From Hydrangea macrophylla (Eukaryota; Streptophyta; Magnoliopsida; Cornales; Hydrangeaceae): a stretch of 64,000 nt of DNA. The stretch spans positions 24,119,501 to 24,183,500 of the forward strand of contig CM066998.1 in the NCBI GenBank assembly GCA_033977485.1, given 5' to 3'. Below, piece after piece: positions 1 through 64,000 of this stretch. The notes under the pieces are model-generated. The model searched no databases and was not told where the DNA came from. It worked only from the letters and a program-made list of their open reading frames with translations. Positions within the stretch are counted from its first letter, which is position 1. Every line of letters begins with the position of its first letter. The position numbers and the translations under genes were made by a program.

Positions 1-165
1 CATGACCTGTAAAATAGTGTAAAAACACATGTTTGAGTCTCAACATCATATAAAACACATAATCATTGATATGCATCTAAATCTAGGGACTTGGGGATAA
101 AAGTATGCATAAAAGACCGTGTAATACGCTATAAACATACACTTTTCACCTCGAATCACAAGCGT
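1..165. other. Unassigned left edge of window
   Basis: AT-rich sequence that does not match the gag/protease region expected upstream of element C. Similarity to the corresponding stretch of element D (near 50150) begins only around position 166. I see no LTR boundary or ORF here. It is probably another insertion or a rearranged flank. Confidence 0.4.
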
Positions 166-768
166 AAACCTGCTGCCATACTTAGTTTATAAACAATTAG
201 GGTTAGGTGAACTTAAACCTACCCGAGTTGCGTTACAATTGGCGGATAGGTCAGTCAAATACCCTTGAGGAATACTGGAGGACGTTCTGGTGCAGATAGA
301 TTCATTTGTCTTCCCGATCGATTTGTTATTTTGGACACTGAAACTGTGTTTAATCCATGTTCACAAATCCCGGTGATATTTTAACGGCCATTCCTCAACA
401 CCATAGATGCCACAATCAAAATAAGAAGTGGTATTATGACCATCGTATTCGGGAACATGACTCTAAATATCAAGATTTTTTCAAATCCCCGACCTGAAGA
501 ATACGAGGATGAGGAAGAAATCAATTATATTGAAACTATCATCGAAGACAAGTCTGATTTTGTATATTATAAGGATCCCTTGGATGTAGTTGTGTCACAA
601 TTTGATGCGATCTATCAACCTAACGATTCTACCCCATTGGATGCTACTTTAAATCACACTTGCCTCATGATGGAGACGAAAGAGGAGGATAGAGCTGAAT
701 GCATGTGGGTAACACCATATGAACCACTACCTCCAAAAACAAAACTAGTCATGCCTTCCAATTTTTAG
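166..768 (+). pseudogene. Element C retropepsin-like protease region (degenerate)
   Basis: Conceptual translation gives the segment LADRSVKYPRG followed by a leucine-rich stretch, then PFLNTIDATIKI just before an open stretch of about 110 codons (436-768). This order (ADRS...YPRG...GRPFL-type motif) is the Athila aspartic-protease region, which would cut the gag-pol polyprotein. The catalytic DTG lies upstream and is not seen. The frame is broken between about 330 and 430. The open stretch is acidic (EEYEDEEEIN) and ends at a TAG, after which the same frame continues into RT. The same region in element D (50150-50259) is where element B inserted. Confidence 0.65.
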
Positions 769-1815
769 TTTCCTGATTTGGAGTTAATGGAGCTTCCAAT
801 AGAGCTCAAATACGCCTTCCTAGGGACTGAAAAGACTTACCCTGCCATAATTTCATCTACATTAAATCCCGAACAAGAGGGCAAGTTAATCCAACTGTTA
901 AAACAACATAAAGGAGCATTAGGATGGACGATTGCTGACCTCAAAGGCATAAGCCCATCTGTATGCACTCATAAAATATACTTGGAGGAAGACGCTAAGC
1001 CTTCACGACAAATGCAAAGGCGTTTGAATCCCAACATGCAAGAAGTAGTTAAAAAGGAAGTGTTAAAACTACTTGATATTGGGATTATATATCCTATTTC
1101 TAATAGCCATTGGGTTAGTCCAACCCAAGTAGTGCCCAAAAAAGTAGGGATAACAGTAATCCTAAACAAAGATGGCGAATTGGTACCAACACGCATCCCC
1201 ACAGGATGGCGGATGTGTATTGATTACCGGAAATTGAATACTATGACCCGGAAAGACCACTTTCCATTACCATTCATGGATCAAATGCTAGAGCGAGTGG
1301 CGGGTCATAAATATTATTGCTTCATGGATGGATATCGTGGCTATAATCACATCAAAATTGCTCCTGAAGATCAGGAGAAAACGACCTTCACTTGTCTGTT
1401 CGGTACATTCGCCTATCGTCGTATACCCCTCGGCTTATGTAACGCACCTGCAACCTTTCAGCGGTGCATGTTGAGCATATTCATTGATATGACTGAACAA
1501 ATACTTGAGGTTTTCATGGACGACTTCTCAGTGTTTGGCCATAGTTTTAATAACTGCTTGGAAAACCTTGAGAAAGTGTTAGCGAGATGCGAGGACAAAC
1601 ACCTAGTATTAAACAGGGAGAAGTGTCACTTTATGGTGACTAAGGGAATTGTCCCCGGCCACATTATTTTTGAGAAGGGTATCCAAGTTGATAAAGCGAA
1701 AATTGATATAATCTCGAACCTCCCTGTTCCCTGTACAGTTAAAGACATCCGTTCTTTTCTGGGACACGCAGGATTTTATCGGCGCTTTATCCAAAATTTT
1801 AGCGCAATTTCCTGA
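769..1815 (+). pseudogene. Element C reverse transcriptase
   Basis: About 345 codons, open between an in-frame TAG at 766-768 and a TGA at 1813-1815. Visible RT motifs in order: a GWRMCIDYRKLN block, the MDGYRGYNHI block, the FGTFAYRRIPLGLCNAPATF block, the catalytic FMDD (in EVFMDDFSVF), then the GIQVDKAKI and SFLGHAGFYRRFI connection. This would copy element RNA into cDNA in the virus-like particle. FMDD rather than YVDD fits Athila. The apparent start at 778 is a TTG codon and carries no meaning, because RT is part of the polyprotein. The copy is not functional because stops flank it. Confidence 0.9.
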
Positions 1816-2458
1816 CCACTATGCCAACTCTTAGTCAAAGATGCACCATTCGAGTGGTCAGAAAATTGTCAGATATCTTTTGACGCACTAGAGGAACACC
1901 TTACCTCCGCATCGATAATACAGGCACCCGATTGGAGTTTGCCATTTGAACTGATGTGCGATGCTAGTGACTATGCCATTGGGGCAGTCCTAAGACTGAG
2001 GAAAGATAATAAGCCTTATGTAATACTATGCTAGCTGAACACTTAACGAAGCTCAAATGAACTATACGACTACCAAAAAAGAGTTACTGGCAATAGTCTT
2101 TGCTCTAAATAAATTCAGGTTATATCTGATAGAGTCCCCAATCATTTGTTTTACAGACCACTCGGCCCTCAAGTACCTGCTATCTAAGAAAGACACGAAG
2201 CTAAGGCTTATCCGTTGGATACTCTTACTCCAAGAATTCGATATCACAATCAAGGATAAAAAAGGAGTAGAGAATGTGGTCGCCGACCATTTGTCTCGGT
2301 TGACATTTACTGACAACACTGAACCCATACCAATTAAAGATGAATTATTAGATGAGCAACTAATAGCGGTTTCCAGTTTGCCTTGGTATGCGGATATAAT
2401 AAACTATCTTGTTAAGGGACAGACTCCGAGCCATTGGTCAAATCAAGATAGGAAATAG
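1816..2458 (+). pseudogene. Element C RNase H
   Basis: Continues directly from RT. The frame after the TGA at 1813 reads a connection ending in FELMCDASDYAIGAVL, which contains the first catalytic Asp. It shifts frame near 2030 and continues as TTTKKELLAIVFALNKFR, then FTDHSALKYLLSKKD and the ADHLSRL end of the domain. RNase H removes the RNA strand from the RNA-DNA hybrid. At least one frameshift and a TAG at 2456-2458 make it non-functional. Confidence 0.85.
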
Positions 2459-3047
2459 TTCCTCTCATTTGCACGTCATTTCTTTTTCGATGACCCTTAC
2501 TTATTCAAGTATTGTACTGATCAGGTCATCAGACACTGCGTCTCGAACGAGGACATAACTGTAATTTAGCCTCTTGTCATTCTGAAGCCTGTGGAGGCCA
2601 TTTTGCTTCGCAAAAGACCGCACAAAAAGTACTACACAGCGGATTCTATTGGCCCACCGTGTTTAAGGATGCTTACTCTTTTTGCAAATTGTGCCAATGC
2701 TGTCAAAAGCTAGGTACAATTTCAAAGAGGAATTCTATGCCCTTAACTCCCATCATCACAATTGAAAAATTCGATTGTTGGGGAATAGACTTCATGGGCC
2801 CATTTCCAAAATCAAACAATTGTGAATACATACTCCTAGCTGTGGAGTATGTATCAAAATGGGAGGAAGTGATACCGACGAGACGCAATGACCACAAAAT
2901 AGTAATGTCCTTCCTTAAGGAAAATATTCTGTCGTGTTTCGGAACCCCGAAAGCATTCATAAGTGACCAAGGCAAGCATTTTTGCAACAGGCCTTTGGAG
3001 TCACTTCTCAAGAAATATAGGGTGAACCACAAGATCGCTCTAGCCTA
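2459..3047 (+). pseudogene. Element C integrase, N-terminal part (zinc finger and first two catalytic Asp)
   Basis: Contains the remains of the HHCC zinc-binding domain (CGGHF-like segment out of frame near 2590, then CKLCQCC in 2685-2705) and the first part of the DDE core. The first catalytic Asp is in WGIDFMGPFP and the second in FISDQGKHF. The usual GG after that Asp is QG here. The frame breaks near 2565. The coding stops at LAY because element A begins at 3048; the remaining core with the catalytic Glu is at 23494 onward. Confidence 0.88.
3043..3047. repeat. Left target-site duplication of element A (GCCTA)
   Basis: GCCTA directly precedes the TG of the LTR at 3048 and recurs at 23494-23498 directly after the CA at 23493. 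Joining the flanks keeps C's integrase reading frame (...ALAY then HPQT...). A 5-bp duplication is normal for LTR retrotransposons. Confidence 0.95.
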
Positions 3048-5415
3048 TGTGGATACCGGGAATCGGACCACTTCTCTTGTTTGAGATTGTTTTGAAATTG
3101 ATTTGAATCAAAGAAAGAACATAGGTCTGTTGAAAACAGATACAGAGTCGCCACTTGGTCTTTAAGGAACCAAGAAACCTAATTTTGACTCACCCAAATG
3201 GATAAAGGGCACCGGCCCTTCATAACCAAAGAACTTGGTTCGGGGTTTTGGTACGAGAGAGGAAGGAGCCTTTGTCGCGACTAAAACACCCTCAACTCGC
3301 CCCATCTTTCGACGGGCCTCAATTAGCATCCAAATAATCATCTTATACTATGTATGGTTCGGAAATTAATACTATGATAGTATATTACATTACATAAGAA
3401 ACTTGAAAATGGAAGATCTAAAGATAAAATATCATTCATAAGATCTAAATCAAATATCATGCAATGTAAAGTGAAAGATCACACAAATAAACCTAGGAAA
3501 AATCGTCTAATCACGCTTCAAGTAATTAAGTTTCCTTAATCTAAAGGGGGCATGAATCGTTATTGAAACAAATAAGCAAAGAAATCAAAATATGCTTAGC
3601 AAGTTAGTATGATGCGTGTTAATCTTTGATAAAAGAAGACCTCTCAATCCCCGGGACGGATGAGAAAGGATGATTAGATCAAGGGGAAGCATGAACGGGT
3701 GATCGAGTTCATTCCTTATAATCTCCTTAGATTAAGAGTTACAAAAACCCCAAATCTTGCATGAATGCAATGTATGTATCTAGAATGTGCCAAGGTTGTA
3801 GTGTGCTTTGTGTTTATGGATTCCTAGAATGACTTAGAAGTCTAAAATGTGTATGAATGGATGGATGAAATCAATATGGGATATGTACAAATGTAGTATG
3901 AACTACTTCCTAAGATATGAACTAATTTGGAATGCATATGAGCATCAAATCAAAGAATGAAAGTTGAAATGTACTTGCTGTGAATAGTGGACAGAACAGT
4001 AGCATGATCTTTTGGAATTTGAAAAGAGGGGTTAGGAATGTTTTCAATGCATGATATTTTAAGGAGATGTTCCTTATTGTGTCTATAACACAACCCAAAA
4101 GGCCAATCTTGAATAGCTATCACATATTGAGAGAAATTATATAAACAATAGAGGTCACTCAGAAACAGAGTTCGTACTGTCGACTGAAATGTTAGAAAAT
4201 CTTAGAAACTGAAAAAGAATGATCTAGAGGCCCATTTTATACAGAACGTTTCCTAAGACATTGAATTTTAAGGGAAAAATAATTTAGGACCACCCCTTTT
4301 GGAAAAGGTTTCTGGAAAAGAGGTCGTAAGTTGACCTAGCTGCTGTGACAGCAAAAACAGAATGTTTGGAAGGAATGTTGGGACCCCAAATGGACCATTT
4401 CCAAGTACTTCCAAGTCAAACCAAAAATCATGGGTGTTCTCCAATGAGTTAGGAAGACTTTCCAAGTGGCCTTGTATCCATATGTTGAGTATTGTGTTCT
4501 AGAAAAATCTTTGAACTCAACTCACTCACTGTTTTGACTCATTGTTTTGAAGATTTTGGAGAAAACAAAGTTTTGTTTCTTGAAACCAAATGAGAGGGAT
4601 TGAGAGGGGTTTTGAAATAGATGTTTTGAAAACATGTTTCCAACACTCAATAAGGATCATAGCCACTTAGAATACCTACATCAAACTCATCTTTTAAGAA
4701 CCTCCAAGATTGTTGGAGAGATTTATTTTGTTTTTAGACATAACTTCAATACATTCCAAGAATACCTTGGAAGTATTGAGGTTATGGTCATCATCTATCA
4801 AACATGTTTTTGAGGTCAAGAGCTACTATCCATGATGATTCACTCACCCCAAACTTCATGTCATCACTTAGATGATGATGAACTAGTAAGTAAATAAAGA
4901 AAATAAAAAGAAATGGGATGAGAAGAGATGAACAATAAATAAACAAGCAAGTAGATGATAATCAATAGATGATATTCATGAAGCATGAGACTTGTAGATT
5001 GGTGTATCACTCATATGTAATGACACTAGACATGGAAAAAGCTTCCACATTCTTGAATGCTCACTAAAATGGTGGTTGGGAGTATTGAATGTTGAAGTAA
5101 ATGGAAATAATGAAGTAAAAACAAAGTTAGAACTCACTTTTGTTTTGAAAAATGAAAGAAGAAAGCTTCTTTTCTCTCCACTCTAACCTTATCTCTACAC
5201 TTTCTCTCCCAAACTTTCTCTAAACTTGCATTTGACTCCCCCAAAATGAGGAGTAATGGGGTGTTTATATAGGCCAACTTGGGGTGTTTTTGGGATTTAG
5301 AAAGTACTCCCATTGGCTCCAAACATCTGAAATCACAAAACTACGTCGTTTTGGCTTTTAATTAATCAAAATGGGACCACAAAACATATTACAAAAATGG
5401 ACTGTTCTGGGGGGG

Positions 5416-5454
5416 AGTACCGCGGCGGCACTGGGCCAGTGCCGCGGTGGCAGT
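5416..5454. repeat. Two GC-rich 17-bp dyad units, 22-bp period, in the A 3' LTR
   Basis: Units at 5416-5432 and 5438-5454, related to AGTGCCGC-G-GCGGCACT. Each has one or two changes from the perfect arms. They lie about 145 bp upstream of the LTR TATA box in element orientation. The same dyad occurs in the other A LTR, both B LTRs and upstream of the antisense gene. Confidence 0.85.
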
Positions 5455-5964
5455 GCTCCTCCCTTCGTCTGGATAATGCTGTTTAGGCCCCCCGAAGTTC
5501 CGGTATTCGCGAAAAGGCCCTATTTTGTCCGAAATTCACAGAAAATGCATATGAACTCCAAATCGAGGTTGTGATATACCGTTGGAAAGGTAATGGAGTC
5601 TACTTTACATAAACAATAGTTCGGGGATAGGTCACTTTGAAAAGTTTTGCGGTATTCGCGATAAAAGCCGATTTGATCGCCTTTTTTGCCTTTGAAAATT
5701 CATAATAAATTCGTTTTAAATCCAGAAATTATGTGCGATATACCATTGGAAAGCTATTGACCTCTAGTATCCATGAAAAATATTTGAAAATTGTTTCGGT
5801 GCCCCCGATTCCAAAGTCAAATCTTGGTCAAACTGGTCAAACCTGGGATTCCCGGGAGGTTCTGGGAACCTCTGGGAGCTCCCAGGAGCCGACGTTTTTG
5901 CTCGATTCTCTTTTAAAACTTATTTTAATACTTTTCTAATGATTCTGGTGAATTTGGACAATTT

Positions 5965-6032
5965 CGGTCAAACTTGGTCAAACTTGGTCAAACTTCGGTC
6001 AAACATGGTCAAACCTTGGTCAAACCGGTCAA
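5965..6032 (-). promoter_or_regulatory. GGTCAAAC (W-box core) cluster in the A 3' LTR
   Basis: Six close repeats of GGTCAAAC plus GGTCAAC. On the element's strand this reads TTTGACC, which contains TTGACC, the W-box bound by WRKY factors (family knowledge). Further copies lie at about 5823-5845. The cluster is in U3, about 700 bp upstream of the TATA box. Unit number differs between LTR copies. A regulatory role is inference. Confidence 0.5.
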
Positions 6033-6322
6033 CGGGGACTTTCGGGGAACTTCCGGGACTTCCGGGGGCCTCTGGGAGCTGACGATTTCTTCCGGTTTTA
6101 TTTAAAAACTCATTTTATCACTTTTCTTACGACGTAGCATGTTTTCAGAACTTTGGGACCAAATCTGGGAGTTTTCGGGCTTTTAGGGGCATTTTGGTCA
6201 TTCTGAGCACTCTGAGAGATAGAGCTGACTTCCGTGAGTCTTTTTGAGTCTTTTACGATCATTGCGAACCACCAAGCTATGGGTCTCCCAAATCTGATAG
6301 CCGACAAAATGGGGTGTCTACA

Positions 6323-6338
6323 GTTTGCCCCTCTTTGG
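6323..6338 (-). promoter_or_regulatory. Element A polypurine tract
   Basis: On the - strand CCAAAGAGGGGCAAAC abuts the TGTAGACACC start of the 3' LTR. This is the place and composition of the plus-strand primer. Element B has the near-identical tract at 60883-60896. Confidence 0.8.
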
Positions 6339-7150
6339 CATGAACTTGCGAGGCAACGCATGTCGCAAGCGAGTGCCAAAGCTTTGAAGAGACAGGACTT
6401 TTGGAGGCTATAGATTTAGGACAAACAGCGTTGCAAATGATGGAAGGATGATGCTGGTCGTGCTCCGCGTGAGCTGCCTACGTATCCCAAGGGGAATCAG
6501 ACCAGGACGTAGTTTAGGACACAAAGGGATAAATCACATATGCACATACACAACAATCAGGCGGATGCTATGCTATATGAGGACGATATGCAATGTGTGG
6601 ATGTGATATGATCTCATACATGAGTCCTATCATGCCTAGCCTTCTGATCCTAGAATGAGTAGGTACCATGGGGTGTGCCACTCCGAGTGGGCTGGTGTTG
6701 TGCTAGTGTTTGCGATTGTGACGTGGTGGGTGACTCAGATAAGGGCATTGAAGTCTAGAAGACTCCGGGTTTAGGGGCAAACTTCTGGAAGTGTGCTTCG
6801 TAAACAAACGTAATTGGGTGTGGGGTCTCAGAGGACTATGATCGAAGATGTCTTTTGGCAAATAACCGACGGACACAGGGTCCCTGGAAATTAAGAGACT
6901 GACACAGAAGTCACGGGACGATCGTGAAATCCTGAGATGTCACATGATGAACATGGAAGCCCCATGGTGTAATGAGAGCGATGATGATTAATGGACCGAC
7001 GATGTTTGCATCGAGATGACGAGCCGACAATGGACTACTGTGATTGAACTGACGGTGTATAAATCCGCTGAGGATTAATCTGAATCTGCTGGGGATGAAG
7101 CGATACTTTCTAGGATCTCTCCTCAACTGCTCCTTTTGATCGAATCTTAC
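6339..7150 (-). other. Element A 3' untranslated region, distal part
   Basis: No coding signal. It holds one copy of the ACGTAG module (6476-6514: GCCTACGT...ACGTAGT). Element B has the same module at 60682-60722, in the same place relative to its 3' LTR, so this stretch is conserved between the autonomous and gag-only families. Confidence 0.6.
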
Positions 7151-7630
7151 GGGCCTGTCGGGGTCTCCGGGAACTGGTATCTGTCTGCTTTTGTCCTCGG
7201 GGGATGATGCAGGGTTCTCGGGGAATCTCTTTTGGCGCTCAATCAAAGAGAGCCTGTCAGGGCCTCTGGGAGCTGGTATCTGTCTGCTTTTGTCCTCGGG
7301 GGATGATGCAGGGTTCTCGGGGAATCTCTTTTGGTGCTAAATCCAAGAGAGTCTGTCAGGGCCTCTGGGAGCTGGTATCTGTCTGCTTTTGTCCTCGGGG
7401 GATGATGCAGGGTTCTCGGGGAATCTCTTTTGGTGCTCAATCCAAGAGAGCCTGTCAGGGCCTCTGGGAGCTGGTATCTGTCTGCTTTTGTCCTCGGGGG
7501 ATGATGCAGGGTTCTCGGGGAATCTCTTTTGGTGCTCAATCCAAGAGAGCCTTTCAGGGCCTCTAGGAGCTGGTATCTGTCTGCTTTTTTCCTCGGGGGA
7601 TGATGCAGGGTTCTCGGGGAATCTCTTTTC
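7151..7630. repeat. 99-bp tandem repeat, about 4.8 copies
   Basis: The GATGATGCAGG landmark recurs with ATG at 7204, 7303, 7402, 7501 and 7600, an exact 99-bp period. The first copy is more diverged and the last breaks off near 7630. Because 99 is a multiple of three, frames on both strands stay open across it and produce repetitive ORFs. These have no other coding support. Element B has no such array at this place. Confidence 0.95.
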
Positions 7631-7907
7631 TTGATCGGGAACCAGGATCCATTACCAGAATTCTCGTGTTTGATCGAAATTCGCGACGATTGTCCTGAAA
7701 CGACCGATTCGGGTCTTCGGGAGCCAATTTTTCCCAGTTTTTGCCTGCTGGAGGTAGTTCTGACAACTTTTAGTCTGCTTGGGGTAAAACCTCATAAATC
7801 TTGATTGGAATGGGCCATCGGGGCTGATCGGGGCCAAAAACGGGCTGAAAAAGGCCAAAACGGGCCAGAACGGAGCAAAACGGAGCGAAGCGGGGCCCAC
7901 GGGGAGC

Positions 7908-7968
7908 AGTGCCGCGGCGGCACTGGGCTACTGCCGCGGCGGCAGTTGGCCAGTGCCGCGGCGGCACT
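7908..7968. repeat. Three perfect GC-rich dyads, 22-bp period, upstream of the antisense gene
   Basis: Units at 7908-7924, 7930-7946 and 7952-7968. The first and third are AGTGCCGC-G-GCGGCACT; the middle one is ACTGCCGC-G-GCGGCAGT, where both arms changed together so the dyad stays perfect. They sit just upstream of a TATA-like sequence and the first exon of the antisense gene. The same dyad marks the LTR promoters of A and B. Confidence 0.9.
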
Positions 7969-7990
7969 GGGTGACCGGACTTCATCTTCT

Positions 7991-7996
7991 TATATC
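7991..7996 (+). promoter_or_regulatory. Possible TATA box of the antisense transcript
   Basis: TATATC lies 23 bp after the last GC dyad and about 90 bp before the first splice donor. It is the best TATA-like site in this stretch. Weak by itself; the support comes from position. Confidence 0.35.
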
Positions 7997-8087
7997 TCGG
8001 GTTTTTGAGCTCTAGAAGCTTATTCTTGGCCATTTTGGGGCGTTTTTGGAGCCAAAATTCATCAAAACGCAGCTTGTGCGCGCCCAG

Positions 8088-8184
8088 GTGAGTAATCTTT
8101 CCCCGTAGTTGGATTTTTGATTGGTGTTTTGGTTTACCCATATTTTCAAGAAGAAAGTTTTAAATGTGACTTCCATTTTTGTAG
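8088..8184 (+). other. Probable 5' UTR intron of the antisense mobile-domain gene
   Basis: Donor CAG|GTGAGT at 8087/8088 and acceptor TTTTTGTAG at 8184, four bases before the ATG at 8189. Length 97 bp. The strong consensus sites and the position immediately before the start codon support it; no transcript evidence is available here. Confidence 0.65.
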
Positions 8185-8188
8185 ATCC

Positions 8189-10357
8189 ATGGCTTCGAGC
8201 TCAAGGAGGCCGTCTAAGAAGGCCAAGGGACGGATGAAGGCCGAGGTGCAAGCTCCGGACTTGATTTTACAGGACCCTCAACGCCATCTTTCGGCCGCGG
8301 CTCTAGCGAGCTTGGTATGTGAAACTTTCGACATTTTAAGACCACTTTCATGTACTATGCTAGTTTTGTGAGCCGTAGCGTGTACTTAGAGACTGTTAGA
8401 AGTTCGACTTGTGCTCAAATGTGGATTTTGTGAAATCGGCTCTCGGGTCGTGAATAGTGACTTTGTGCATCTTTTGTCGTCTTTGTTGTGTGCAGGTGCC
8501 GGAAGTGGCATTGAAAGGCCATGGTAGCCTTGCCCACGCCTTCTTATGGTACACTCAACTCTCACCCACCGTTAAGAGGATGGTGGACGACGCCGGGTTT
8601 GGAGGCTTTGTTCGTTTAGTTTCAAAAAGCAGCAACAATTTAGCTCACTTCTATGCATTGGCCGAGAGGTGGTGGGACACCACCAACACTTTTCACCTGC
8701 CGTTTGGTGAAATGACTATGACGCCCTTCGACTTTTCTATGATCACGGGCCTGAGGGTCGGCGGGAAGCGCCTGATTCTGGATTACTTTTATGAGATCGA
8801 CCCGGAGGCGGTGGAGATGCTGATTGGGGCTGTTCCCCCTAACCTGGAGAGGCACTGGTTTCCCTGCGGCTGGCTTTACCGGGCTTATGGCAGAGGGAAT
8901 CATAATCTGAACAATTCCCAGCTTCTGAGAGTATATCTTCTGTATGTCCTCGGGTGCTCAATCTTTGCGACAAGGAACGACCGGGTGAGCTTGAGGCTCC
9001 TTTCTTGCCTGGCGACTATTGATGAGATCCCCTCCTACAACTGGGGTGGTGCTGCCCTGGCCCATCTCTACAAGCATATGGGGGAGGTCTCTCGGGGCGA
9101 TGTTAAATCTACTCGGGGATTCTGGCGAGCTTGGGAGGTACGCACTGCTTCTTCTTTTATTTTCCATCTTTCTGATTTTCATACTTGTTCTGATTTCTCC
9201 TTTGTCTGTGCAGCTTTGGAGTTTTGAATACTTGAAGATGTTGGATCCCTCCCCAGCAGACGAGTCAGGCGAGGATGAGGATGGTATGGCTCCTGTGCCT
9301 CTATTCCCACGAGCCTTGAGATGGCGGAGGGACGTTGTTGGGGTGAAGAGTGGGGCCCATCGGATTGTTTTGCTTCGGAACTTCTTAACTGGGTTGACAG
9401 CCTCTAGTGTTGATTGGACGCCTTGGGAGGGCGTTGCTTACGCCGCCACTGAGGAAATACAAGCGGTTAAATCTCTTACCTCTTGCCGCCTTCTACTGGA
9501 GAGTACTGAGTGCAGGCAGTGGTTCCTTGGTGAGCGGGTGTCTCGGCAGGTGGTTGGTGGTTCCCGGTATCGCGTCCCTCATGATCCTCCTGTGATGGAT
9601 GCTAGTGACCTTTCTGGAGATGCTCTGCTAGCGGCTTTAGCTGGCACCGATGTTTGGGACCATTTTCTTTCTGAGACCGGTTATGAGGCTTACCGTGGCC
9701 GTTTCCTGATGCCTAACTTCCCACTCCTGGAGGTGAGTTCTTTTTGTATTTCTGTTTATATTCATTGCCCATGTTTTTGATCTATCTTTTCCTAACTTAT
9801 TTTGTGCCTGCAGCTTCGCGAGATGTACAGGAGGCAGGCTCCTCAGGCTCCCGACCCTATTCCCCCTTGGGATTGGAACGTCAATGTTCTAGGCGTTGAT
9901 GGCACTCCCCAAGTGATGGAGGTGCCACGAATCACATGTGGGTACCCTACTCAGCCAGCGGGCGTCCTCAATGTTCCTTGGAGTTACGCTGAGGAGGGTC
10001 ACGCCTTGGCGGCTAGCCTACGGTCCCTAGTCCTTACAAGACACCACCGGGTATGTCTCTAATTTTGCACTTTCTTAAGGTTATAAGGTTCTAACCCTGG
10101 ATTTTTTTCTCTTGACAGATGGATGGTATGCGGCAATTTGCCGCCAATCAGATGGCGTCCTTGGTAAGTCTCTGACTCGACTTTGTATTTTTTGTTGTTC
10201 CCTTACTGATTGCCCTCATTTTTATTTGTGTGTGCAGTACTGTGGAGGCGGGGCTGGCTCATCGAGGACAGGTCCAAGATGCAGAGGTCGCAGGAGGAGG
10301 TCGTCGCCGACATACACTCCGGGCGGTCCGACGGAGGACGAAGAAGAGGAGGACTGA
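8189..10357 (+). CDS. Plant mobile domain (PMD) protein gene, spliced, antisense to element A pol
   Basis: Six coding exons: 8189-8314, 8496-9137, 9214-9732, 9814-10050, 10119-10163, 10238-10357. All five introns are GT-AG and phase 0, and the product of about 562 residues has no stop or frameshift. A basic N-terminus (SSRRPSKKAKGR) is followed by blocks typical of the PMD/aminotransferase-like family: ERWWDTTNTFHLPFGEMT, ITGLRVGGKRL, LLYVLGCSIF, and YNWGGAALAHLYKHM. The C-terminus is Arg-rich, then acidic (EDEEEED). PMD proteins occur as host factors (MAIN/MAIL1 type, in the nucleus) and as genes carried by plant transposons (family knowledge). The gene lies on the strand opposite gag-pol, between pol and the 3' LTR. 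It is intact although gag-pol carries seven stops. Function inside the element is unknown. The last two exon boundaries are the least certain. Confidence 0.85.
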
Positions 10358-10693
10358 GGCTTCCCAAGCGGGAATTATTATTTTTATTTTCTTTTTCTGT
10401 TTTCGATTGGGTTGTACTGAGGATATGATTATTCGGACAGTGTAGGACGATGTGTAGCACAATTTGTGACCTTTTGACAGAGTATTATGATGTTTTGCCT
10501 CCTAGGTCGGATATCTTCCGGTTTAGAGGCGCAGTTGTGTGCTTGTTGATATATGTGCACTGTGATTGCTGGATGTTACTGCGATGGGCAGTTTTGTGAT
10601 AGTGAGTGTTTTTGCCTTGCAGGTGGGATAGTCCGTGAATCGGGGAGGTGCTGCCGAAATTTTGAATTTTGCTAGAGCCGCGACAGAAAAAAA
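10358..10693 (+). other. Spacer between the two antisense genes
   Basis: After the PMD stop codon the sequence is T-rich, with a possible 3' splice site TTTTTGCCTTGCAG ending at 10622 and then a short leader before the ATG at 10694. This could be a 5' UTR intron of the second gene or a link from the first transcript. I cannot place the matching donor. Confidence 0.4.
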
Positions 10694-11692
10694 ATGGCTT
10701 CGTATGATCCCGCTCAACTCACAGCTTGGCTGAACATCACGGATGGCGTGGAGCGGATCAACCTCTTTAGCTATGGCTTAACCGAGCTGTTCTCTCTTTT
10801 CCAGATGAACTTGAACACTGAGTTCTTGCGTGCTGCCATTGCCCACTAGGACCCGGTGAATCATGTCTTCAACTTCAATGGCCTGGAGATATGCCCTGTG
10901 TTTGAGGAGTTCTGCGCTATCCTTGGCTTTGATTCTGACTCTGACTTGATTCTCCCTTCTGCTGATACCCTCAGCCCTACGCGAGCCTTGGCTGAATACC
11001 TGAGTTGCTCTGTCACTATTTCCCGCCGGCTGGTTCAAGGTGAGGTTCTCAACATTGCTTCTATTATTGCCCAGTACGCCAGTCCTGGGAATCCCAGCGT
11101 GTATGATGCTTCCCGTGGGGCCGCTTTGATATTGTGCATGACTTCGCACTTCCTGTTCTCGAGCACTTCCATTGACTTGGTGCATGTGTGCCTCGGGCTG
11201 AAACTTAGCAGGAATCCCATGGCCATGGTTCTAGCTGAAACTTTGAATGGTTTGGATAATGCCTTCAACCAAGGGACTCATCTTCTTTCTGGGGCGCCTT
11301 TGGTGTTACAGGCTTGGCTTTACGAGCGCCTTCAGCTGTGGACGGGCCGTATACCACCAGTTTACTTTCGTCGAGCCATGCTTCATTCTCACTATACCTT
11401 CGCCGATTGGGTGGGCATGATGAACGCCTTATCTGAGGCTGACATTTGCTGGATCGTGAGGCGTTGGGGCCTCTATGCTATCACCACAAGCCTCAGGGGT
11501 CACCAGAGAGTGTGGTTGATGGGTCTGAGAGAGACTTCTTTCTATCATCCTCGCCGTTTGGCCAGACAGTATGGACAGGTTCAGGAGGTTCCCCGGGGGT
11601 TTACTGAGAGGGTCTTTGCTTCCAGGATCAGAGCTACCACTATTGCTGCTTTTATTGATGGTTGGACTGACCGAGTAAAGGCCTACTTCTAA
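10694..11692 (+). pseudogene. Second antisense ORF, TE-associated DUF7745-like protein, one in-frame TAG
   Basis: Reads from ATG 10694 (MASYDPAQLTAWLNITDG) to a stop at 11690-11692, 332 codons, interrupted only by TAG at 10847-10849. The part after the stop is fully open and rich in helix-forming residues. It contains FNFNGLEICPVFEEFCAILGF, FLFSSTSIDLVHVCLGL and a C-terminal FIDGWTDRVKAYF. This resembles proteins annotated as DUF7745 or 'aminotransferase-like' in plant transposon contexts, but I am unsure of the family. It follows the PMD gene on the same strand inside element A. No catalytic motif is visible. A single amber codon suggests recent loss or possible read-through. Confidence 0.6.
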
Positions 11693-11968
11693 AGACCTTT
11701 GAAGAAATAAAAGATACTAAGACAAAACTAGTCCTGACTGATTCTGCTCATTCCTCCAAGTGTCTTTGAACATGTGGTTGCTTTTTGAAAGACTTTTATT
11801 TCTTTGATTATTCCTGCCTATGTAATATTCAAAGTTTGTTTATCGGTGAACCTTGGTTACTTTGGGAATCTTGTTTTATGCATTTTAGCTTTCTAAAAAC
11901 ATTTTGTAACTTGAGATTTTAATTAGTTGTTGCTTTTGGTACTTGCTTGAGCATGCTGGGGTTGTTAG
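11693..11968. other. AT-rich spacer
   Basis: Downstream of the second antisense gene. It is T-rich and has no ORF or repeat that I can support. It may hold the antisense 3' end. Confidence 0.4.
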
Positions 11969-12112
11969 AGGCAAACGAGGCGGGTAGCCGAAGTTTGCCC
12001 CTAGTTTGGGATATATATGGTTGTGAGGCAAACGAGATAGATGACCGACGTTTGCCCTAGTTTAGAAGAGGTTCAGGCAAACGAGGCGAGTGGCCGAAGT
12101 TTGCCCCTAGTG
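11969..12112 (-). repeat. Three GGCAAAC...GTTTGCC inverted-repeat modules, element A 3' region
   Basis: Copies near 11969-12010, 12026-12063 and 12072-12112. Each begins AGGCAAACGAG and ends GTTTGCCCCTAG (the middle copy with small changes), so GGCAAAC can pair with GTTTGCC. Element B has four copies at 57733-57938. On the element strand the motif AGGGGCAAAC also forms the end of the PPT. Confidence 0.8.
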
Positions 12113-12178
12113 TGGAGGGTGGTTTTTGGGTTATGGTAAGGACCGCGACTTTATTTTTCTCACGTGCTCATAATTTTT

Positions 12179-12293
12179 GCCTAGGCACCAAGGAGGTGAC
12201 CAAGCGAGCTATTTCTCTCTTTTGTTATTGCTCACTTTGGATTTAGCTCTAATTTTTGCCTAGGCGTCCTTTCGGATTTTCAACCTAGCGAGC
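12179..12293 (-). repeat. Two CCTAGG...CTAGCGAGC modules, element A 3' region
   Basis: Copies at 12179-12209 and 12258-12293. In element orientation each is GCTCGCTAGGT or a variant, then a variable middle, then GCCTAGGC. The CTAGG/CCTAG arms could form a short stem in the second copy. Element B has three copies between 56892 and 57661. Confidence 0.7.
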
Positions 12294-12320
12294 CATCCTT
12301 CTTTTTCTTTTTGAAAGTCT

Positions 12321-12463
12321 GCCTACGTACCCCCGAGCGGGGATCATGTCCAACGTAGTTCGGGCCAAGGTTTTGAAAGGAAAGGTTATTTTTGTTGGTG
12401 GAGCGACCGAACCGATGTGGTTGCCTACGTATCCCCGAGCGGGAATCAGGTCGAGCGTAGTTC
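12321..12463 (-). repeat. Two ACGTAG modules, element A 3' region
   Basis: Copies at 12321-12361 and 12423-12463: GCCTACGTA, a C-run, a G-run with GGAATCA or GGATCA, then CGTAGTTC. Outer arms CTACG/CGTAG and inner C/G runs could pair. A third copy is at 6476-6514; B has three at matching places. Small ORFs across this region are accidental. Confidence 0.75.
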
Positions 12464-12497
12464 AAGGCAAGGCTTGAAAGGAATGGTTATTGGATAG

Positions 12498-13586
12498 TCA
12501 AGCATAGTACTTTTTGAGGCGATCCATGTTGATTGGTTCTTTGAATTCGACACCATCGAGGTCCATGAGGTCAGTCGCTCCTCCAGAAAGAATGGTCTTA
12601 ACAATGTAAGGGTCGACCCATTTTGGCTTAAACTTCCCACGGGGATCAAAGATCGGAGCTCGTAATTCTTTCAGGACAAGGTCGCCTTTGACAATCTTCC
12701 TTGGACGAACCCTTTTGTTGAAAGCACGGGCTATCCTCTTCTGATAGATTCGGACATGGTCGACCGCCGCTAGACGCTTTTCATCTATGAGGGCCAATTC
12801 TTCATACCTTTCTCTCAACCAATCTGATTCTGAAATTTCACACTCTGCCATTACGCGTAGGGATGGTAATTCTATTTCCACCGGAAGTACCGCTTCCATC
12901 CCGTATACTAGTGAGTAAGGAGTCGCTCCTGTGGACGTCCTTATCGATGTTCTGTATCCCCAAAGTGCAAATGGTAGCTTTTCATGCCAGTCTTTGTAGG
13001 TATCAGCTGATTTTTGCAGTATGGCCTTGACATTCTTATTTGCAGCTTCGACTGCCCCATTGGTCTGTGGTCGGTATGGCGACGACTTGTGATAGGTGAT
13101 TTTGTATTCCTCGAACAGATCCCTGACTTCTGCCTTGAAATGACTTCCGTTGTCCGAAATAATCTCACGGGGAACTCCATAACGGCAGATGAGATTTCTC
13201 TTGATGAATTTGGCTACTTCCTTGGCCCCCAACTTGGTGTAGGATGCAGCTTCTACCCATTTTGTGAAGTAGTCTATGGCCACCAGGATGTACCGATTTC
13301 CATTTGAGGCCTTTGGAATGATTTCACCAATAATATCGATTCCCCAGGTGGAGAATGGCCAAGGCGAGGTCATGCTGTATAGAAGGGAAGGTGGTACATG
13401 CATCATATTTGCATGAATCTGGCACTTGTGACACTTTCTCACGTATTCACAACAATCTTTTTCCAATGTTGTCCAGTAGTACCCTTGTCTCACGATTTTC
13501 TTGGCCAGCATGTGGCCGTTCATGTGTGGGCCGCATACCCCTTCGTGTATTTCTTCCATCATTCTTCTGGAGCTCTTCCCAAACAA
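12498..13586 (-). pseudogene. Element A integrase
   Basis: About 362 open codons at the end of gag-pol, ended by the natural TGA. The zinc finger is HMNGHMLAKK...CHKCQ (HHCC). The catalytic triad is complete: Asp in WGIDIIGEI, Asp in IISDNGSHF, Glu in NGAVEAANKNVK. A C-terminal domain follows (VKGDLVLKELR...GKFKPKWVDPYIV). It would insert the cDNA in the nucleus. The domain itself is intact; it is called a pseudogene only because gag-pol upstream has TAG stops, the nearest at 13683-13685. The apparent start has no meaning in a polyprotein. Confidence 0.93.
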
Positions 13587-13682
13587 GCAAGTCAGGTTGT
13601 GACCGTTGTATCCTTTCTTTAGCAGTTTCCCGCCGCAAATGATGAATTGCGCTGCGAATCTTCGAATTGCCCTTTTGTCTCT

Positions 13683-14504
13683 CTAGGTGGATTCTTGGGG
13701 GAACGTCCCCTTTTCTATGATATCCCAGACATCCTGATACCATGGTGCTTCATTCTCTTCTTCTTCGACTGTGGCGATTATGTTGAACGAAGGCTCGTAC
13801 CTCTGCTCAATTACCAAGGGCATCATCCTGAATTCCACAGGAATTTTGATCATCGAAGCTAGAGTGGACAAGGAATCTGCCAGCTGGTTCTCTTCCCTGG
13901 GCAAGTAGAGGAATGTGATACTTTCGAACTGCCTCTTGAGTTGGTCGAGACGATCATGATAGGGCTTCAACCTTTCTTCTTTTACTTTGCATTCTCCTCT
14001 GGCTTGTGATATGATGAGGTTTGAATCCCCGAAGACATCCAACCTCCGAACCTTCAGCTCTAAGGCTGCCTCCATTCCCAGAATGCATGCTTCATACTCA
14101 GCAGTGTTGTTGGTGGAGTTATAATTAAGCTTGACTGCTAACGGAGTATGGTCCCCACTCGGCGATACTAGGATCATCCCTACTCCGTATCCCTTCATGT
14201 TGGCTGCTCCATCGAAGTACAATTTCCACTGTTCTTCCTTGATTTCCACGATGCTCTCGCCTGGAAACGGAAAGTCCCCACTTCCTTCGGAGTCAACGGC
14301 ATGTTCTGCGAGGTGCTCAGCTATGGTTCTCCCTTTTACCGACTTGCTCGTAACATACTTGATATCGAATTCGGATAATAGAAGTAACCAACGGGATATA
14401 CGACCGGTCAGGGCGGGTTTTTCGAGAAGGTATTTTAGAGGATCCATGCGGGATATGAGCACAACCGGAAAGGCCAGCATGTAGTGCCTTAGTCGGCGAG
14501 TGCA
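13683..14504 (-). pseudogene. Element A second (archaeal-type) RNase H and linker
   Basis: Downstream of the classical RNase H. It contains YFDGAANMKGYGVGMILVSP (first Asp), NNTAEYEACILGMEAAL (Glu), VFGDSNLIISQ (Asp) and EENQLADSLS (last Asp). A second RNase H with this spacing is the hallmark of the Tat lineage (family knowledge). The stretch before it (PLKYLLEKPALTGRISRWLLLLSEFD) is the end of the first RNase H. It lies between in-frame TAGs at 14505-14507 and 13683-13685 with no frameshift. A linker toward integrase follows. Confidence 0.88.
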
Positions 14505-14840
14505 CTAAACCAAGGCCCAACATGTTTTTTTGAGGGTAGAATAGTTGAGCTCATACCCAATCCTCCTCTTGCTGAGGTAGTATATGGCTTTTTCGGAGTG
14601 GCTTTCTTCCCCTTCTTGGGCTAGCATGCAACCCATGGCATTTTCAGAGACGGATAGGTAAAGGAATAAGGGCTTATGAGGCATTGGTGGTGAAAGGACA
14701 GGCGGATTTTGGAGGTAGGCTTTTATTTTGTCGAAAGCGGCTTGGCATTGGTCATCCCATTGGAACTTCTCCCCTTTTCTCAACAATCGGAACAGAGGAT
14801 CGCATGTAGCTGTGAGCTTAGAAATGAAGCGGCTGATGAA
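14505..14840 (-). pseudogene. Element A first RNase H
   Basis: In frame with RT after the TAG at 14841-14843. It shows FQWDDQCQAAFDKIKAYL, then LFLYLSVSENAMGCMLAQEG, then AIYYLSKRRIGYELNYSTL. In this group the first Asp of the classical domain is often replaced; here the D of the usual LYLD/DAS motif is Ser (YLSVSE), so this domain may be catalytically degenerate, with the second RNase H doing the work (inference). It ends at the TAG at 14505-14507. Confidence 0.82.
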
Positions 14841-16418
14841 CTAGATTCTTCCGAGGAACCCTCTTACTTCTTTTTCATTCTGTGGTGGCATCATTTCGAG
14901 GATTGCCTTGATCTTAGAGGGGTCCACCTCTATTCCCCTCTGTGTGATGAGAAAACCCAGGAGTTTACCGGAGGTTACGCCGAAAGTGCATTTCTTTGGA
15001 TTCAGCCTCATCTTGTATTTGCGCAACCTTTCGAAGAACTTTTCTAGCGCTACCAGGTGCCCTTCTCTATCCTTGGATTTCACAATCATGTCGTCTACGT
15101 ATACTTCTACCTCCTTGTGAATCATATCATGCAGCAGAGTGGTGGCAGCTCTTTGGTAAGTCGCCCCCGCGTTCTTGAGTCCAAAGGGCATTACCCTATA
15201 ACAGTAGGTTCCCCAAGGGGTGGTGAATGTCGTCTTTTCCCGATCTTCTGGCGCCATTAGAATCTGATTGTACCCTGAGAAACCATCCATGAAAGACAAT
15301 AGCTCATGTCCTGCGGTGTTATCTACCAAGACGTCAATGTGGGGAAGCGGGAAGTCATCCTTGGGACTGGCCTTGTTCAGATCACGAAAGTCGACGCACA
15401 CACGAACCTTTCCATCCTTCTTCGGGACTGGCACGATATTGGCAACCCATTCCGGGTATTCGGTGACAATGATGAACCCTGCCTTGAACTGCTTCTCCAC
15501 CTCTTCTTTAACCTTGAGTGCCCATTCCGGTCTCATGCGCCTCAGTTTCTGCTTGACAGGTTTAGAATTAGGGAGGAGAGGAATATGATGTTGGACAATG
15601 TCGGGATCGACCCCAGGCATGTCTTCGTAAGACCAAGCAAAAACATCTTTGAACTCTTTTAGCAAGAGGGTTAATTTTTCTTTTTCTTCTTTATTAAGGG
15701 TTGAGCCAATTTGCACAATCTGTGGATTATCTATTTCACCTAGGTTAACTGATAAAGTATTTTCGATTATTTCATAAGCAGGTGGTTTTTCAATTAGTTG
15801 CTTTAGTTTGATTGGGAGATCCTCGGAGGGATCTGTGCATTCACAAGTGTCAGACACGGAGGAGTAAGCAGAATCGTCTTTCATTTCATTCATGACAGGT
15901 GAAGTGATTACATTGGATAGTGGTGGGCTTACAGCAGCCGACTCCAGTACAGACTCGATAATTGGTAGTACAGACTTCGGGGGAATAGGGGATTGGGAGA
16001 CACAGACAGATGACTCTACAGCCTGGTTGCTCAGACCCTCCTCGGTTGGCTTGATCTGATCATCTTGGCTTTTGGCCCTCTTTTCTTCCTCCTCCTCAGC
16101 GGATTCCTCCCACATCTTCTTGATTGCTTCAGTGTCAAGGTATTTCAACCAGTCTTCCTCTGGGGTCTTTTCAACTTCTTCGGGATAGAACGGGTCTTGA
16201 TATGGGGGCCTCTCGCAGTCAGCGAAGATTTCAAGCCCGGGGTGCCTTCTCCCAGTGGTTCGATGGACCCAGGGTTCAGGGAACCCGAAGTAAGGGAAAT
16301 CATCACCTTCTTTGACGAATTGTCCATTCAAAGTCTTGCGGTATGGCGGGAGACCCTTCACCCTCTTCTTCCATGGCCTTTGTAGCTCGGCGTCCTCATC
16401 AGTGGGCTTGTACCCCAA
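14841..16418 (-). pseudogene. Element A reverse transcriptase with N-terminal linker
   Basis: 525 open codons. The N-terminal 250 or so form a low-complexity acidic linker (EEVEKTPEEDW, AEEEEEKRAKSQ) that joins protease to RT. RT motifs follow: PVPKKDGKVRVCVDFRDLN, DGFSGYNQILMAPEDREK, TPWGTYCYRVMPFGLKNAGATYQ, catalytic VYVDD, and the GLITQRGIEVDP-type connection. The frame is flanked by TAG at 16470-16472 and 14841-14843 but has no indel. An intron between protease and RT is described for Ogre relatives; I see no need for one here because the frame is continuous. Confidence 0.93.
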
Positions 16419-16469
16419 CCCGAAAGTGCCTTGTTGCCCTTTGATCTGCGGGAATTCCCGAATTCCTTG

Positions 16470-17480
16470 CTAGCGTCGACCCAACCCCATTCCGGGGAAG
16501 TAGTTCATCTTGCGGACAATGTTGACGACTGCGGAGTGGACCTCAGGGAATCGGTCTTCATCTTCGATCATATGAACTTCTTCCATGAAGAATCCTCCGA
16601 TTTCTCCTTCTTCCAGCTCAGGTATTTGGACTTCGAAAATGGGAGCGTAATTTGGGAAAGCTTCGTTACCCCAACTATTACCGAGGATGATCTTTACCTC
16701 CTTCTCATGAATGTACTTGATCATTTGATGCACAGTGGATGATACAGCTTTGTTGGCGTGAAGCCAGGGTCTTCCAATCAGCAGATTGAACGAGGCAGGT
16801 ATGTCCATGACTTGAAAAATCTCGGTGCTCAGCAAAGATCCTACCCGGATTTGGAGAGAAACAGTTCCCATCACATTTCTTCTAGTGTTGTCATAGGCTC
16901 TCACGGATTGCACAGATGGCGTAATGTCAAGGATATTGACCCCCAAAGCAGTGGCAGTTCTCAAGGCACAAACATTCAAAGCAGAACCTGTATCGACTAG
17001 ACAAAACGGCACCTATTGTTCCTTATATCCCACAGTAATGTATAATGCCTTGTTATGCGCGGATCCCTCTGGCGGCAGGTCCTCATCGGAGAATGTAATG
17101 ATCGGGTCGGGGGTAAGCGCACCCAAGAAAGCTATCATGTCCTCCGGCGCGGCGTCGATGGGGACTTCAATCCTAGCCAAGGCATTCAACACGGCTTGCC
17201 TGTGCTTATAGGATGTTACCATGATATCCCACATCGAGAGATGTGCTTGGGTTTTCTTTAGCTGCTTGATCAGCTCATTGTCTTCTTCGATGACCTCATC
17301 CATCTTACCTTTCCCCTTGTCTCTAACTGGACCTTTTTCGATGGCTTCAGTGGCAGGCTGTGGAGGCTGATAATGACGGCCTGACCTAGTTAGGTGATCA
17401 ATCTCGACAGGAGTAGGCCCTTCTACAGTCCCATCCTTCTTAAACCAATCACAATCTATTCCCACAAATGGCTTTTCCGG
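16470..17480 (-). pseudogene. Element A protease region
   Basis: Two open stretches joined by an in-frame TAG at 17013-17015. The first (MGIDCDWF..., to 17465) ends AHNKALYITVGYKEQ. The second begins PFCLVDTGSALNVC, the catalytic DTG of a retropepsin, and continues to FNLLIGRPWLHANKAVSS. The tail GMGLGRR ends at TAG 16470-16472. This would cut the gag-pol polyprotein. Only nonsense changes, no frameshift. Confidence 0.88.
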
Positions 17481-19010
17481 CTAGTTCCAGATGGAAGCAT
17501 GACTCTCGTCGTTAGGATCATACCATTTGAGGTCTACCGCCCCTAAGTCATGCTCTTCCAGGAAGAACAAGTCTTGCTCGTCGTCAAGCTGTTGCTGCCA
17601 CTCGTCATTCTCCCCTCCGATCAGATGAATTCCCTCAGAATCCGGGATGTCAATGCAAGGCAAGGGTTGTCCTAGGAGGGTGATATAAGTAGCAGGGTTG
17701 AAAGGTACGGGACTGGACTCAATGAGGTTGACATTTTGGTGGTTTGGTAGGGGATTTTGGGTGATATGAGGCTGCTTTGGTGGTGGCTCGATGATATTCT
17801 GGTCGATGAGGTCTTGGATGTCATGGCGGAGGCGCATGCAATCATCAGTGTTATGGCCGGGGACTTGGTGGTAAGTACATCGCTTGGACATATCGCAGTT
17901 GGGCGGGAGCGGGGTATTTCGAGGCTGGAGTAATTGGAGATGGCCCTTTTTGAGGAGGCGATCTAGGGCTGAGGAGAGAGAGATTTCTAGCTTGGCAAAA
18001 TTGCGAGGGGGCTTCTTCTGGAAAGGGCGGTTGGAGGGATTTGCCTGGTTGGAGGGTTGGTATGGTCTTGGAGGGTATGCCATGGGTTGGCCGCTAAGGG
18101 CATTGACATCCGGGGGATTCCGGGAGTAGTTGGGTCTTCTTGGCTGACTCGGAGGGTCTTCCTTTTTGATCTTCCCCTCCCTGATAGCATATTCGATTCG
18201 GGTTCCGACTTCAAACAACTCCTCAAAGGTGGAGATGGACTGGTAGAATAATTTCTCATGATAGAGCGGCTGCAGATTCCGGATGAGCATCCTTACCTAT
18301 TCTTTCTCGATTGGCCGGTGGGTCATTTGGGCTACCTTGTTCCTCCATCTGCTCAGAAATGCAGCGAAGGATTCATTGTTGCTTTGCCGGGTTGTTTCCA
18401 AATCTCTGATGGTGACATCCAGCTCTTGATTGTAAGAGTAATGATCGACGAAGACTCGAACAATGTCCTCCCAGGCCCGGGTTTTGGAGGCTTCCAAGGT
18501 TAGGAACCATGATAGTGCAGATTTTGCCAGAGTTTGCAGGAATAGTATTGCAATGTGCTCGTGGGTGCAACCCAAGGACTGGAAGATACTCATACATAGC
18601 TTCACGTGGCTTTTCGGGTTTCCAGTTCCATCAAAGCGATCGATGGCAGGCATTTTGAAATTCTCTGGCAGTTTCAGCTTGACAGGCTCAAAGAGGCCTT
18701 CCAGATCTAACATGTAATCATCGATACCCTTGCTCTTCCTGAGTACGCTTTCCAGTTTGTCAACCTTGTCCATCTTTTCTTGGAGCTTCTTCTCGTATGC
18801 GGACGGTGGGACCCCCTGAAACCAGTCTTCTTCCCCATTATTCTCAGGTGGGGGTAGTTCAAATTTCGGTGGCGGAAACCCGGGCGGAGGTTGCGGCCGC
18901 CGCTGCTTCTGCTCTTCCATGAACTTCAGAACCTGGGCCAGGCTGTCGGACTGCTGGCTTATGGTCGCTCCCAATTCAGTAACCTTGTTTTCCAACTCTT
19001 CCCTATTCAT
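17481..19010 (-). pseudogene. Element A gag
   Basis: From ATG at 19010 (MNREELENKVTELG) to a TAG at 17481-17483, about 509 codons with one internal TAG at 18297-18299. The intact gag of element B has glutamine at that site. It has a coiled-coil-like start, a Pro-rich stretch (PQPPPGFPPPKFELPPPENN), the capsid-type core (FDGTGNPKSHVKLCMSIF, ALSWFLTLEASKTRAWEDI, FAAFLSRWRNKVAQMTHRP), then a variant zinc knuckle CTYHQVPGHNTDDC (CX2HX4HX4C). Gag would form the virus-like particle and pack the RNA. The frame runs on into protease. Confidence 0.93.
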
Positions 19011-19379
19011 GCTGACGTAAGCTGTAGGACTGATTCTGATTAACCGATTATCCGAACTCCTGACCCACGAATAAGACCCTGACTGCTGCCCTTGGGAATC
19101 TATACTGACCTGACAGATTTTGAAAGGACTAGATTAGATCTTTGACAATGGCGACTCTAGGCAGACAAAGGTAGTGATGTGGACCGACTCGAAACAGCGC
19201 GTGCAGATTGGTGGGGAATAGTGCATGCAAATGGGACAAACATGCGGATGTAAGCCCTAATCTATATGATGCTCCTATTTCTAACAGATAGCAGCTAAAC
19301 AAATAAGGTCCTAGCCATATAGAGTGTGCTAACCTTACTTTCTAGTATGATCACCAAGGGATAATATGGATTTCCAAGA

Positions 19380-19620
19380 TACTTCGGGAATTTTGGACAG
19401 AGTTTCTGGGAGAAACTGGTTAATGTGGTTATATCTGGGATATTCGGACAGAGTTTCTGGGAAAAACTGGTTAGTGTGGTTATATCTGGGATATTTGGAC
19501 AGAGTTTCTGGTTAACGTGGTTATATCTGGGATATTTGGACAGAGTTTATGGGGAAACTGGTTATATCTGGGATATTTGGACAGAGTTTCTGGGGAAACT
19601 GGTAAGTACGGTTATAGTGA
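19380..19620. repeat. Degenerate tandem repeat of about 50 bp in the A leader
   Basis: Five copies of GGACAGAGTTTCTGG or a variant, separated by GGTTATATCTGGGATAT or shortened forms. Homologous to 54100-54620 in element B on the opposite strand. Confidence 0.85.
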
Positions 19621-20101
19621 TCATACTTTCTAGCAGGTTTTCATACTCCTATGTCTCAAGACCGACAAACAAGGTTTGCGGTGTATATCTTTGCGAGCAT
19701 GGAGCAGACATCCTTGTCATGATGCTTAGGCAGGTCAACTCAATGTGACTACATGTGAGTGATTGCCTTGGGAGTCATAAGAAAGAGGTTCTGTTCTATG
19801 CCACATAAGCGTCTACACCGCGCAGGTAATCCCGTCAGGGCATACAGCAGTTATATCACATTGTCCTATCTGAAAAGATAAATGAACAGTCCTATGAAAG
19901 GTTCTACAGGAATCTATATGAGAAGGCTGGGTTTAGTCAAAGAGGGTCCGTTGACGAGAGTTCCAAAATACCGTCAGGGAGACAGTACAGAGGTTTTTAC
20001 TCTTTTTGATATACCTTGGAAGGTACAGTATCAACGGTGACTTGTGCCCTGGCACAGCAAGACCTGAACAATGTCAGCGCCGCGTTTCAGACACAGTCGG
20101 A

Positions 20102-20125
20102 GGGGGGGGGGGGGGGGGGGGGGGG
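20102..20125. repeat. G24 homopolymer
   Basis: An unbroken run of 24 G. At the matching place element B (about 53605-53610) has only five C on its strand. It may be a true slippage expansion or a consensus artefact. Confidence 0.9.
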
Positions 20126-20229
20126 AATGCAAGAGTGCAATGCGGTGAACCAAACACAGTAAAAAGATGATTTTAAGGATGCTTCTTATGAGTCAAACCT
20201 CTGTATTATTTTGTTTTTAAAATAAAAAC

Positions 20230-20247
20230 TCCCCAGCAGAGTCGCCA
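20230..20247 (-). promoter_or_regulatory. Element A primer-binding site
   Basis: On the - strand TGGCGACTCTGCTGGGGA starts three bases after the 5' LTR. It is identical to the PBS of element B at 53482-53499. Tat/Ogre elements are described as primed by tRNA-Arg; I have not verified the match. Confidence 0.85.
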
Positions 20248-22467
20248 GATTGTGGATACCGGGAATTGGACCACTTCTCTTGTTTGAGATTGTTTTGAAA
20301 TTGATTTGAATCAAAGAAAGAAAATAGGTCTGTTGAAAACAGATACAGAGTCGCCACTTGGTCTTTAAGGAACCAAGAAACCTAATTTTGACTCACCCAA
20401 ATGGATAAAGGGCACCGGCCCTTTCATAACCAAAGAACTTGGTTCGGGGTTTTGGTACGAGAGAGGAAGGAGCCTTTGTCGCGACTAAAACACCCTCAAC
20501 TCGCCCCATCTTTCGACGGGCCTCAATTAGCATCCAAATAATCATCTTATACTATGTATGGTTCGGCAATTAATACTATGATAGTATATTACATTACATA
20601 AGAAACTTGAAAATGGAAGATCTAAAGATAAAATATCATTCATAAGATCTAAATCAAATATCATGCAATGTAAAGTGAAAGATCACACAAATAAACCTAG
20701 GAAAAATCGTCTAATCACGCTTCAAGTAATTAAGTTTCCTTAATCTAAAGGGGACATGAATCGTTATTGAAACAAATAAGCAAAGAAATCAAAATATGCT
20801 TAGCAAGCTAGTATGATGCGTGTTAATCTTTGATAAAAGAAGACCTCTCAATCCCCGGGACGGATGAGAAAGGATGATTAAATCAAGGGGAAGCATGAAC
20901 GGGTGATCGAGTTCATTCCTTATAATCTCCTTAGATTAAGAGTTACGAAAACCCCAAATCTTGCATGAATGCAATGTATGTATCTAGAATGTGCCAAGGT
21001 TGTAGTGTGCTTTGTGTTTATGGATTCCTAGAATGACTTAGAAGTCTAAAATGTGTATGAATGGATGGATGAAATCAATATGGGATATGTACAAATGTAG
21101 TATGAACTACTTCCTAAGATATGAACTAATTTGGAATGCATATGAGCATCAAATCAAAGAATGAAAGTTGAAATGTACTTGCTGTGAATAGTGGACAGAA
21201 CAGTAGCATGATCTTTTGGAATTTGAAAAGAGGGGTTAGGAATGTTTTCAATGCATGATATTTTATGGAGATGTTCCTTATTGTGTCTAGAACACAACCC
21301 AAAAGGCCAATCTTGAATAGCTATCACAGATTGAGATAAATTATATAAACAATAGAGGTCACTCAGAAACAGAGTTCGTACCGTCGACTGAAATGTTAGA
21401 AAATCTTAGAAACTGAAGAAGAATGATCTAGAGGCCCATTTTATACAGAAAGTTTCCTAAGACATTGCAATTTAAGAGAAAAATAAGTTAGGACCACCCC
21501 TTTTGGAAAAGTTTTCTGGAAAAGAGGTCGTAAGTTGACCTAGCTGCTGTGACAGCAAAAACAGAATGTTTGGAAGGAATGTTGGGACCCCAAATGGACC
21601 ATTTCCAAGTACTTCCAAGTCAAACCAAAAATCATGGGTGTTCTCCAATGAGTTAGGAAGACTTTCCAAGTGGCCTTGTATCCATATGTTGAGTATTGTG
21701 TTCTAGAAAAATCTTTGAACTCAACTCACTCACTGTTTTGACTCATTGTTTTGAAGATTTTGGAGAAAACAAAGTTTTGTTTCTTGAAACCAAATGAGAG
21801 GGATTGAGAGGGGTTTTGAAATAGATGTTTTGAAAACATGTTTCCAACACTCAATAAGGATCATAGCCACTTAGAATACCTACATCAAACTCATCTTTTA
21901 AGAACCTCCAAGATTGTTGGAGAGATTTATTTTGTTTTTAGACATAACTTCAATACATTCCAAGAATACCTTGGAAGTATTGAGGTTATGGTCATCATCT
22001 ATCAAACATGTTTTTGAGGTCAAGAGCTACTATCCATGAGGATTCACTCACCCCAAACTTCATGTCATCACTTAGATGATGATGAACTAGTAAATAAATA
22101 AAGAAAATAAAAAGAAATGGGTTGAGAAGAGATGAACAATAAATAAACAAGCAAGTAGATGATAATCAATAGATGATATTCATGAAGCATGAGACTTGTA
22201 GATTGGTGTATCACTCATATGTAATGACACTAGACATGGAAGAAGCTTCCACATTCTTGAATGCTCACTAAAATGGTGGTTGGGAGTATTGAATGTTGAA
22301 GTAAATGGAAATAATGAAGTAAAAACAAAGTTAGAACTCACTTTTGTTTTGAAAAATCAAAGAATAAAGCTTCTTTTCTCTCCACTCTAACCTTATCTCT
22401 ACACTTTCTCTCCCAAACTTTCTCTAAACTTGCATTTGACTCCCCCAAAATGAGGAGTAATGGGGTG

Positions 22468-22475
22468 TTTATATA
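22468..22475 (-). promoter_or_regulatory. TATA box of the element A 5' LTR
   Basis: TATATAAA on the - strand within GGCCTATATAAACACCCC. It is the best core promoter in the LTR. B has TATTTAAA at the same place (51253-51260). Confidence 0.7.
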
Positions 22476-22619
22476 GGCCAACTTGGGGTGTTTTTGGGAT
22501 TTAGAAAGTACTCCCATTGGCTCCAAACATCTGAAATCACAAAACTACGTCGTTTTGGCTTTTAATTAATCAAAATGGGACCACAAAACATATTACAAAA
22601 ATGGACTGTTCTGGGGGGG

Positions 22620-22636
22620 AGTGCCGCGGCGGCAGT
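22620..22636. repeat. GC-rich 17-bp dyad in the A 5' LTR
   Basis: AGTGCCGC-G-GCGGCAGT; one end base breaks perfect symmetry. Same position in U3 as the two-unit version at 5416-5454. Confidence 0.85.
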
Positions 22637-23493
22637 GCTCCTCCCTTCGTCTGGATAATGCTGTTTAGGGCCCCCGAAGTTCCGGTATTCGCGAAAAGGC
22701 CCTATTTTGTCCGAAATTCACAGAAAATGCATATGAACTCCAAATCGAGGTTGTGATATACCGTTGGAAAGGTAATGGAGTCTACTTTACATAAAAAATA
22801 GTTCGGGGATAGGTCACTTTGAAAAGTTTTGCGGTATTCGCGATAAAAGCCGATTTGATCGCCTTTTTCGCCTTTGGAAATTCATAATAAATTCGTTTTA
22901 AATCCAGAAATTATGTGCGATATACCGTTGGAAAGCTATTGACCTCTAGTATCCATGAAAAATATTTGAAAATTGTTTCTGTGCCCCGATTCCAAAGTCA
23001 AATCTTGGTCAAACTGGTCAAACCTGGGATTCCCGGGAGGTTCTGGGATCCTCTGGGAGCTCCCAGGAGCCGACGTTTTCGCTCGATTCTCTTTTAAAAC
23101 TTATTTTAATACTTTTCTAATGATTCTGGTGAATTTGGACAATTTCGGTCAAACTTGGTCAAACTTCGGTCAAACCTGGTCAAACCTTGGTCAAACCGGT
23201 CAATGGGGACTTTCGGGGAACTTCCGGGACTTCCGGGGGCCTCTGGGAGCTGACGATTTCTTCTGGTTTTATTTAAAAACTCATTTTATCACTTTTCTTA
23301 CGACGTAGCATGTTTTCAGAACTTTGGGACCAAATCTGGGAGTTTTCGGGCTTTTAGGGGCATTTTGGTCATTCTGAGCACTCTGAGAGATAGAGCTGAC
23401 TTCCGTGAGTCTTTTTGAGTCTTTTACGATCATTGCGAACCAACAAGCTATGGGTCTCCCAAATCTGATAGCCGAAAAAATGGGGTGTCTACA

Positions 23494-23498
23494 GCCTA
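23494..23498. repeat. Right target-site duplication of element A (GCCTA)
   Basis: Copy of 3043-3047, immediately after the LTR end CA at 23493. Confidence 0.95.
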
Positions 23499-24125
23499 CC
23501 ACCCTCAAACTAAAGGGCAGGTAGAATTGGCTAACCGTGAAATCAAACATATACTAAAAAAATGGTTAGTTTCAACAGAAAAGACTGGGCATATAAACTG
23601 ACTGATGCTCTATAGGCGTATCGTACAGCTTATAAGACAAACCTAGGGATGTCCCCATATAGGTTAGTGTACGGCAAAGCATGTCACCTTCCTGTCGAAA
23701 TTGAGCACAAAGCATATTGGGAGACACGCTTATTGAACTTCGACATGAAAGGAGGTCATCTCTGGAAGCTCCAATTAGCTGAACTGGAAGAAATAGGTTG
23801 AGATGCATACGATAATGCTAAACTACACAAGGAAAGGTTAAAGGCTTGTCACGATAGAACAATTTTCTGTAAATCATTCGAGCCAGGGCAGAAAGTCTTG
23901 CTGTACGACTCTCAACTCCACCTTTTTAAAAGTAAGCTCCGATCCCGGTGGACAGGTCCATTCCTTGTCAAATCTGTTTTTCCACATGGGGTCGTCGAGC
24001 TCATAAGTCCTAAGAACATTGATTATTTCAAGGTTAACAACCAAAGGTGAAAACCGTTCTTGGAGAACTTCCTACCAGAAGCTGAGCACATCGAGTTAGA
24101 TGAGCCAAGCTATCCCTCCACCTAA
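23494..24125 (+). pseudogene. Element C integrase, C-terminal part
   Basis: Continues the integrase split at 3047. AYHPQTKGQVELANREIKH supplies the catalytic Glu (in VELAN). It continues to [35 protein letters not shown] and a C-terminal domain (FEPGQKVLLYDSQL...SRWTGPFLVKSVFPHGVVEL). Several stops interrupt it. The ending EHIELDEPSYPST is where pol stops. The strong match of both halves confirms that A is a clean insertion. Confidence 0.9.
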
Positions 24126-24456
24126 AACACCATAGTGTGGTTACATTTTGTTGTTGTGTTCTTTCCTTTACTCTACGTTGTTTTATTTCATTTATTTCTA
24201 TTTTTTTTAGTGTGACTTTGCTTCTAATCTGCTATCATCTATCTCTCCCCTATAGGCTGTAAAAATATGAGGGATAATGACATCCATTCTATCGGATCAT
24301 GGGCTGACTCCGAATATCCTAATCCTCTATGGACTATCGAGGAGATTGCATTCTGTCTCTATCCTTATCAAGGGCCCGGAGCAGACGATGTCATTGACTT
24401 AACCCAAGGGGATCCCTTATGATCTTGCACTTCTCCAAATTAATCCTTTCGAGCAC
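24126..24456 (+). other. Post-pol spacer of element C
   Basis: T-rich, with a possible splice region. It contains a short reading stretch (ATGAGGGATAATGACATCC from 24268) that could be the start of a small ORF, but stops follow. Nothing firmer. Confidence 0.35.
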
Positions 24457-25197
24457 ATGGAATTTCCTCACGAGGAGGGAGAACCTGAAGGGTACATTGT
24501 TGGAGAAGTCGATGATGCCCTTTTGGAACAATGGGAGAATGATTCAATGTGGGAACTATGGGAAGAAGAAGATTTAGAGGATGTGGTTCCCGAATGCCAT
24601 AATGTTGTATTCACGTATGTTCATGACTTCCTTGTCATCAAATTGGTTCCCTACATTTATGTGCACATGAGTTATTTGTTATTCCATCTTCAATGCCCTC
24701 TACCTGCTAGTGCACATGGTTGTTTCACGCCAACAGTGAGGTTAATTCTTGGTCACATTTCTTTCTTTTTTCTTTTCATCGTGTGTTGTTTATTCCGTTT
24801 CATTAGTTACTTGGTTTGTGTTCTTTTAATTTCTTTCTTTCTTGTTTGTTCTCTTTTGGTTTCCTTTGTCAGGATTTTCACTATGAATCCAATGTTACTG
24901 CCGTTATTCCTTCCACATCAATTATTTCATGGTTTTGGACTGTACATAGGGTCCCCGGGTACTCCGCCGCAAGAGGAAGGTCAGTTGAGAAATTACACTG
25001 TGATATCTTTGTATCCATCCGGCTCACCTCGTGCATGTGCAATCAATCCCTTGGAGAGTTTAGACTTGCTCGATGATGTCCTGGCTGCTTTTCGACGATA
25101 CTGGGAAAGGGAATCATCATGTTTAGACTCCACATTCGAAGATTTGGTGGAGAAAGAAGAAATGGTAGAAGAAGACATTTTCATGCTTGAAGAATAG
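24457..25197 (+). CDS. Hypothetical ORF after pol in element C, possibly two exons
   Basis: A 246-codon ATG frame. The first part (MEFPHEEGEPEGYIVGEV...) is very acidic. The middle translates to a run of F, L, I and V. That middle is pyrimidine-rich DNA ending TTTCCTTTGTCAG at about 24872, so it looks like an intron, not a membrane segment. The part after it has its own ATG at 24883 (MNPMLLPLFLPHQLF) and ends in an acidic tail (EKEEMVEEDIFMLEE). The ATG context resembles that of the next ORF at 26198 (acceptor, short TTTT stretch, ATG AAY CCN ATG). Unknown function. It sits in the env position of Athila elements. Confidence 0.45.
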   Translation: MEFPHEEGEPEGYIVGEVDDALLEQWENDSMWELWEEEDLEDVVPECHNVVFTYVHDFLVIKLVPYIYVHMSYLLFHLQCPLPASAHGCFTPTVRLILGHISFFFLFIVCCLFRFISYLVCVLLISFFLVCSLLVSFVRIFTMNPMLLPLFLPHQLFHGFGLYIGSPGTPPQEEGQLRNYTVISLYPSGSPRACAINPLESLDLLDDVLAAFRRYWERESSCLDSTFEDLVEKEEMVEEDIFMLEE

Positions 25198-25528
25198 TGT
25201 CTCACTTCAATTGTTTTCTATCATTTGGGTTTTCTTTTATCAATTGGAGTGTAAATCTAGAAAAAAGTTTTATTAGTTTCAGTGTATTTGCGTAGTTTTC
25301 TTTCTTAATCAGGTCTTAGGTACAATTGTGGGAGCAACCATTTTGCAATATGAATGCTAATCAATAATTTTATTTATAAAATTTACAACATTTTACCTTG
25401 TGATGATGATGTCTGGCTTACATGTCCTGTTAATGAACTGTGCTATCATTTTCCTATATGTCCAGACCAATGTTGGTTAGATGGGGGTGTATAATTTCTC
25501 CATTCAGGGATATTGTAAAATTTTTGGA

Positions 25529-25641
25529 TTCGATCAATCGAACTCATCTCGATCGATCGAAGGCGTCCCATCCTCAAGCGCTTCCATAAGTATCAATTGA
25601 TCGAAGGTTCGATCGATCAAACTTTCTCGATCGATCGAGAC
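25529..25641. repeat. Dyad-box array C-int-1, six boxes
   Basis: Six 14-bp boxes related to TTCGATCGATCGAA with dyad centres after 25535, 25554, 25579, 25598, 25614 and 25632. Spacings are 19, 25, 19, 16, 18, identical to the F 5' LTR array at 33895-34005. It ends six bases before a TATTTAAA sequence, so it looks like an upstream promoter element. Confidence 0.92.
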
Positions 25642-25644
25642 TTG

Positions 25645-25652
25645 TATTTAAA
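25645..25652 (+). promoter_or_regulatory. Possible internal TATA box of element C
   Basis: TATTTAAA directly after the dyad array. About 190 bp downstream a donor AAG|GTATGG (25836/25837) and then acceptor TTTCAG at 26188 lead to the ATG at 26198. Array, TATA, leader, intron and ORF suggest a separate promoter for the env-position gene (inference). Confidence 0.5.
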
Positions 25653-25836
25653 CGAGGTATCTTTCATACACCTTCTTAGTTTCATCATCACTCTCATCTC
25701 CTCAAGCGCTCGGAGACAGAGCATAAACGAGGGAGATTTTTGCCCTCCATTCATTAATTCAGTCATTTGAGGAACATCAGATCCCTCTGGTCATCATCAT
25801 CATCACCCTCATACCCTCTCTGCACATATATACAAG

Positions 25837-26188
25837 GTATGGCCCGAGACCCCCCTTGTCTTTTTCATTTTCTTCAAATTCTGATGGGGATGCTCCCCTA
25901 TTGTTCCTAAGATAAATTAGTATTAGTTTTAGTTATGTATTTCATGTTTTCTTTCCATTTCTATTTTTGTTTCGTGTCAATGCTGTTTCGCTGTGTTCGA
26001 TCGATCGAACTGGGCTCGAATGATCGAACCCAGTCCATTCTTAATCGATCAAACTAAGCTTGAGCGATCGAACCCAGTCCATTCTCAATCGATTGTACAT
26101 TCTTCGATCGCTCGAACATAAGAAGTGGCAATTTCTTTTTCCTTCTTCCCTGTTTTGATTTGTTTTTTTTGTTTTTCTTCCATTTCAG
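25837..26188 (+). other. Probable leader intron of the env-position gene
   Basis: Donor ACAAG|GTATGG, acceptor TTCCATTTCAG, 352 bp, ten bases before the ATG. The second dyad array lies inside it. Confidence 0.5.
25996..26116. repeat. Dyad-box array C-int-2, six boxes
   Basis: Centres after 26002, 26021, 26046, 26065, 26090 and 26109; spacings 19, 25, 19, 25, 19. The spacer CCCAGTCCATT occurs twice with a 44-bp period, so two 44-bp units here are recent tandem copies. The spacing equals that of the second arrays of C, D and F. Confidence 0.92.
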
Positions 26189-26197
26189 GTTTTTGCA

Positions 26198-27625
26198 ATG
26201 AACCCTATGACAGGGTATCATAAGTCCAAGCCACTCTACCTCACTATACCCGACCCTGTACTAGCTCATGGTTTCATAAATGAAGAGGAACGAGTATGGT
26301 TTACTCGGCGGTTTTAGACGCGTAAGGTCATGTTGGAGCGGCCACTGGAGTCCGTATGGCTTTCAGCTTCATGGTTCCTGGGACGGTTCAGAGACATGCC
26401 ACTATGGTACAATATGTTGATCTAGATCAAAACAATCAACATCCACTGGGTTCGTGAAGCCTGCTCCTCTATGATCAAGGATCCCGCGGCCCCGTTCACA
26501 TACCGATCCTTCTTCCGCGGGCATGAGATCCTATTCGGCCTTGCCCCAATTTCTGTTGCTCTGGGGTTACCCGAGGTGCCCGATTATTTCTATCCTCGCC
26601 TACCAGGAGCCCCAGAGATGCCTACAGCCACCATTATCCGAGAGCTTATAGGCGGCGCCGTCCAGTTTTGAAATGGCGTATCTCTCATCGAGGATAAGCT
26701 TCTCACTGAGAACTATCATCTCCTCCATCTGCCACTGGTGAAATGTATTTTTATGACATCTTATCACTAGAAGTTCGCAGCATGGTATGCCCGAGCTCTG
26801 TATGCTATTGGGACAGGGCAGCGAATCTGTCTGTCTCGCCTTTATATTGACTTTTTTGTTCAGCCCACGCGGTACATTGCTGCCAAGCGCCATCTGAAGG
26901 GCGCTTGGCCTATACATAGGGTCATTAAGCAGGCTAGGCTAGTTTCATTGGCCACAGATTTGATTCTGCAGGCCTCTAGTCAATTTTGAAAGACGGTGGC
27001 CTGCCGTTCTGATTCTCAGAATAAGAGAAAAGAAAAGGGTAAAGCGAAGGTCAGGGCGAAGAGGAAGAGGGGAGGAGGCACCGATACAGAGGGTGCAGCT
27101 TCTGGGACACCCACAGAGGTTGAGAAGCTAGATTCTGATGACGAGGTTGATACTCGTATTGAGGTTGCGCAGTTCAACCTGAGACAGCGGTCTCAAGCTC
27201 CCGCCCAGGGAGAATCTTCTTCTTCTGTGCCTCTCCTGACTGTTCATGAGTTACTATTAGAGGAGAGAGAAGCCCAGATTAGACTCGAGGGCAAGATGGA
27301 CCGCATGACGACTCTACTTGAGACTATATTGATTCAGATAGGGGTTGACCAGTCTCTACATACATCTCCACCACCCACTACTGGTCCTTCATCCTCAGCT
27401 CTACCTCCACAGGTTGATCCTGCTGCTCCATCTACATTGGCGGCACCGCCTTCTTCTGAGACACCACTTCCACCACCTCCAATCGTGGCTGACCCTTTAT
27501 TATCTACACTAGCTACCATGGTTGCAAGTGACCCGGTGACGGCTACTACTGCTGCTGTGGGTGGAGATGTGGATGCTCCAGAAGTGCTGATCAAGGTCTT
27601 ATCCGATGTCATCGATGATGCTTAG
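26198..27625 (+). pseudogene. Element C env-position ORF (plant transposon protein)
   Basis: One frame of 475 codons from ATG 26198 to a stop at 27625, with three TAG and two TGA codons but no frameshift. The N-terminal two thirds contain HWVREACSSMIKDPAAPFTY, FFRGHEILFGLAPISVALGLPEV and WYARALYAIGTGQRICLSRLY. This resembles the 'putative plant transposon protein' domain found after pol in Athila-like elements (family knowledge, moderate). Then follow a basic segment (KRKEKGKAKVRAKRKRGGG), an acidic patch, and a Pro/Ser/Ala-rich tail. No signal peptide or convincing membrane segment, so an envelope role is not supported; the basic segment could be a nuclear signal. Confidence 0.72.
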
Positions 27626-29792
27626 CTCTGCCATTTCAGTGTCTCTGGATTTTTGGTTGGTTATTTTTATTTTCTCTCCCAGTTAGTGGTTGTGCTTGTG
27701 GTTGTTATTGGATATTTTAGACTATTTAGTTGGATTGGCTATTTTGGACTTTAGTTTTTATGGCCTATAGTATCACTGTTCTGTTGTATTCATAGTTTTA
27801 TCATTTCAGTGATTAGTTCTATTTTATGCATGGATGTCTTGCTCTATCTTTTTAATTTTTATTTGATCTTTGCTGCTTGGAGTTTGTATGTCTTCTTTAT
27901 AGATTGTTATGCTTGCGGTTATTGCGATACTTTTTAAGGTGATATCTCTCTATCTATATTTGAAAATCCCAAATGAGGACATTGCAATTTTCAGTTGGGG
28001 GTGGGATGTAGATAATCACCTACACATGTTTATATTTAGCAATCTGGATCACTATATTGCACATTCCATACAATCTCAGTTAGTACATCCACAGTTTGAA
28101 AGCAAATCAATTATATATTAAAATAATTAAAATAATATTTTTTTTTAATTTCATGTTATTAAGGAATTGTGGAATTAAATTGGTAGAATAACTTTGAATA
28201 TTCACTTTTATTTAGCTGTTATCAAACAATGACACAACCATTTTATTCTCATCATTTTATGAATTAAGTTCACGCGTTTTTCTAGTTTCACTAGGATAAA
28301 TACATATGTTGACCATTCGTGTATCCAAAATCCATATGCACATGTTAATAGTTATGCAGACAACCTAAAATAAAAGTTAATACGACTTTTGTGCTGTAAG
28401 GAATAAGTAGTGAAAACTAGTCACCCCTAGTGAGCTTTTGAATCCAATCTTCAATTCTAAGGGAATTATCACATTAAATTCGAATTGTTTTTCTTGAATA
28501 AGCGTATTAAATTCGTTAAATAGTCTCTAATTCTTCATTTTGGCTGCGTATTAGAGGAGAACATTCAGGATTTACCAACTAAACTCATTGGACATTGAAG
28601 TGTTAAAACTAAGAAGTTGAGAAAATGATTTAAGCCATCGTTATTCGCTCCTTACCTTTCCATATACTGGTATCAACATTCCAGAATATGCATTGTTCTC
28701 AATCCCACACCTAGTAAATATTGCCCAGTCTATTATGAAAATCTACATCCCTAATCTTTTACTTTGACCTTAACGAACCTCATTGCACATCTAATGTGAT
28801 TAAATTATTGAAGTATGTAATAAAAAGGGAGTAGTTGTGGGAGGGACCACATAAAAGAGAAAAGGAAAGAACGAGCATTCCAGGTTAAAAAATATATATA
28901 TATACATATATATATAAGAATAGAGGATTGTTGGAATGGAGTGAAAGAAAATTACTAAACTCAATCACATGCTGATGATGTGCAATTTATTACCCCTCTC
29001 ATTTATGCCCCACTATATAAAAACCGAAAAGTCAAAGCCTTAATGATCTTTAACAACTTAGTTTGAATATGAACGTGTAATTTAGGTTATCCACGGTATT
29101 TCACTCCTCTAGTAAGTAGCATTCCTTTCTTGAGACTAAATACTCTAAATGTTCGTCCTTTATTGAGTCAGGTGTGAAAGCATTAGTAATTAAACTTTCA
29201 ATTTTTATCAAAGTTTTCACACCATGTGCGATCATTATTAAACCTATTTCTGTGAGATGTTCATTCCTAAGTGTAAACCGATGTGAGAATTGAGTTGAAC
29301 CTACAAGTTCTGAGAGTATGATAGTCTAGACGGTTCTAAATAAGGTTCTATGCATAGCTGTTAACTTCACACACACACACACAGATACATGGAGGTGATG
29401 CATTTGTTATTTTTATCTTGGTAGGAGCATGTGTATTTCTTTTATGGTTTGAATGAGGATGATTTGTTTTGTGGAGCTAAGTTTACAATTGTATGGGAGG
29501 GAGTATTTACAAGTTATTTTATATCTTTTTGAGCTTAAAATCGGAGAATTTTGTGGGAACATTCACTGCAAACCATCATGAGACAACACTCGTCCACTAG
29601 GGGAACCTAGGGGGTTTAACGACTTATTGCATTTGCTAAATGCAACCGTGATTCCTGCGAAAGTGAGTTAGCTAGTTTCTTTCTGTTCATTTTAATTTAG
29701 TTTACCTGAGTTTAATTTATTTTACTTCAGTTGTTGTAGTATTAGGTTAGCTTGTTTTATCTTCGCTTTATTGCTAAGGACTAGCAAATCGC
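27626..29792. other. Long 3' non-coding region of element C
   Basis: 2.2 kb of AT-rich DNA without a credible ORF. It contains a TATATATA/CATATA microsatellite at about 28891-28916 and a CA microsatellite at about 29368-29383. A long non-coding stretch before the 3' LTR is usual for Athila-like elements. Toward the end the sequence TTGCTAAGGACTAGCAA could form a short hairpin. Confidence 0.6.
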
Positions 29793-29803
29793 TAGTTGGG
29801 GGT
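29793..29803 (+). promoter_or_regulatory. Element C polypurine tract
   Basis: TAGTTGGGGGT-type purine run abutting the LTR start TGTGCCAAGC at 29804. Confidence 0.6.
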
Positions 29804-30057
29804 TGTGCCAAGCGGGGGTATTTGTAAAATACAACTGCGCCAAAAGAAGAAAATACACCAATTTAGTTTACAATTCCCTTGTATATCTACAATTTAAATT
29901 ACAATGCCAGTTTTTACACAATCTGATTAATCTATGATAAGTGGTATTGTTTAATGGTTATTTGTGCTGATTACTGTTGCTGTGTGAGGAACTGAATGAG
30001 AATGATAAAAGGAAGTATGTGTTTCGAATGAAGAAAATTCAAACATGGAAAGGATGT

Positions 30058-30169
30058 TTCGAGCGATCGAAGAGGTCTTGAGCGATCGAGGTTTCGATCG
30101 ATCGAATTATGTTCAAGCGCTTGAAGATCCCAGAAGTTTAATCGATCGAGGGATGTTCGATCGATCGAA
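30058..30169. repeat. Dyad-box array in the C 3' LTR, first (six boxes)
   Basis: Centres after 30064, 30083, 30099, 30118, 30143 and 30162; spacings 19, 16, 19, 25, 19. This is the mirror order of the F LTR array (19, 25, 19, 16, 18). Box 4 is TTCAAGCGCTTGAA, a perfect palindrome that differs symmetrically from the consensus. It lies 68 bp before TATATATA. Confidence 0.93.
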
Positions 30170-30236
30170 CATGGCTTTTATCATAAATTACACGCACGCA
30201 GCAGAAACGTGGTTTTAACCCTAGCCTTAGGTTATG

Positions 30237-30244
30237 TATATATA
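30237..30244 (+). promoter_or_regulatory. TATA box of the C LTR
   Basis: TATATATA, 68 bp after the first array; the usual place for U3/R. Confidence 0.6.
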
Positions 30245-30665
30245 GTCGTACTGTATACGTCCAGAAGGATGGCCACTTCACTTTCTATCAGTTTTACATA
30301 GGGATAATAGAGTTTGTTCTTGTTTTTGTAGGTGTTATCAAGGATTTCTATTGTTTTGGTTGAATTCCATTAAGTTAATATAAGTTCGTCATTCCAGGTT
30401 ACTTCTTATCATTTTGTTTACACTCTACTTGCTGTTTATTGTAGGTTAATCTGCTAGAATCGTAGGATTACATGTTAGATTCCTGTTAAATCATTAGTTT
30501 TCATAGAATTTATATTTAAATCACAAACAAACAAGACTTTAATGGAATTTTACATTAAACACGAATCTAAGACACTCCAGACCATGTCTGAGTAGTCCCC
30601 AAGTTGGGAGATCACGATGAAATCGTGATCTTAAGCCTCTGCCATGCAGCAGAATAATTCCTGTG

Positions 30666-30786
30666 TTCGATCGATCGAAGTTCGTTCGATCGATCGGACC
30701 AGAGACATTGTCAATTGATCGAAAACATTTCGATCGATCAAGAGATGAAGATATTCGATCGATCGAAATTGCATCGATCGATCGAA
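30666..30786. repeat. Dyad-box array in the C 3' LTR, second (six boxes)
   Basis: Centres after 30672, 30691, 30716, 30735, 30760 and 30779; spacings 19, 25, 19, 25, 19. It lies about 420 bp downstream of the TATA box, so probably within the transcribed part. Confidence 0.93.
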
Positions 30787-31445
30787 CGAACTGATTCTTG
30801 AGAACATTCTATGCAGTATCCCTAGACTTTTTTCTTTAGAGATTTGTTATCAAATTGTCCCCAAATGCTCAGTTTGTCAAAACAGTCTCTGAACTTAAGG
30901 CCTTAAGGCAATTTTCTTCAATATCTTTTGCAAACCACCTTTAATGCTAACAGCATTGTAGGTGCGAGTCTTAACTATTGTTTTAAACTGCTTTCATGTG
31001 TTTCAAATTAACTATGATGATATAGTCCCGATCATGGAAGGACTATGGATTCTTTATTCTAAAAGAAATACGGAATACTGTAGAAAATGTGCTCCATTAA
31101 GCTTTAATGTAAATGCATGGTAGATGGCTAGGTCGCGGTGGATTCGTGTAATCCTAACATTTCCTTTTTACTAAGAAAAACAGGCTTTAAAACATCGCTT
31201 TGGGTAATTAGTTAATCATTAGTTCGATTTATTTTAGTTGCTTTAATTTTAGTAGTTGATTAGTAGAACTTCGTGTTTTGCAACTTTTGATATATTGATT
31301 TTTATTTTCCTTTTAGAGTTTAATCTAAGTATTTAGGTTATCACCTTCCCTATGGGATCGACCTATTCTTAACCAGATTACTACTTGCATGATTACCTAC
31401 ACTTGGGTATAGTACACAAGCGCACATGTATTCTTAGCCGTGTCA

Positions 31446-32885
31446 ATCTGTACCATCTAAAAGAAAGGAACCTTCCACTAATCCAACAAGGCTTTGGCAC
31501 ATGAGGCTTGGCCATATCAATCTAAATAGGATTGGCAGACTAGTTAAAGAAGGGGTCTTAGACGATTTGGTTCTTGAACCAATGGAAGTTTGCGAGTCCT
31601 GTTTAGAGTATAAGATGACCAAAATGCCCTTTCCTGTGAAGGACAATAGGACCAATGCATTGTTGGAATTAGTTCATACTTATGTGTGTGGACCAATAAA
31701 TATTAGAGAAAGGGTTGGGTATAAGTATTTCATAACATTTACTGATGACCACTCCAGGTATGGATATGTGTACTTAATGTCTGACAAGTTTAAAGCCTTT
31801 GCAAAGTTTAAAGAGTTTAGGGATGAATTAGAGAAGCAATTAGGCACACATAATAAGGCCATTTGATCTGATCGAGGCTGCTAGTACCTCTATAATGAGT
31901 TTATTGATCCCCTCATACAGAATGGGATTCTATCAAAGTTGACTGCACCTGGTATACCTCAGCTGAATGGTTTAGTGGAGAGAAGGAACTGAACTCGTTT
32001 AGACATAACTAGGTCGATGATGAATTATTTAGAGTTGCCATTATCCCTTTGGGGTTATGCTTTGGAAACTGCTGCGTACATACTGAATCTAGCACCAAGC
32101 AATTCTGTTCCCAGGACACCACGAGAGATGTGGATTGGGCGCAAGCCTTCTTTGCAACATCTCCGGATATGGGGTTGTCCGGCACATGTGCTGAAAGGAA
32201 AGATGAGCTTGCTGGATTCTAGATCAGAAATATGTTATTTTGTAGGGTATCCAAAGGGTGCTTATGGATGGTATTTTTATGATCCAAGAGAACAGAAAGT
32301 GTCTGTTACTAAAAATGCTATTTTCTTGGAGGATGACTATATCATGAACCATAAATATAAGGGAAGGATAGATCTTAGAGAGATAGAAAGAGAGCCCTCT
32401 GTCCTATGCACAGTTGATAATGATGTATGACAAGAAAATACCACTTCTTCACCCATTTTTACACTAGTACTTCATTGTAGTAGGAGGATTATCAGCCAGC
32501 CTAATAGATATATGTCCTTAGGAGAAGTCTTTGAAGCTGTCTCCATAGAATCTGTATTTGATCCTACCAGATACAAAGAGGCAATGCCTGATGTAGCCTC
32601 AACTCATTAGGTTAAACCTATGATGGCTGAATTAGAATCTATGGACTCTAATCAGGTCTGGAATCTTATAGAATTTCCAGCCAATATTAAACCCACCGGC
32701 TATAAGTGGGTCTACAAGAGAAAAAGTACATTTATGGCATGGCTTGTAGTGAGAGGTTATACTCAGAGGGATGACATTGACTATGAGAAAACCTTCTCAC
32801 CGGTAGCCATGCTCAAGTCCATCAAAATACTCTAATCCATTGCTGCATGTCTAGATTATGAGTTCTGGGAGATGGACGTCAAGAC
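31446..32885 (+). pseudogene. Element E: Ty1/copia pol fragment (integrase to RT start)
   Basis: Begins in the GAG-pre-integrase domain (LWHMRLGHINLNRIGRL) and includes CESCLEYKM of the zinc finger, the integrase core (VHTYVCGP, where the usual Asp is Tyr; SDRG; NGLVERRN), the linker, and the RT start up to MDVKT. At least six stops and missing codons show decay. It is closely related to the same part of F. Both share the TGA after KAI (E near 31863-31865, F 37819-37821). The left side is cut by element C; the right side ends where the F LTR starts. Confidence 0.9.
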
Positions 32886-33894
32886 TGTTGGGTTTGTGCC
32901 CTCAAACCATTACTTTATATAGGAGACATTGACATTTTAATATATGGATATCAGCTTTACATTTAGTTGTGTATGTTTGTTTCATGAGATGATTGTTATC
33001 CTTAAGTATCATAGTAAGTAATGCGCGTATGTATGAGATACATACGAGTGAGATACGAATTGCTATTCTTTGTTACTTAGAACATGTCACAGTGGATGAT
33101 GAGACTAGGATATCTCATCAGGTTTACACTGTAGCATGATTAACTACCATTGGATGGAGTGATCAATCTCAATCACTAGAGTGTAACTCTTAGTTAATAT
33201 GCTAGTGCTTATAGTGCATTGATGGACCTGAGCTTTCCTATTGACACTCAAGGCTGTCAATCAGTCGATAGGAACTCATAACTTGTGTAAGGTACATGTT
33301 CTCAATCTTGAGATGATTATGAACAAAGACTGTGGATATGACTGCTTTGACTTACCAATCAGTGAGGTCTACAGAAGATCAACACCTGGGTATCTTGGGT
33401 ATGTCATATTCATAGGGTTGTGAACATATATTGTCAAGACAGAATCTACCCTCTGTTTCAGAGTAAGCATTCCCTTGAGAATGTCACCAAGTCGATTACT
33501 GAGTACTGCAGTCTTGTTGATAAGAGTTATCAACATGTTTGGTAATCATGAGAGGTGAATGGGACTCAAGGAATACAAGAAGTAATCGTGATTCAGGTTG
33601 ACAGTAACAGTTATCCGACTACCTGAATATGATTACGAATGCTGAAGGTAGAGGGACATTAGTACAACACGCAAGTCTAGTTATCGCTTCGGATATGTTC
33701 TTTTGCGTTGGAGTTCAGTTATCATTTTATAGTGGAGTAAAAGTTAACTGACCAGTTAGATAGTTTGCTGATCAAAGAGTTTGGTCACGGTAATTAACAA
33801 ACTGGTCTGAGCCAACAATAAAGAGCCTAGGAGGTCCCACTCTTAGCTCCGCCAGGATACTTGGAAAGACATATGAGGAAGTTGTCAAGACAAG

Positions 33895-34005
33895 TTTGAT
33901 CGATTGAAGTATGTTCGATCGATTGAAGTTTTGGCAGTCTCGATCGATCTAGAATGGTTCGATCGATCGAACGTTCGATCGATCGATGATCTTCGATCGC
34001 TCGAA
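33895..34005. repeat. Dyad-box array in the F 5' LTR (six boxes)
   Basis: Centres after 33901, 33920, 33945, 33964, 33980 and 33998; spacings 19, 25, 19, 16, 18. The last box, TTCGATCGCTCGAA, equals the reverse complement of the first box of the C LTR array. Confidence 0.93.
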
Positions 34006-34027
34006 GTCTAGGTCGGTTTTGGGAATC

Positions 34028-34035
34028 TATAAATA
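34028..34035 (+). promoter_or_regulatory. TATA box of the F 5' LTR
   Basis: TATAAATA in CTATAAATAGGGC, a strong plant core promoter. In the 3' LTR (near 43376) the same site reads TAAAAATA, so it is lost there. Confidence 0.8.
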
Positions 34036-34385
34036 GGGCAGCTGTGTTCTAGAAAAGGAGTTCGTTGTTTTAGAACGTCAAAAGCTGCATAAACTATTTT
34101 AGAGCACCAAACCTTCTCCTTCCTCTCCATTAGGGTTCCCACCAACCCTAGTCCTTCCTGCGAGCATCCATAGGTGTCATAAGAGTGAAGGCCATCTAGT
34201 GGAAGCTGCTGGAAGTTAAAGAAAATCAGAATTGGGTTCAAGACACTAAGGTACAACTCTTGTCCCCTCTTGTGCGCATCTATGGAATTAACGAGTAGTA
34301 AATCCTGGGCTGCTATTAAGTTTTTATAACTTGACTTTTTTGCTGCGTGTTTAAACTTTTAAATTAAATCATTTTTTCCATCAAT

Positions 34386-34400
34386 TGGTATCAGAGCCAC
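34386..34400 (+). promoter_or_regulatory. Element F primer-binding site
   Basis: TGGTATCAGAGCCAC, the standard complement of the plant initiator-Met tRNA 3' end used by many copia elements. Confidence 0.93.
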
Positions 34401-34553
34401 GCTCGTTTGGATCTATAGATGCGTTTTTGGAACACTTTATTGATTTACATGTTGATTTTAGAACTATTTTCAAAATGGCATTGTCACAGATCTGTTTCTG
34501 CAGTGTTATCGCAGCAGAATACAAATCTGTGATTGCATGGGATGCAAGGCGGG

Positions 34554-34674
34554 TTCGATCGATCGAACATGTTTTGATCGATTGAACATCCTCTGTACTC
34601 GAGCGATCGAATAGTCTTCGATCGATCGAAACCTTCTGGTGGTCGATCGATCGAATGAAGTTAGATCGATCGAG
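34554..34674. repeat. Dyad-box array in the F leader, first (six boxes)
   Basis: Centres after 34560, 34579, 34604, 34623, 34648 and 34667; spacings 19, 25, 19, 25, 19. Same code as the second arrays of C, D and C-int, and also downstream of the TATA box. Confidence 0.93.
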
Positions 34675-34786
34675 ACAAATTCTTTGTCAGACTCTCTATT
34701 TCACAGTTGTAAGGTGTTTTGAAATTAAAAGCTTTATTTTTAAAAGTATTCTGCAAATTTTTGAAATCATTCTATGAAACAGAAAG

Positions 34787-34854
34787 TTCAAGCGATTGAA
34801 CAGAGTTCAATCGATCAAAGGTTCGAGCGATCGAACGGTCTTCGATCGATCGAA
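34787..34854. repeat. Dyad-box array in the F leader, second (four boxes)
   Basis: Centres after 34793, 34812, 34828 and 34847; spacings 19, 16, 19. Two pairs at the short pair spacing. No counterpart seen in C or D. Confidence 0.9.
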
Positions 34855-36095
34855 CTGTGACAGAGAAGGAAGATGCTGTTTTAAGTTCTAATTCAGTATG
34901 TAAAGAGTTTATATACTGTGTGAATCAATAAAGTATTCCAATAGTTACATATATTTGTTATGTATGTGTGGATGCGTGTACGACTAACCCTTTTGCAGCT
35001 AGTTTAGTCACTATCTCCCATGGCACCAAGACTTTTAAATTTTGTATTTAAATTGTTTGAGATTGGTGCATGTTGTAATTTAAGTTTGGTTTGGTTTTAA
35101 GGCATATGTAAAGGGCGCTACGACTTCAATCCTACGAAAAGGAAAGTCGCACCGGTTTCCCTAGCCTTTTATTTTGTTGTTGCTATTTCTATTTCTAGAT
35201 AAATTGTAAGCTTCGAAAGAAGCATAGGACAAATGTAATAGAATTAGAAAATCCATGAAGATGGAGCAAGGAGCCTTTGTCCATGAAGATGGAGCTGGAG
35301 GCGATCAAACCAAAAAGGAGGTTCTATGAAGATAGAGCCATGGGAGATAGAGGCATCGTTTGGATGTCTTTATTTTCAATTTTAGTTTTTGTTTTATGTG
35401 CTTGGTTGTGATTGGCATTTAATTATATTGTTACTACTTGCATGCACGTAAAACAAGTTTTCTAAAATAAGATTCAAAAACTATTTTTAACGCATTAGTA
35501 AACATTGGATGTTTATGGGTAAGGTATAAAAACAAATTTTTCTAAAAAGCAAAATCCTTAATTTACCAAATCTAGTGGGAGAGGGTCTTATTTATTGACA
35601 CGCACGATCTTCCATTAACGGTTCACTGTAAGATGAGTAGTGCATTCTGTGTCGCCTCGTCAGGGGTGATCATTCCATACGGAGGGTGCATTACTTATTG
35701 GTTACTAGATGTGAACTTCTTTTGATAGGATCAATCAGACGTGATAGAGGGTGACCACCACACGGAGGCGCTACTTGAGACGGTTGTGATTGGATCTTAG
35801 TTAATGGTACACACTAGCTAAGCTATGGATAAGGGATCCCACATGGGGCATTGTTCAGAAACTTAGAGATCAAAAGGGATCGGGAGTCATAACTTGTTTT
35901 TGCAAGAGTTGCATAGCGGACAAGTCTTGATTAATCGAAAAATAGAAAATTGACCACCACACGGAGGCTTTATTCTTTTGTTTCGATATTCCGGCGACTT
36001 TGTTTTAAAATAAGAGTTTTAAGGATTCTTTTATTTCAAACTGTCAAATCCTGATATCCATATTTATTTTGTTTGTTTGATTTTCAGTAATCATA

Positions 36096-36845
36096 ATGTC
36101 TGGATCTGCATTTAGTCCACTTGCCACCATACTCACTCAAAACAAGTTAACTGGAAATAACTACACTGAATGGAAACGTAACCTTGACATCGTGTTAACT
36201 GCGGAGGATCACATATATGTCCTCACCACCCCATGCCCCGAAGAACCCGCGGCAAATGCTTCGGCAGCTGCAAGATGCGAGTTCGATAAATGGAAGAAGT
36301 CGAATGGAATGGCTCGTTGCTATATTCTGGCCTCAATGGCTGGTGTGTTGCCACACCAATTCCAATCGAATGATTCTGCCAGTGACATTATCACATCCCT
36401 GAAAAAGATGTTCGGGGAGCATGGCAGGCCTGCCAGACAGGTAGCCATGCAAAAGATAATGAGTGCAAAGATGTCGGAAGGGACTCCAGTCAAGGAACAT
36501 GTTTTAAAAATGATTGGTTATTTAAACAAGGTGGAGACCCTAGGTGCCAACATCGATGCACAGACCCAAGTTGATATGATCCTCAATTCGCTGTCGCCTT
36601 CATTCTCTCAATTTAAACTTAACTATAATATGAATCAAATGAATTTTTTAATGAGCGAATTGATGAGTTCTCTTTTGGCAGTGGAAGGGGTGATCAAACC
36701 TGGGGTCAACATTTTGAACGTTGAGAAAAGCGCTTCCTCTTCCCAATCTACACCGAAAGGAAAGAAAGGGAAGAAGAAGGCTGGTACTGGTGGTCCAAGT
36801 GTTGGACCGGTCCCTAAGATTGCAAAATCTAAGGGCAAAAGGTAA
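36096..36845 (+). pseudogene. Element F gag
   Basis: Starts MSGSAFSPLATILTQNKL at a good ATG. It contains the copia gag UBN2-type core (NYTEWKRNLDIVL, MARCYILASMAGVL, DIITSLKKMFGEHGRPARQ) and a basic tail (PKGKKGKKKAGTG). A frameshift near 36830-36840 separates it from its own zinc knuckle CFQCGEKGHWKRNC, which reads in another frame at 36879-36920. Gag would form the particle. Otherwise it is well preserved over 240 codons. Confidence 0.9.
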
Positions 36846-39720
36846 GGGAAAAGGGAAGGTGGGTGGCCAAGGCAAAGAAAAGTGTTTCCAATGCGGAGAG
36901 AAGGGCCACTGGAAGAGGAACTGTCCAGAATTCTTAGCTACAAGAGTTCAAGGTATGATTGAATCACATGTGATTGAAGTAAGTTTTATTAGGGATACTT
37001 CAAACACTTGGTGCATTGATTCTGGTGTGACTAACCATATCTGTAATTCATTGCTGGGGTTCAGATCAACCAGGAGGTGCAGTGATGGGGAAATCGTACT
37101 TACTCTAGGTTCTAGCGCAACCGTTTCTGTGGTTGCTATAGGAGTCGTAGTTTTAGAATTTCTAGACAATAAAGTTTTGATTTTATCAGATGTACTTTAC
37201 GTCCCTTCAATGAGACGTAATTTAATTTCAGTTTCTAATTTATCGAATAATGGTTATTCTTTTCATTTTGGAACTGAAGTTGTGATTAAAAGAAATAGTT
37301 CTTTTATATGTTCTGGTGTTAAATCAAATGGTTTGTATGTGATTACTCCCAATATTTCTAAAGATTCTTGCTTGGAGCTTAATAACTCAATTGTAACTAT
37401 ACCATCTAAAAGAAAAGAACCTTCCACTAATCCAACAAGGCTTTGGCACATGAGGCTTGGCCATATCAATCTAAATAGGATTGGCAGACTAGTCAAAGAA
37501 GGGATCTTAGGCTTTGGCGATTTGGTTCTCGAACCAATGGAAGTCTGTGAGTCTTGTTTAGAGGGTAAGATGACCAAAAGGCCCTTTCCCGCAAAGGGCA
37601 ATAGGACCAATGCATTGTTGGAATTAGTTCATACTGATGTGTGTGGACCAGTAAATATTAGAGCAAGGGGTGGTTATGAGTATTTCATAACATTTACCGA
37701 TGACCACTCTAGGTATGGATATGTATACCTAATGCAGCACAAGTCTGAAGCCTTTGAAAAGTTCAAAGAGTTTAGGGCTGAAGTGGAGAAGCAATTGGGC
37801 TCACATATCAAAGCCATTTGATCTGATCGAGGTGGCGAGTACCTCTCTAATGAGTTTATTGATCACCTCGTACAGAATGGGATTCTGTCATAGTTGACTG
37901 CACCTGGCACGTCTCAGCAGAATGGTGTAGCTGAGAGAAGGAACCAGACTCTTTTAGACATGACTAGGTCAATGATGAGTTATTTAGAGTTTCCATTATT
38001 CCTTTGGGGTTATGCTTTGGAAACCACTGCATACATACTAAATCTTGTGCCAAGAAAATCTATTCCCAGGACACCACGGGAGATGTGGATTGGGCACAAG
38101 CCTTCTTTGCAACATCTCCGGATATGGGGGTGTCCGGCACATGTGCTGAAAGGAAAGATGAGCAAGTTGGATTCTAGATCAGAAGTATGTTATTTGGTAG
38201 GGTATCCAAAGGGTACTTATGGATGGTATTTTTATGATCCAAGAGAACAGAAAGTGTTTGTTAGTACAAATGCTATTTTCTTAGAGGATGATTATATCAT
38301 GAACCATAAACCTAAGGGAAGGATAAATCTGAGAGAAATAGAAGGAGAGCCCTCAGTCCAACCCGCAGTTGATAACGATGTAAATCAAGAAAATACCACT
38401 TCTTCACCCATTTCCGCACCGGTACCTCGTCGTAGTGGGAGGATTATCAGCCAGCCTGATAGATACATGTTCTTAGGAGAAGTTTTTGAAGCTGTCTCCA
38501 TAGAATCTGAATCTGATCCTGCCACATACGAAGAGGCAATGTCTGATGTTGATTCAGAACATTGGGTTAAAGCTATGAAGGCTGAATTAGAATCTATGGA
38601 TTCTAATCAGGTCTGGGATCTTGTAGAACTTACAGCCAATATTAAACCCATTGGTTGTAAGTGGGTCTACAAGAGGAAAAGAGCATCTGATGGAAAGGTT
38701 GAGACCTTTAAGGCTAGGCTTGTAGCGAAAGGTTATACTCAGAGGGAGGGCATTGACTATGAGGAAACCTTCTCGCCGGTAGCCATGCTCAAGTCCATCA
38801 GAATACTCTTATCCATTGCTGCATGCCTAGATTATGAGATCTGGCAGATGGACGTCAAGACTGCGTTCTTAAATGGCAATCTTGAGGAGGACATCTATAT
38901 GCAACAACCAGAAGGGTTCATAGCTGGTCGAAAAGGTAACTTGGTATGCAAGCTGCAAAAGTCCATTTATGGGCTTAAGCAGGCATCCAGGAGTTGGAAC
39001 ATCCGATTTGACCAAGCGGTCAAGTCGTTTGGTTTCATACAGAATCTGGATGAACCTTGTGTATACAAGAAGTGTGAAGGGAAAGTGATGGCCTTTCTTG
39101 TGCTATACGTTGACGATATTCTACTCATTGGGAATGATGTAGCAGCATTGTCAACGGTCAAGGTTTGGCTAGCTAGTACTTTCGATATGAAGGATCTAGG
39201 AGAGGCGGGCTATATTCTTGGGATAAAGCTCTTTCGGGATCGCAAGCGAAAGATAATGGGATTGTCTCAAGCTGGTTATATCGATAAGGTACTAACTAGG
39301 TTTTCAATGGATAATTCGAAGAAAGGTTTGTTATCTTTCAGGCATGGTTTAGCGTTCTCCAAGGACCAGTGTCCCAAGACATAGGAGGAAAGGAATCGCA
39401 TGGCAGGAATTCCATATGCTTCGGCCGTTGGAAGTCTCATGTATGCGATGTTATGCACTAGACCAGATATCTGTTTTGCCGTTGGCATGGTTAGCAGATA
39501 TCAATCGAATCCAGGTCCAGAGCACTGGACAGTCGTTAAGCACATTCTTAAGTACTTGAGAAGGACTAAAGATTACATGCTTATGTACGGTGGTAATGAG
39601 TTAATTCCAGTAGGATATACTGACTCAGACTTTATGTCAGATAAAGATTCGAGGAAGTCAACATCCGGACATCTCTTTACCTTGGGAGGTGGTGCTGTTA
39701 GTTGGAGGAGCATAGCTAAA
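36846..39720 (+). pseudogene. Element F pol (protease, integrase, RT, part of RNase H)
   Basis: One frame with TGA at 37819-37821, TAG at 37891-37893 and TAG at 39382-39384. Zinc knuckle CFQCGEKGHWKRNC; protease WCIDSGVTNHIC (DSG); pre-integrase LWHMRLGHIN; integrase Asp in VHTDVCGPV, Asp in SDRGGEYLS, Glu in NGVAERRNQTL; RT MDVKTAFLNG and catalytic LYVDDILLIG; RNase H start PDICFAVGMVSRYQ, then GYTDSDFMSDKDSRKSTSG. It is cut at WRSIAK by G at 39721. Domains are mostly whole, so the family was active not long ago. Confidence 0.92.
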
Positions 39721-41644
39721 TGACATTTATGTGATTTAAATGTTATTTGACTTATCTGGTATTTTGATGAATAGTAAATTTACCTGTGTAGAGTAAATTC
39801 TAATAATCTTGATACTATTAGATATCATTTTGAGAACTGTGGTGAGAACGTGAGTGTCACGTTATATAAAAGGTAGGATGTGTAGAGATTCTACAGAATT
39901 TGGTTTTCGGACATAATTTTGGATCCAAACAAGACTTAATCGAAAACTTTGATAATTTATAGTTTTCATTCGTGAAGTTATAAAATGGACGTGTAAGACG
40001 TTTCGAGGGATAATTAGAAGTTTTGAGAACACACGGGGAGGTAAACGTAATTTCCGAGAATTTTGTCTATATATAGAAGTTCCAAGATATTTCTTCATTA
40101 CAACTTTTCTAATTTCAAAATCAAAAGGGAGATTTGGGGGTTTTAGGAGCTTAGAGCTTGCAGACGCAAATCGACAGACTTCTGTCTGTTTGTTTCCAAC
40201 CAAAATTCGTATATGAACTCTCCAAGGTAAGGGCTATGTTTTGATAGTCTTTAGGCCACGTTTGGCTAAGTTTTTATAAATTTCTAAATCTAGCAATTTG
40301 GGGAAAACACATGTAAACTTGTAGGTTTCGCGTAGGATAGGAGATTTGGCATTTTATTGGGCTTCTAGTCGTTCCCTGAAAGTTATACGACGATAGCTCG
40401 AGGTATAAATTTCTAGCCTATGTTATATAGGTGAAATACATGTTTTATATTTCGATGACGAAATTGTGATCCGGGCAAAAATCCATGTGTTAATCTTAGG
40501 CCCGTTAATTATGCACGCACTTGAATGTGAAAAGCACGTCTAATTTTACGCGAGCACGTAGATGTGTTAAATGAGCATGTTTATGTGCCTATGTGGGTTA
40601 AAGGGGGATTTGTGCTAATTCACCGTGAGACGTCCTCTCGAAGGGGGAGGATTAGCAGTGACGACGGTCACTTGCCGAGAAAGGCATTAACGTGACATGT
40701 CAAAGGGGCATAGGTCATGGTTGAGTCTTAAGACTTTGGATCGGTGAATGTGCATTTATTCCCTAGAGACCATTAGTTATGTGTTAGGATGAGGTAAAAG
40801 CATGATTTGTCATATATGCATATGTTAGAAATTGTGCACTCAGCATATAGCTGAGCAATGGAGATTTACTCCATTGCAGGTATGAAGAAAGGAAAGATGG
40901 AATGCGAGGGATGAGGCCGTTGGGATCAATCAGAGGAATTGGTGTATAGAACATTTCTGTAACCGAGTTATAGAAGCTCTGTATTATTTTTGGATGGATG
41001 TAATATTATTTTGAAAACCTTTTTAAGTTGGTTGGAAGCGACTTGGAATCTTGAGTTCGCATTTTGATGTTTAACAAGTTGAATTTCATGTTTTATAAAT
41101 TTTTTAAACACTTATGAGATTTTGATCCAAACGAACCCTCAACTTAATTAGTCAACGTTTTCCAAACTTAGGCAAGTTGTTATACTTGTCCTTATAACAT
41201 TGGTAAGGTTTGATAAGAATTGGAATATGTTTGAAGGGTTGCAAAGGAGTGGGGTTGTTTGATGCCTTAAGCAAATTCTGCAGCTTTGGGTAGGATTCTG
41301 CTAAAGGGTCATTCGACCGGTTGAAGGGGGTCGTTCGACCAGTCAAAATACCCTCTGCCAGAATTTTTAAACCCATTCTTCTAATGTTCGGAACAACTTC
41401 TAACTAGGCATGGGGGTACCTTTGAGGGACCCTTTGACCTATGCAACTGTTACTTTTGAAAACGAAATTCATTAAGGCGTATTTGGACATGTATTTAATA
41501 TAACCTTTGAAAAACTGCTTGGAAGTTGGTTATTTTGGAGCAAAACTTTTATTAAGGTCATTTTGGGAACTTTAATCATCGTTGGTAAGCCTTGATGGCG
41601 TGCCACGTAACCTAGATTCATATGTATGGATCCAGGACGTGACA
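39721..41644. mobile_element. Element G: probable solo LTR (1.92 kb) inside F
   Basis: Starts TGACATTTATGTG and ends GGATCCAGGACGTGACA, so it is bounded by TG and CA. Such an end is common in chromovirus (Tekay-type) LTRs (family knowledge, moderate). TATATAAAA near 39863 could be its TATA box. It has no coding region. The flanks do not show a 5-bp duplication; instead they overlap by about 220 bp of copia RNase H sequence. It contains two dyad boxes (41312-41347). Confidence 0.6.
41312..41347. repeat. Pair of variant dyad boxes in G
   Basis: TTCGACCGGTTGAA (41312-41325) and TTCGACCAGTCAAA (41334-41347), centres 22 bp apart. They fit the TTCRANCGNTYGAA-type pattern of the large arrays except for the spacing. 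Confidence 0.55.
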
Positions 41645-42234
41645 AATATAAATCGAATCTAGGTCCAGAGCACTACACAGCCGTTAAGCACATGCTTAAG
41701 TACTTGAGAAGGACTAAAGATTATATGCTCATGTACAGTAGTAGTGAGTTAATTCCAGTAGGATACACTGACTTGGACTTTATGTCAGATATAAATTTGA
41801 GGAAGTCGACATCCGGACAACTCTTTACCCTGGGAGGTGGTGCTGTTAGTTAGAGGAGCATTAAGCGTAAATGTATTGTAGACTCAACTACAGAAGCTGA
41901 GTATGTGGCTGCTTATGAAGTCGCAAAGGAAGCTGTTTCGCTCAAGAAGTTCCTTATGGAGCTCGAGGTAGTACCAGCATTGCTGTCACCTAACACGTTA
42001 TACTGCAATAACAATTAGGCAGTGGCTCAGTCCCAAGAGCCAAGGAACCACGGAAAGGAAAAGTACTTAGAGCAAAAATATCATCTAATTCGAGATATTG
42101 TTCAATGCGGAGATGTGACTGTCACCAAGATTACCACCGCTGACAATCTCGCGGATCCGTTTACAAAGGCCTTAACACAGAAGGTCTTTGATCGTCATCT
42201 AGATAGTCGAGGTCTTAGATGTAGTCCTGAATGA
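41645..42234 (+). pseudogene. Element F RNase H, right part (starts with a repeat of the left part)
   Basis: Begins NLGPEHYTAVKHMLKYLRRTK, a diverged second copy of residues encoded at 39505-39720, then continues past it: CIVDSTTEAEYVAA (catalytic Glu), LYCNNN (catalytic Asp replaced by Asn), HLIRDIVQCGDV, NLADPFTKAL. Stops are TAG at 41851-41853 and TAG at about 42016. Differences from the left copy show that this end came from another family member. Confidence 0.85.
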
Positions 42235-42255
42235 ATATGAGTGCAAGTTGGAGTT
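42235..42255 (+). promoter_or_regulatory. Element F polypurine tract region
   Basis: AGTGCAAGTTGGAGTT just before the TGTTGGG of the 3' LTR, the usual copia position (AGTGCAAGTGGGAG-type). Confidence 0.6.
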
Positions 42256-43740
42256 TGTTGGGTTTGTGCCCTCAAACCATTACATTATGTATGAGACATT
42301 GACATTTTAATATAAGGATATCAGCTTTGTATTACATTGTGTATGTTTCTTTCATGAGATGCTTACTAATCGTTAAGTACCATAGTAAGTAATTTGTGTA
42401 TGTATGAAATGCATATAAGTGAGATACGAATTGTTATTCATTGATACTTAGAATTTATCACAGTGGATAATGAGATTGGATATCTCATTAGGTGTACATT
42501 GTAGCATGATTAACTACCATTGGATGGAGTGATTAATCTCAATCACTAGAGTATAACTCTTAGTTAATATACTAGTGCTTATAGTGCATTGACGGACCTG
42601 AGCTTTCTTATTGACACTTAAGACTGTCAACAGTCGATAGGAACTCATAACTTTTATAAGGTACGTGTTCTCAATCTTGAGATGATTATGGACACAGACT
42701 ATGGATATGACTGCTTTGACATACCAATCAATGAGGTCTACATAAGATCAAAACCTGGGTATCTTGGGTATGTCATGTTCATAGGGTTGTGAACATATAT
42801 TGTCAAAATAGAATCTACCCTCTGATAAAGAGTAAGCATTCCCTTGAGAATGTCACCAAGTTGATTGCGGAGAACTACAGTCTTGTCGGTAAGTAGTTAT
42901 CAACATGTTTTGTAATCATGAGAGGTGAATGATACTCAAGGAATACAAGAAGTAATCATGATTCAGGTTGACAGTAACAGTTATCCGACTACCTATGTAT
43001 GATTACGAATTCTGATGGTAGAGGGACATTACCACACCATATAAGTCTAGTTATCGCTTCGGATATGTTCTTTTGCGATGTAATTCAGTTATTTTTTTAT
43101 AGTGGAGCAAACTTTAATTGATCAGTTAGGTAGTTTGTTAACCAAAGAGGTTGATCATGAGAATTAATAGCTGGTCTCAGCCAACAATAAAGAGCCTAGG
43201 AAGTCCCACTCTTAGCTCCGCTAGAATGCTTGGAAAGGCACTTGAGGATGCTGTCAAGACTAGTTCGATTGATCAAAGTTATTTTGATCAATTGAAGTGA
43301 AGACAGTTTCGATCGATTGAAAGTGGTTCAATCAATCAAAGTTTTGTCGTTTTCAACATCTCTAAGCTGGGAATCTAAAAATAGGGCAGTTGCATCCAAA
43401 AATCAGAGTTCGTCGTTTTCAACATCTCTAAGCTGCAGACACTATTTAGGGCTTTCCTAACCTTATAAATCCTCTCTATTAGGGTTCCTACCAAGCCTAG
43501 CCTATCCGGGAGTATCTGTAGGAGTCATAAGGGTGAAGACAACCTTGCAGAGGCTGCTGCACCATCAAGAAAGCAGAGAATCAGAATTGGGTTCAAGACC
43601 TGAGGTGTAAACTCTTCCCCCCTCTATGTATACACATCTATGGAGTAAATAAGTAGCAGATCCGGGCATACCAATAAAAGTTTCATACTTTGTTTTCTGC
43701 TGCGAATTGAAACAAAAATTTTAAACCTATTTTTCCTTCA
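42256..43740 (+). repeat. Element F 3' LTR (1485 bp)
   Basis: TGTTGGGTTTGTGCC...TTTTCCTTCA. Many substitutions relative to 32886-34383. The dyad array has only four boxes, the TATA is mutated, and the 23-bp block TCGTTTTCAACATCTCTAAGCTG is duplicated (43347-43369 and 43412-43434). Confidence 0.92.
43264..43340. repeat. Dyad-box array in the F 3' LTR (four boxes, decayed)
   Basis: Centres after 43270, 43289, 43314 and 43333; spacings 19, 25, 19. Boxes carry many C-to-T type changes (for example TTCAATCAATCAAA). The last two boxes of the 5' LTR array are replaced by the 23-bp duplication. Confidence 0.85.
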
Positions 43741-46448
43741 CCCACTACGAAGTAATGACTCGAAAACTGCGTTTAGGAATTGAAGTGGCTATTTTAGCCT
43801 TATTTGATCTCTAAAATCCCTATTTTAGCCTCAAAACTTAAGAATTAAATTTTCTAAACTCTATGTATAGATGCTTTGGATCTCGTACGAGATCACCATG
43901 GAATATCCACAACAATAGACAATGGAATATAGAGGAGAATGGAATCGGAATATATACTTGCATGATTGAATATACTTTGAATTCAAGAGATTTCTAGAGA
44001 GAGAATTATGAATTAAATTCTTCTAAAATAATGGTAGGATAAATGGATTAGAGTTCTGACATCAATTTGCTTCCCTTCTCATCCACCATTGATGAGTGCT
44101 TGAAGAACTTGACAAACACTTGAAGAAGGAGATCCTTCAAATCAACTTTTGAAGCATGAGGTAAACACTATAATTTATCTCTAATCCCTAGATTTATATA
44201 AATCTATAAGACTTGGATCTATTTTAGTTTTGTTTGGTTAGAACACTCACCTTCATCCTCTCTTATTCTTAACACACTCACTTAGCTAGATCCAAGTCTT
44301 CCTTGATTTGTTCATAATTCATGATTAGAGATTGATTTTCACTCTGATTTTGGCTTCAATTTGATTTCATTCATTCTATTTAGTTTAGATCCATGCATAA
44401 ATGATTATACAAATGTATACTTTGAGTTCTATGATGGTTTAGAAGCATGATTTATGAGATAGATGATTCCTATATTCATACTTATCTCTTGATTATTCCT
44501 ATTAACTAGAACATCTATTAGAATTTCATCTCCAAGAGGATATTTGTAAGACCCTTTGATCCATGATCTAAAGTTATCTATAGAACTTGGGGGCTAAATG
44601 GATTGGGAATTATGATAACCAAGTTGATCTATGAGTTTGATCTCTCTGATGAACTTAAACCATCACCTAAGATGTTTTCCTCATTCTTTAAAATGAACTA
44701 GTTAAAATTCAGCAAAACATATTAGTTTTTGCCCATAGAATTTGGTCCGTTAAAACCCATACTTTGATGGACTTCAAAATTACTTGGTAAACTTTGATGA
44801 ATTAGCTTTCATTCGATCCGTTTTGAGAATCATTAGGATCCATATGCTATTTGTAATAATTGTTGAAATCTCGATTGACATATTTTAACATAGTCTCTGT
44901 GTGCTTGAATTCTAGAAAACATATGATAGTTATCGATCCGCTTTTTGGGATGATTCCTACTCATGTATCTATGTGCCGATGTAAAATCCTGAGCATACAA
45001 TCGAGTTAAGGTCATTTTCTAAGCGTTTGAAGTTGTTACAATTATTCTAGAATTTTCTAAGTTTAACTACAATCACGAGAAAACAAAATGGTCACACCTT
45101 GATCGTTGAATAACCATCGATGAATTGAACTTGGATTAGAAATCATCTAAGATAAATGGATGAGAGATCAAAAGCGTAGATCAACTTGATTAACATGATT
45201 CATAGAGTACTATTATGATTTGCATTCATTTTGTTAAATGATACCAAACTTCTAGAATAGCAGTCTGGTTAAAATACTTTTTCAGAGACCTTATGTTGAT
45301 AGAATATCCATGGGTTTATTTTTGTCATAAACCTTAATGCAATAGATTTCTTTTGACACAATTTAGACCTTCATATCAGTTTCGTAGAATTAATTATGAT
45401 TTCTACAAGAACAGTGGATAGTCCTAATCCACTGTTCCCAAAACTCTTATTTCTTGAGCTTCAAAAATACTATTGAGATCCTACTTTTTGGAAAAGTTTC
45501 CTAAGGCATGTATCTAACTTTATGTGAAAGTATCTTAAACCAGCTCATGCTTAAGACCACTTTTGATAGGTTTTAATAGAGGTCCTTGAATTTGGAAATT
45601 TGATTGATGAATATTTCTTGTTGTTTATCATGCATATCATTTGCTTGCTTTTGTTTTTGCAATGCTTCGGTATTCCTTGGTGTCTTAGTGCAGAGAATTG
45701 AATGCCATGGATTCGGACTTCGATTTTGTGGATTGGTCTCTTCTACATGTGGCCTTATGCCCATGTATCATGTAATTCTCTATACCATTTTGTTATTTTT
45801 CATAACCTTGTTTTCAACGACACAATTCCTTTAGGATAGTCACCATTTATATGATCATATGTTAGAGACGTCTTATATAGGATTGTTTCATGATTGTACT
45901 TCACTTTTCCTTTCTTCTTGTTTGTGAAACTGCGCTTGAGTCAACTCAATGTAAGTCTTCTCGTTCCGATTTGCATATCATGGCATGTTTCCTTTATTTG
46001 TACTGGTCCTGCGCGGGGCTAGCCACTATGAGTATACTTCTCTCTTGTATTGTATGTGCATCTAATTTGCTACTTGATTTTATCTCTTGAAACGATTTTC
46101 ATTAGATGTTCTTTTTGCCATGTATATATTATCTAGTATGTTTGAGGAAACAACACCTATTATGAATTAAGAACAACATTGAATCACAGCCTACCATTCA
46201 GTAGGGCGAGGAGGGGGTGCTTTAGTTCTACTAGGGTTCCTTTCCCTCTCATACCAAGCCCCCGAACCTTGATTCTGGTGATGAAGGGCGAGTAACCTTA
46301 TTCAATTTTAGGCAAGTCATATTTAATTTCCTAATTACTGATAAAAATTAGGTGGTGACTCTTTTGTCTCTAGGATGATGATGAGTTCTAACTCTTGAAG
46401 TGTGCGCTTTGGATCCTTCCCGGGACACTGTTAAAACTGAAAGGACTT
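43741..46448 (+). other. Region H: AT-rich, ending in a degenerate Tat-like LTR end
   Basis: No ORF of significance. The last 200 bp (about 46190-46385: GGGTGCTTTAGTTCTACTAG, CCTCTCATACCAAGCCCCCG, GATGAAGGGCGAG, GGTGGTGACTCT) run in the same order as the final part of the A/B LTRs (GGGTGTTTTAGTCGCGAC, CTCTCGTACCAAAACCCCG, TATGAAGGGCCGG, CAAGTGGCAACTCT). A stretch near 45480 (TTTTTGGAAAAGTTTCCTAAGG) also resembles the LTR. It is probably an old LTR of another Tat-type family. Its left limit is not seen; F's 3' LTR adjoins at 43740. Confidence 0.45.
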
Positions 46449-46696
46449 TGTGGCAAGCAGGGGTATTTGTATAATACAACCGCGCTAGAATAAGAAATAT
46501 ACTACTTTAGTTCACAATCACCTATTATATATGCAATTTGTGTTACAATGCCTGTTTATATACAGTGTGACAAATCTATGATGAGTTGGGTTATTTTATC
46601 TGTTATTTCATGCAGGTTGCTGTGTGCAAGGATGACTTACATGAGAAAAGAGTAAAGCTCATTTACAAGCAAGACATTTCAAAATTAAATGTGAAG

Positions 46697-46792
46697 TTCG
46701 AACGATGGAAAAGATCTCAAGCGATCGACGTTTTCTCAAGCGCTCGAATAACTTGAGAGTTCAAGCGATCGAATGGTGTTCGATCGATTGAA
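46697..46792. repeat. Dyad-box array in the D LTR, first (five boxes)
   Basis: Centres after 46703, 46722, 46741, 46766 and 46785; spacings 19, 19, 25, 19. This equals the C LTR array (19, 16, 19, 25, 19) after loss of one box and its 16-bp step. Confidence 0.9.
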
Positions 46793-47285
46793 CATGCTTT
46801 TATCAGGATAATACGCGCACACAGTAGAGACTTGTCATTGTTAACCCTAGCTAAGATTTCTCTATCTATATCAGATGTAAACATGTCCAGAAGGACGCCC
46901 CTTTTTGTTCTTCAGTTTTATAGAGTGAGATAGAGAGCTTTACTTTGTCTTTGTAGGTTCTATGCTTGGATATTGGTTTGGGATTGATTGTTATCACGTT
47001 TAACACAAGTTTGTTGCTTTCAGGTTTTATATTATTGTTATTTATATTCCTTTAGTTGAATCTCATAGTATAATCTGTCACCATCGTAGGTTTGCATGCT
47101 AGCCTTGATAAAATGCATAGTTTATATAGTTTATATGTTTGAAACTCAACCAAACATGTCCTTAATGTTTTCTTACAATAAAAATCAATCTGTTACACCT
47201 CAAATGATGTCTAAGTAGTCCCAGAGTTAGGAGATCACATTGAAAAACTGATCTCTAGTCTCTGCCATGCAAACTGAACCCTGCG

Positions 47286-47406
47286 TTGAATCGATGAAAG
47301 ATAGTTCGATCGATCGAAGGTAAGCAATAGTCAATCGATCGAAAACATCTCGAACGATTTAGAGATGATGATGCTCGATCGATCGAGAGTGCGTCGATCG
47401 ATTGAA
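47286..47406. repeat. Dyad-box array in the D LTR, second (six boxes)
   Basis: Centres after 47292, 47311, 47336, 47355, 47380 and 47399; spacings 19, 25, 19, 25, 19, the same as in C although box and spacer sequences have diverged. Confidence 0.92.
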
Positions 47407-48040
47407 CATTCAGATTCTTGAGAAGATCCTTTGCAGTATTCCTAGGCTTTCTGTCCCCATATGCTCAATTTGTCAAAATAGTTTCTTAACTTAAAGCCTT
47501 AAGGCATTTTTCTTCAATAACTATTACAAACCACTTTGAATGCTTACACCATTCATAGTGCGTGTCTTAATTATTGTTTTAAACTAGTTTCACGTATTTT
47601 ATATCAATTGTGATGATGTAGTCCCGGTCATGAAAGGGCTGCTGATTCTTTATCTTTAGAAAATGCAAAATACTGTAGATAGATGTACTCCATAGAGCAT
47701 TAATGAAACTGCATGGTAGATGGTTCGGTCACTATGGATTCGTGTGATCCCAACACTTCCCTTTTATAAAGTAAAAATCAGTTTAATTTCGCTCTAGTCA
47801 AATAGTTAATTACTAGTTTAATTTAGTTGCTTTACTTTGGTAGTTGTCAATTGTGGAACTTCGTGTTCTACATCTTATTTAAAGTTTGAATTTTTAATTT
47901 CCTTTTTGAGTTTAGTCTAAGCAAGTAACTTTGAACCTTCTCTGTGGGATCGACCTGGTCTTACAAGAATACTACTTCCATGCCCACCTACACTTGGGTG
48001 TTGCACAAGAAGCGCACAAATTATTTTTGTGTCAAGTTTT

Positions 48041-48058
48041 TGGCGCCGTTGCCGCGGA
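48041..48058 (+). promoter_or_regulatory. Element D primer-binding site (tRNA-Asp type)
   Basis: TGGCGCCGTTGCCGCGGA differs by one base from the TGGCGCCGTTGCCGGGGA used by Athila-lineage elements. It supports the lineage call. Confidence 0.88.
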
Positions 48059-48165
48059 AGGCGACCAACTATTACTTAGATTACCTCACTCTTTCTTCAT
48101 CTATTTCTGTTTTTTCTTTATCTTTTAGTTCTTTAGATAAAAATCTTCTTAGATCTATCCCTTTC

Positions 48166-49251
48166 ATGTCCGATAATTCCATTGAGGGTATTTTCAAAAA
48201 TCAGCTCTACTCATCTGATTCCTCTAGTTCTATTAATCTCGTAGCCACACCTACAGAATCAATGGCTGACATCGAAAGTGAAAATGGTGAGAATAGGATT
48301 GAGGTTGAGCCCATTGATGATTCGTTGCGTCCCTTGGACGATCTCATGCAGCCTACTTATGTACCTACACCTATGTGCATTCTCATTCCTCCACATACGG
48401 GCAAATTCCAAATTTGCAATAGAATGATTCAACTTCTTCCCACCTTTCATGGAATGGAGAGCGAGAAGGCATATCTGCATGTCAAGGACTTTGAGGACGT
48501 TTGCAAAACATTCACCCAAACTGTCCGGTGGATATAACATGCTTGATGCATTTTTTCTTCACCTTGAAGGACAAAGCTAAACAATGGCTATTATCTCTCA
48601 AGCCAAATTCTATCCTCACATGGCATACGATGAACACTGCATTCTTAAAGAATTTTTTCCCATCTCACATGACCATTGAACTTAAACGTCAAATAAACTC
48701 TTACAAACAAAAGAACAATAAAACCTTCACTCAAACATGGGAGCTTTCTAAAGATTTGCTTCTCTCATGTCCACATCATGGCTATAAGAAGTGGTGAACA
48801 ATCAGCTTCTTTTACGAAGGACTTAATGATGAAACAAAAAAGTTAGCTGAAACCATGAGCGCAGGTGCATTTCATGGAAAGAACACCGGAGGCTGAAGCC
48901 CACTTTGAGTGGTTGGCCGAACATGCTCACGAATGGTCTAACCCTGAAGACATCTCACGCAAACAGCCATTAGGTGGAGAGGAGAAAAGCATATGCCAGT
49001 TAAAAATTGAAGATAATCTAATGATAAAATCTGAGGAGCTAGCAAGGGAGGTGGAAGAGTTAGGAACAAAAGGAGAGAGTTTTAGGCAAGTTTTGCCTGA
49101 AGAACCATGCGACACATGCAATATGTTGGGACACATGACTCAATACTGTCCCAATGTGCCGTATTTTCAAGAACAAGCCCCCATGGAGATGAATGCTATC
49201 CAAGGGTATAGAGGGGCGGAGAATTCCTATAATAATAATAACAATCAATGA
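48166..49251 (+). pseudogene. Element D gag
   Basis: Starts MSDNSIEGIFKNQLYSSDSS. The core has FHGMESEKAYLHVKDFEDVC, then after a frameshift near 48510-48530 FTLKDKAKQWLLSLKPNSI, FLKNFFPSHMTIELKRQI and ELSKDLLLSCPHHGY. A TGA at 48795-48797 and another shift near 48865 lead to the C-terminal part with zinc knuckle CDTCNMLGHMTQYC (CX2CX4HX4C). It ends in an Asn-rich run at 49251. This would be the particle protein. Three breaks make it non-functional. Confidence 0.88.
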
Positions 49252-50259
49252 AATCACCCGATTTTGATTGGAGAAATGACGTTGGGACCCAAAATCAATA
49301 TCAACAATAGCCCTACAATAATAATCAATATTAAGGGCAACACAATAGGCCGTCCCAACAATTCAATCAAAATAGATCTAATAACTATAATCAAGCTCAG
49401 CCCTCTAGCTAACAATTGACAATCTAATGTGTACGTACCACCACACAAAAAGGTGCACGAGGAAGATCCACTCTCTAACGCGAACTTAACACAACAGTTA
49501 ATTCAAATGATGAGCAAGATGTCTGCGACATTAGAGAGGATTGATGCATGACAAGAGCCAACGGGAGGAACATTTCCTGCCCAACCACTTCCAAAGCCTA
49601 AGGGATACAATAATGGTCCAAATAATCAAGAACATGCTAAAGTTGTGACTACTCTGAGAAGCGACAAGATTATAGGGTAAAACATGCCTCTTTCTACACC
49701 TAAAGAGTATGTTGAGGATGAAGTGGTAAATAGTGAGCAACCATCTACTAAGGAAGAGGAGCCATTTACTAATAACAAAACTTTAGAGTCCAATAATGAA
49801 GCTCCTAGAGAAGTAGAAAATTTTAGAGAAGGCCTGGAAAGGAGATTGTTAATTATAAATTACCAAAATGCCCTTTCCCAGCGCCCTACCCTCAAAGGCT
49901 AAAGAAACCCAAAAATGAGGTAACGAATCAGGAGTTCTTGGAACTTTTTAAATAAGTTAAAATAAACCTTCCACTCCTTGATGCAATTATAAAAGTGCCG
50001 GCATATGCTAAATATCTAAAAGATTTATGTACGGTCAAGAGGCGGCAGAGTGAGAAAAAACACGCCTATGTCGCTTGCCAAGCAAGCGCAATTATTCAAA
50101 ATGAACTGCCCCAGAAACTTAAAGATCCCGGTACTCCCACTGTCTCATGCCATACTCAGTCTATAAACAACTAGGGTTAGATGAACTCAAACCTACTCGA
50201 GCTGTATTACAATTGGCAGACAGGTCAGTAAATTACCCTAGAGGGGTATTGGACGACGT
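49252..50259 (+). pseudogene. Element D gag-pol linker and protease start
   Basis: Asn-rich DNA (AATAATAATAAC repeats), then an acidic open stretch (EEEPFTNNKTLESNNEAP, 49684-49902), then out-of-frame pieces YAKYLKDLCTVKR and KDPGTPTVSC of the Athila protease region, ending near 50259. The last 100 bp match element C 166-290. B interrupts the protease here. Confidence 0.75.
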
Positions 50260-51092
50260 TGAAGACACCCCATTTTGTCGGCTATCAGATTTAGGAGACC
50301 CATAGCTTGGTGGTTCACAATGATCGAAAAAGACTTAAAAGGACTCTTGGAAGTTAGTTCTATCTCTCAGAATGCTCAGAATGACCAAAATGCCCCTGAA
50401 AGCCCGAAAACTCCCAGATTTGGTCCCAAAGTTCTGGAAACATGCTACGTCGTACGAAAAATGATAAAATGAGTTTTTAAGTAAAATCGAATAAAATCGT
50501 CAGCTCCCAGAGACCCCCGGAAGTCCCGGAAGTCCCGAAAAGTCCTCATTGACCGGTTTGACCAGGTTTGACCAAGTTTGACCAAAATTATCCGAATTCA
50601 CCGGAATCATTAGAAAAGTATTAAAATGAGTTTTAAAAGAGAATCGAGCGAAAACGTCAACTCCTGGGAACTCCCAGAGGTTCCCAGAACTTCCCGGGAA
50701 TCCCAAGTTTGACCAGTTTGACCAAGATTTGACTTTGGAATCGGGGCATTGAAATAATTTTCAAATATTTTTCATGGATACTAGAGGTCAATAACTTTCC
50801 AACGGTATATCGCACATAATTTCTGGATTTAAAACGAATTTATTATGAATTTCCAAAGGCGAAAAAGGCGATCAAATTGGCTTTTATCGCGAATACCGCA
50901 AAACTTTTCAAAGTGACCTATCTCTGAACTATTTTTTATGTAAAGTAGACTCCATTACCTTTCCAACGGTATATCACAACCTCAATTTGGAGTTCGTTTG
51001 CATTTTTTGTGAATTTCGGACGAAATAGGGCCTTTTCGCGAATACCGGAACCTCTGGGGGCCTAAACGTAATTTTCTGGGCTTCTGAGGAGC

Positions 51093-51109
51093 AGTGCCGC
51101 TGCGGCACT
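51093..51109. repeat. GC-rich 17-bp dyad in the B 5' LTR
   Basis: AGTGCCGC-T-GCGGCACT: perfect 8-bp arms, centre T. It lies 144 bp before TATTTAAA. Confidence 0.9.
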
Positions 51110-51252
51110 CAACCCTCGCAGAGTCTATTTTTGTAATTTTTTTGGCGGTCCAATTTGATTAATTGAAAACCAAAACGACATAGTTTTATGTTCACAGTTG
51201 TTTGGGACCAATGGGAGTACTTCTAAAACCCCAAAACCACCCCAAATTGGCC

Positions 51253-51260
51253 TATTTAAA
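51253..51260 (+). promoter_or_regulatory. TATA box of the B 5' LTR
   Basis: TATTTAAA in GGCCTATTTAAACCCCCC; same place as TATATAAA in A. Confidence 0.7.
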
Positions 51261-53481
51261 CCCCCCATTGCTCTTCATTTGAGGGGGGGCCAAGTGCAAA
51301 GCTTAAAAAGTTGTAGAGAAGAAGAGAGATAGAGATAGGTTTAGAAGAGAGAAAGGGAGCTTCTCCCATTGATTTTCCATAAGAAAGTGAGTTTTATTCT
51401 TGTTTTCTTCCATCATCCTTCTATATACTTCACATTCAAAGTCCACTCCAACCCTCATTCTTGAGCATTCATGAGATAGGAAGCTACTTCCATGTCCAAA
51501 TGACAAAATCTATGAGTGAAACACCAAACTACAAGTCCAAAATCACATTGATTATCATCTATTGATTGCTATTTACTTGCTTTGATTATATATATGTTCA
51601 TCTCTCCTTATCTCATTTCTTTTTCTTTTCTTTATTTACTTACTAGTTCATCATCATCTAAGTGATGACATGAAGTTTGGGGTGAGTGAATCCTTATGGA
51701 TAGTAGCTCTTGACCTCAAAAACATGTTTGATAGATGATGATCATAACCTCAATACTTCCAAGGTATTCTTGGAATGTATTGAAGTTATGCCCAAAAATA
51801 AAATAAATCTCTCCAACAATCTTGGAGGTTCTTAAATGATGAGTTTGATGTAGGTATTCTAGTGGCTATGATCCTTATTGAGTGTTGAAAACATGTTTTC
51901 AAAACATCTATTTCAAAACCCCTCTCAATCCCTCTCATTTGGTTTCAAGAAACAAAACTTTGTTTTCTCCAAAATCTTCAAAACAATGAGTCAAAACAGT
52001 GAGTGAGTTGAGTTCAAAGATTTTTCTACAACTCAATACTCAACATATGGATACAAGGCCACTTCGAAAGTCTTCCTAACTCATTGGAGAACACCCATGA
52101 TTTTTGGTTTGACTTGGAAGTACTTGGAAATGGTCCATTTGGGTCCCAACATTCCTTCCAAACATTATGTTTTTGCTGTCACAGCAGCTAGGTCAACTTA
52201 CGACCTCTTTTCCAGAAAACATTTCCAAAAGGGGTGGTCCTAACTTATTTTTCCCTTACTATTCAATGTCTTAGGAAACTTTCTGTATAAAATAGGCCTC
52301 TAGATCATTCCTTTTCATTTTCTAAGATTTTCTAACATTTCAGTCAACAGTACGAACTCTGTTTCTGAGTGACCCCTATTGTTTATATAATTCCTCTCAA
52401 TCTGTGATAGATATTCAAGTTTGGCCTTTTGGGTTGTGTTCTAGACACAATAAGGAACATCTCCATAAAAAATCATGCATTGAAAACATTCCTAACCCCT
52501 CTTTTCGAATTCCAAAAGATCATGCTACTGTTCTGTCCACTATTCACAGCAAGTACATTTCAACTTTCATTCTTTGATTTGATGCTCATATGCATTCCAA
52601 ATTAGTTCATATCTTAGGAAGTAGTTCATAATACATTTGTACATATCCCATATTGATTTCATCCATCCATTCATACACATTTTAGACTTCTAAGTCATTC
52701 TAGGAATCCATAAACACAAAGCACACTACAACCTTGGCACATTCTAGATACATACATTGCATTCATGCAAGATTTGGGGTTTTTGTAATTCTTAATCTAA
52801 GGAGATTGTAAGGAATGAACTCGATCACCCGTTCATGCTTCCCCTTGATCTAATCATCCTTTCTCATCCGTCCCGGGGATTGAGAGGTCTTCTTTTATCA
52901 AAGATTAACACGCATCATACTAGCGTGCTAAGCATATTTTGATTTCTTTGCTTATTTGTTTCAATAACGATTCATGTCCCTTTAGGTTAAGGGAACTTAA
53001 TTACTTGAAGCGTGATTAGACGATTTTTCCTAGGTTTATTTGTGTGATCTTTCACTTTACATTGCATGATATTTGATTTAGATCTTATGAATGATATTTT
53101 ATCTTTAGATCTTCCATTTTCAAGTTTCTTATGTAATGTAATATACTATCATAGTATTAATTGCCGAACCATACATAGTATAAGATGATTATTTGGATGC
53201 TAATTGAGGCCCGTCGAAAGATGGGGCGAGTTGAGGGTGTTTTAGTCGCGACAAAGGCTCCTTCCTCTCTCGTACCAAAACCCCGAACCAAGTTCTTTGG
53301 TTATGAAGGGCCGGTGCCCTTTATCCATTTGGGTGAGTCAAAATTAGGTTTCTTGGTTCCTTAAAGATCAAGTGGCAACTCTGTATCTATTTTCAACAGA
53401 CCTATTTTCTTTCTTTGATTCAAATCAATTTCAAAACAATCTCAAACAAGAGAAGTGGTCCGATTCCCGGTATCCACAATC

Positions 53482-53499
53482 TGGCGACTCTGCTGGGGA
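53482..53499 (+). promoter_or_regulatory. Element B primer-binding site
   Basis: TGGCGACTCTGCTGGGGA, three bases after the LTR end; identical to the PBS of A. Confidence 0.87.
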
Positions 53500-54985
53500 T
53501 TTTTATTTTAAAACAAAATAATACAGAGGTTTGACTCATAAGAAGCATCCTTAAAATCATCTTTTTACTGTGTTTGGATCACCGCATTACACTCTTGCAT
53601 TTTCCCCCTCCGACTGTGTCTGAAACGCGGCGCTGACATTGTTCAGGTCTTGCTGTGCCAGGGCACAAGTCACCGTTGATACTGTACCTTCCAAGGTATA
53701 TCAAAAAGAGTAAAAACCTCCGTACTGTCTCCCCGACGGTATTTTGGAACTCTCATCAACGGACCCTCTTTGACTAAACCCAGCCTTTGCATATAGATTC
53801 CTGTAGAACCTTTCATAGGACTGTTCATTTATCTTTTCAGATAGGACAATGTGATATAACTATTGTATGCCCTGACGGGATTACCTGCGCAGTGTAGATG
53901 CTTATATGGCATAGAACAAAACCTCTTTCTTATGATCCCCAAGGCAATCACTCACATGTGATCACATTGAGTTGACCTGCCTAGGCACCATGACAAGGAT
54001 GTCTGCTCCATGTTCATAAAGATATACACCGCAAACCTTGTTTGTTGGTCCTAGGATATAGGAGTATGAAAACTAGCTAGACAGTATGATCACCATCATA
54101 ACCTGTTCCTCCCAAAAACTCTGTCCAGATATCCCAGATATAACCATATTAACCAATTTTTCCCAGAAACTCTGTCTAGATATTCTAGATACAACCATAT
54201 TAACCAGTTTTTCCAGAAACTCTGTCTAGATCTCCCTGATTTCCCAGATATACCAGTTTCTCCCAGAAACTCTGTACTATCTCCCAAAAACTCTATCCAA
54301 ATTTCCTAGAAATATCCAAAGTACCTGTTTTCCCATAAGCTCTGCCCAAATCTCCCAAATCCTCCAAAAATCCCAGCATCTCTGCCCAAATCACTTAGAA
54401 ATTCCCAGATATACTTGTTTCCCCTGGAAACTCTATCCATATTTCTCATAAATACCCAAAATACCAGTTTCTCCTAGAAGCTCAATCCAAATCAACCAGA
54501 AATCCTTTTTTCTCCTAGAAACTCAAATGACTTCTAGAAATTTCTCCGAATCTTCCAAACCCATGTTTCTCCCAGAAACTCTATCCGAAATTCCCGAAGT
54601 ATCCCGGAAATCCCTGTTATCCCTTGGTGATCATACTGGAAAGTAAGGTTAGCACACTCTGTATGGCTAGGACCTTATTTGTTTAACTGCTATCTGTTAG
54701 AAGTAGGGGCATCATTTAGCTTAGGACTCGCATCTGCATGCTTGTCTCATATGCATACACAATTCCTACCAGTCTGTACGCACTGTCTCAGTCAGTCTGT
54801 ACACAAGTCTGTCCATACCTGTCACTGTCACTGTCTGTCTGATTGCCTCTGTTAAAATCTGATCTAATCCTCTTAAAATCTATCAGGTCAGTATAGATTC
54901 CCGGAGTCAGCAGCTAGGATCCTCGTCTTAGGTCAGAAGTTCGAACAGTCGTTTGGTCAAGATCTGCCCACCAAGTTACTTCAGC
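53500..54985 (+). other. Element B leader, with tandem repeat 54100-54620
   Basis: Non-coding. From about 54100 to 54620 it holds many copies of CCAGAAACTCTGTC or a variant with CCCAGATAT between, a longer and more degenerate form of the A leader repeat. Confidence 0.8.
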
Positions 54986-56236
54986 ATGAATCAAGAAGAA
55001 TTAGAAAATAAGGTCACTGTGTTGGGAACAACCATAAGCCAGCAATCTGATCGCCTGGCCCAAGTTTTGAGTTTCATGGAAGAATTGAAGCAGCAGCGGC
55101 CGCAACCTCCGCCCGGGTTTCCACCACCGGGGTTTGAAGCACCCCCACCTGAGAATAATGGGGAGGAAGACTGGTTTCAAGGGGTCCCACTGTTTGCGTA
55201 TGAGAAGAAGCTTCAAGAGAAAATGGATAAGGTTGACAAGTTGGAAAGCGTACTGAGGAAAAGCAAGGGGGTCGATGATTACATGTTGGACCTGGAAGGC
55301 CTCTTTGAGCCTATCAAGCTGAAACTGCCAGAGAATTTCAAGATGCCTGCCATCGACCGTTTTGACGGAACAGGGAATCCAAAAAGTCACATCAAGTTGT
55401 GCATGAGCATCTTCCAATCGATGGGCTGCACTCATGAGCACATTGCGATGCTGTTCCCGCAAACCCTTAAGAATGCCGCACTATCCTGGTTCCTAACCCT
55501 TGAAGCCTCCAAGACCCGAGTCTGGGAAGACGTTGCTAGAACTTTTATTGATCACTACTCTTACAACCAAGAGTTTGATATCACCATCCGGGATCTAGAG
55601 ACTACCAGGCAGAACTTTAATGAGTCCTTCACTGCGTTCTTGAGCAGATGGAGGAATAAAGTGGCTCAAATGATCCACAGACCTGTTGAGAAAGAGCAAG
55701 TACGTATGCTGGTCAAGAACATGCAACCAGTATATCATGACAAGCTATTCTACCAATCCATCTCCACATTCGAAGAGCTATTTGAAATAGGCACCAGAAT
55801 AGAGGATGCCATCAGAGAAGGAAAGTTCAAAAAGGATGAACCCCAACACCAGTCCAAGAGACCCAACTACTCCCTGGACTCCCCGGATATCAATGCACTT
55901 AGCAACCAATCAATGGCCTGCGCCCTTCGTCCATACCAGTCCATTCTGCCAAATCGCCCAAAAGGCCCTCGCGAATTCTCCAAACTTGATGTTCCTCTTT
56001 CCACAGCCTTGGACCACTTACTCAGAAAGGGCCACCTACAGCTCCTCCCTCACAAACCGCTACCGGATCCCATACCCTCCCACTACAACATGAGCCTACG
56101 ATGTGCTTACCATCAAAATCTAGGCCATGCCACCGATCAATGCATCCGCCTCCGCCATGACATTCAGAACCTCATAGAGGATGTATCCCATCCTAATCCA
56201 ATCCACTATCTTGGCTTGGACCAACCGATCGAATGA
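54986..56236 (+). CDS. Element B gag (intact)
   Basis: ATG at 54986 (MNQEELENKVTVLGTTIS), 416 codons without a break. Coiled-coil-like start, Pro-rich PQPPPGFPPPGFEAPPPENN, capsid core (FDGTGNPKSHIKLCMSIF, ALSWFLTLEASKTRVWEDV, FTAFLSRWRNKVAQMIHRP) and knuckle CAYHQNLGHATDQC (CX2HX4HX4C). It is very similar to A gag but stops soon after the knuckle (LGLDQPIE), where A continues for another 80 or so codons and into protease. An open gag with no pol suggests that gag is still under selection or was until recently. The 11 codons before 54986 are an artefact of a TTG start. Confidence 0.92.
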   Translation: MNQEELENKVTVLGTTISQQSDRLAQVLSFMEELKQQRPQPPPGFPPPGFEAPPPENNGEEDWFQGVPLFAYEKKLQEKMDKVDKLESVLRKSKGVDDYMLDLEGLFEPIKLKLPENFKMPAIDRFDGTGNPKSHIKLCMSIFQSMGCTHEHIAMLFPQTLKNAALSWFLTLEASKTRVWEDVARTFIDHYSYNQEFDITIRDLETTRQNFNESFTAFLSRWRNKVAQMIHRPVEKEQVRMLVKNMQPVYHDKLFYQSISTFEELFEIGTRIEDAIREGKFKKDEPQHQSKRPNYSLDSPDINALSNQSMACALRPYQSILPNRPKGPREFSKLDVPLSTALDHLLRKGHLQLLPHKPLPDPIPSHYNMSLRCAYHQNLGHATDQCIRLRHDIQNLIEDVSHPNPIHYLGLDQPIE

Positions 56237-57302
56237 TCCCTTCCGTCGATGCTAATGAATGTTGAAGCTACGCAGTAAAGTGATGGTGTTTGGAACTTCT
56301 GCTAAAAACTTTAATAAATGGGTCGCAAAGACACTCCATTTGAGACCAGGTCGAGTCAAGTTGAGTCTGTTCTATGTTTCGAGTCCATTTCAATTCTAGT
56401 CTTGTGATCAAGTCTGTCTGTCATCGAGTTGTTAATAAGTCTGTAAACCTTCTCTATTGATGGAATGAAATCTCATTTTGCTTAATCTAATGTGCCCAGT
56501 CATAAATGCATGAATCACTAAACTGAAGTGTCACTTTTCGAATTACCATGGATATTACTCTGGTAATAATTTTTCTACGACAAAACAAAAAAGAATCCTG
56601 AAAGGTTAAAGTCGATTTCACGCTGACACTGATGAAGAGCTGGAATTGAATAGTCTTACTTTAAGAATTTAAAGATGTTTTTGCCTCAATCTTGAAAAGA
56701 CATACTTGAAACTGACTTGGGGCTTGCCCAACACCCTCTTTTCCACCATTTCGAAGCCTTAAGCCCGATCCAATTGGGAGCCACGCAATCTGTCCGATTG
56801 AAAGCAATGCAAACTTAGCCCTTGATGGTAGCCAAACATTTCAGTGAGTTTCATCTCCACTTTCAAAAAAAAAGGGAAAAGAAAAGAAAAAGCTCGCTAG
56901 GTTGAAAACCCGAAAGGGCACCTAGGCAAAAGTTAGAGCTGAAAAAGGTGTTGCTTTCCAAAATCTGACCCTAGCCAGTCAAAATGTTGGAGAAAATTTT
57001 GATGAAACAAATAAGAGAATCATACACTTCAAGATACATCTTAAGAAAGTGCCAAGATCACATTTCAAAAGGCACGGAATCACCACAAGTAAATTCTGAG
57101 AGCTGACATGCACATTTTGGAATTCTGAGATTGCGATTGAAAGATCTCACAAGAATCGACTACATTAAAAAGCAAAATTGACTGGCTAGGCGAAAGTGAA
57201 AAGGATCAATCCTCAAAACAAAACAAAAAGAAAAAGAAAAAGAAAAGAAAGGGAGATTGAAACTGAATCCTTTTATTCAAAGCTTCCACAAGTGGCTCAA
57301 GT
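56237..57302 (+). other. Element B 3' region, first part
   Basis: Non-coding, A-rich. The junction at 56237 replaces all of pol. A CTAGG module is at 56892-56927. Runs of AAAAGAAAAAG occur near 56875 and 57230. Confidence 0.6.
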
Positions 57303-57661
57303 TTGAACTTTTTTGACGATTGGTTTGAAAAACCCTCATACCTCAAACCCCTTATTTCAAGCCTTGCCTTGAACTACGCTCGACCTGATTCCCACTCGGG
57401 GATACGTAGGCAACCACAACGGTTCGGTCACCCTACCTACCTAAAAATCAACCCGCTTCTTTCTGACCATGGCCCGAACTACGTTGGACCTAGTCCCCAC
57501 TTGGGGGTACGTAGGCAGACTTTCAAAAAAAAGAAAAAGAAGGATGGCTCGCTAGGTCGAAAATCTGAAAGGACGCCTAGGCAAAAATTAGAGCTAAATC
57601 CAAAGTGAGCAATAGCAAAAGAGAGAAAAGAGCTTGCTAGGTCACCTCACTGGTGCCTAGG
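56892..57661 (+). repeat. Three CTAGG...CCTAG modules, element B
   Basis: Copies at 56892-56927, 57547-57581 and 57632-57661: GCTCGCTAGGT (GCTTGCTAGGT in the third), a variable middle, then GCCTAGG or ACCTAGG. They can form short stems. A has the same modules at 12179-12293. Confidence 0.72.
57371..57517 (+). repeat. Two ACGTAG modules, element B
   Basis: Copies at 57371-57411 and 57476-57517: GAACTACG, CCTGATTCCC or CCTAGTCCCC, then GGGG and TACGTAGGCA. Outer CTACG/CGTAG and inner C/G runs can pair. A third copy is at 60682-60722. Confidence 0.75.
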
Positions 57662-57732
57662 AAAAAGTTATGAGCATTTGAGAGATTAAAGTCACGGTCC
57701 ATGCCTCAAGCCAGAAAATCACCTTCCACACT

Positions 57733-57938
57733 AGGGGCAAACTTCGGCTACCCGCCTCGTTTGCCTGACTTTTACTATCTACCCTTCATACAAGGGGCAA
57801 ACTTCGGTCACCTACCTCGTTTGCCCAAAAGCTCCAATAAACCATCATCCAAACTAGGGGCAAACTTCGTTCACCCACCTCATTTGCCTATGAATTCCAC
57901 TTCGTACACCTCAAACTAGGGGCAAACTCCGTTTGCCT
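57733..57938 (+). repeat. Four GGGGCAAAC...GTTTGCC modules, element B
   Basis: Four copies, spaced about 60 bp, of GGGGCAAACTTCG, a variable middle and CGTTTGCC or CATTTGCC; the last is shortened. Matches 11969-12112 in A. Confidence 0.8.
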
Positions 57939-58689
57939 AACACGATCCCTTCACACCAAGGGCGAGTTTCCAAGTCACCAAGTTGTTTTGAAATTTTTTG
58001 AAATAGAGCATCTTTTATTCTAAAAGCTAAGGCACTAATTCAAAGCACTTCCAGGGAGAAGTAGAGAATTGATTAGATCAATAGGGAGGAATTTTCAAAA
58101 ACCAGATTTATCAGCAAAGTGCTGTCATATTAAGATGAGGAGTGAACATAAAAGATGAGCGGTACATCATTCATGATGAAGGCACATTGGATCGTGGCAA
58201 TTTGAGAATTCCATGTCCAAGTCAATCCTTCTTTGTTTGAGTCAGTAGTAATCTGATCACAAGTGTGTCAGAGATCGAGGTTTCATACAAACTAACCCAA
58301 CTTTCCTTGTCATTCCTGTTAAGTCCATTTGTCCTGATGGTCTCAAATGTGTGGGTTAAAGGTGATTCCCAATTATAACAACAACAAAAAAAAACTTTGG
58401 AAATAAGCAGAAGTACCAAACATTATTATTACACCAGTTAAGGTCGCAACATGAGAAGTGTCCCAGGTACGAGTGGCATAAACTCGTAAGTGGTTACAAA
58501 CTACAAACCGATAGTTATTTCTCAAGGTGGCTAATCGGAGGAGATATCGCCAACATCAAGAGACTATTGCTGATAAGGTGTGTCGATGAGACGTGTTGTT
58601 GAGGTGTTTCAGGGCCCAAAGTCCAGATGTGTTGATGAGAAGTTTTGATAAGATGTGCTATCAAGATGTTTAAGGTTCAAAGTCCAAGT
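57939..58689. other. Element B 3' region, unique part
   Basis: No ORF or repeat recognised. Low-complexity A run near 58380. Confidence 0.4.
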
Positions 58690-59240
58690 GTATTGTTGAT
58701 GAGGAGCATCAGATGTGTCGAGGAACATCAGAAAAGTTTAGAGGCACTGTTGAAGCATCGAGGAACATCAGAAGAGTTGAGAAGTATTGTTGGAGCATCG
58801 AGGAACATCAGGAGAGTTGAGAAGCATTATTGGAGCATCGAGGAACATCAGAAGAGAATATTGTTGAAGAGGAGCATCGGGTGTGTTAAGGAGCATTATT
58901 GAAGAATTGAGGAGCATCAGATTTGTTGAGGAACATCAGATTTGTTGAGAAGCATCGATGAAGAGTTGAGGAACATCGGATGTGTTTTGGAGCATCAGAT
59001 ATGCTGAGGAACATCGGATGTGTTGAGAAGCATCAGATTTGTTAAGGAGCGTCAGAAGAGTTGAAAAGCATCATTTAAAAGTCGAGGAGTATCGTTAAGA
59101 TTTGAAGAACACCATTGAGAATCAAGAAACATTGAGAAGCACCGTCAAAGATTTGAGGAACAACATAAGCGTCGTTGAGAATTGAGGATCATCACTGAAA
59201 TTTGAGAAGTACAATCGAGACTCTGAGAGTCACTGAGTCC
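58690..59240. repeat. Degenerate minisatellite, GAGGAACATCAG type
   Basis: Best part 58755-58855 has an exact 40-bp period (GCATCGAGGAACATCAG at 58755, 58795, 58835). The rest is a looser mix of GAGGAGCATC, GTTGAGAAGCATCG and similar. Not in A. Confidence 0.88.
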
Positions 59241-59490
59241 ATAGTATCACAATTAAGGGGAGCACGAGTCAAGTCTAGAGCGTCACTTCAACAAATTGGC
59301 CATAGCATGACGCATAGCCCATCGGTCGCGGCACACACAAATCACAAAGCCCACTAAGAGTGGCAAACACACCATAAGCGTTCTTTTGAGCACCACAGTA
59401 TCACTTTGAGCACCACGCTCTTCCTTGGGTAAGACCTCCAGGTCGAGATCCCTCACAAGTCTATTAGTCATAGCGAAGCGTAGATCACCA

Positions 59491-59765
59491 GCCCTCTAGA
59501 TTGAGGCAAATCCTTCATTATCAGCCCTCTAGATTGAGGCAAATCCTTCATCATCAGCCCTCTAAGATTGAGGCAAATCCTTCGTTGTCAGCCCTCTAGA
59601 TTGAGGCAAATCCTTCATCGCTGGCCCTCTAGATTGAGGCAAATCCTTCATCATCAGCCCTGTAGATTGAGGTAAATCCTTCATCACCAGCCCTCTAGAT
59701 TGAGGCAAATCCTTCATCACCAGCCCTCTTGATTGAGGCAAATCATTCGTTACAAACCCTTTAGG
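59491..59765. repeat. 33-bp minisatellite, about nine copies
   Basis: Unit GCCCTCTAGATTGAGGCAAA plus TCCTTCATCATCA; starts at 59491, 59524, 59557, 59591, 59624, 59657, 59690, 59723 and a degenerate one near 59756. Not in A. Confidence 0.93.
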
Positions 59766-59959
59766 TTAGGGTAGAACTTCCGCATCTATCAATCATGTCA
59801 GGGAGATTCTCAGAGAGTCCTCTACCATCCCCAGCAGAAGATAACAGAAGTCCAAACCAATTCTCCGGACTTTGTCACCACAAGGATCGGCCAGCGATGG
59901 AAAACATCACCTGCAGTCAAATTCCCAGGACAAGCACTGTCTATTCACAATTCAAGGAT

Positions 59960-60365
59960 CCGTGTCCAAACAAATATCATGAGCTTCCTCACCAACTCAA
60001 CTATCGTGAGCTTCCTCACTCCTCTGTCCAAAATCATGAGCTTCTTCACTAAATAAATATCATGAGCCGCTCAATTCTCGTGAGCTTCCTCACTTATCGT
60101 GAGCTCTCTCACATGTCAATTATCGTGAGCTCCTCACTTATTGTGAGCTTCCTCACTTATTTGTCTCCCTCACCTACCTATTGATTATTGTGAGCTTCCT
60201 TGCATGTCGCTTATCGTGAGCTTTCTCACTTATCATGAGCTTCCTCACTCCTTTTTCCAAGATCGTGAGCTTCTTCACTTATTACGAGCTTTCTCACTTG
60301 TCGCTCCTGAGCTTTCTCACTCGGTTTCCTCAAACTGTCTGTTATCGTGAGCTCCCTCACTTGTC
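59960..60365. repeat. Irregular repeat of GTGAGCTTCCTCAC
   Basis: About 18 copies of ATCGTGAGCTTCCTCAC or variants at irregular spacing. GTGAG and CTCAC are complementary, so each copy is a small inverted repeat. Not in A. Confidence 0.85.
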
Positions 60366-60882
60366 GGTTATCTTTAGGACCCCGCGTCCGATCCGTTTTG
60401 CTTACTTCCCAAATTCCAGAAGTTTACCCCTAGACCCAGAGTTTTCTAAACCTTGATGTCCTTATCCGAGTCATCCACCACATCACAGTCGCAAACACTA
60501 GCACAACACCAGCCCACTCGGAGTGGCACACCCCACAGCACCTGCTCATACTAGGATCATAACACTAGACAGGATAGGACTCATGACACAATTCATATCA
60601 CATCCATGCATTGCATATCATCCTCATAGCATAGCATCCGCATGTCTTGTTGTGCATATGTGATTTGTTCCTTTATGCCCTGAACTACGTCCTGGTCTGA
60701 TTCCCCTTGGGATACGTAGGCAGCTCATGCAGAGCACGACCAGCAATGACCTCAGCATCTTTTTTTTCATCATTGCATCTTTTGCAAACGCTTTTATCCT
60801 AAATCTATAGCCTCCAAAAAGTCCTGTCTCTTCAAAGCTTTGGCACTCGCTTGCGACATGCGTTGCCTCGCAAGTTCATACC
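60366..60882 (+). other. Element B 3' region, last part, with third ACGTAG module
   Basis: Matches A 6339-6900 (opposite strand), including the ACGTAG module at 60682-60722 and the stretch GCTTTGGCACTCGCTTGCGAC. Non-coding. Confidence 0.7.
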
Positions 60883-60896
60883 AAAGAGGAGCAAAC
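60883..60896 (+). promoter_or_regulatory. Element B polypurine tract
   Basis: AAAGAGGAGCAAAC directly before TGTAGACACC; equals the A tract with one change. Confidence 0.8.
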
Positions 60897-63800
60897 TGTA
60901 GACACCCCATTTTGTCGGCTATCAGATTTAGGAGACCCATAGCTTGGTGGTTCACAATGATCGAAAAAGACTTAAAAGGACTCTTGGAAGTTAGTTCTAT
61001 CTCTCAGAATGCTCAGAATGACCAAAATACCCCTGAAAGCCCGAAAACTCCCAGATTTGGTCCCAAATTCTGGAAACATGCTACGTCGTACGAAAAATGA
61101 TAAAATGAGTTTTTAAGTAAAATCGAATAAAATCGTCAGCTCCCAGAGACCCCCGGAAGTCCCGGAAGTCCCGAAAAGTCCTCATTGACCGGTTTGACCA
61201 GGTTCGACCAAGTTTGACCGAAATCATCCGAATTCACTGGAATCATTAGAAAAGTATTAAAATGAGTTTTAAAAGAGAATCGAGCGAAAACGTCAACTCC
61301 TGGGAACTCCCAGAGGTTCCCAGAACTTCCCGGGAATCCCAAGTTTGACTAGTTTGACCAAGATTTGACTTTGGAATCGGGGCATTGAAATAATTTTCAA
61401 ATATTTTTCATGGATACTAGAGGTCAATAACTTTCCAACGGTATATCGCACATAATTTCTGGATTTAAAACGAATTTATTATGAATTTCCAAAGGCGAAA
61501 AAGGCGATCAAATTGGCTTTTATCGCGAATACCGCAAAACTTTTCAAAGTGACCTATCTCTGAACTATTTGTTATGTAAAGTAGACTCCATTACCTTTCC
61601 AACGGTATATCACAACCTCAATTTGGAGTTCGTTTGCATTTTTTGTGAATTTCGGACGAAATAGGGCCTTTTCGCGAATACCGGAACCTCTGGGGGCCTA
61701 AACGTAATTTTCTGGGCTTCTGAGGAGCAGTGCCGCCGCGGCACTCAACCCTCGCAGAGTCTATTTTTGTAATTTTTTGGGGGTCCAATTTGATTAATTG
61801 AAAACCAAAACGACATAGTTTTATGTTCACAGTTGTTTGGGACCAATGGGAGTACTTCTAAAACCCCAAAACCACCCCCAAATTGGCCTATTTAAACCCC
61901 CCATTGCTCTTCATTTGAGGGGGGGCCAAGTGCAAAGCTTAAAAAGTTGTAGAGAAGAAGAGAGATAGAGATAGGTTTAGAAGAGAGAAAGGGAGCTTCT
62001 CCCATTGATTTTCCATAAGAAAGTGAGTTTTATTCTTGTTTTCTTCCATCATCCTTCTATATACTTCACATTCAAAGTCCACTCCAACCCTCATTCTTGA
62101 GCATTCATGAGATAGGAAGCTACTTCCATGTCCAAATGTCAAAATCTATGAGTGAAACACCAAGCTACAAGTCCAAAATCACATTGATTATCATCTATTG
62201 ATTGCTATTTACTTGCTTTGATTATATATATGTTCATCTCTCCTTATCTCATTTCTTTTTCTTTTCTTTATTTACTTACTAGTTCATCATCATCTAAGTG
62301 ATGACATGAAGTTTGGGGTGAGTGAATCCTTATGGATAGTAGCTCTTGACCTCAAAAACATGTTTGATAGATGATGATCATAACCTCAATACTTCCAAGG
62401 TATTCTTGGAATGTATTGAAGTTATGCCCAAAAATAAAATAAATCTCTCCAACAATCTTGGAGGTTCTTAAATGATGAGTTTGATGTAGGTATTCTAGTG
62501 GCTATGATCCTTATTGAGTGTTGAAAACATGTTTTCAAAACATCTATTTCAAAACCCCTCTCAATCCCTCTCATTTGGTTTCAAGAAACAAAACTTTGTT
62601 TTCTCCAAAATCTTCAAAACAATGAGTCAAAACAGTGAGTGAGTTGAGTTCAAAGATTTTTCTAGAACTCAATACTCAACATATGGATACAAGGCCACTT
62701 GGAAAGTCTTCCTAACTCATTGGAGAACACCCATGATTTTTGGTTTGACTTGGAAGTACTTGGAAATGGTCCATTTGGGTCCCAACATTCCTTCCAAACA
62801 TTATGTTTTTGCTGTCACAGCAGCTAGGTCAACTTACGACCTCTTTTCCAGAAAACCTTTCCAAAAGGGGTGGTCCTAACTTATTTTTCCATTAACATTC
62901 AATGGCTTAGGAAACTGTTTGTATAAAATGAACCTCTAGATCATTCCTTTTCATTTTCTAAGATTTTCTAACATTTCAGTCGACAGTACGAACTCTGTTT
63001 CTGAGTGACCCCTATTGTTTATATAATTCCTCTCAATCTGTGATAGATATTCAAGATTGGCCTTTTGGGTTGTGTTCTAGACACAATAAGGAACATCTCC
63101 ATAAAAAATCATGCATTGAAAACATTCCTAACCCCTCTTTTCAAATTCCAAAAGATCATGCTACTGTTCTGTCCACTATTCACAGCAAGTACATTTCAAC
63201 TTTCATTCTTTGATTTGATGCTCATATGCATTCCAAATTAGTTCATATCTTAGAAGTAGTTCATAATACATTTGTACATATCCCATATTGATTTCATCCA
63301 TCCATTCATACACATTTTAGACTTCTAAGTCATTCTAGGAATCCATAAACACAAAGCACACTACAACCTTGGCACATTCTAGATACATACATTGCATTCA
63401 TGCAAGATTTGGGGTTTTTGTAACTCTTAATCTAAGGAGATTCTAAGGAATGAACTCGATCACCCGTTCATGCTTCCCCTTGATCTAATCATCCTTTCTC
63501 ATCCGTCCCGGGGATTGAGAGGTCTTCTTTTATCAAAGATTAACTCGCATCATACTAGCGTGCTAAGCATATTTTGATTTCTTTGCTTATTTGTTTCAAT
63601 AACGATTCATGTCCCCTTTAGGTTAAGGGAACTTAATTACTTGAAGCGTGATTAGACGATTTTTCCTAGGTTTATTTGTGTGATCTTTCACTTTACATTG
63701 CATGATATTTGATTTAGATCTTATGAATGATATTTTATCTTTAGATCTTCCATTTTCAAGTTTCTTATGTAATGTAATATACTATCATAGTATTAATTGC

Positions 63801-64000
63801 CGAACCATACATAGTATAAGATGATTATTTGGATGCTAATTGAGGCCCGTCGAAAGATGGGGCGAGTTGAGGGTGTTTTAGTCGCGACAAAGGCTCCTTC
63901 CTCTCTCGTACCAAAACCCCGAACCAAGTTCTTTGGTTATGAAGGGCCGGTGCCCTTTATCCATTTGGGTGAGTCAAAATTAGGTTTCTTGGTTCCTTAA
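60897..64000 (+). repeat. Element B 3' LTR (partial, cut by window end)
   Basis: TGTAGACACC start; the last base corresponds to 53364 in the 5' LTR, so about 115 bp are missing. Few differences from the 5' LTR by eye. Perfect GC dyad at 61729-61745 (centre C), TATTTAAA at 61889-61896. Confidence 0.95.
61729..61745. repeat. GC-rich 17-bp dyad in the B 3' LTR
   Basis: AGTGCCGC-C-GCGGCACT. The arms are the same as in the 5' LTR; only the centre base differs (T there). Confidence 0.9.

Follow-up and report, generated by a model that had tools for sequence, protein, structure and literature searches.

Paired dyad boxes common to Ty1/copia and Ty3 retrotransposons of Hydrangea macrophylla are candidate protein-binding arrays of LTR promoters

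The nearest known system to the arrays described here is the palindromic repeated motif (RM) of Sirevirus Ty1/copia elements. According to the parts of PMC2829016 that deal with it, the RM is a short CpG-rich palindrome present in many copies per element, located in the LTR shortly upstream of the TATA box, with further copies ahead of the env-like gene. The motifs vary between elements, mostly share a CGG-CCG core, and are reported there to be Sirevirus-specific and missing from classic elements; the same parts also mention repeated LTR activator boxes, Tnt1 LTR box I among them. In Arabidopsis, the target motifs of VANC are bound by a sequence-specific protein, and VANDAL DNA transposons encode their own binding proteins (parts of PMC10398659; see also PMC5735166). 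We have also searched the literature with individual sequences. TCGATCGATCGA appeared in the retrotransposon literature only as an artificial example, no mention of CGATCGATCG was found in the LTR-retrotransposon literature, the only match to TCGATCGATCGAA concerned oligonucleotide chromatography, and TCGATCGA was absent among the matches listed. Tnt1 box I and similar boxes reportedly act as retrotransposon activator sites that are symmetric or repeated, each confined to one family, and a 2016 paper reportedly deals with palindromes in maize Sirevirus LTRs. We know of no spacing grammar across superfamilies for repeated LTR activator boxes.

The window analysed comprises 64,000 nt of Hydrangea macrophylla DNA (GCA_033977485.1, CM066998.1, positions 24,119,501-24,183,500, forward strand). 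Its LTR retrotransposons carry arrays of a 14-bp dyad box, YTCRAKCG-CGMTYGAR (half-site YTCRAKCG). With at least three boxes per array, 10 arrays containing 54 boxes were called. Position 25573 carries a further, decayed box (CTCAAGCGCTTCCA), recognised by eye and scoring under the caller threshold, which brings the total to the 55 boxes given in the preliminary description. Elsewhere in the window (outside 25529-47406), calls were limited to isolated weak matches and a single weak pair (56452). The arrays and the elements carrying them are listed below, with the distances between box centres in bp.

25529..25639, + strand: linker array of an Athila-like element; a disrupted reading frame follows downstream (ATG at 26198)
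25996..26116, + strand: downstream linker array, 19-25-19-25-19; precedes a splice-acceptor-like tract and the ATG
29807..31444, + strand: Athila-like LTR, ending in TGTCA, ~72% alike to 46448-48018
30058..30169, + strand: upstream array of the LTR at 29807-31444, 19-16-19-25-19; TATATAT 68 bp further on
30666..30786, + strand: downstream array of the same LTR, 19-25-19-25-19
32886..34383, + strand: 5' LTR of a classic Ty1/copia element, with primer site TGGTATCAGAGC (34386)
33895..34005, + strand: upstream array in the copia LTR, 19-25-19-16-18; TATAAAT 23 bp further on
34554..34674, + strand: downstream array in the copia leader, past the primer site, 19-25-19-25-19
34787..34854, + strand: second copia leader array, 19-16-19
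36081..39381, + strand: copia gag and pol frames (Retrotran_gag_2, zf-CCHC, Pol_BBD, gag_pre-integrs, SH3_retrovirus, RVT_2)
42256..43740, + strand: copia 3' LTR
43264..43340, + strand: array in the copia 3' LTR, 19-25-19
46448..48034, + strand: second Athila-like LTR, followed by the primer site TGGCGCCGTTGCC (48041) and a Retrotrans_gag frame (48495)
46697..46792, + strand: upstream array of the LTR at 46448-48034, 19-19-25-19
47286..47406, + strand: downstream array of the same LTR, 19-25-19-25-19 with the weak box 47355

The element at 32886-43740 was assigned to Ty1/copia by gag and RVT_2 domains inside an LTR pair (PF14223, PF07727) and by its primer site. We have rejected its classification as a Sirevirus on two points. 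The PPT octamer AGGGGGAG of Sireviruses was absent 10 bp before the 3' LTR, the tract preceding this LTR being GTTGGAG; its one copy within 34386-42256, at 40642, lies away from the LTR, whereas a Sirevirus linker has several. A Sirevirus linker domain between pol and the 3' LTR, often with an env-like gene, was likewise missing, as a reading frame runs up to 42231, ~25 bp before the LTR. This frame resembles RNase H in the way it reads; Pfam searches on pieces of it gave 0 hits.

The Ty3 assignment of the LTR at 46448-48034 relied on PF03732 at 48495-48794 and on the primer site, also present in L014, and the LTR at 29807-31444 was linked to this Athila-like group via 72% identity. Calling the group Athila, and assigning a tRNA to its primer site, is our assumption; no Athila model matched. 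The frames preceding arrays 25529 and 25996 presumably encode a Ty3 integrase; their pieces gave 0 Pfam hits, and pieces of the broken coding region from 26198, 3' of these arrays, had no Pfam match either. The element labels of the preliminary description need correcting: the copia element spans 32886-43740, and the stretches ending at 31.4 kb and starting at 46.4 kb are Athila-like Ty3. Its statement that Ty1/copia and Ty3 elements share the arrays was borne out by the Pfam hits and primer sites and extends to a second Ty3 lineage (L016/L030; PF03732 and PF19259, primer site at L030:3741 on the minus strand). A Tekay/Del-like element would have a Ty3 gag, a Met primer site and an LTR starting TGTAATACCC; going by the LTR start, we tentatively name this third lineage Tekay/Del-like. 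Four loci were joined to it by DNA similarity (L026, L001, L020 and, weakly and lost at a stricter cut-off, L031). As side observations, L020 contains a copia RVT_2 frame, ~8 kb away from its array, and on the opposite strand of L026 there are Ty3 frames. A search for gag relatives gave 278 proteins; among the 120 listed, the closest reached 81% identity and those from named plants 60% or less.

The exact 14-mer is present in 101,717 copies in the 2.22-Gb genome, compared with 8 for the reversed control, and exact-box pairs with gaps of 0-30 number 24,268 genome-wide (0 for the reversed pattern). In the window plus 22 loci, 182 boxes scored >=11 and 84 scored >=13, against 29 and 0, respectively, in Markov-1 resamples. 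Box enrichment, ~ten thousand-fold relative to composition and the reversed control, was counted in favour of a binding site. Of 19 randomly drawn 10-kb stretches, 5 contained arrays, and 26 of the 51 neighbour distances of <=120 bp were exactly 19 bp, with no rescue step applied here or in the resample comparison; the reversed sequences gave 17 boxes and 0 such neighbours. A scan of viral contigs for the exact 19-bp box pair found 0.

The basic unit of the arrays consists of two boxes with centres 19 bp apart. Such double dyads, mostly two to four per array, are linked at 25 or 16 bp and sometimes at 23-24 or 29-30 bp. In 56 sampled arrays, which are non-independent (as were the 25 of the earlier set) and in which identical arrays were entered once, the distances alternated in 199 of 211 transitions, while shuffling them within arrays gave a mean of 125 and a maximum of 145; the box count was even in 49 of the 56. 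The main array sets used a rescue step at offsets 16, 18, 19, 24, 25, 29 and 30, which biases them toward those distances. With this step on, 19 bp was the mode in each lineage (copia, 50/87 distances; Athila-like, 66/121; third lineage, 31/59), and with it off, 132 of the 143 distances in the analyst-set 18-20 class were exactly 19. As for the sampled loci, L001, L003 and L006 are in the array set and L002, L004, L005, L007 and L008 overlap these, L007 having been used in one LTR alignment. L032-L045 were chosen at exact-box sites on C1 and thus lean to intact boxes and to one chromosome.

The preliminary description had 19-bp pairs joined at 25 or 16 bp, which stands as the main rule beside the rarer joins; array 46697 breaks the alternation. 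It had read all second-type arrays as 19-25-19-25-19, and this applied to 25996, 30666 and 34554, but to 47286 only with the weak box 47355, without whose rescue the array reads 19-25-44-19. Similarly, the 19-25-19-16-18 order claimed for both first-type arrays was seen in 33895, whereas 25529 reads 19-44-16-18 unless the decayed box 25573 splits the 44-bp step. The distances were non-random in the random sample and also in the first 50 exact pairs listed.

The spacer letters varied far more than the spacer lengths, as had been proposed. Among 147 five-base spacers, 95 were distinct (reverse complements merged), and the spacer identity between lineages was 0.274 (Athila-copia), 0.284 (Athila-third) and 0.301 (copia-third), compared with 0.251 from composition. 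Arrays did not align through their spacers between lineages, and the alignment between the window's copia and Athila LTRs was confined to the arrays. Because spacer letters are near chance (27-30% vs 25%) while lengths are kept, recent copying of arrays between lineages appears unlikely; a single mobile insert was rejected on the same near-chance identity and the lack of shared flanks in the window. A different case is one array passed between lineages long ago by recombination or template switching, which then diverged with its lengths kept by chance or weak constraint. The box and step sizes common to three lineages would suit this, repeats favour template switching, and the spacers of homologous arrays differ by 29.3% against 13.4% for flanks. 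Moreover, spacers turn over so fast that even within a lineage only 30-38% of letters agree on average; traces of an old exchange would be erased, and the spacer test is weak against it (the within-lineage mean is only 0.302-0.375, next to 0.301 for copia-third). Yet exchange would explain the origin of the arrays and not their kept lengths, and with the inter-lineage identities and the array-confined alignment also counted against it, we regard such descent or exchange as rather unlikely. In a model with the indel rate of the flanks, which leaves out the turnover of whole units, a five-base spacer keeps its length in ~12% of cases when diverged to 30% identity and in 34% at 45% identity; this was counted in favour of a binding site.

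Most arrays are paired: the first member lies a short way upstream of a TATA-like box and the second 0.36-0.75 kb downstream. In ten array pairs hand-picked from the first 25 arrays, a TATA-like word lay 6-68 bp past the upstream array in eight, including the linker pair (TATTTAA 6 bp past array 25529), and two were without it; array 46697 had none of the scanned TATA-like words close behind it. In this raw count, TATA-like words were also present on the other strand in 9/10 pairs, which, like the two pairs without the word, weighs against the binding-site reading. The TATA-adjacent sites are predicted promoters. The two array types of the preliminary description are two positions around the predicted promoter, which it had not noticed. 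The downstream array is probably within transcribed sequence, and may have a role in RNA.

Such a role could be a hairpin signal, with adjacent palindromes pairing over the 5-base spacer in RNA or single-stranded DNA for packaging, dimerisation or small-RNA production. The 19-bp pair would then correspond to a 14-bp stem closed by a 5-base loop. Folding of the copia leader array is far better than that of shuffles (z -6.1), and its boxes 1 and 2 form that hairpin in the lowest-energy fold. However, palindromes alone suffice for good folding, and the same fold pairs boxes 4 and 5 over an 11-base spacer and 3 with 6, not within 19-bp pairs. Covariation between adjacent boxes was sought and none was found (50 of 262 non-consensus letters complementary between 19-bp neighbours; shuffle mean 48.7, sd 7.5), and the upstream arrays precede the TATA-like box. 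We therefore consider a hairpin signal improbable.

The box profile resembles that of a binding site: A5/T10 were unchanged in 221 of 222 boxes, and the outer CpGs decayed at the inner base 71 times and at the outer base 28 times (p 9e-6, uncorrected for relatedness; window and random sample only). Other observations were counted against this reading. Distances of 16, 19, 25 and 30 bp share no single helical phase, and changes in one half-box were not mirrored in the opposite half (56/279 vs 48.9 expected). Boxes are kept little better than flanks: pooled over eight gapped copy alignments, they differed by 11.0% against 13.4%, and did better in 6/8. Arrays also opened gaps at a higher rate (49 in 1002 aligned positions) than flanks did (274 in 9519), an excess due to gained or lost units and aligner error. 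These gap openings would equally suit a functionless 44-bp tandem repeat born by slippage, as would the local 18-bp tandem growth in L042 and the one spacer that recurs inside array 25996. Still, spacers are mostly non-repeated though their lengths hold, the TATA-adjacent placement is common to three lineages and box conservation is position-specific, which makes a neutral repeat highly improbable.

Each box contains three CpGs and its changes are largely of the methyl-CpG type. With Sirevirus motifs described as marking CpG islands (in parts of PMC2829016), the boxes might be a landing pad for host silencing, bound by or feeding a methylation pathway without aiding the element. Loss of sites would then be expected, yet copy L014, with LTR stretches identical over 980 bp, retains its arrays, which was counted for the binding-site reading; a silencing pad would also leave the pairing unexplained. 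We judge it quite improbable.

Our preferred reading, held with modest confidence, is that the arrays are predicted cis-regulatory protein-binding sites of LTR promoters, recognised cooperatively by one putative host factor. Dimers of a host DNA-binding protein would each occupy one dyad, and contact between two of them over the 5-bp spacer would make a 33-bp double dyad the actual unit. Along the array, such tethered pairs could then recruit the transcription machinery, or ward off silencing, at the LTR start site, each lineage having gained or retained the grammar through use of the same factor. More tentatively, and with somewhat less than even confidence, one host oligomeric protein may have imposed the grammar (19-bp double dyads, joins of 16/25) on promoters of at least three LTR-retrotransposon lineages from two superfamilies, flanking the start site with arrays on either side. 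The genome would then contain ~100,000 exact sites and perhaps 800,000 near ones, and a second box, TTCGACCGGTCGAA, spaced in its own way at 22 bp, would represent the sister code of a related factor. Were this correct, one host factor would be competed for, or needed in common, by the Ty1/copia and Ty3 elements of a plant, and ~100,000 exact sites would form a large sink for it. A strict protein-DNA grammar would be readable from sequence alone, and would offer a handle on the old question of which host proteins switch plant retrotransposons on.

The preliminary description knew of no system like this, and here it needs amending, as related Sirevirus repeated motifs exist (PMC2829016, in the parts on the RM). 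Like the RM, the Hydrangea arrays are clustered high-copy palindromes upstream of a TATA-like box in the LTR (8/10 pairs). The Sirevirus motif Tnd-1 (ACAATCGATTGT) has an ATCGAT core in common with the Hydrangea box, and both are without the CGG-CCG core (same parts). The parts of PMC2829016 on the RM give no spacing rule, whereas the Hydrangea arrays follow a pairwise spacing grammar and include a downstream array. While the RM is described there as confined to Sireviruses, one box occurs here in a non-Sirevirus copia element and two Ty3 lineages. VANC motifs of Arabidopsis VANDALs are likewise tandem short motifs in noncoding DNA with fast turnover (parts of PMC10398659); VANDALs encode their own protein, and the Hydrangea box is common to three LTR-retrotransposon lineages.

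A plain scan with up to 3 mismatches found the 14-bp dyad box TTCGATCGATCGAA at 52 places in the window, all within 25529-47406. Weighting C-to-T and G-to-A changes as half mismatches, the array scan returned ten arrays (runs of at least three boxes) with 54 boxes, which bore out the box positions and spacings of the preliminary description. Measured between box centers, the 19-25-19-25-19 series claimed for four arrays was read directly at 25996, 30666 and 34554, and at 47286 only when one weak box was counted. Similarly, the claimed 19-25-19-16-18 series was found as stated at 33895 and, at 25529, only with a decayed box read by eye. The array at 46697 contained two consecutive 19-bp steps.

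The exact 14-mer occurred 101,717 times in the 2.22-Gb genome of 19 contigs, compared with ~9 expected from base composition and 8 for the reversed pattern; a rough extrapolation from the excess boxes gave ~820,000 near-matches genome-wide. Nineteen 10-kb stretches were drawn at random, one per contig, at positions of 0.5-75 Mb. Arrays were present in five of them (L014, L016, L020, L022 and L026), and 26 of the 51 neighbor distances of up to 120 bp were 19, while the reversed sequences of the sample gave 17 boxes and no neighbors. Exact-box pairs (gap 0-30) numbered 24,268 genome-wide, with none in the control. The first 50 listed, all at the start of one contig and some duplicated there, had distances of 19 bp (25), 16 (7), 18 (2), 25 (2), 35 (1) and 42-44 (13), the 35 and 42-44 bp values being the sum of a 19 step and one of 16 or 23-25 bp, separated by a weaker box. 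Along one contig (G000:C1:1-1.3 Mb), box positions recurred at an offset of ~503.6 kb and then in mirror order near 1.05-1.27 Mb, which can be read either as an assembly fault or as a large duplication with direct and inverted parts.

Three LTR-element lineages carried the arrays:

Window, LTRs ~32886-34383 and 42256-43740: Ty1/copia element, primer site TGGTATCAGAGC at 34386, copia gag and RVT_2
Window, LTRs 29807-31444 and 46448-48034: Athila-like Ty3, primer site TGGCGCCGTTGCC at 48041, Retrotrans_gag at 48495
Stretches L016/L030, minus strand: third lineage, a second Ty3, Retrotrans_gag and Ty3_capsid, primer site TGGTATCAGAGC

The copia-element frame ending ~25 bp before the 3' LTR presumably resembles RNase H; its pieces had no Pfam match. 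No linker was found between this frame and the 3' LTR, nor the Sirevirus PPT octamer at the LTR, and hence the element was called a classic copia. A 231-bp copia pol stretch occurs in it twice (39495-39722 and 41643-41873, 89% alike), separated by ~1.9 kb of other sequence; L022, a related copy, apparently has a single one. The name Athila is our assumption for the window Ty3 lineage, which had no match to an Athila model. L014 is a relative of this lineage, with LTR stretches identical across the 980 bp in view. In the third lineage, LTR stretches 5.5 kb apart were 90% alike, and the LTR start presumably resembles that of Tekay/Del elements. A copia pol fragment at window 31445-32886 is flanked directly by the Athila-like LTR and, at its other end, by the copia LTR, being either a nested insertion or a recombination scar. 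The window also has a tandem repeat of 99-bp period at 7056-7649; similarity to the reference copy is 64% for its first stretch and 88-96% for the others.

Across 56 arrays (323 boxes), distances of 18-20 bp alternated with other distances in 199 of 211 transitions, compared with a mean of 125 and a maximum of 145 in 2000 within-array shuffles, and 49 arrays had an even box number. The 19-bp step was the commonest in each lineage (50/87 in copia, 66/121 in Athila-like, 31/59 in the third). Without the rescue step, which favors common offsets, 19 accounted for 132 of 252 distances of up to 52 bp and for 132 of the 143 in the 18-20 class. Alternation, even box numbers and the 19-bp predominance together support that the unit is the pair, not the box. 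Pairs were joined mostly by 25 or 16 bp, with some 23-24, in the copia and Athila-like lineages, and by 24-25 or 29-30 bp in the third. A copia-related array in another stretch (L042:459-606) has a run of 18-bp steps with CCGG spacers, as if its boxes had been locally amplified.

The two array types proposed earlier are two places, upstream and downstream of a putative promoter. The upstream arrays of the window are:

25529, upstream array
30058, upstream array
33895, upstream array
46697, upstream array

In ten array pairs hand-picked from the first 25 arrays, the downstream array started 356-751 bp past the upstream array end. As a raw count, a TATA-like word lay 6-68 bp after the upstream array in 8 of the 10, the exceptions being the Athila-like LTR at 46.7 kb and L022; the other strand also had TATA-like words in 9 of the 10 gaps. 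The downstream array was still within the LTR in the Athila-like and third lineages; in copia it was in the leader, past the primer site, and the leader contained another array at 34787. In the Athila-like element, one pair occupied the linker; the coding region that follows (ATG at 26198, preceded by a splice-acceptor-like tract) is broken, and its pieces had no Pfam match. Judged by its position, the pair is placed as if driving a putative env-like gene. By eye, a word near AGGTCGGT recurred beside or inside copia and third-lineage arrays (copia LTRs past the array, window ~34007-34020; long spacers of L016, L026 and L001) and was not seen in the Athila-like arrays of the same comparison. 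Its reverse complement contains ACCGAC, which we take to be the DRE core.

End-to-end alignment by recent copying, named earlier as evidence against the spacing code, left no sign between lineages. Spacer letter identity in equal-code blocks was near chance (27.4%, 28.4% and 30.1%; composition expectation 25.1%), with a slight excess; the best single cross-lineage blocks reached 14/21 letters, out of many comparisons. An old exchange would largely escape this test. The 147 five-base spacers comprised 95 distinct ones. Within lineages, identity averaged 30.2%, 31.8% and 37.5%, since most compared blocks were not at homologous places; in the listed blocks, homologous arrays of one lineage retained 48-92% of their spacer letters. 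Eight pairs of copies, aligned with gaps, differed at 29.3% of spacer, 13.4% of flank and 11.0% of box positions, boxes being better kept than flanks in 6/8 pairs. Arrays had 49 gap openings in 1002 positions, compared with 274 in 9519 for flanks. Turnover seems to be faster in spacers than in flanks, perhaps through recombination among boxes, with alignment error inside arrays inflating the apparent rate. This pattern speaks for units being gained and lost and against every box being under strong selection, with the qualification that a box has three CpGs.

In the 111 boxes of the window and random sample, A5/T10 were unchanged in 221/222 cases and positions 2 and 13 in 216/222. The common changes were T1C/A14G, G4A/C11T and T6G/A9C, and the half-site consensus was YTCRAKCG. 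Of the decay events at the outer CpGs, 71 affected the inner base and 28 the outer one (p 9e-6, with relatedness uncorrected). Plain methyl-CpG decay is expected to be equal on both strands; the observed pattern is binding-site-like. The two halves of a box changed in mirror fashion no more often than chance predicts (56/279 vs 48.9). We favor a dimeric host DNA-binding protein as the putative regulator of the LTR promoter. The candidate would occupy each dyad as a dimer, two such dimers would pair across the 5-bp spacer, and the paired dimers would control the promoter from both sides of the start site. That neighboring boxes instead pair across the spacer as hairpins appears quite unlikely: although the copia leader array folds strongly (z -6.1), its first two boxes pairing across the 5-base spacer, there was no covariation, with 50/262 letters complementary vs 48.7 expected.

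A second palindrome, TTCGACCGGTCGAA, has the outer portion of the half-site in common with the main box. Its exact pairs (gap 0-30) numbered 1,565 genome-wide and none in the control, the distance being 22 bp in 47 of the first 50 listed; several pairs lay ~6.4-6.9 kb apart, as expected of LTR pairs. Local occurrences were:

Window 41312-41347: weak pair of TTCGACCGGTCGAA
L026:8533-8641: two pairs (four boxes) of TTCGACCGGTCGAA, CCGG kind

The changed core and spacing fit a reading in which similar codes are recognized by related factors. The pair spacers are conserved in sequence, with GGGGGTCG in many, and so the second code may reflect recent descent from one family.

The literature searched yielded no account of this box or its spacing, in line with the earlier remark that no described system like it was known; that remark was too broad in one respect, as the Sirevirus repeated motifs are related. 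These motifs are the nearest described system and, in the available part of PMC2829016, are high-copy palindromes upstream of TATA and env, there called Sirevirus-specific. The present arrays have the same layout, but they lie outside Sireviruses, with one box common to two superfamilies, follow a spacing rule and include an added downstream array. The VANC target arrays of DNA transposons, as presented in the available part of PMC10398659, offer a functional parallel.
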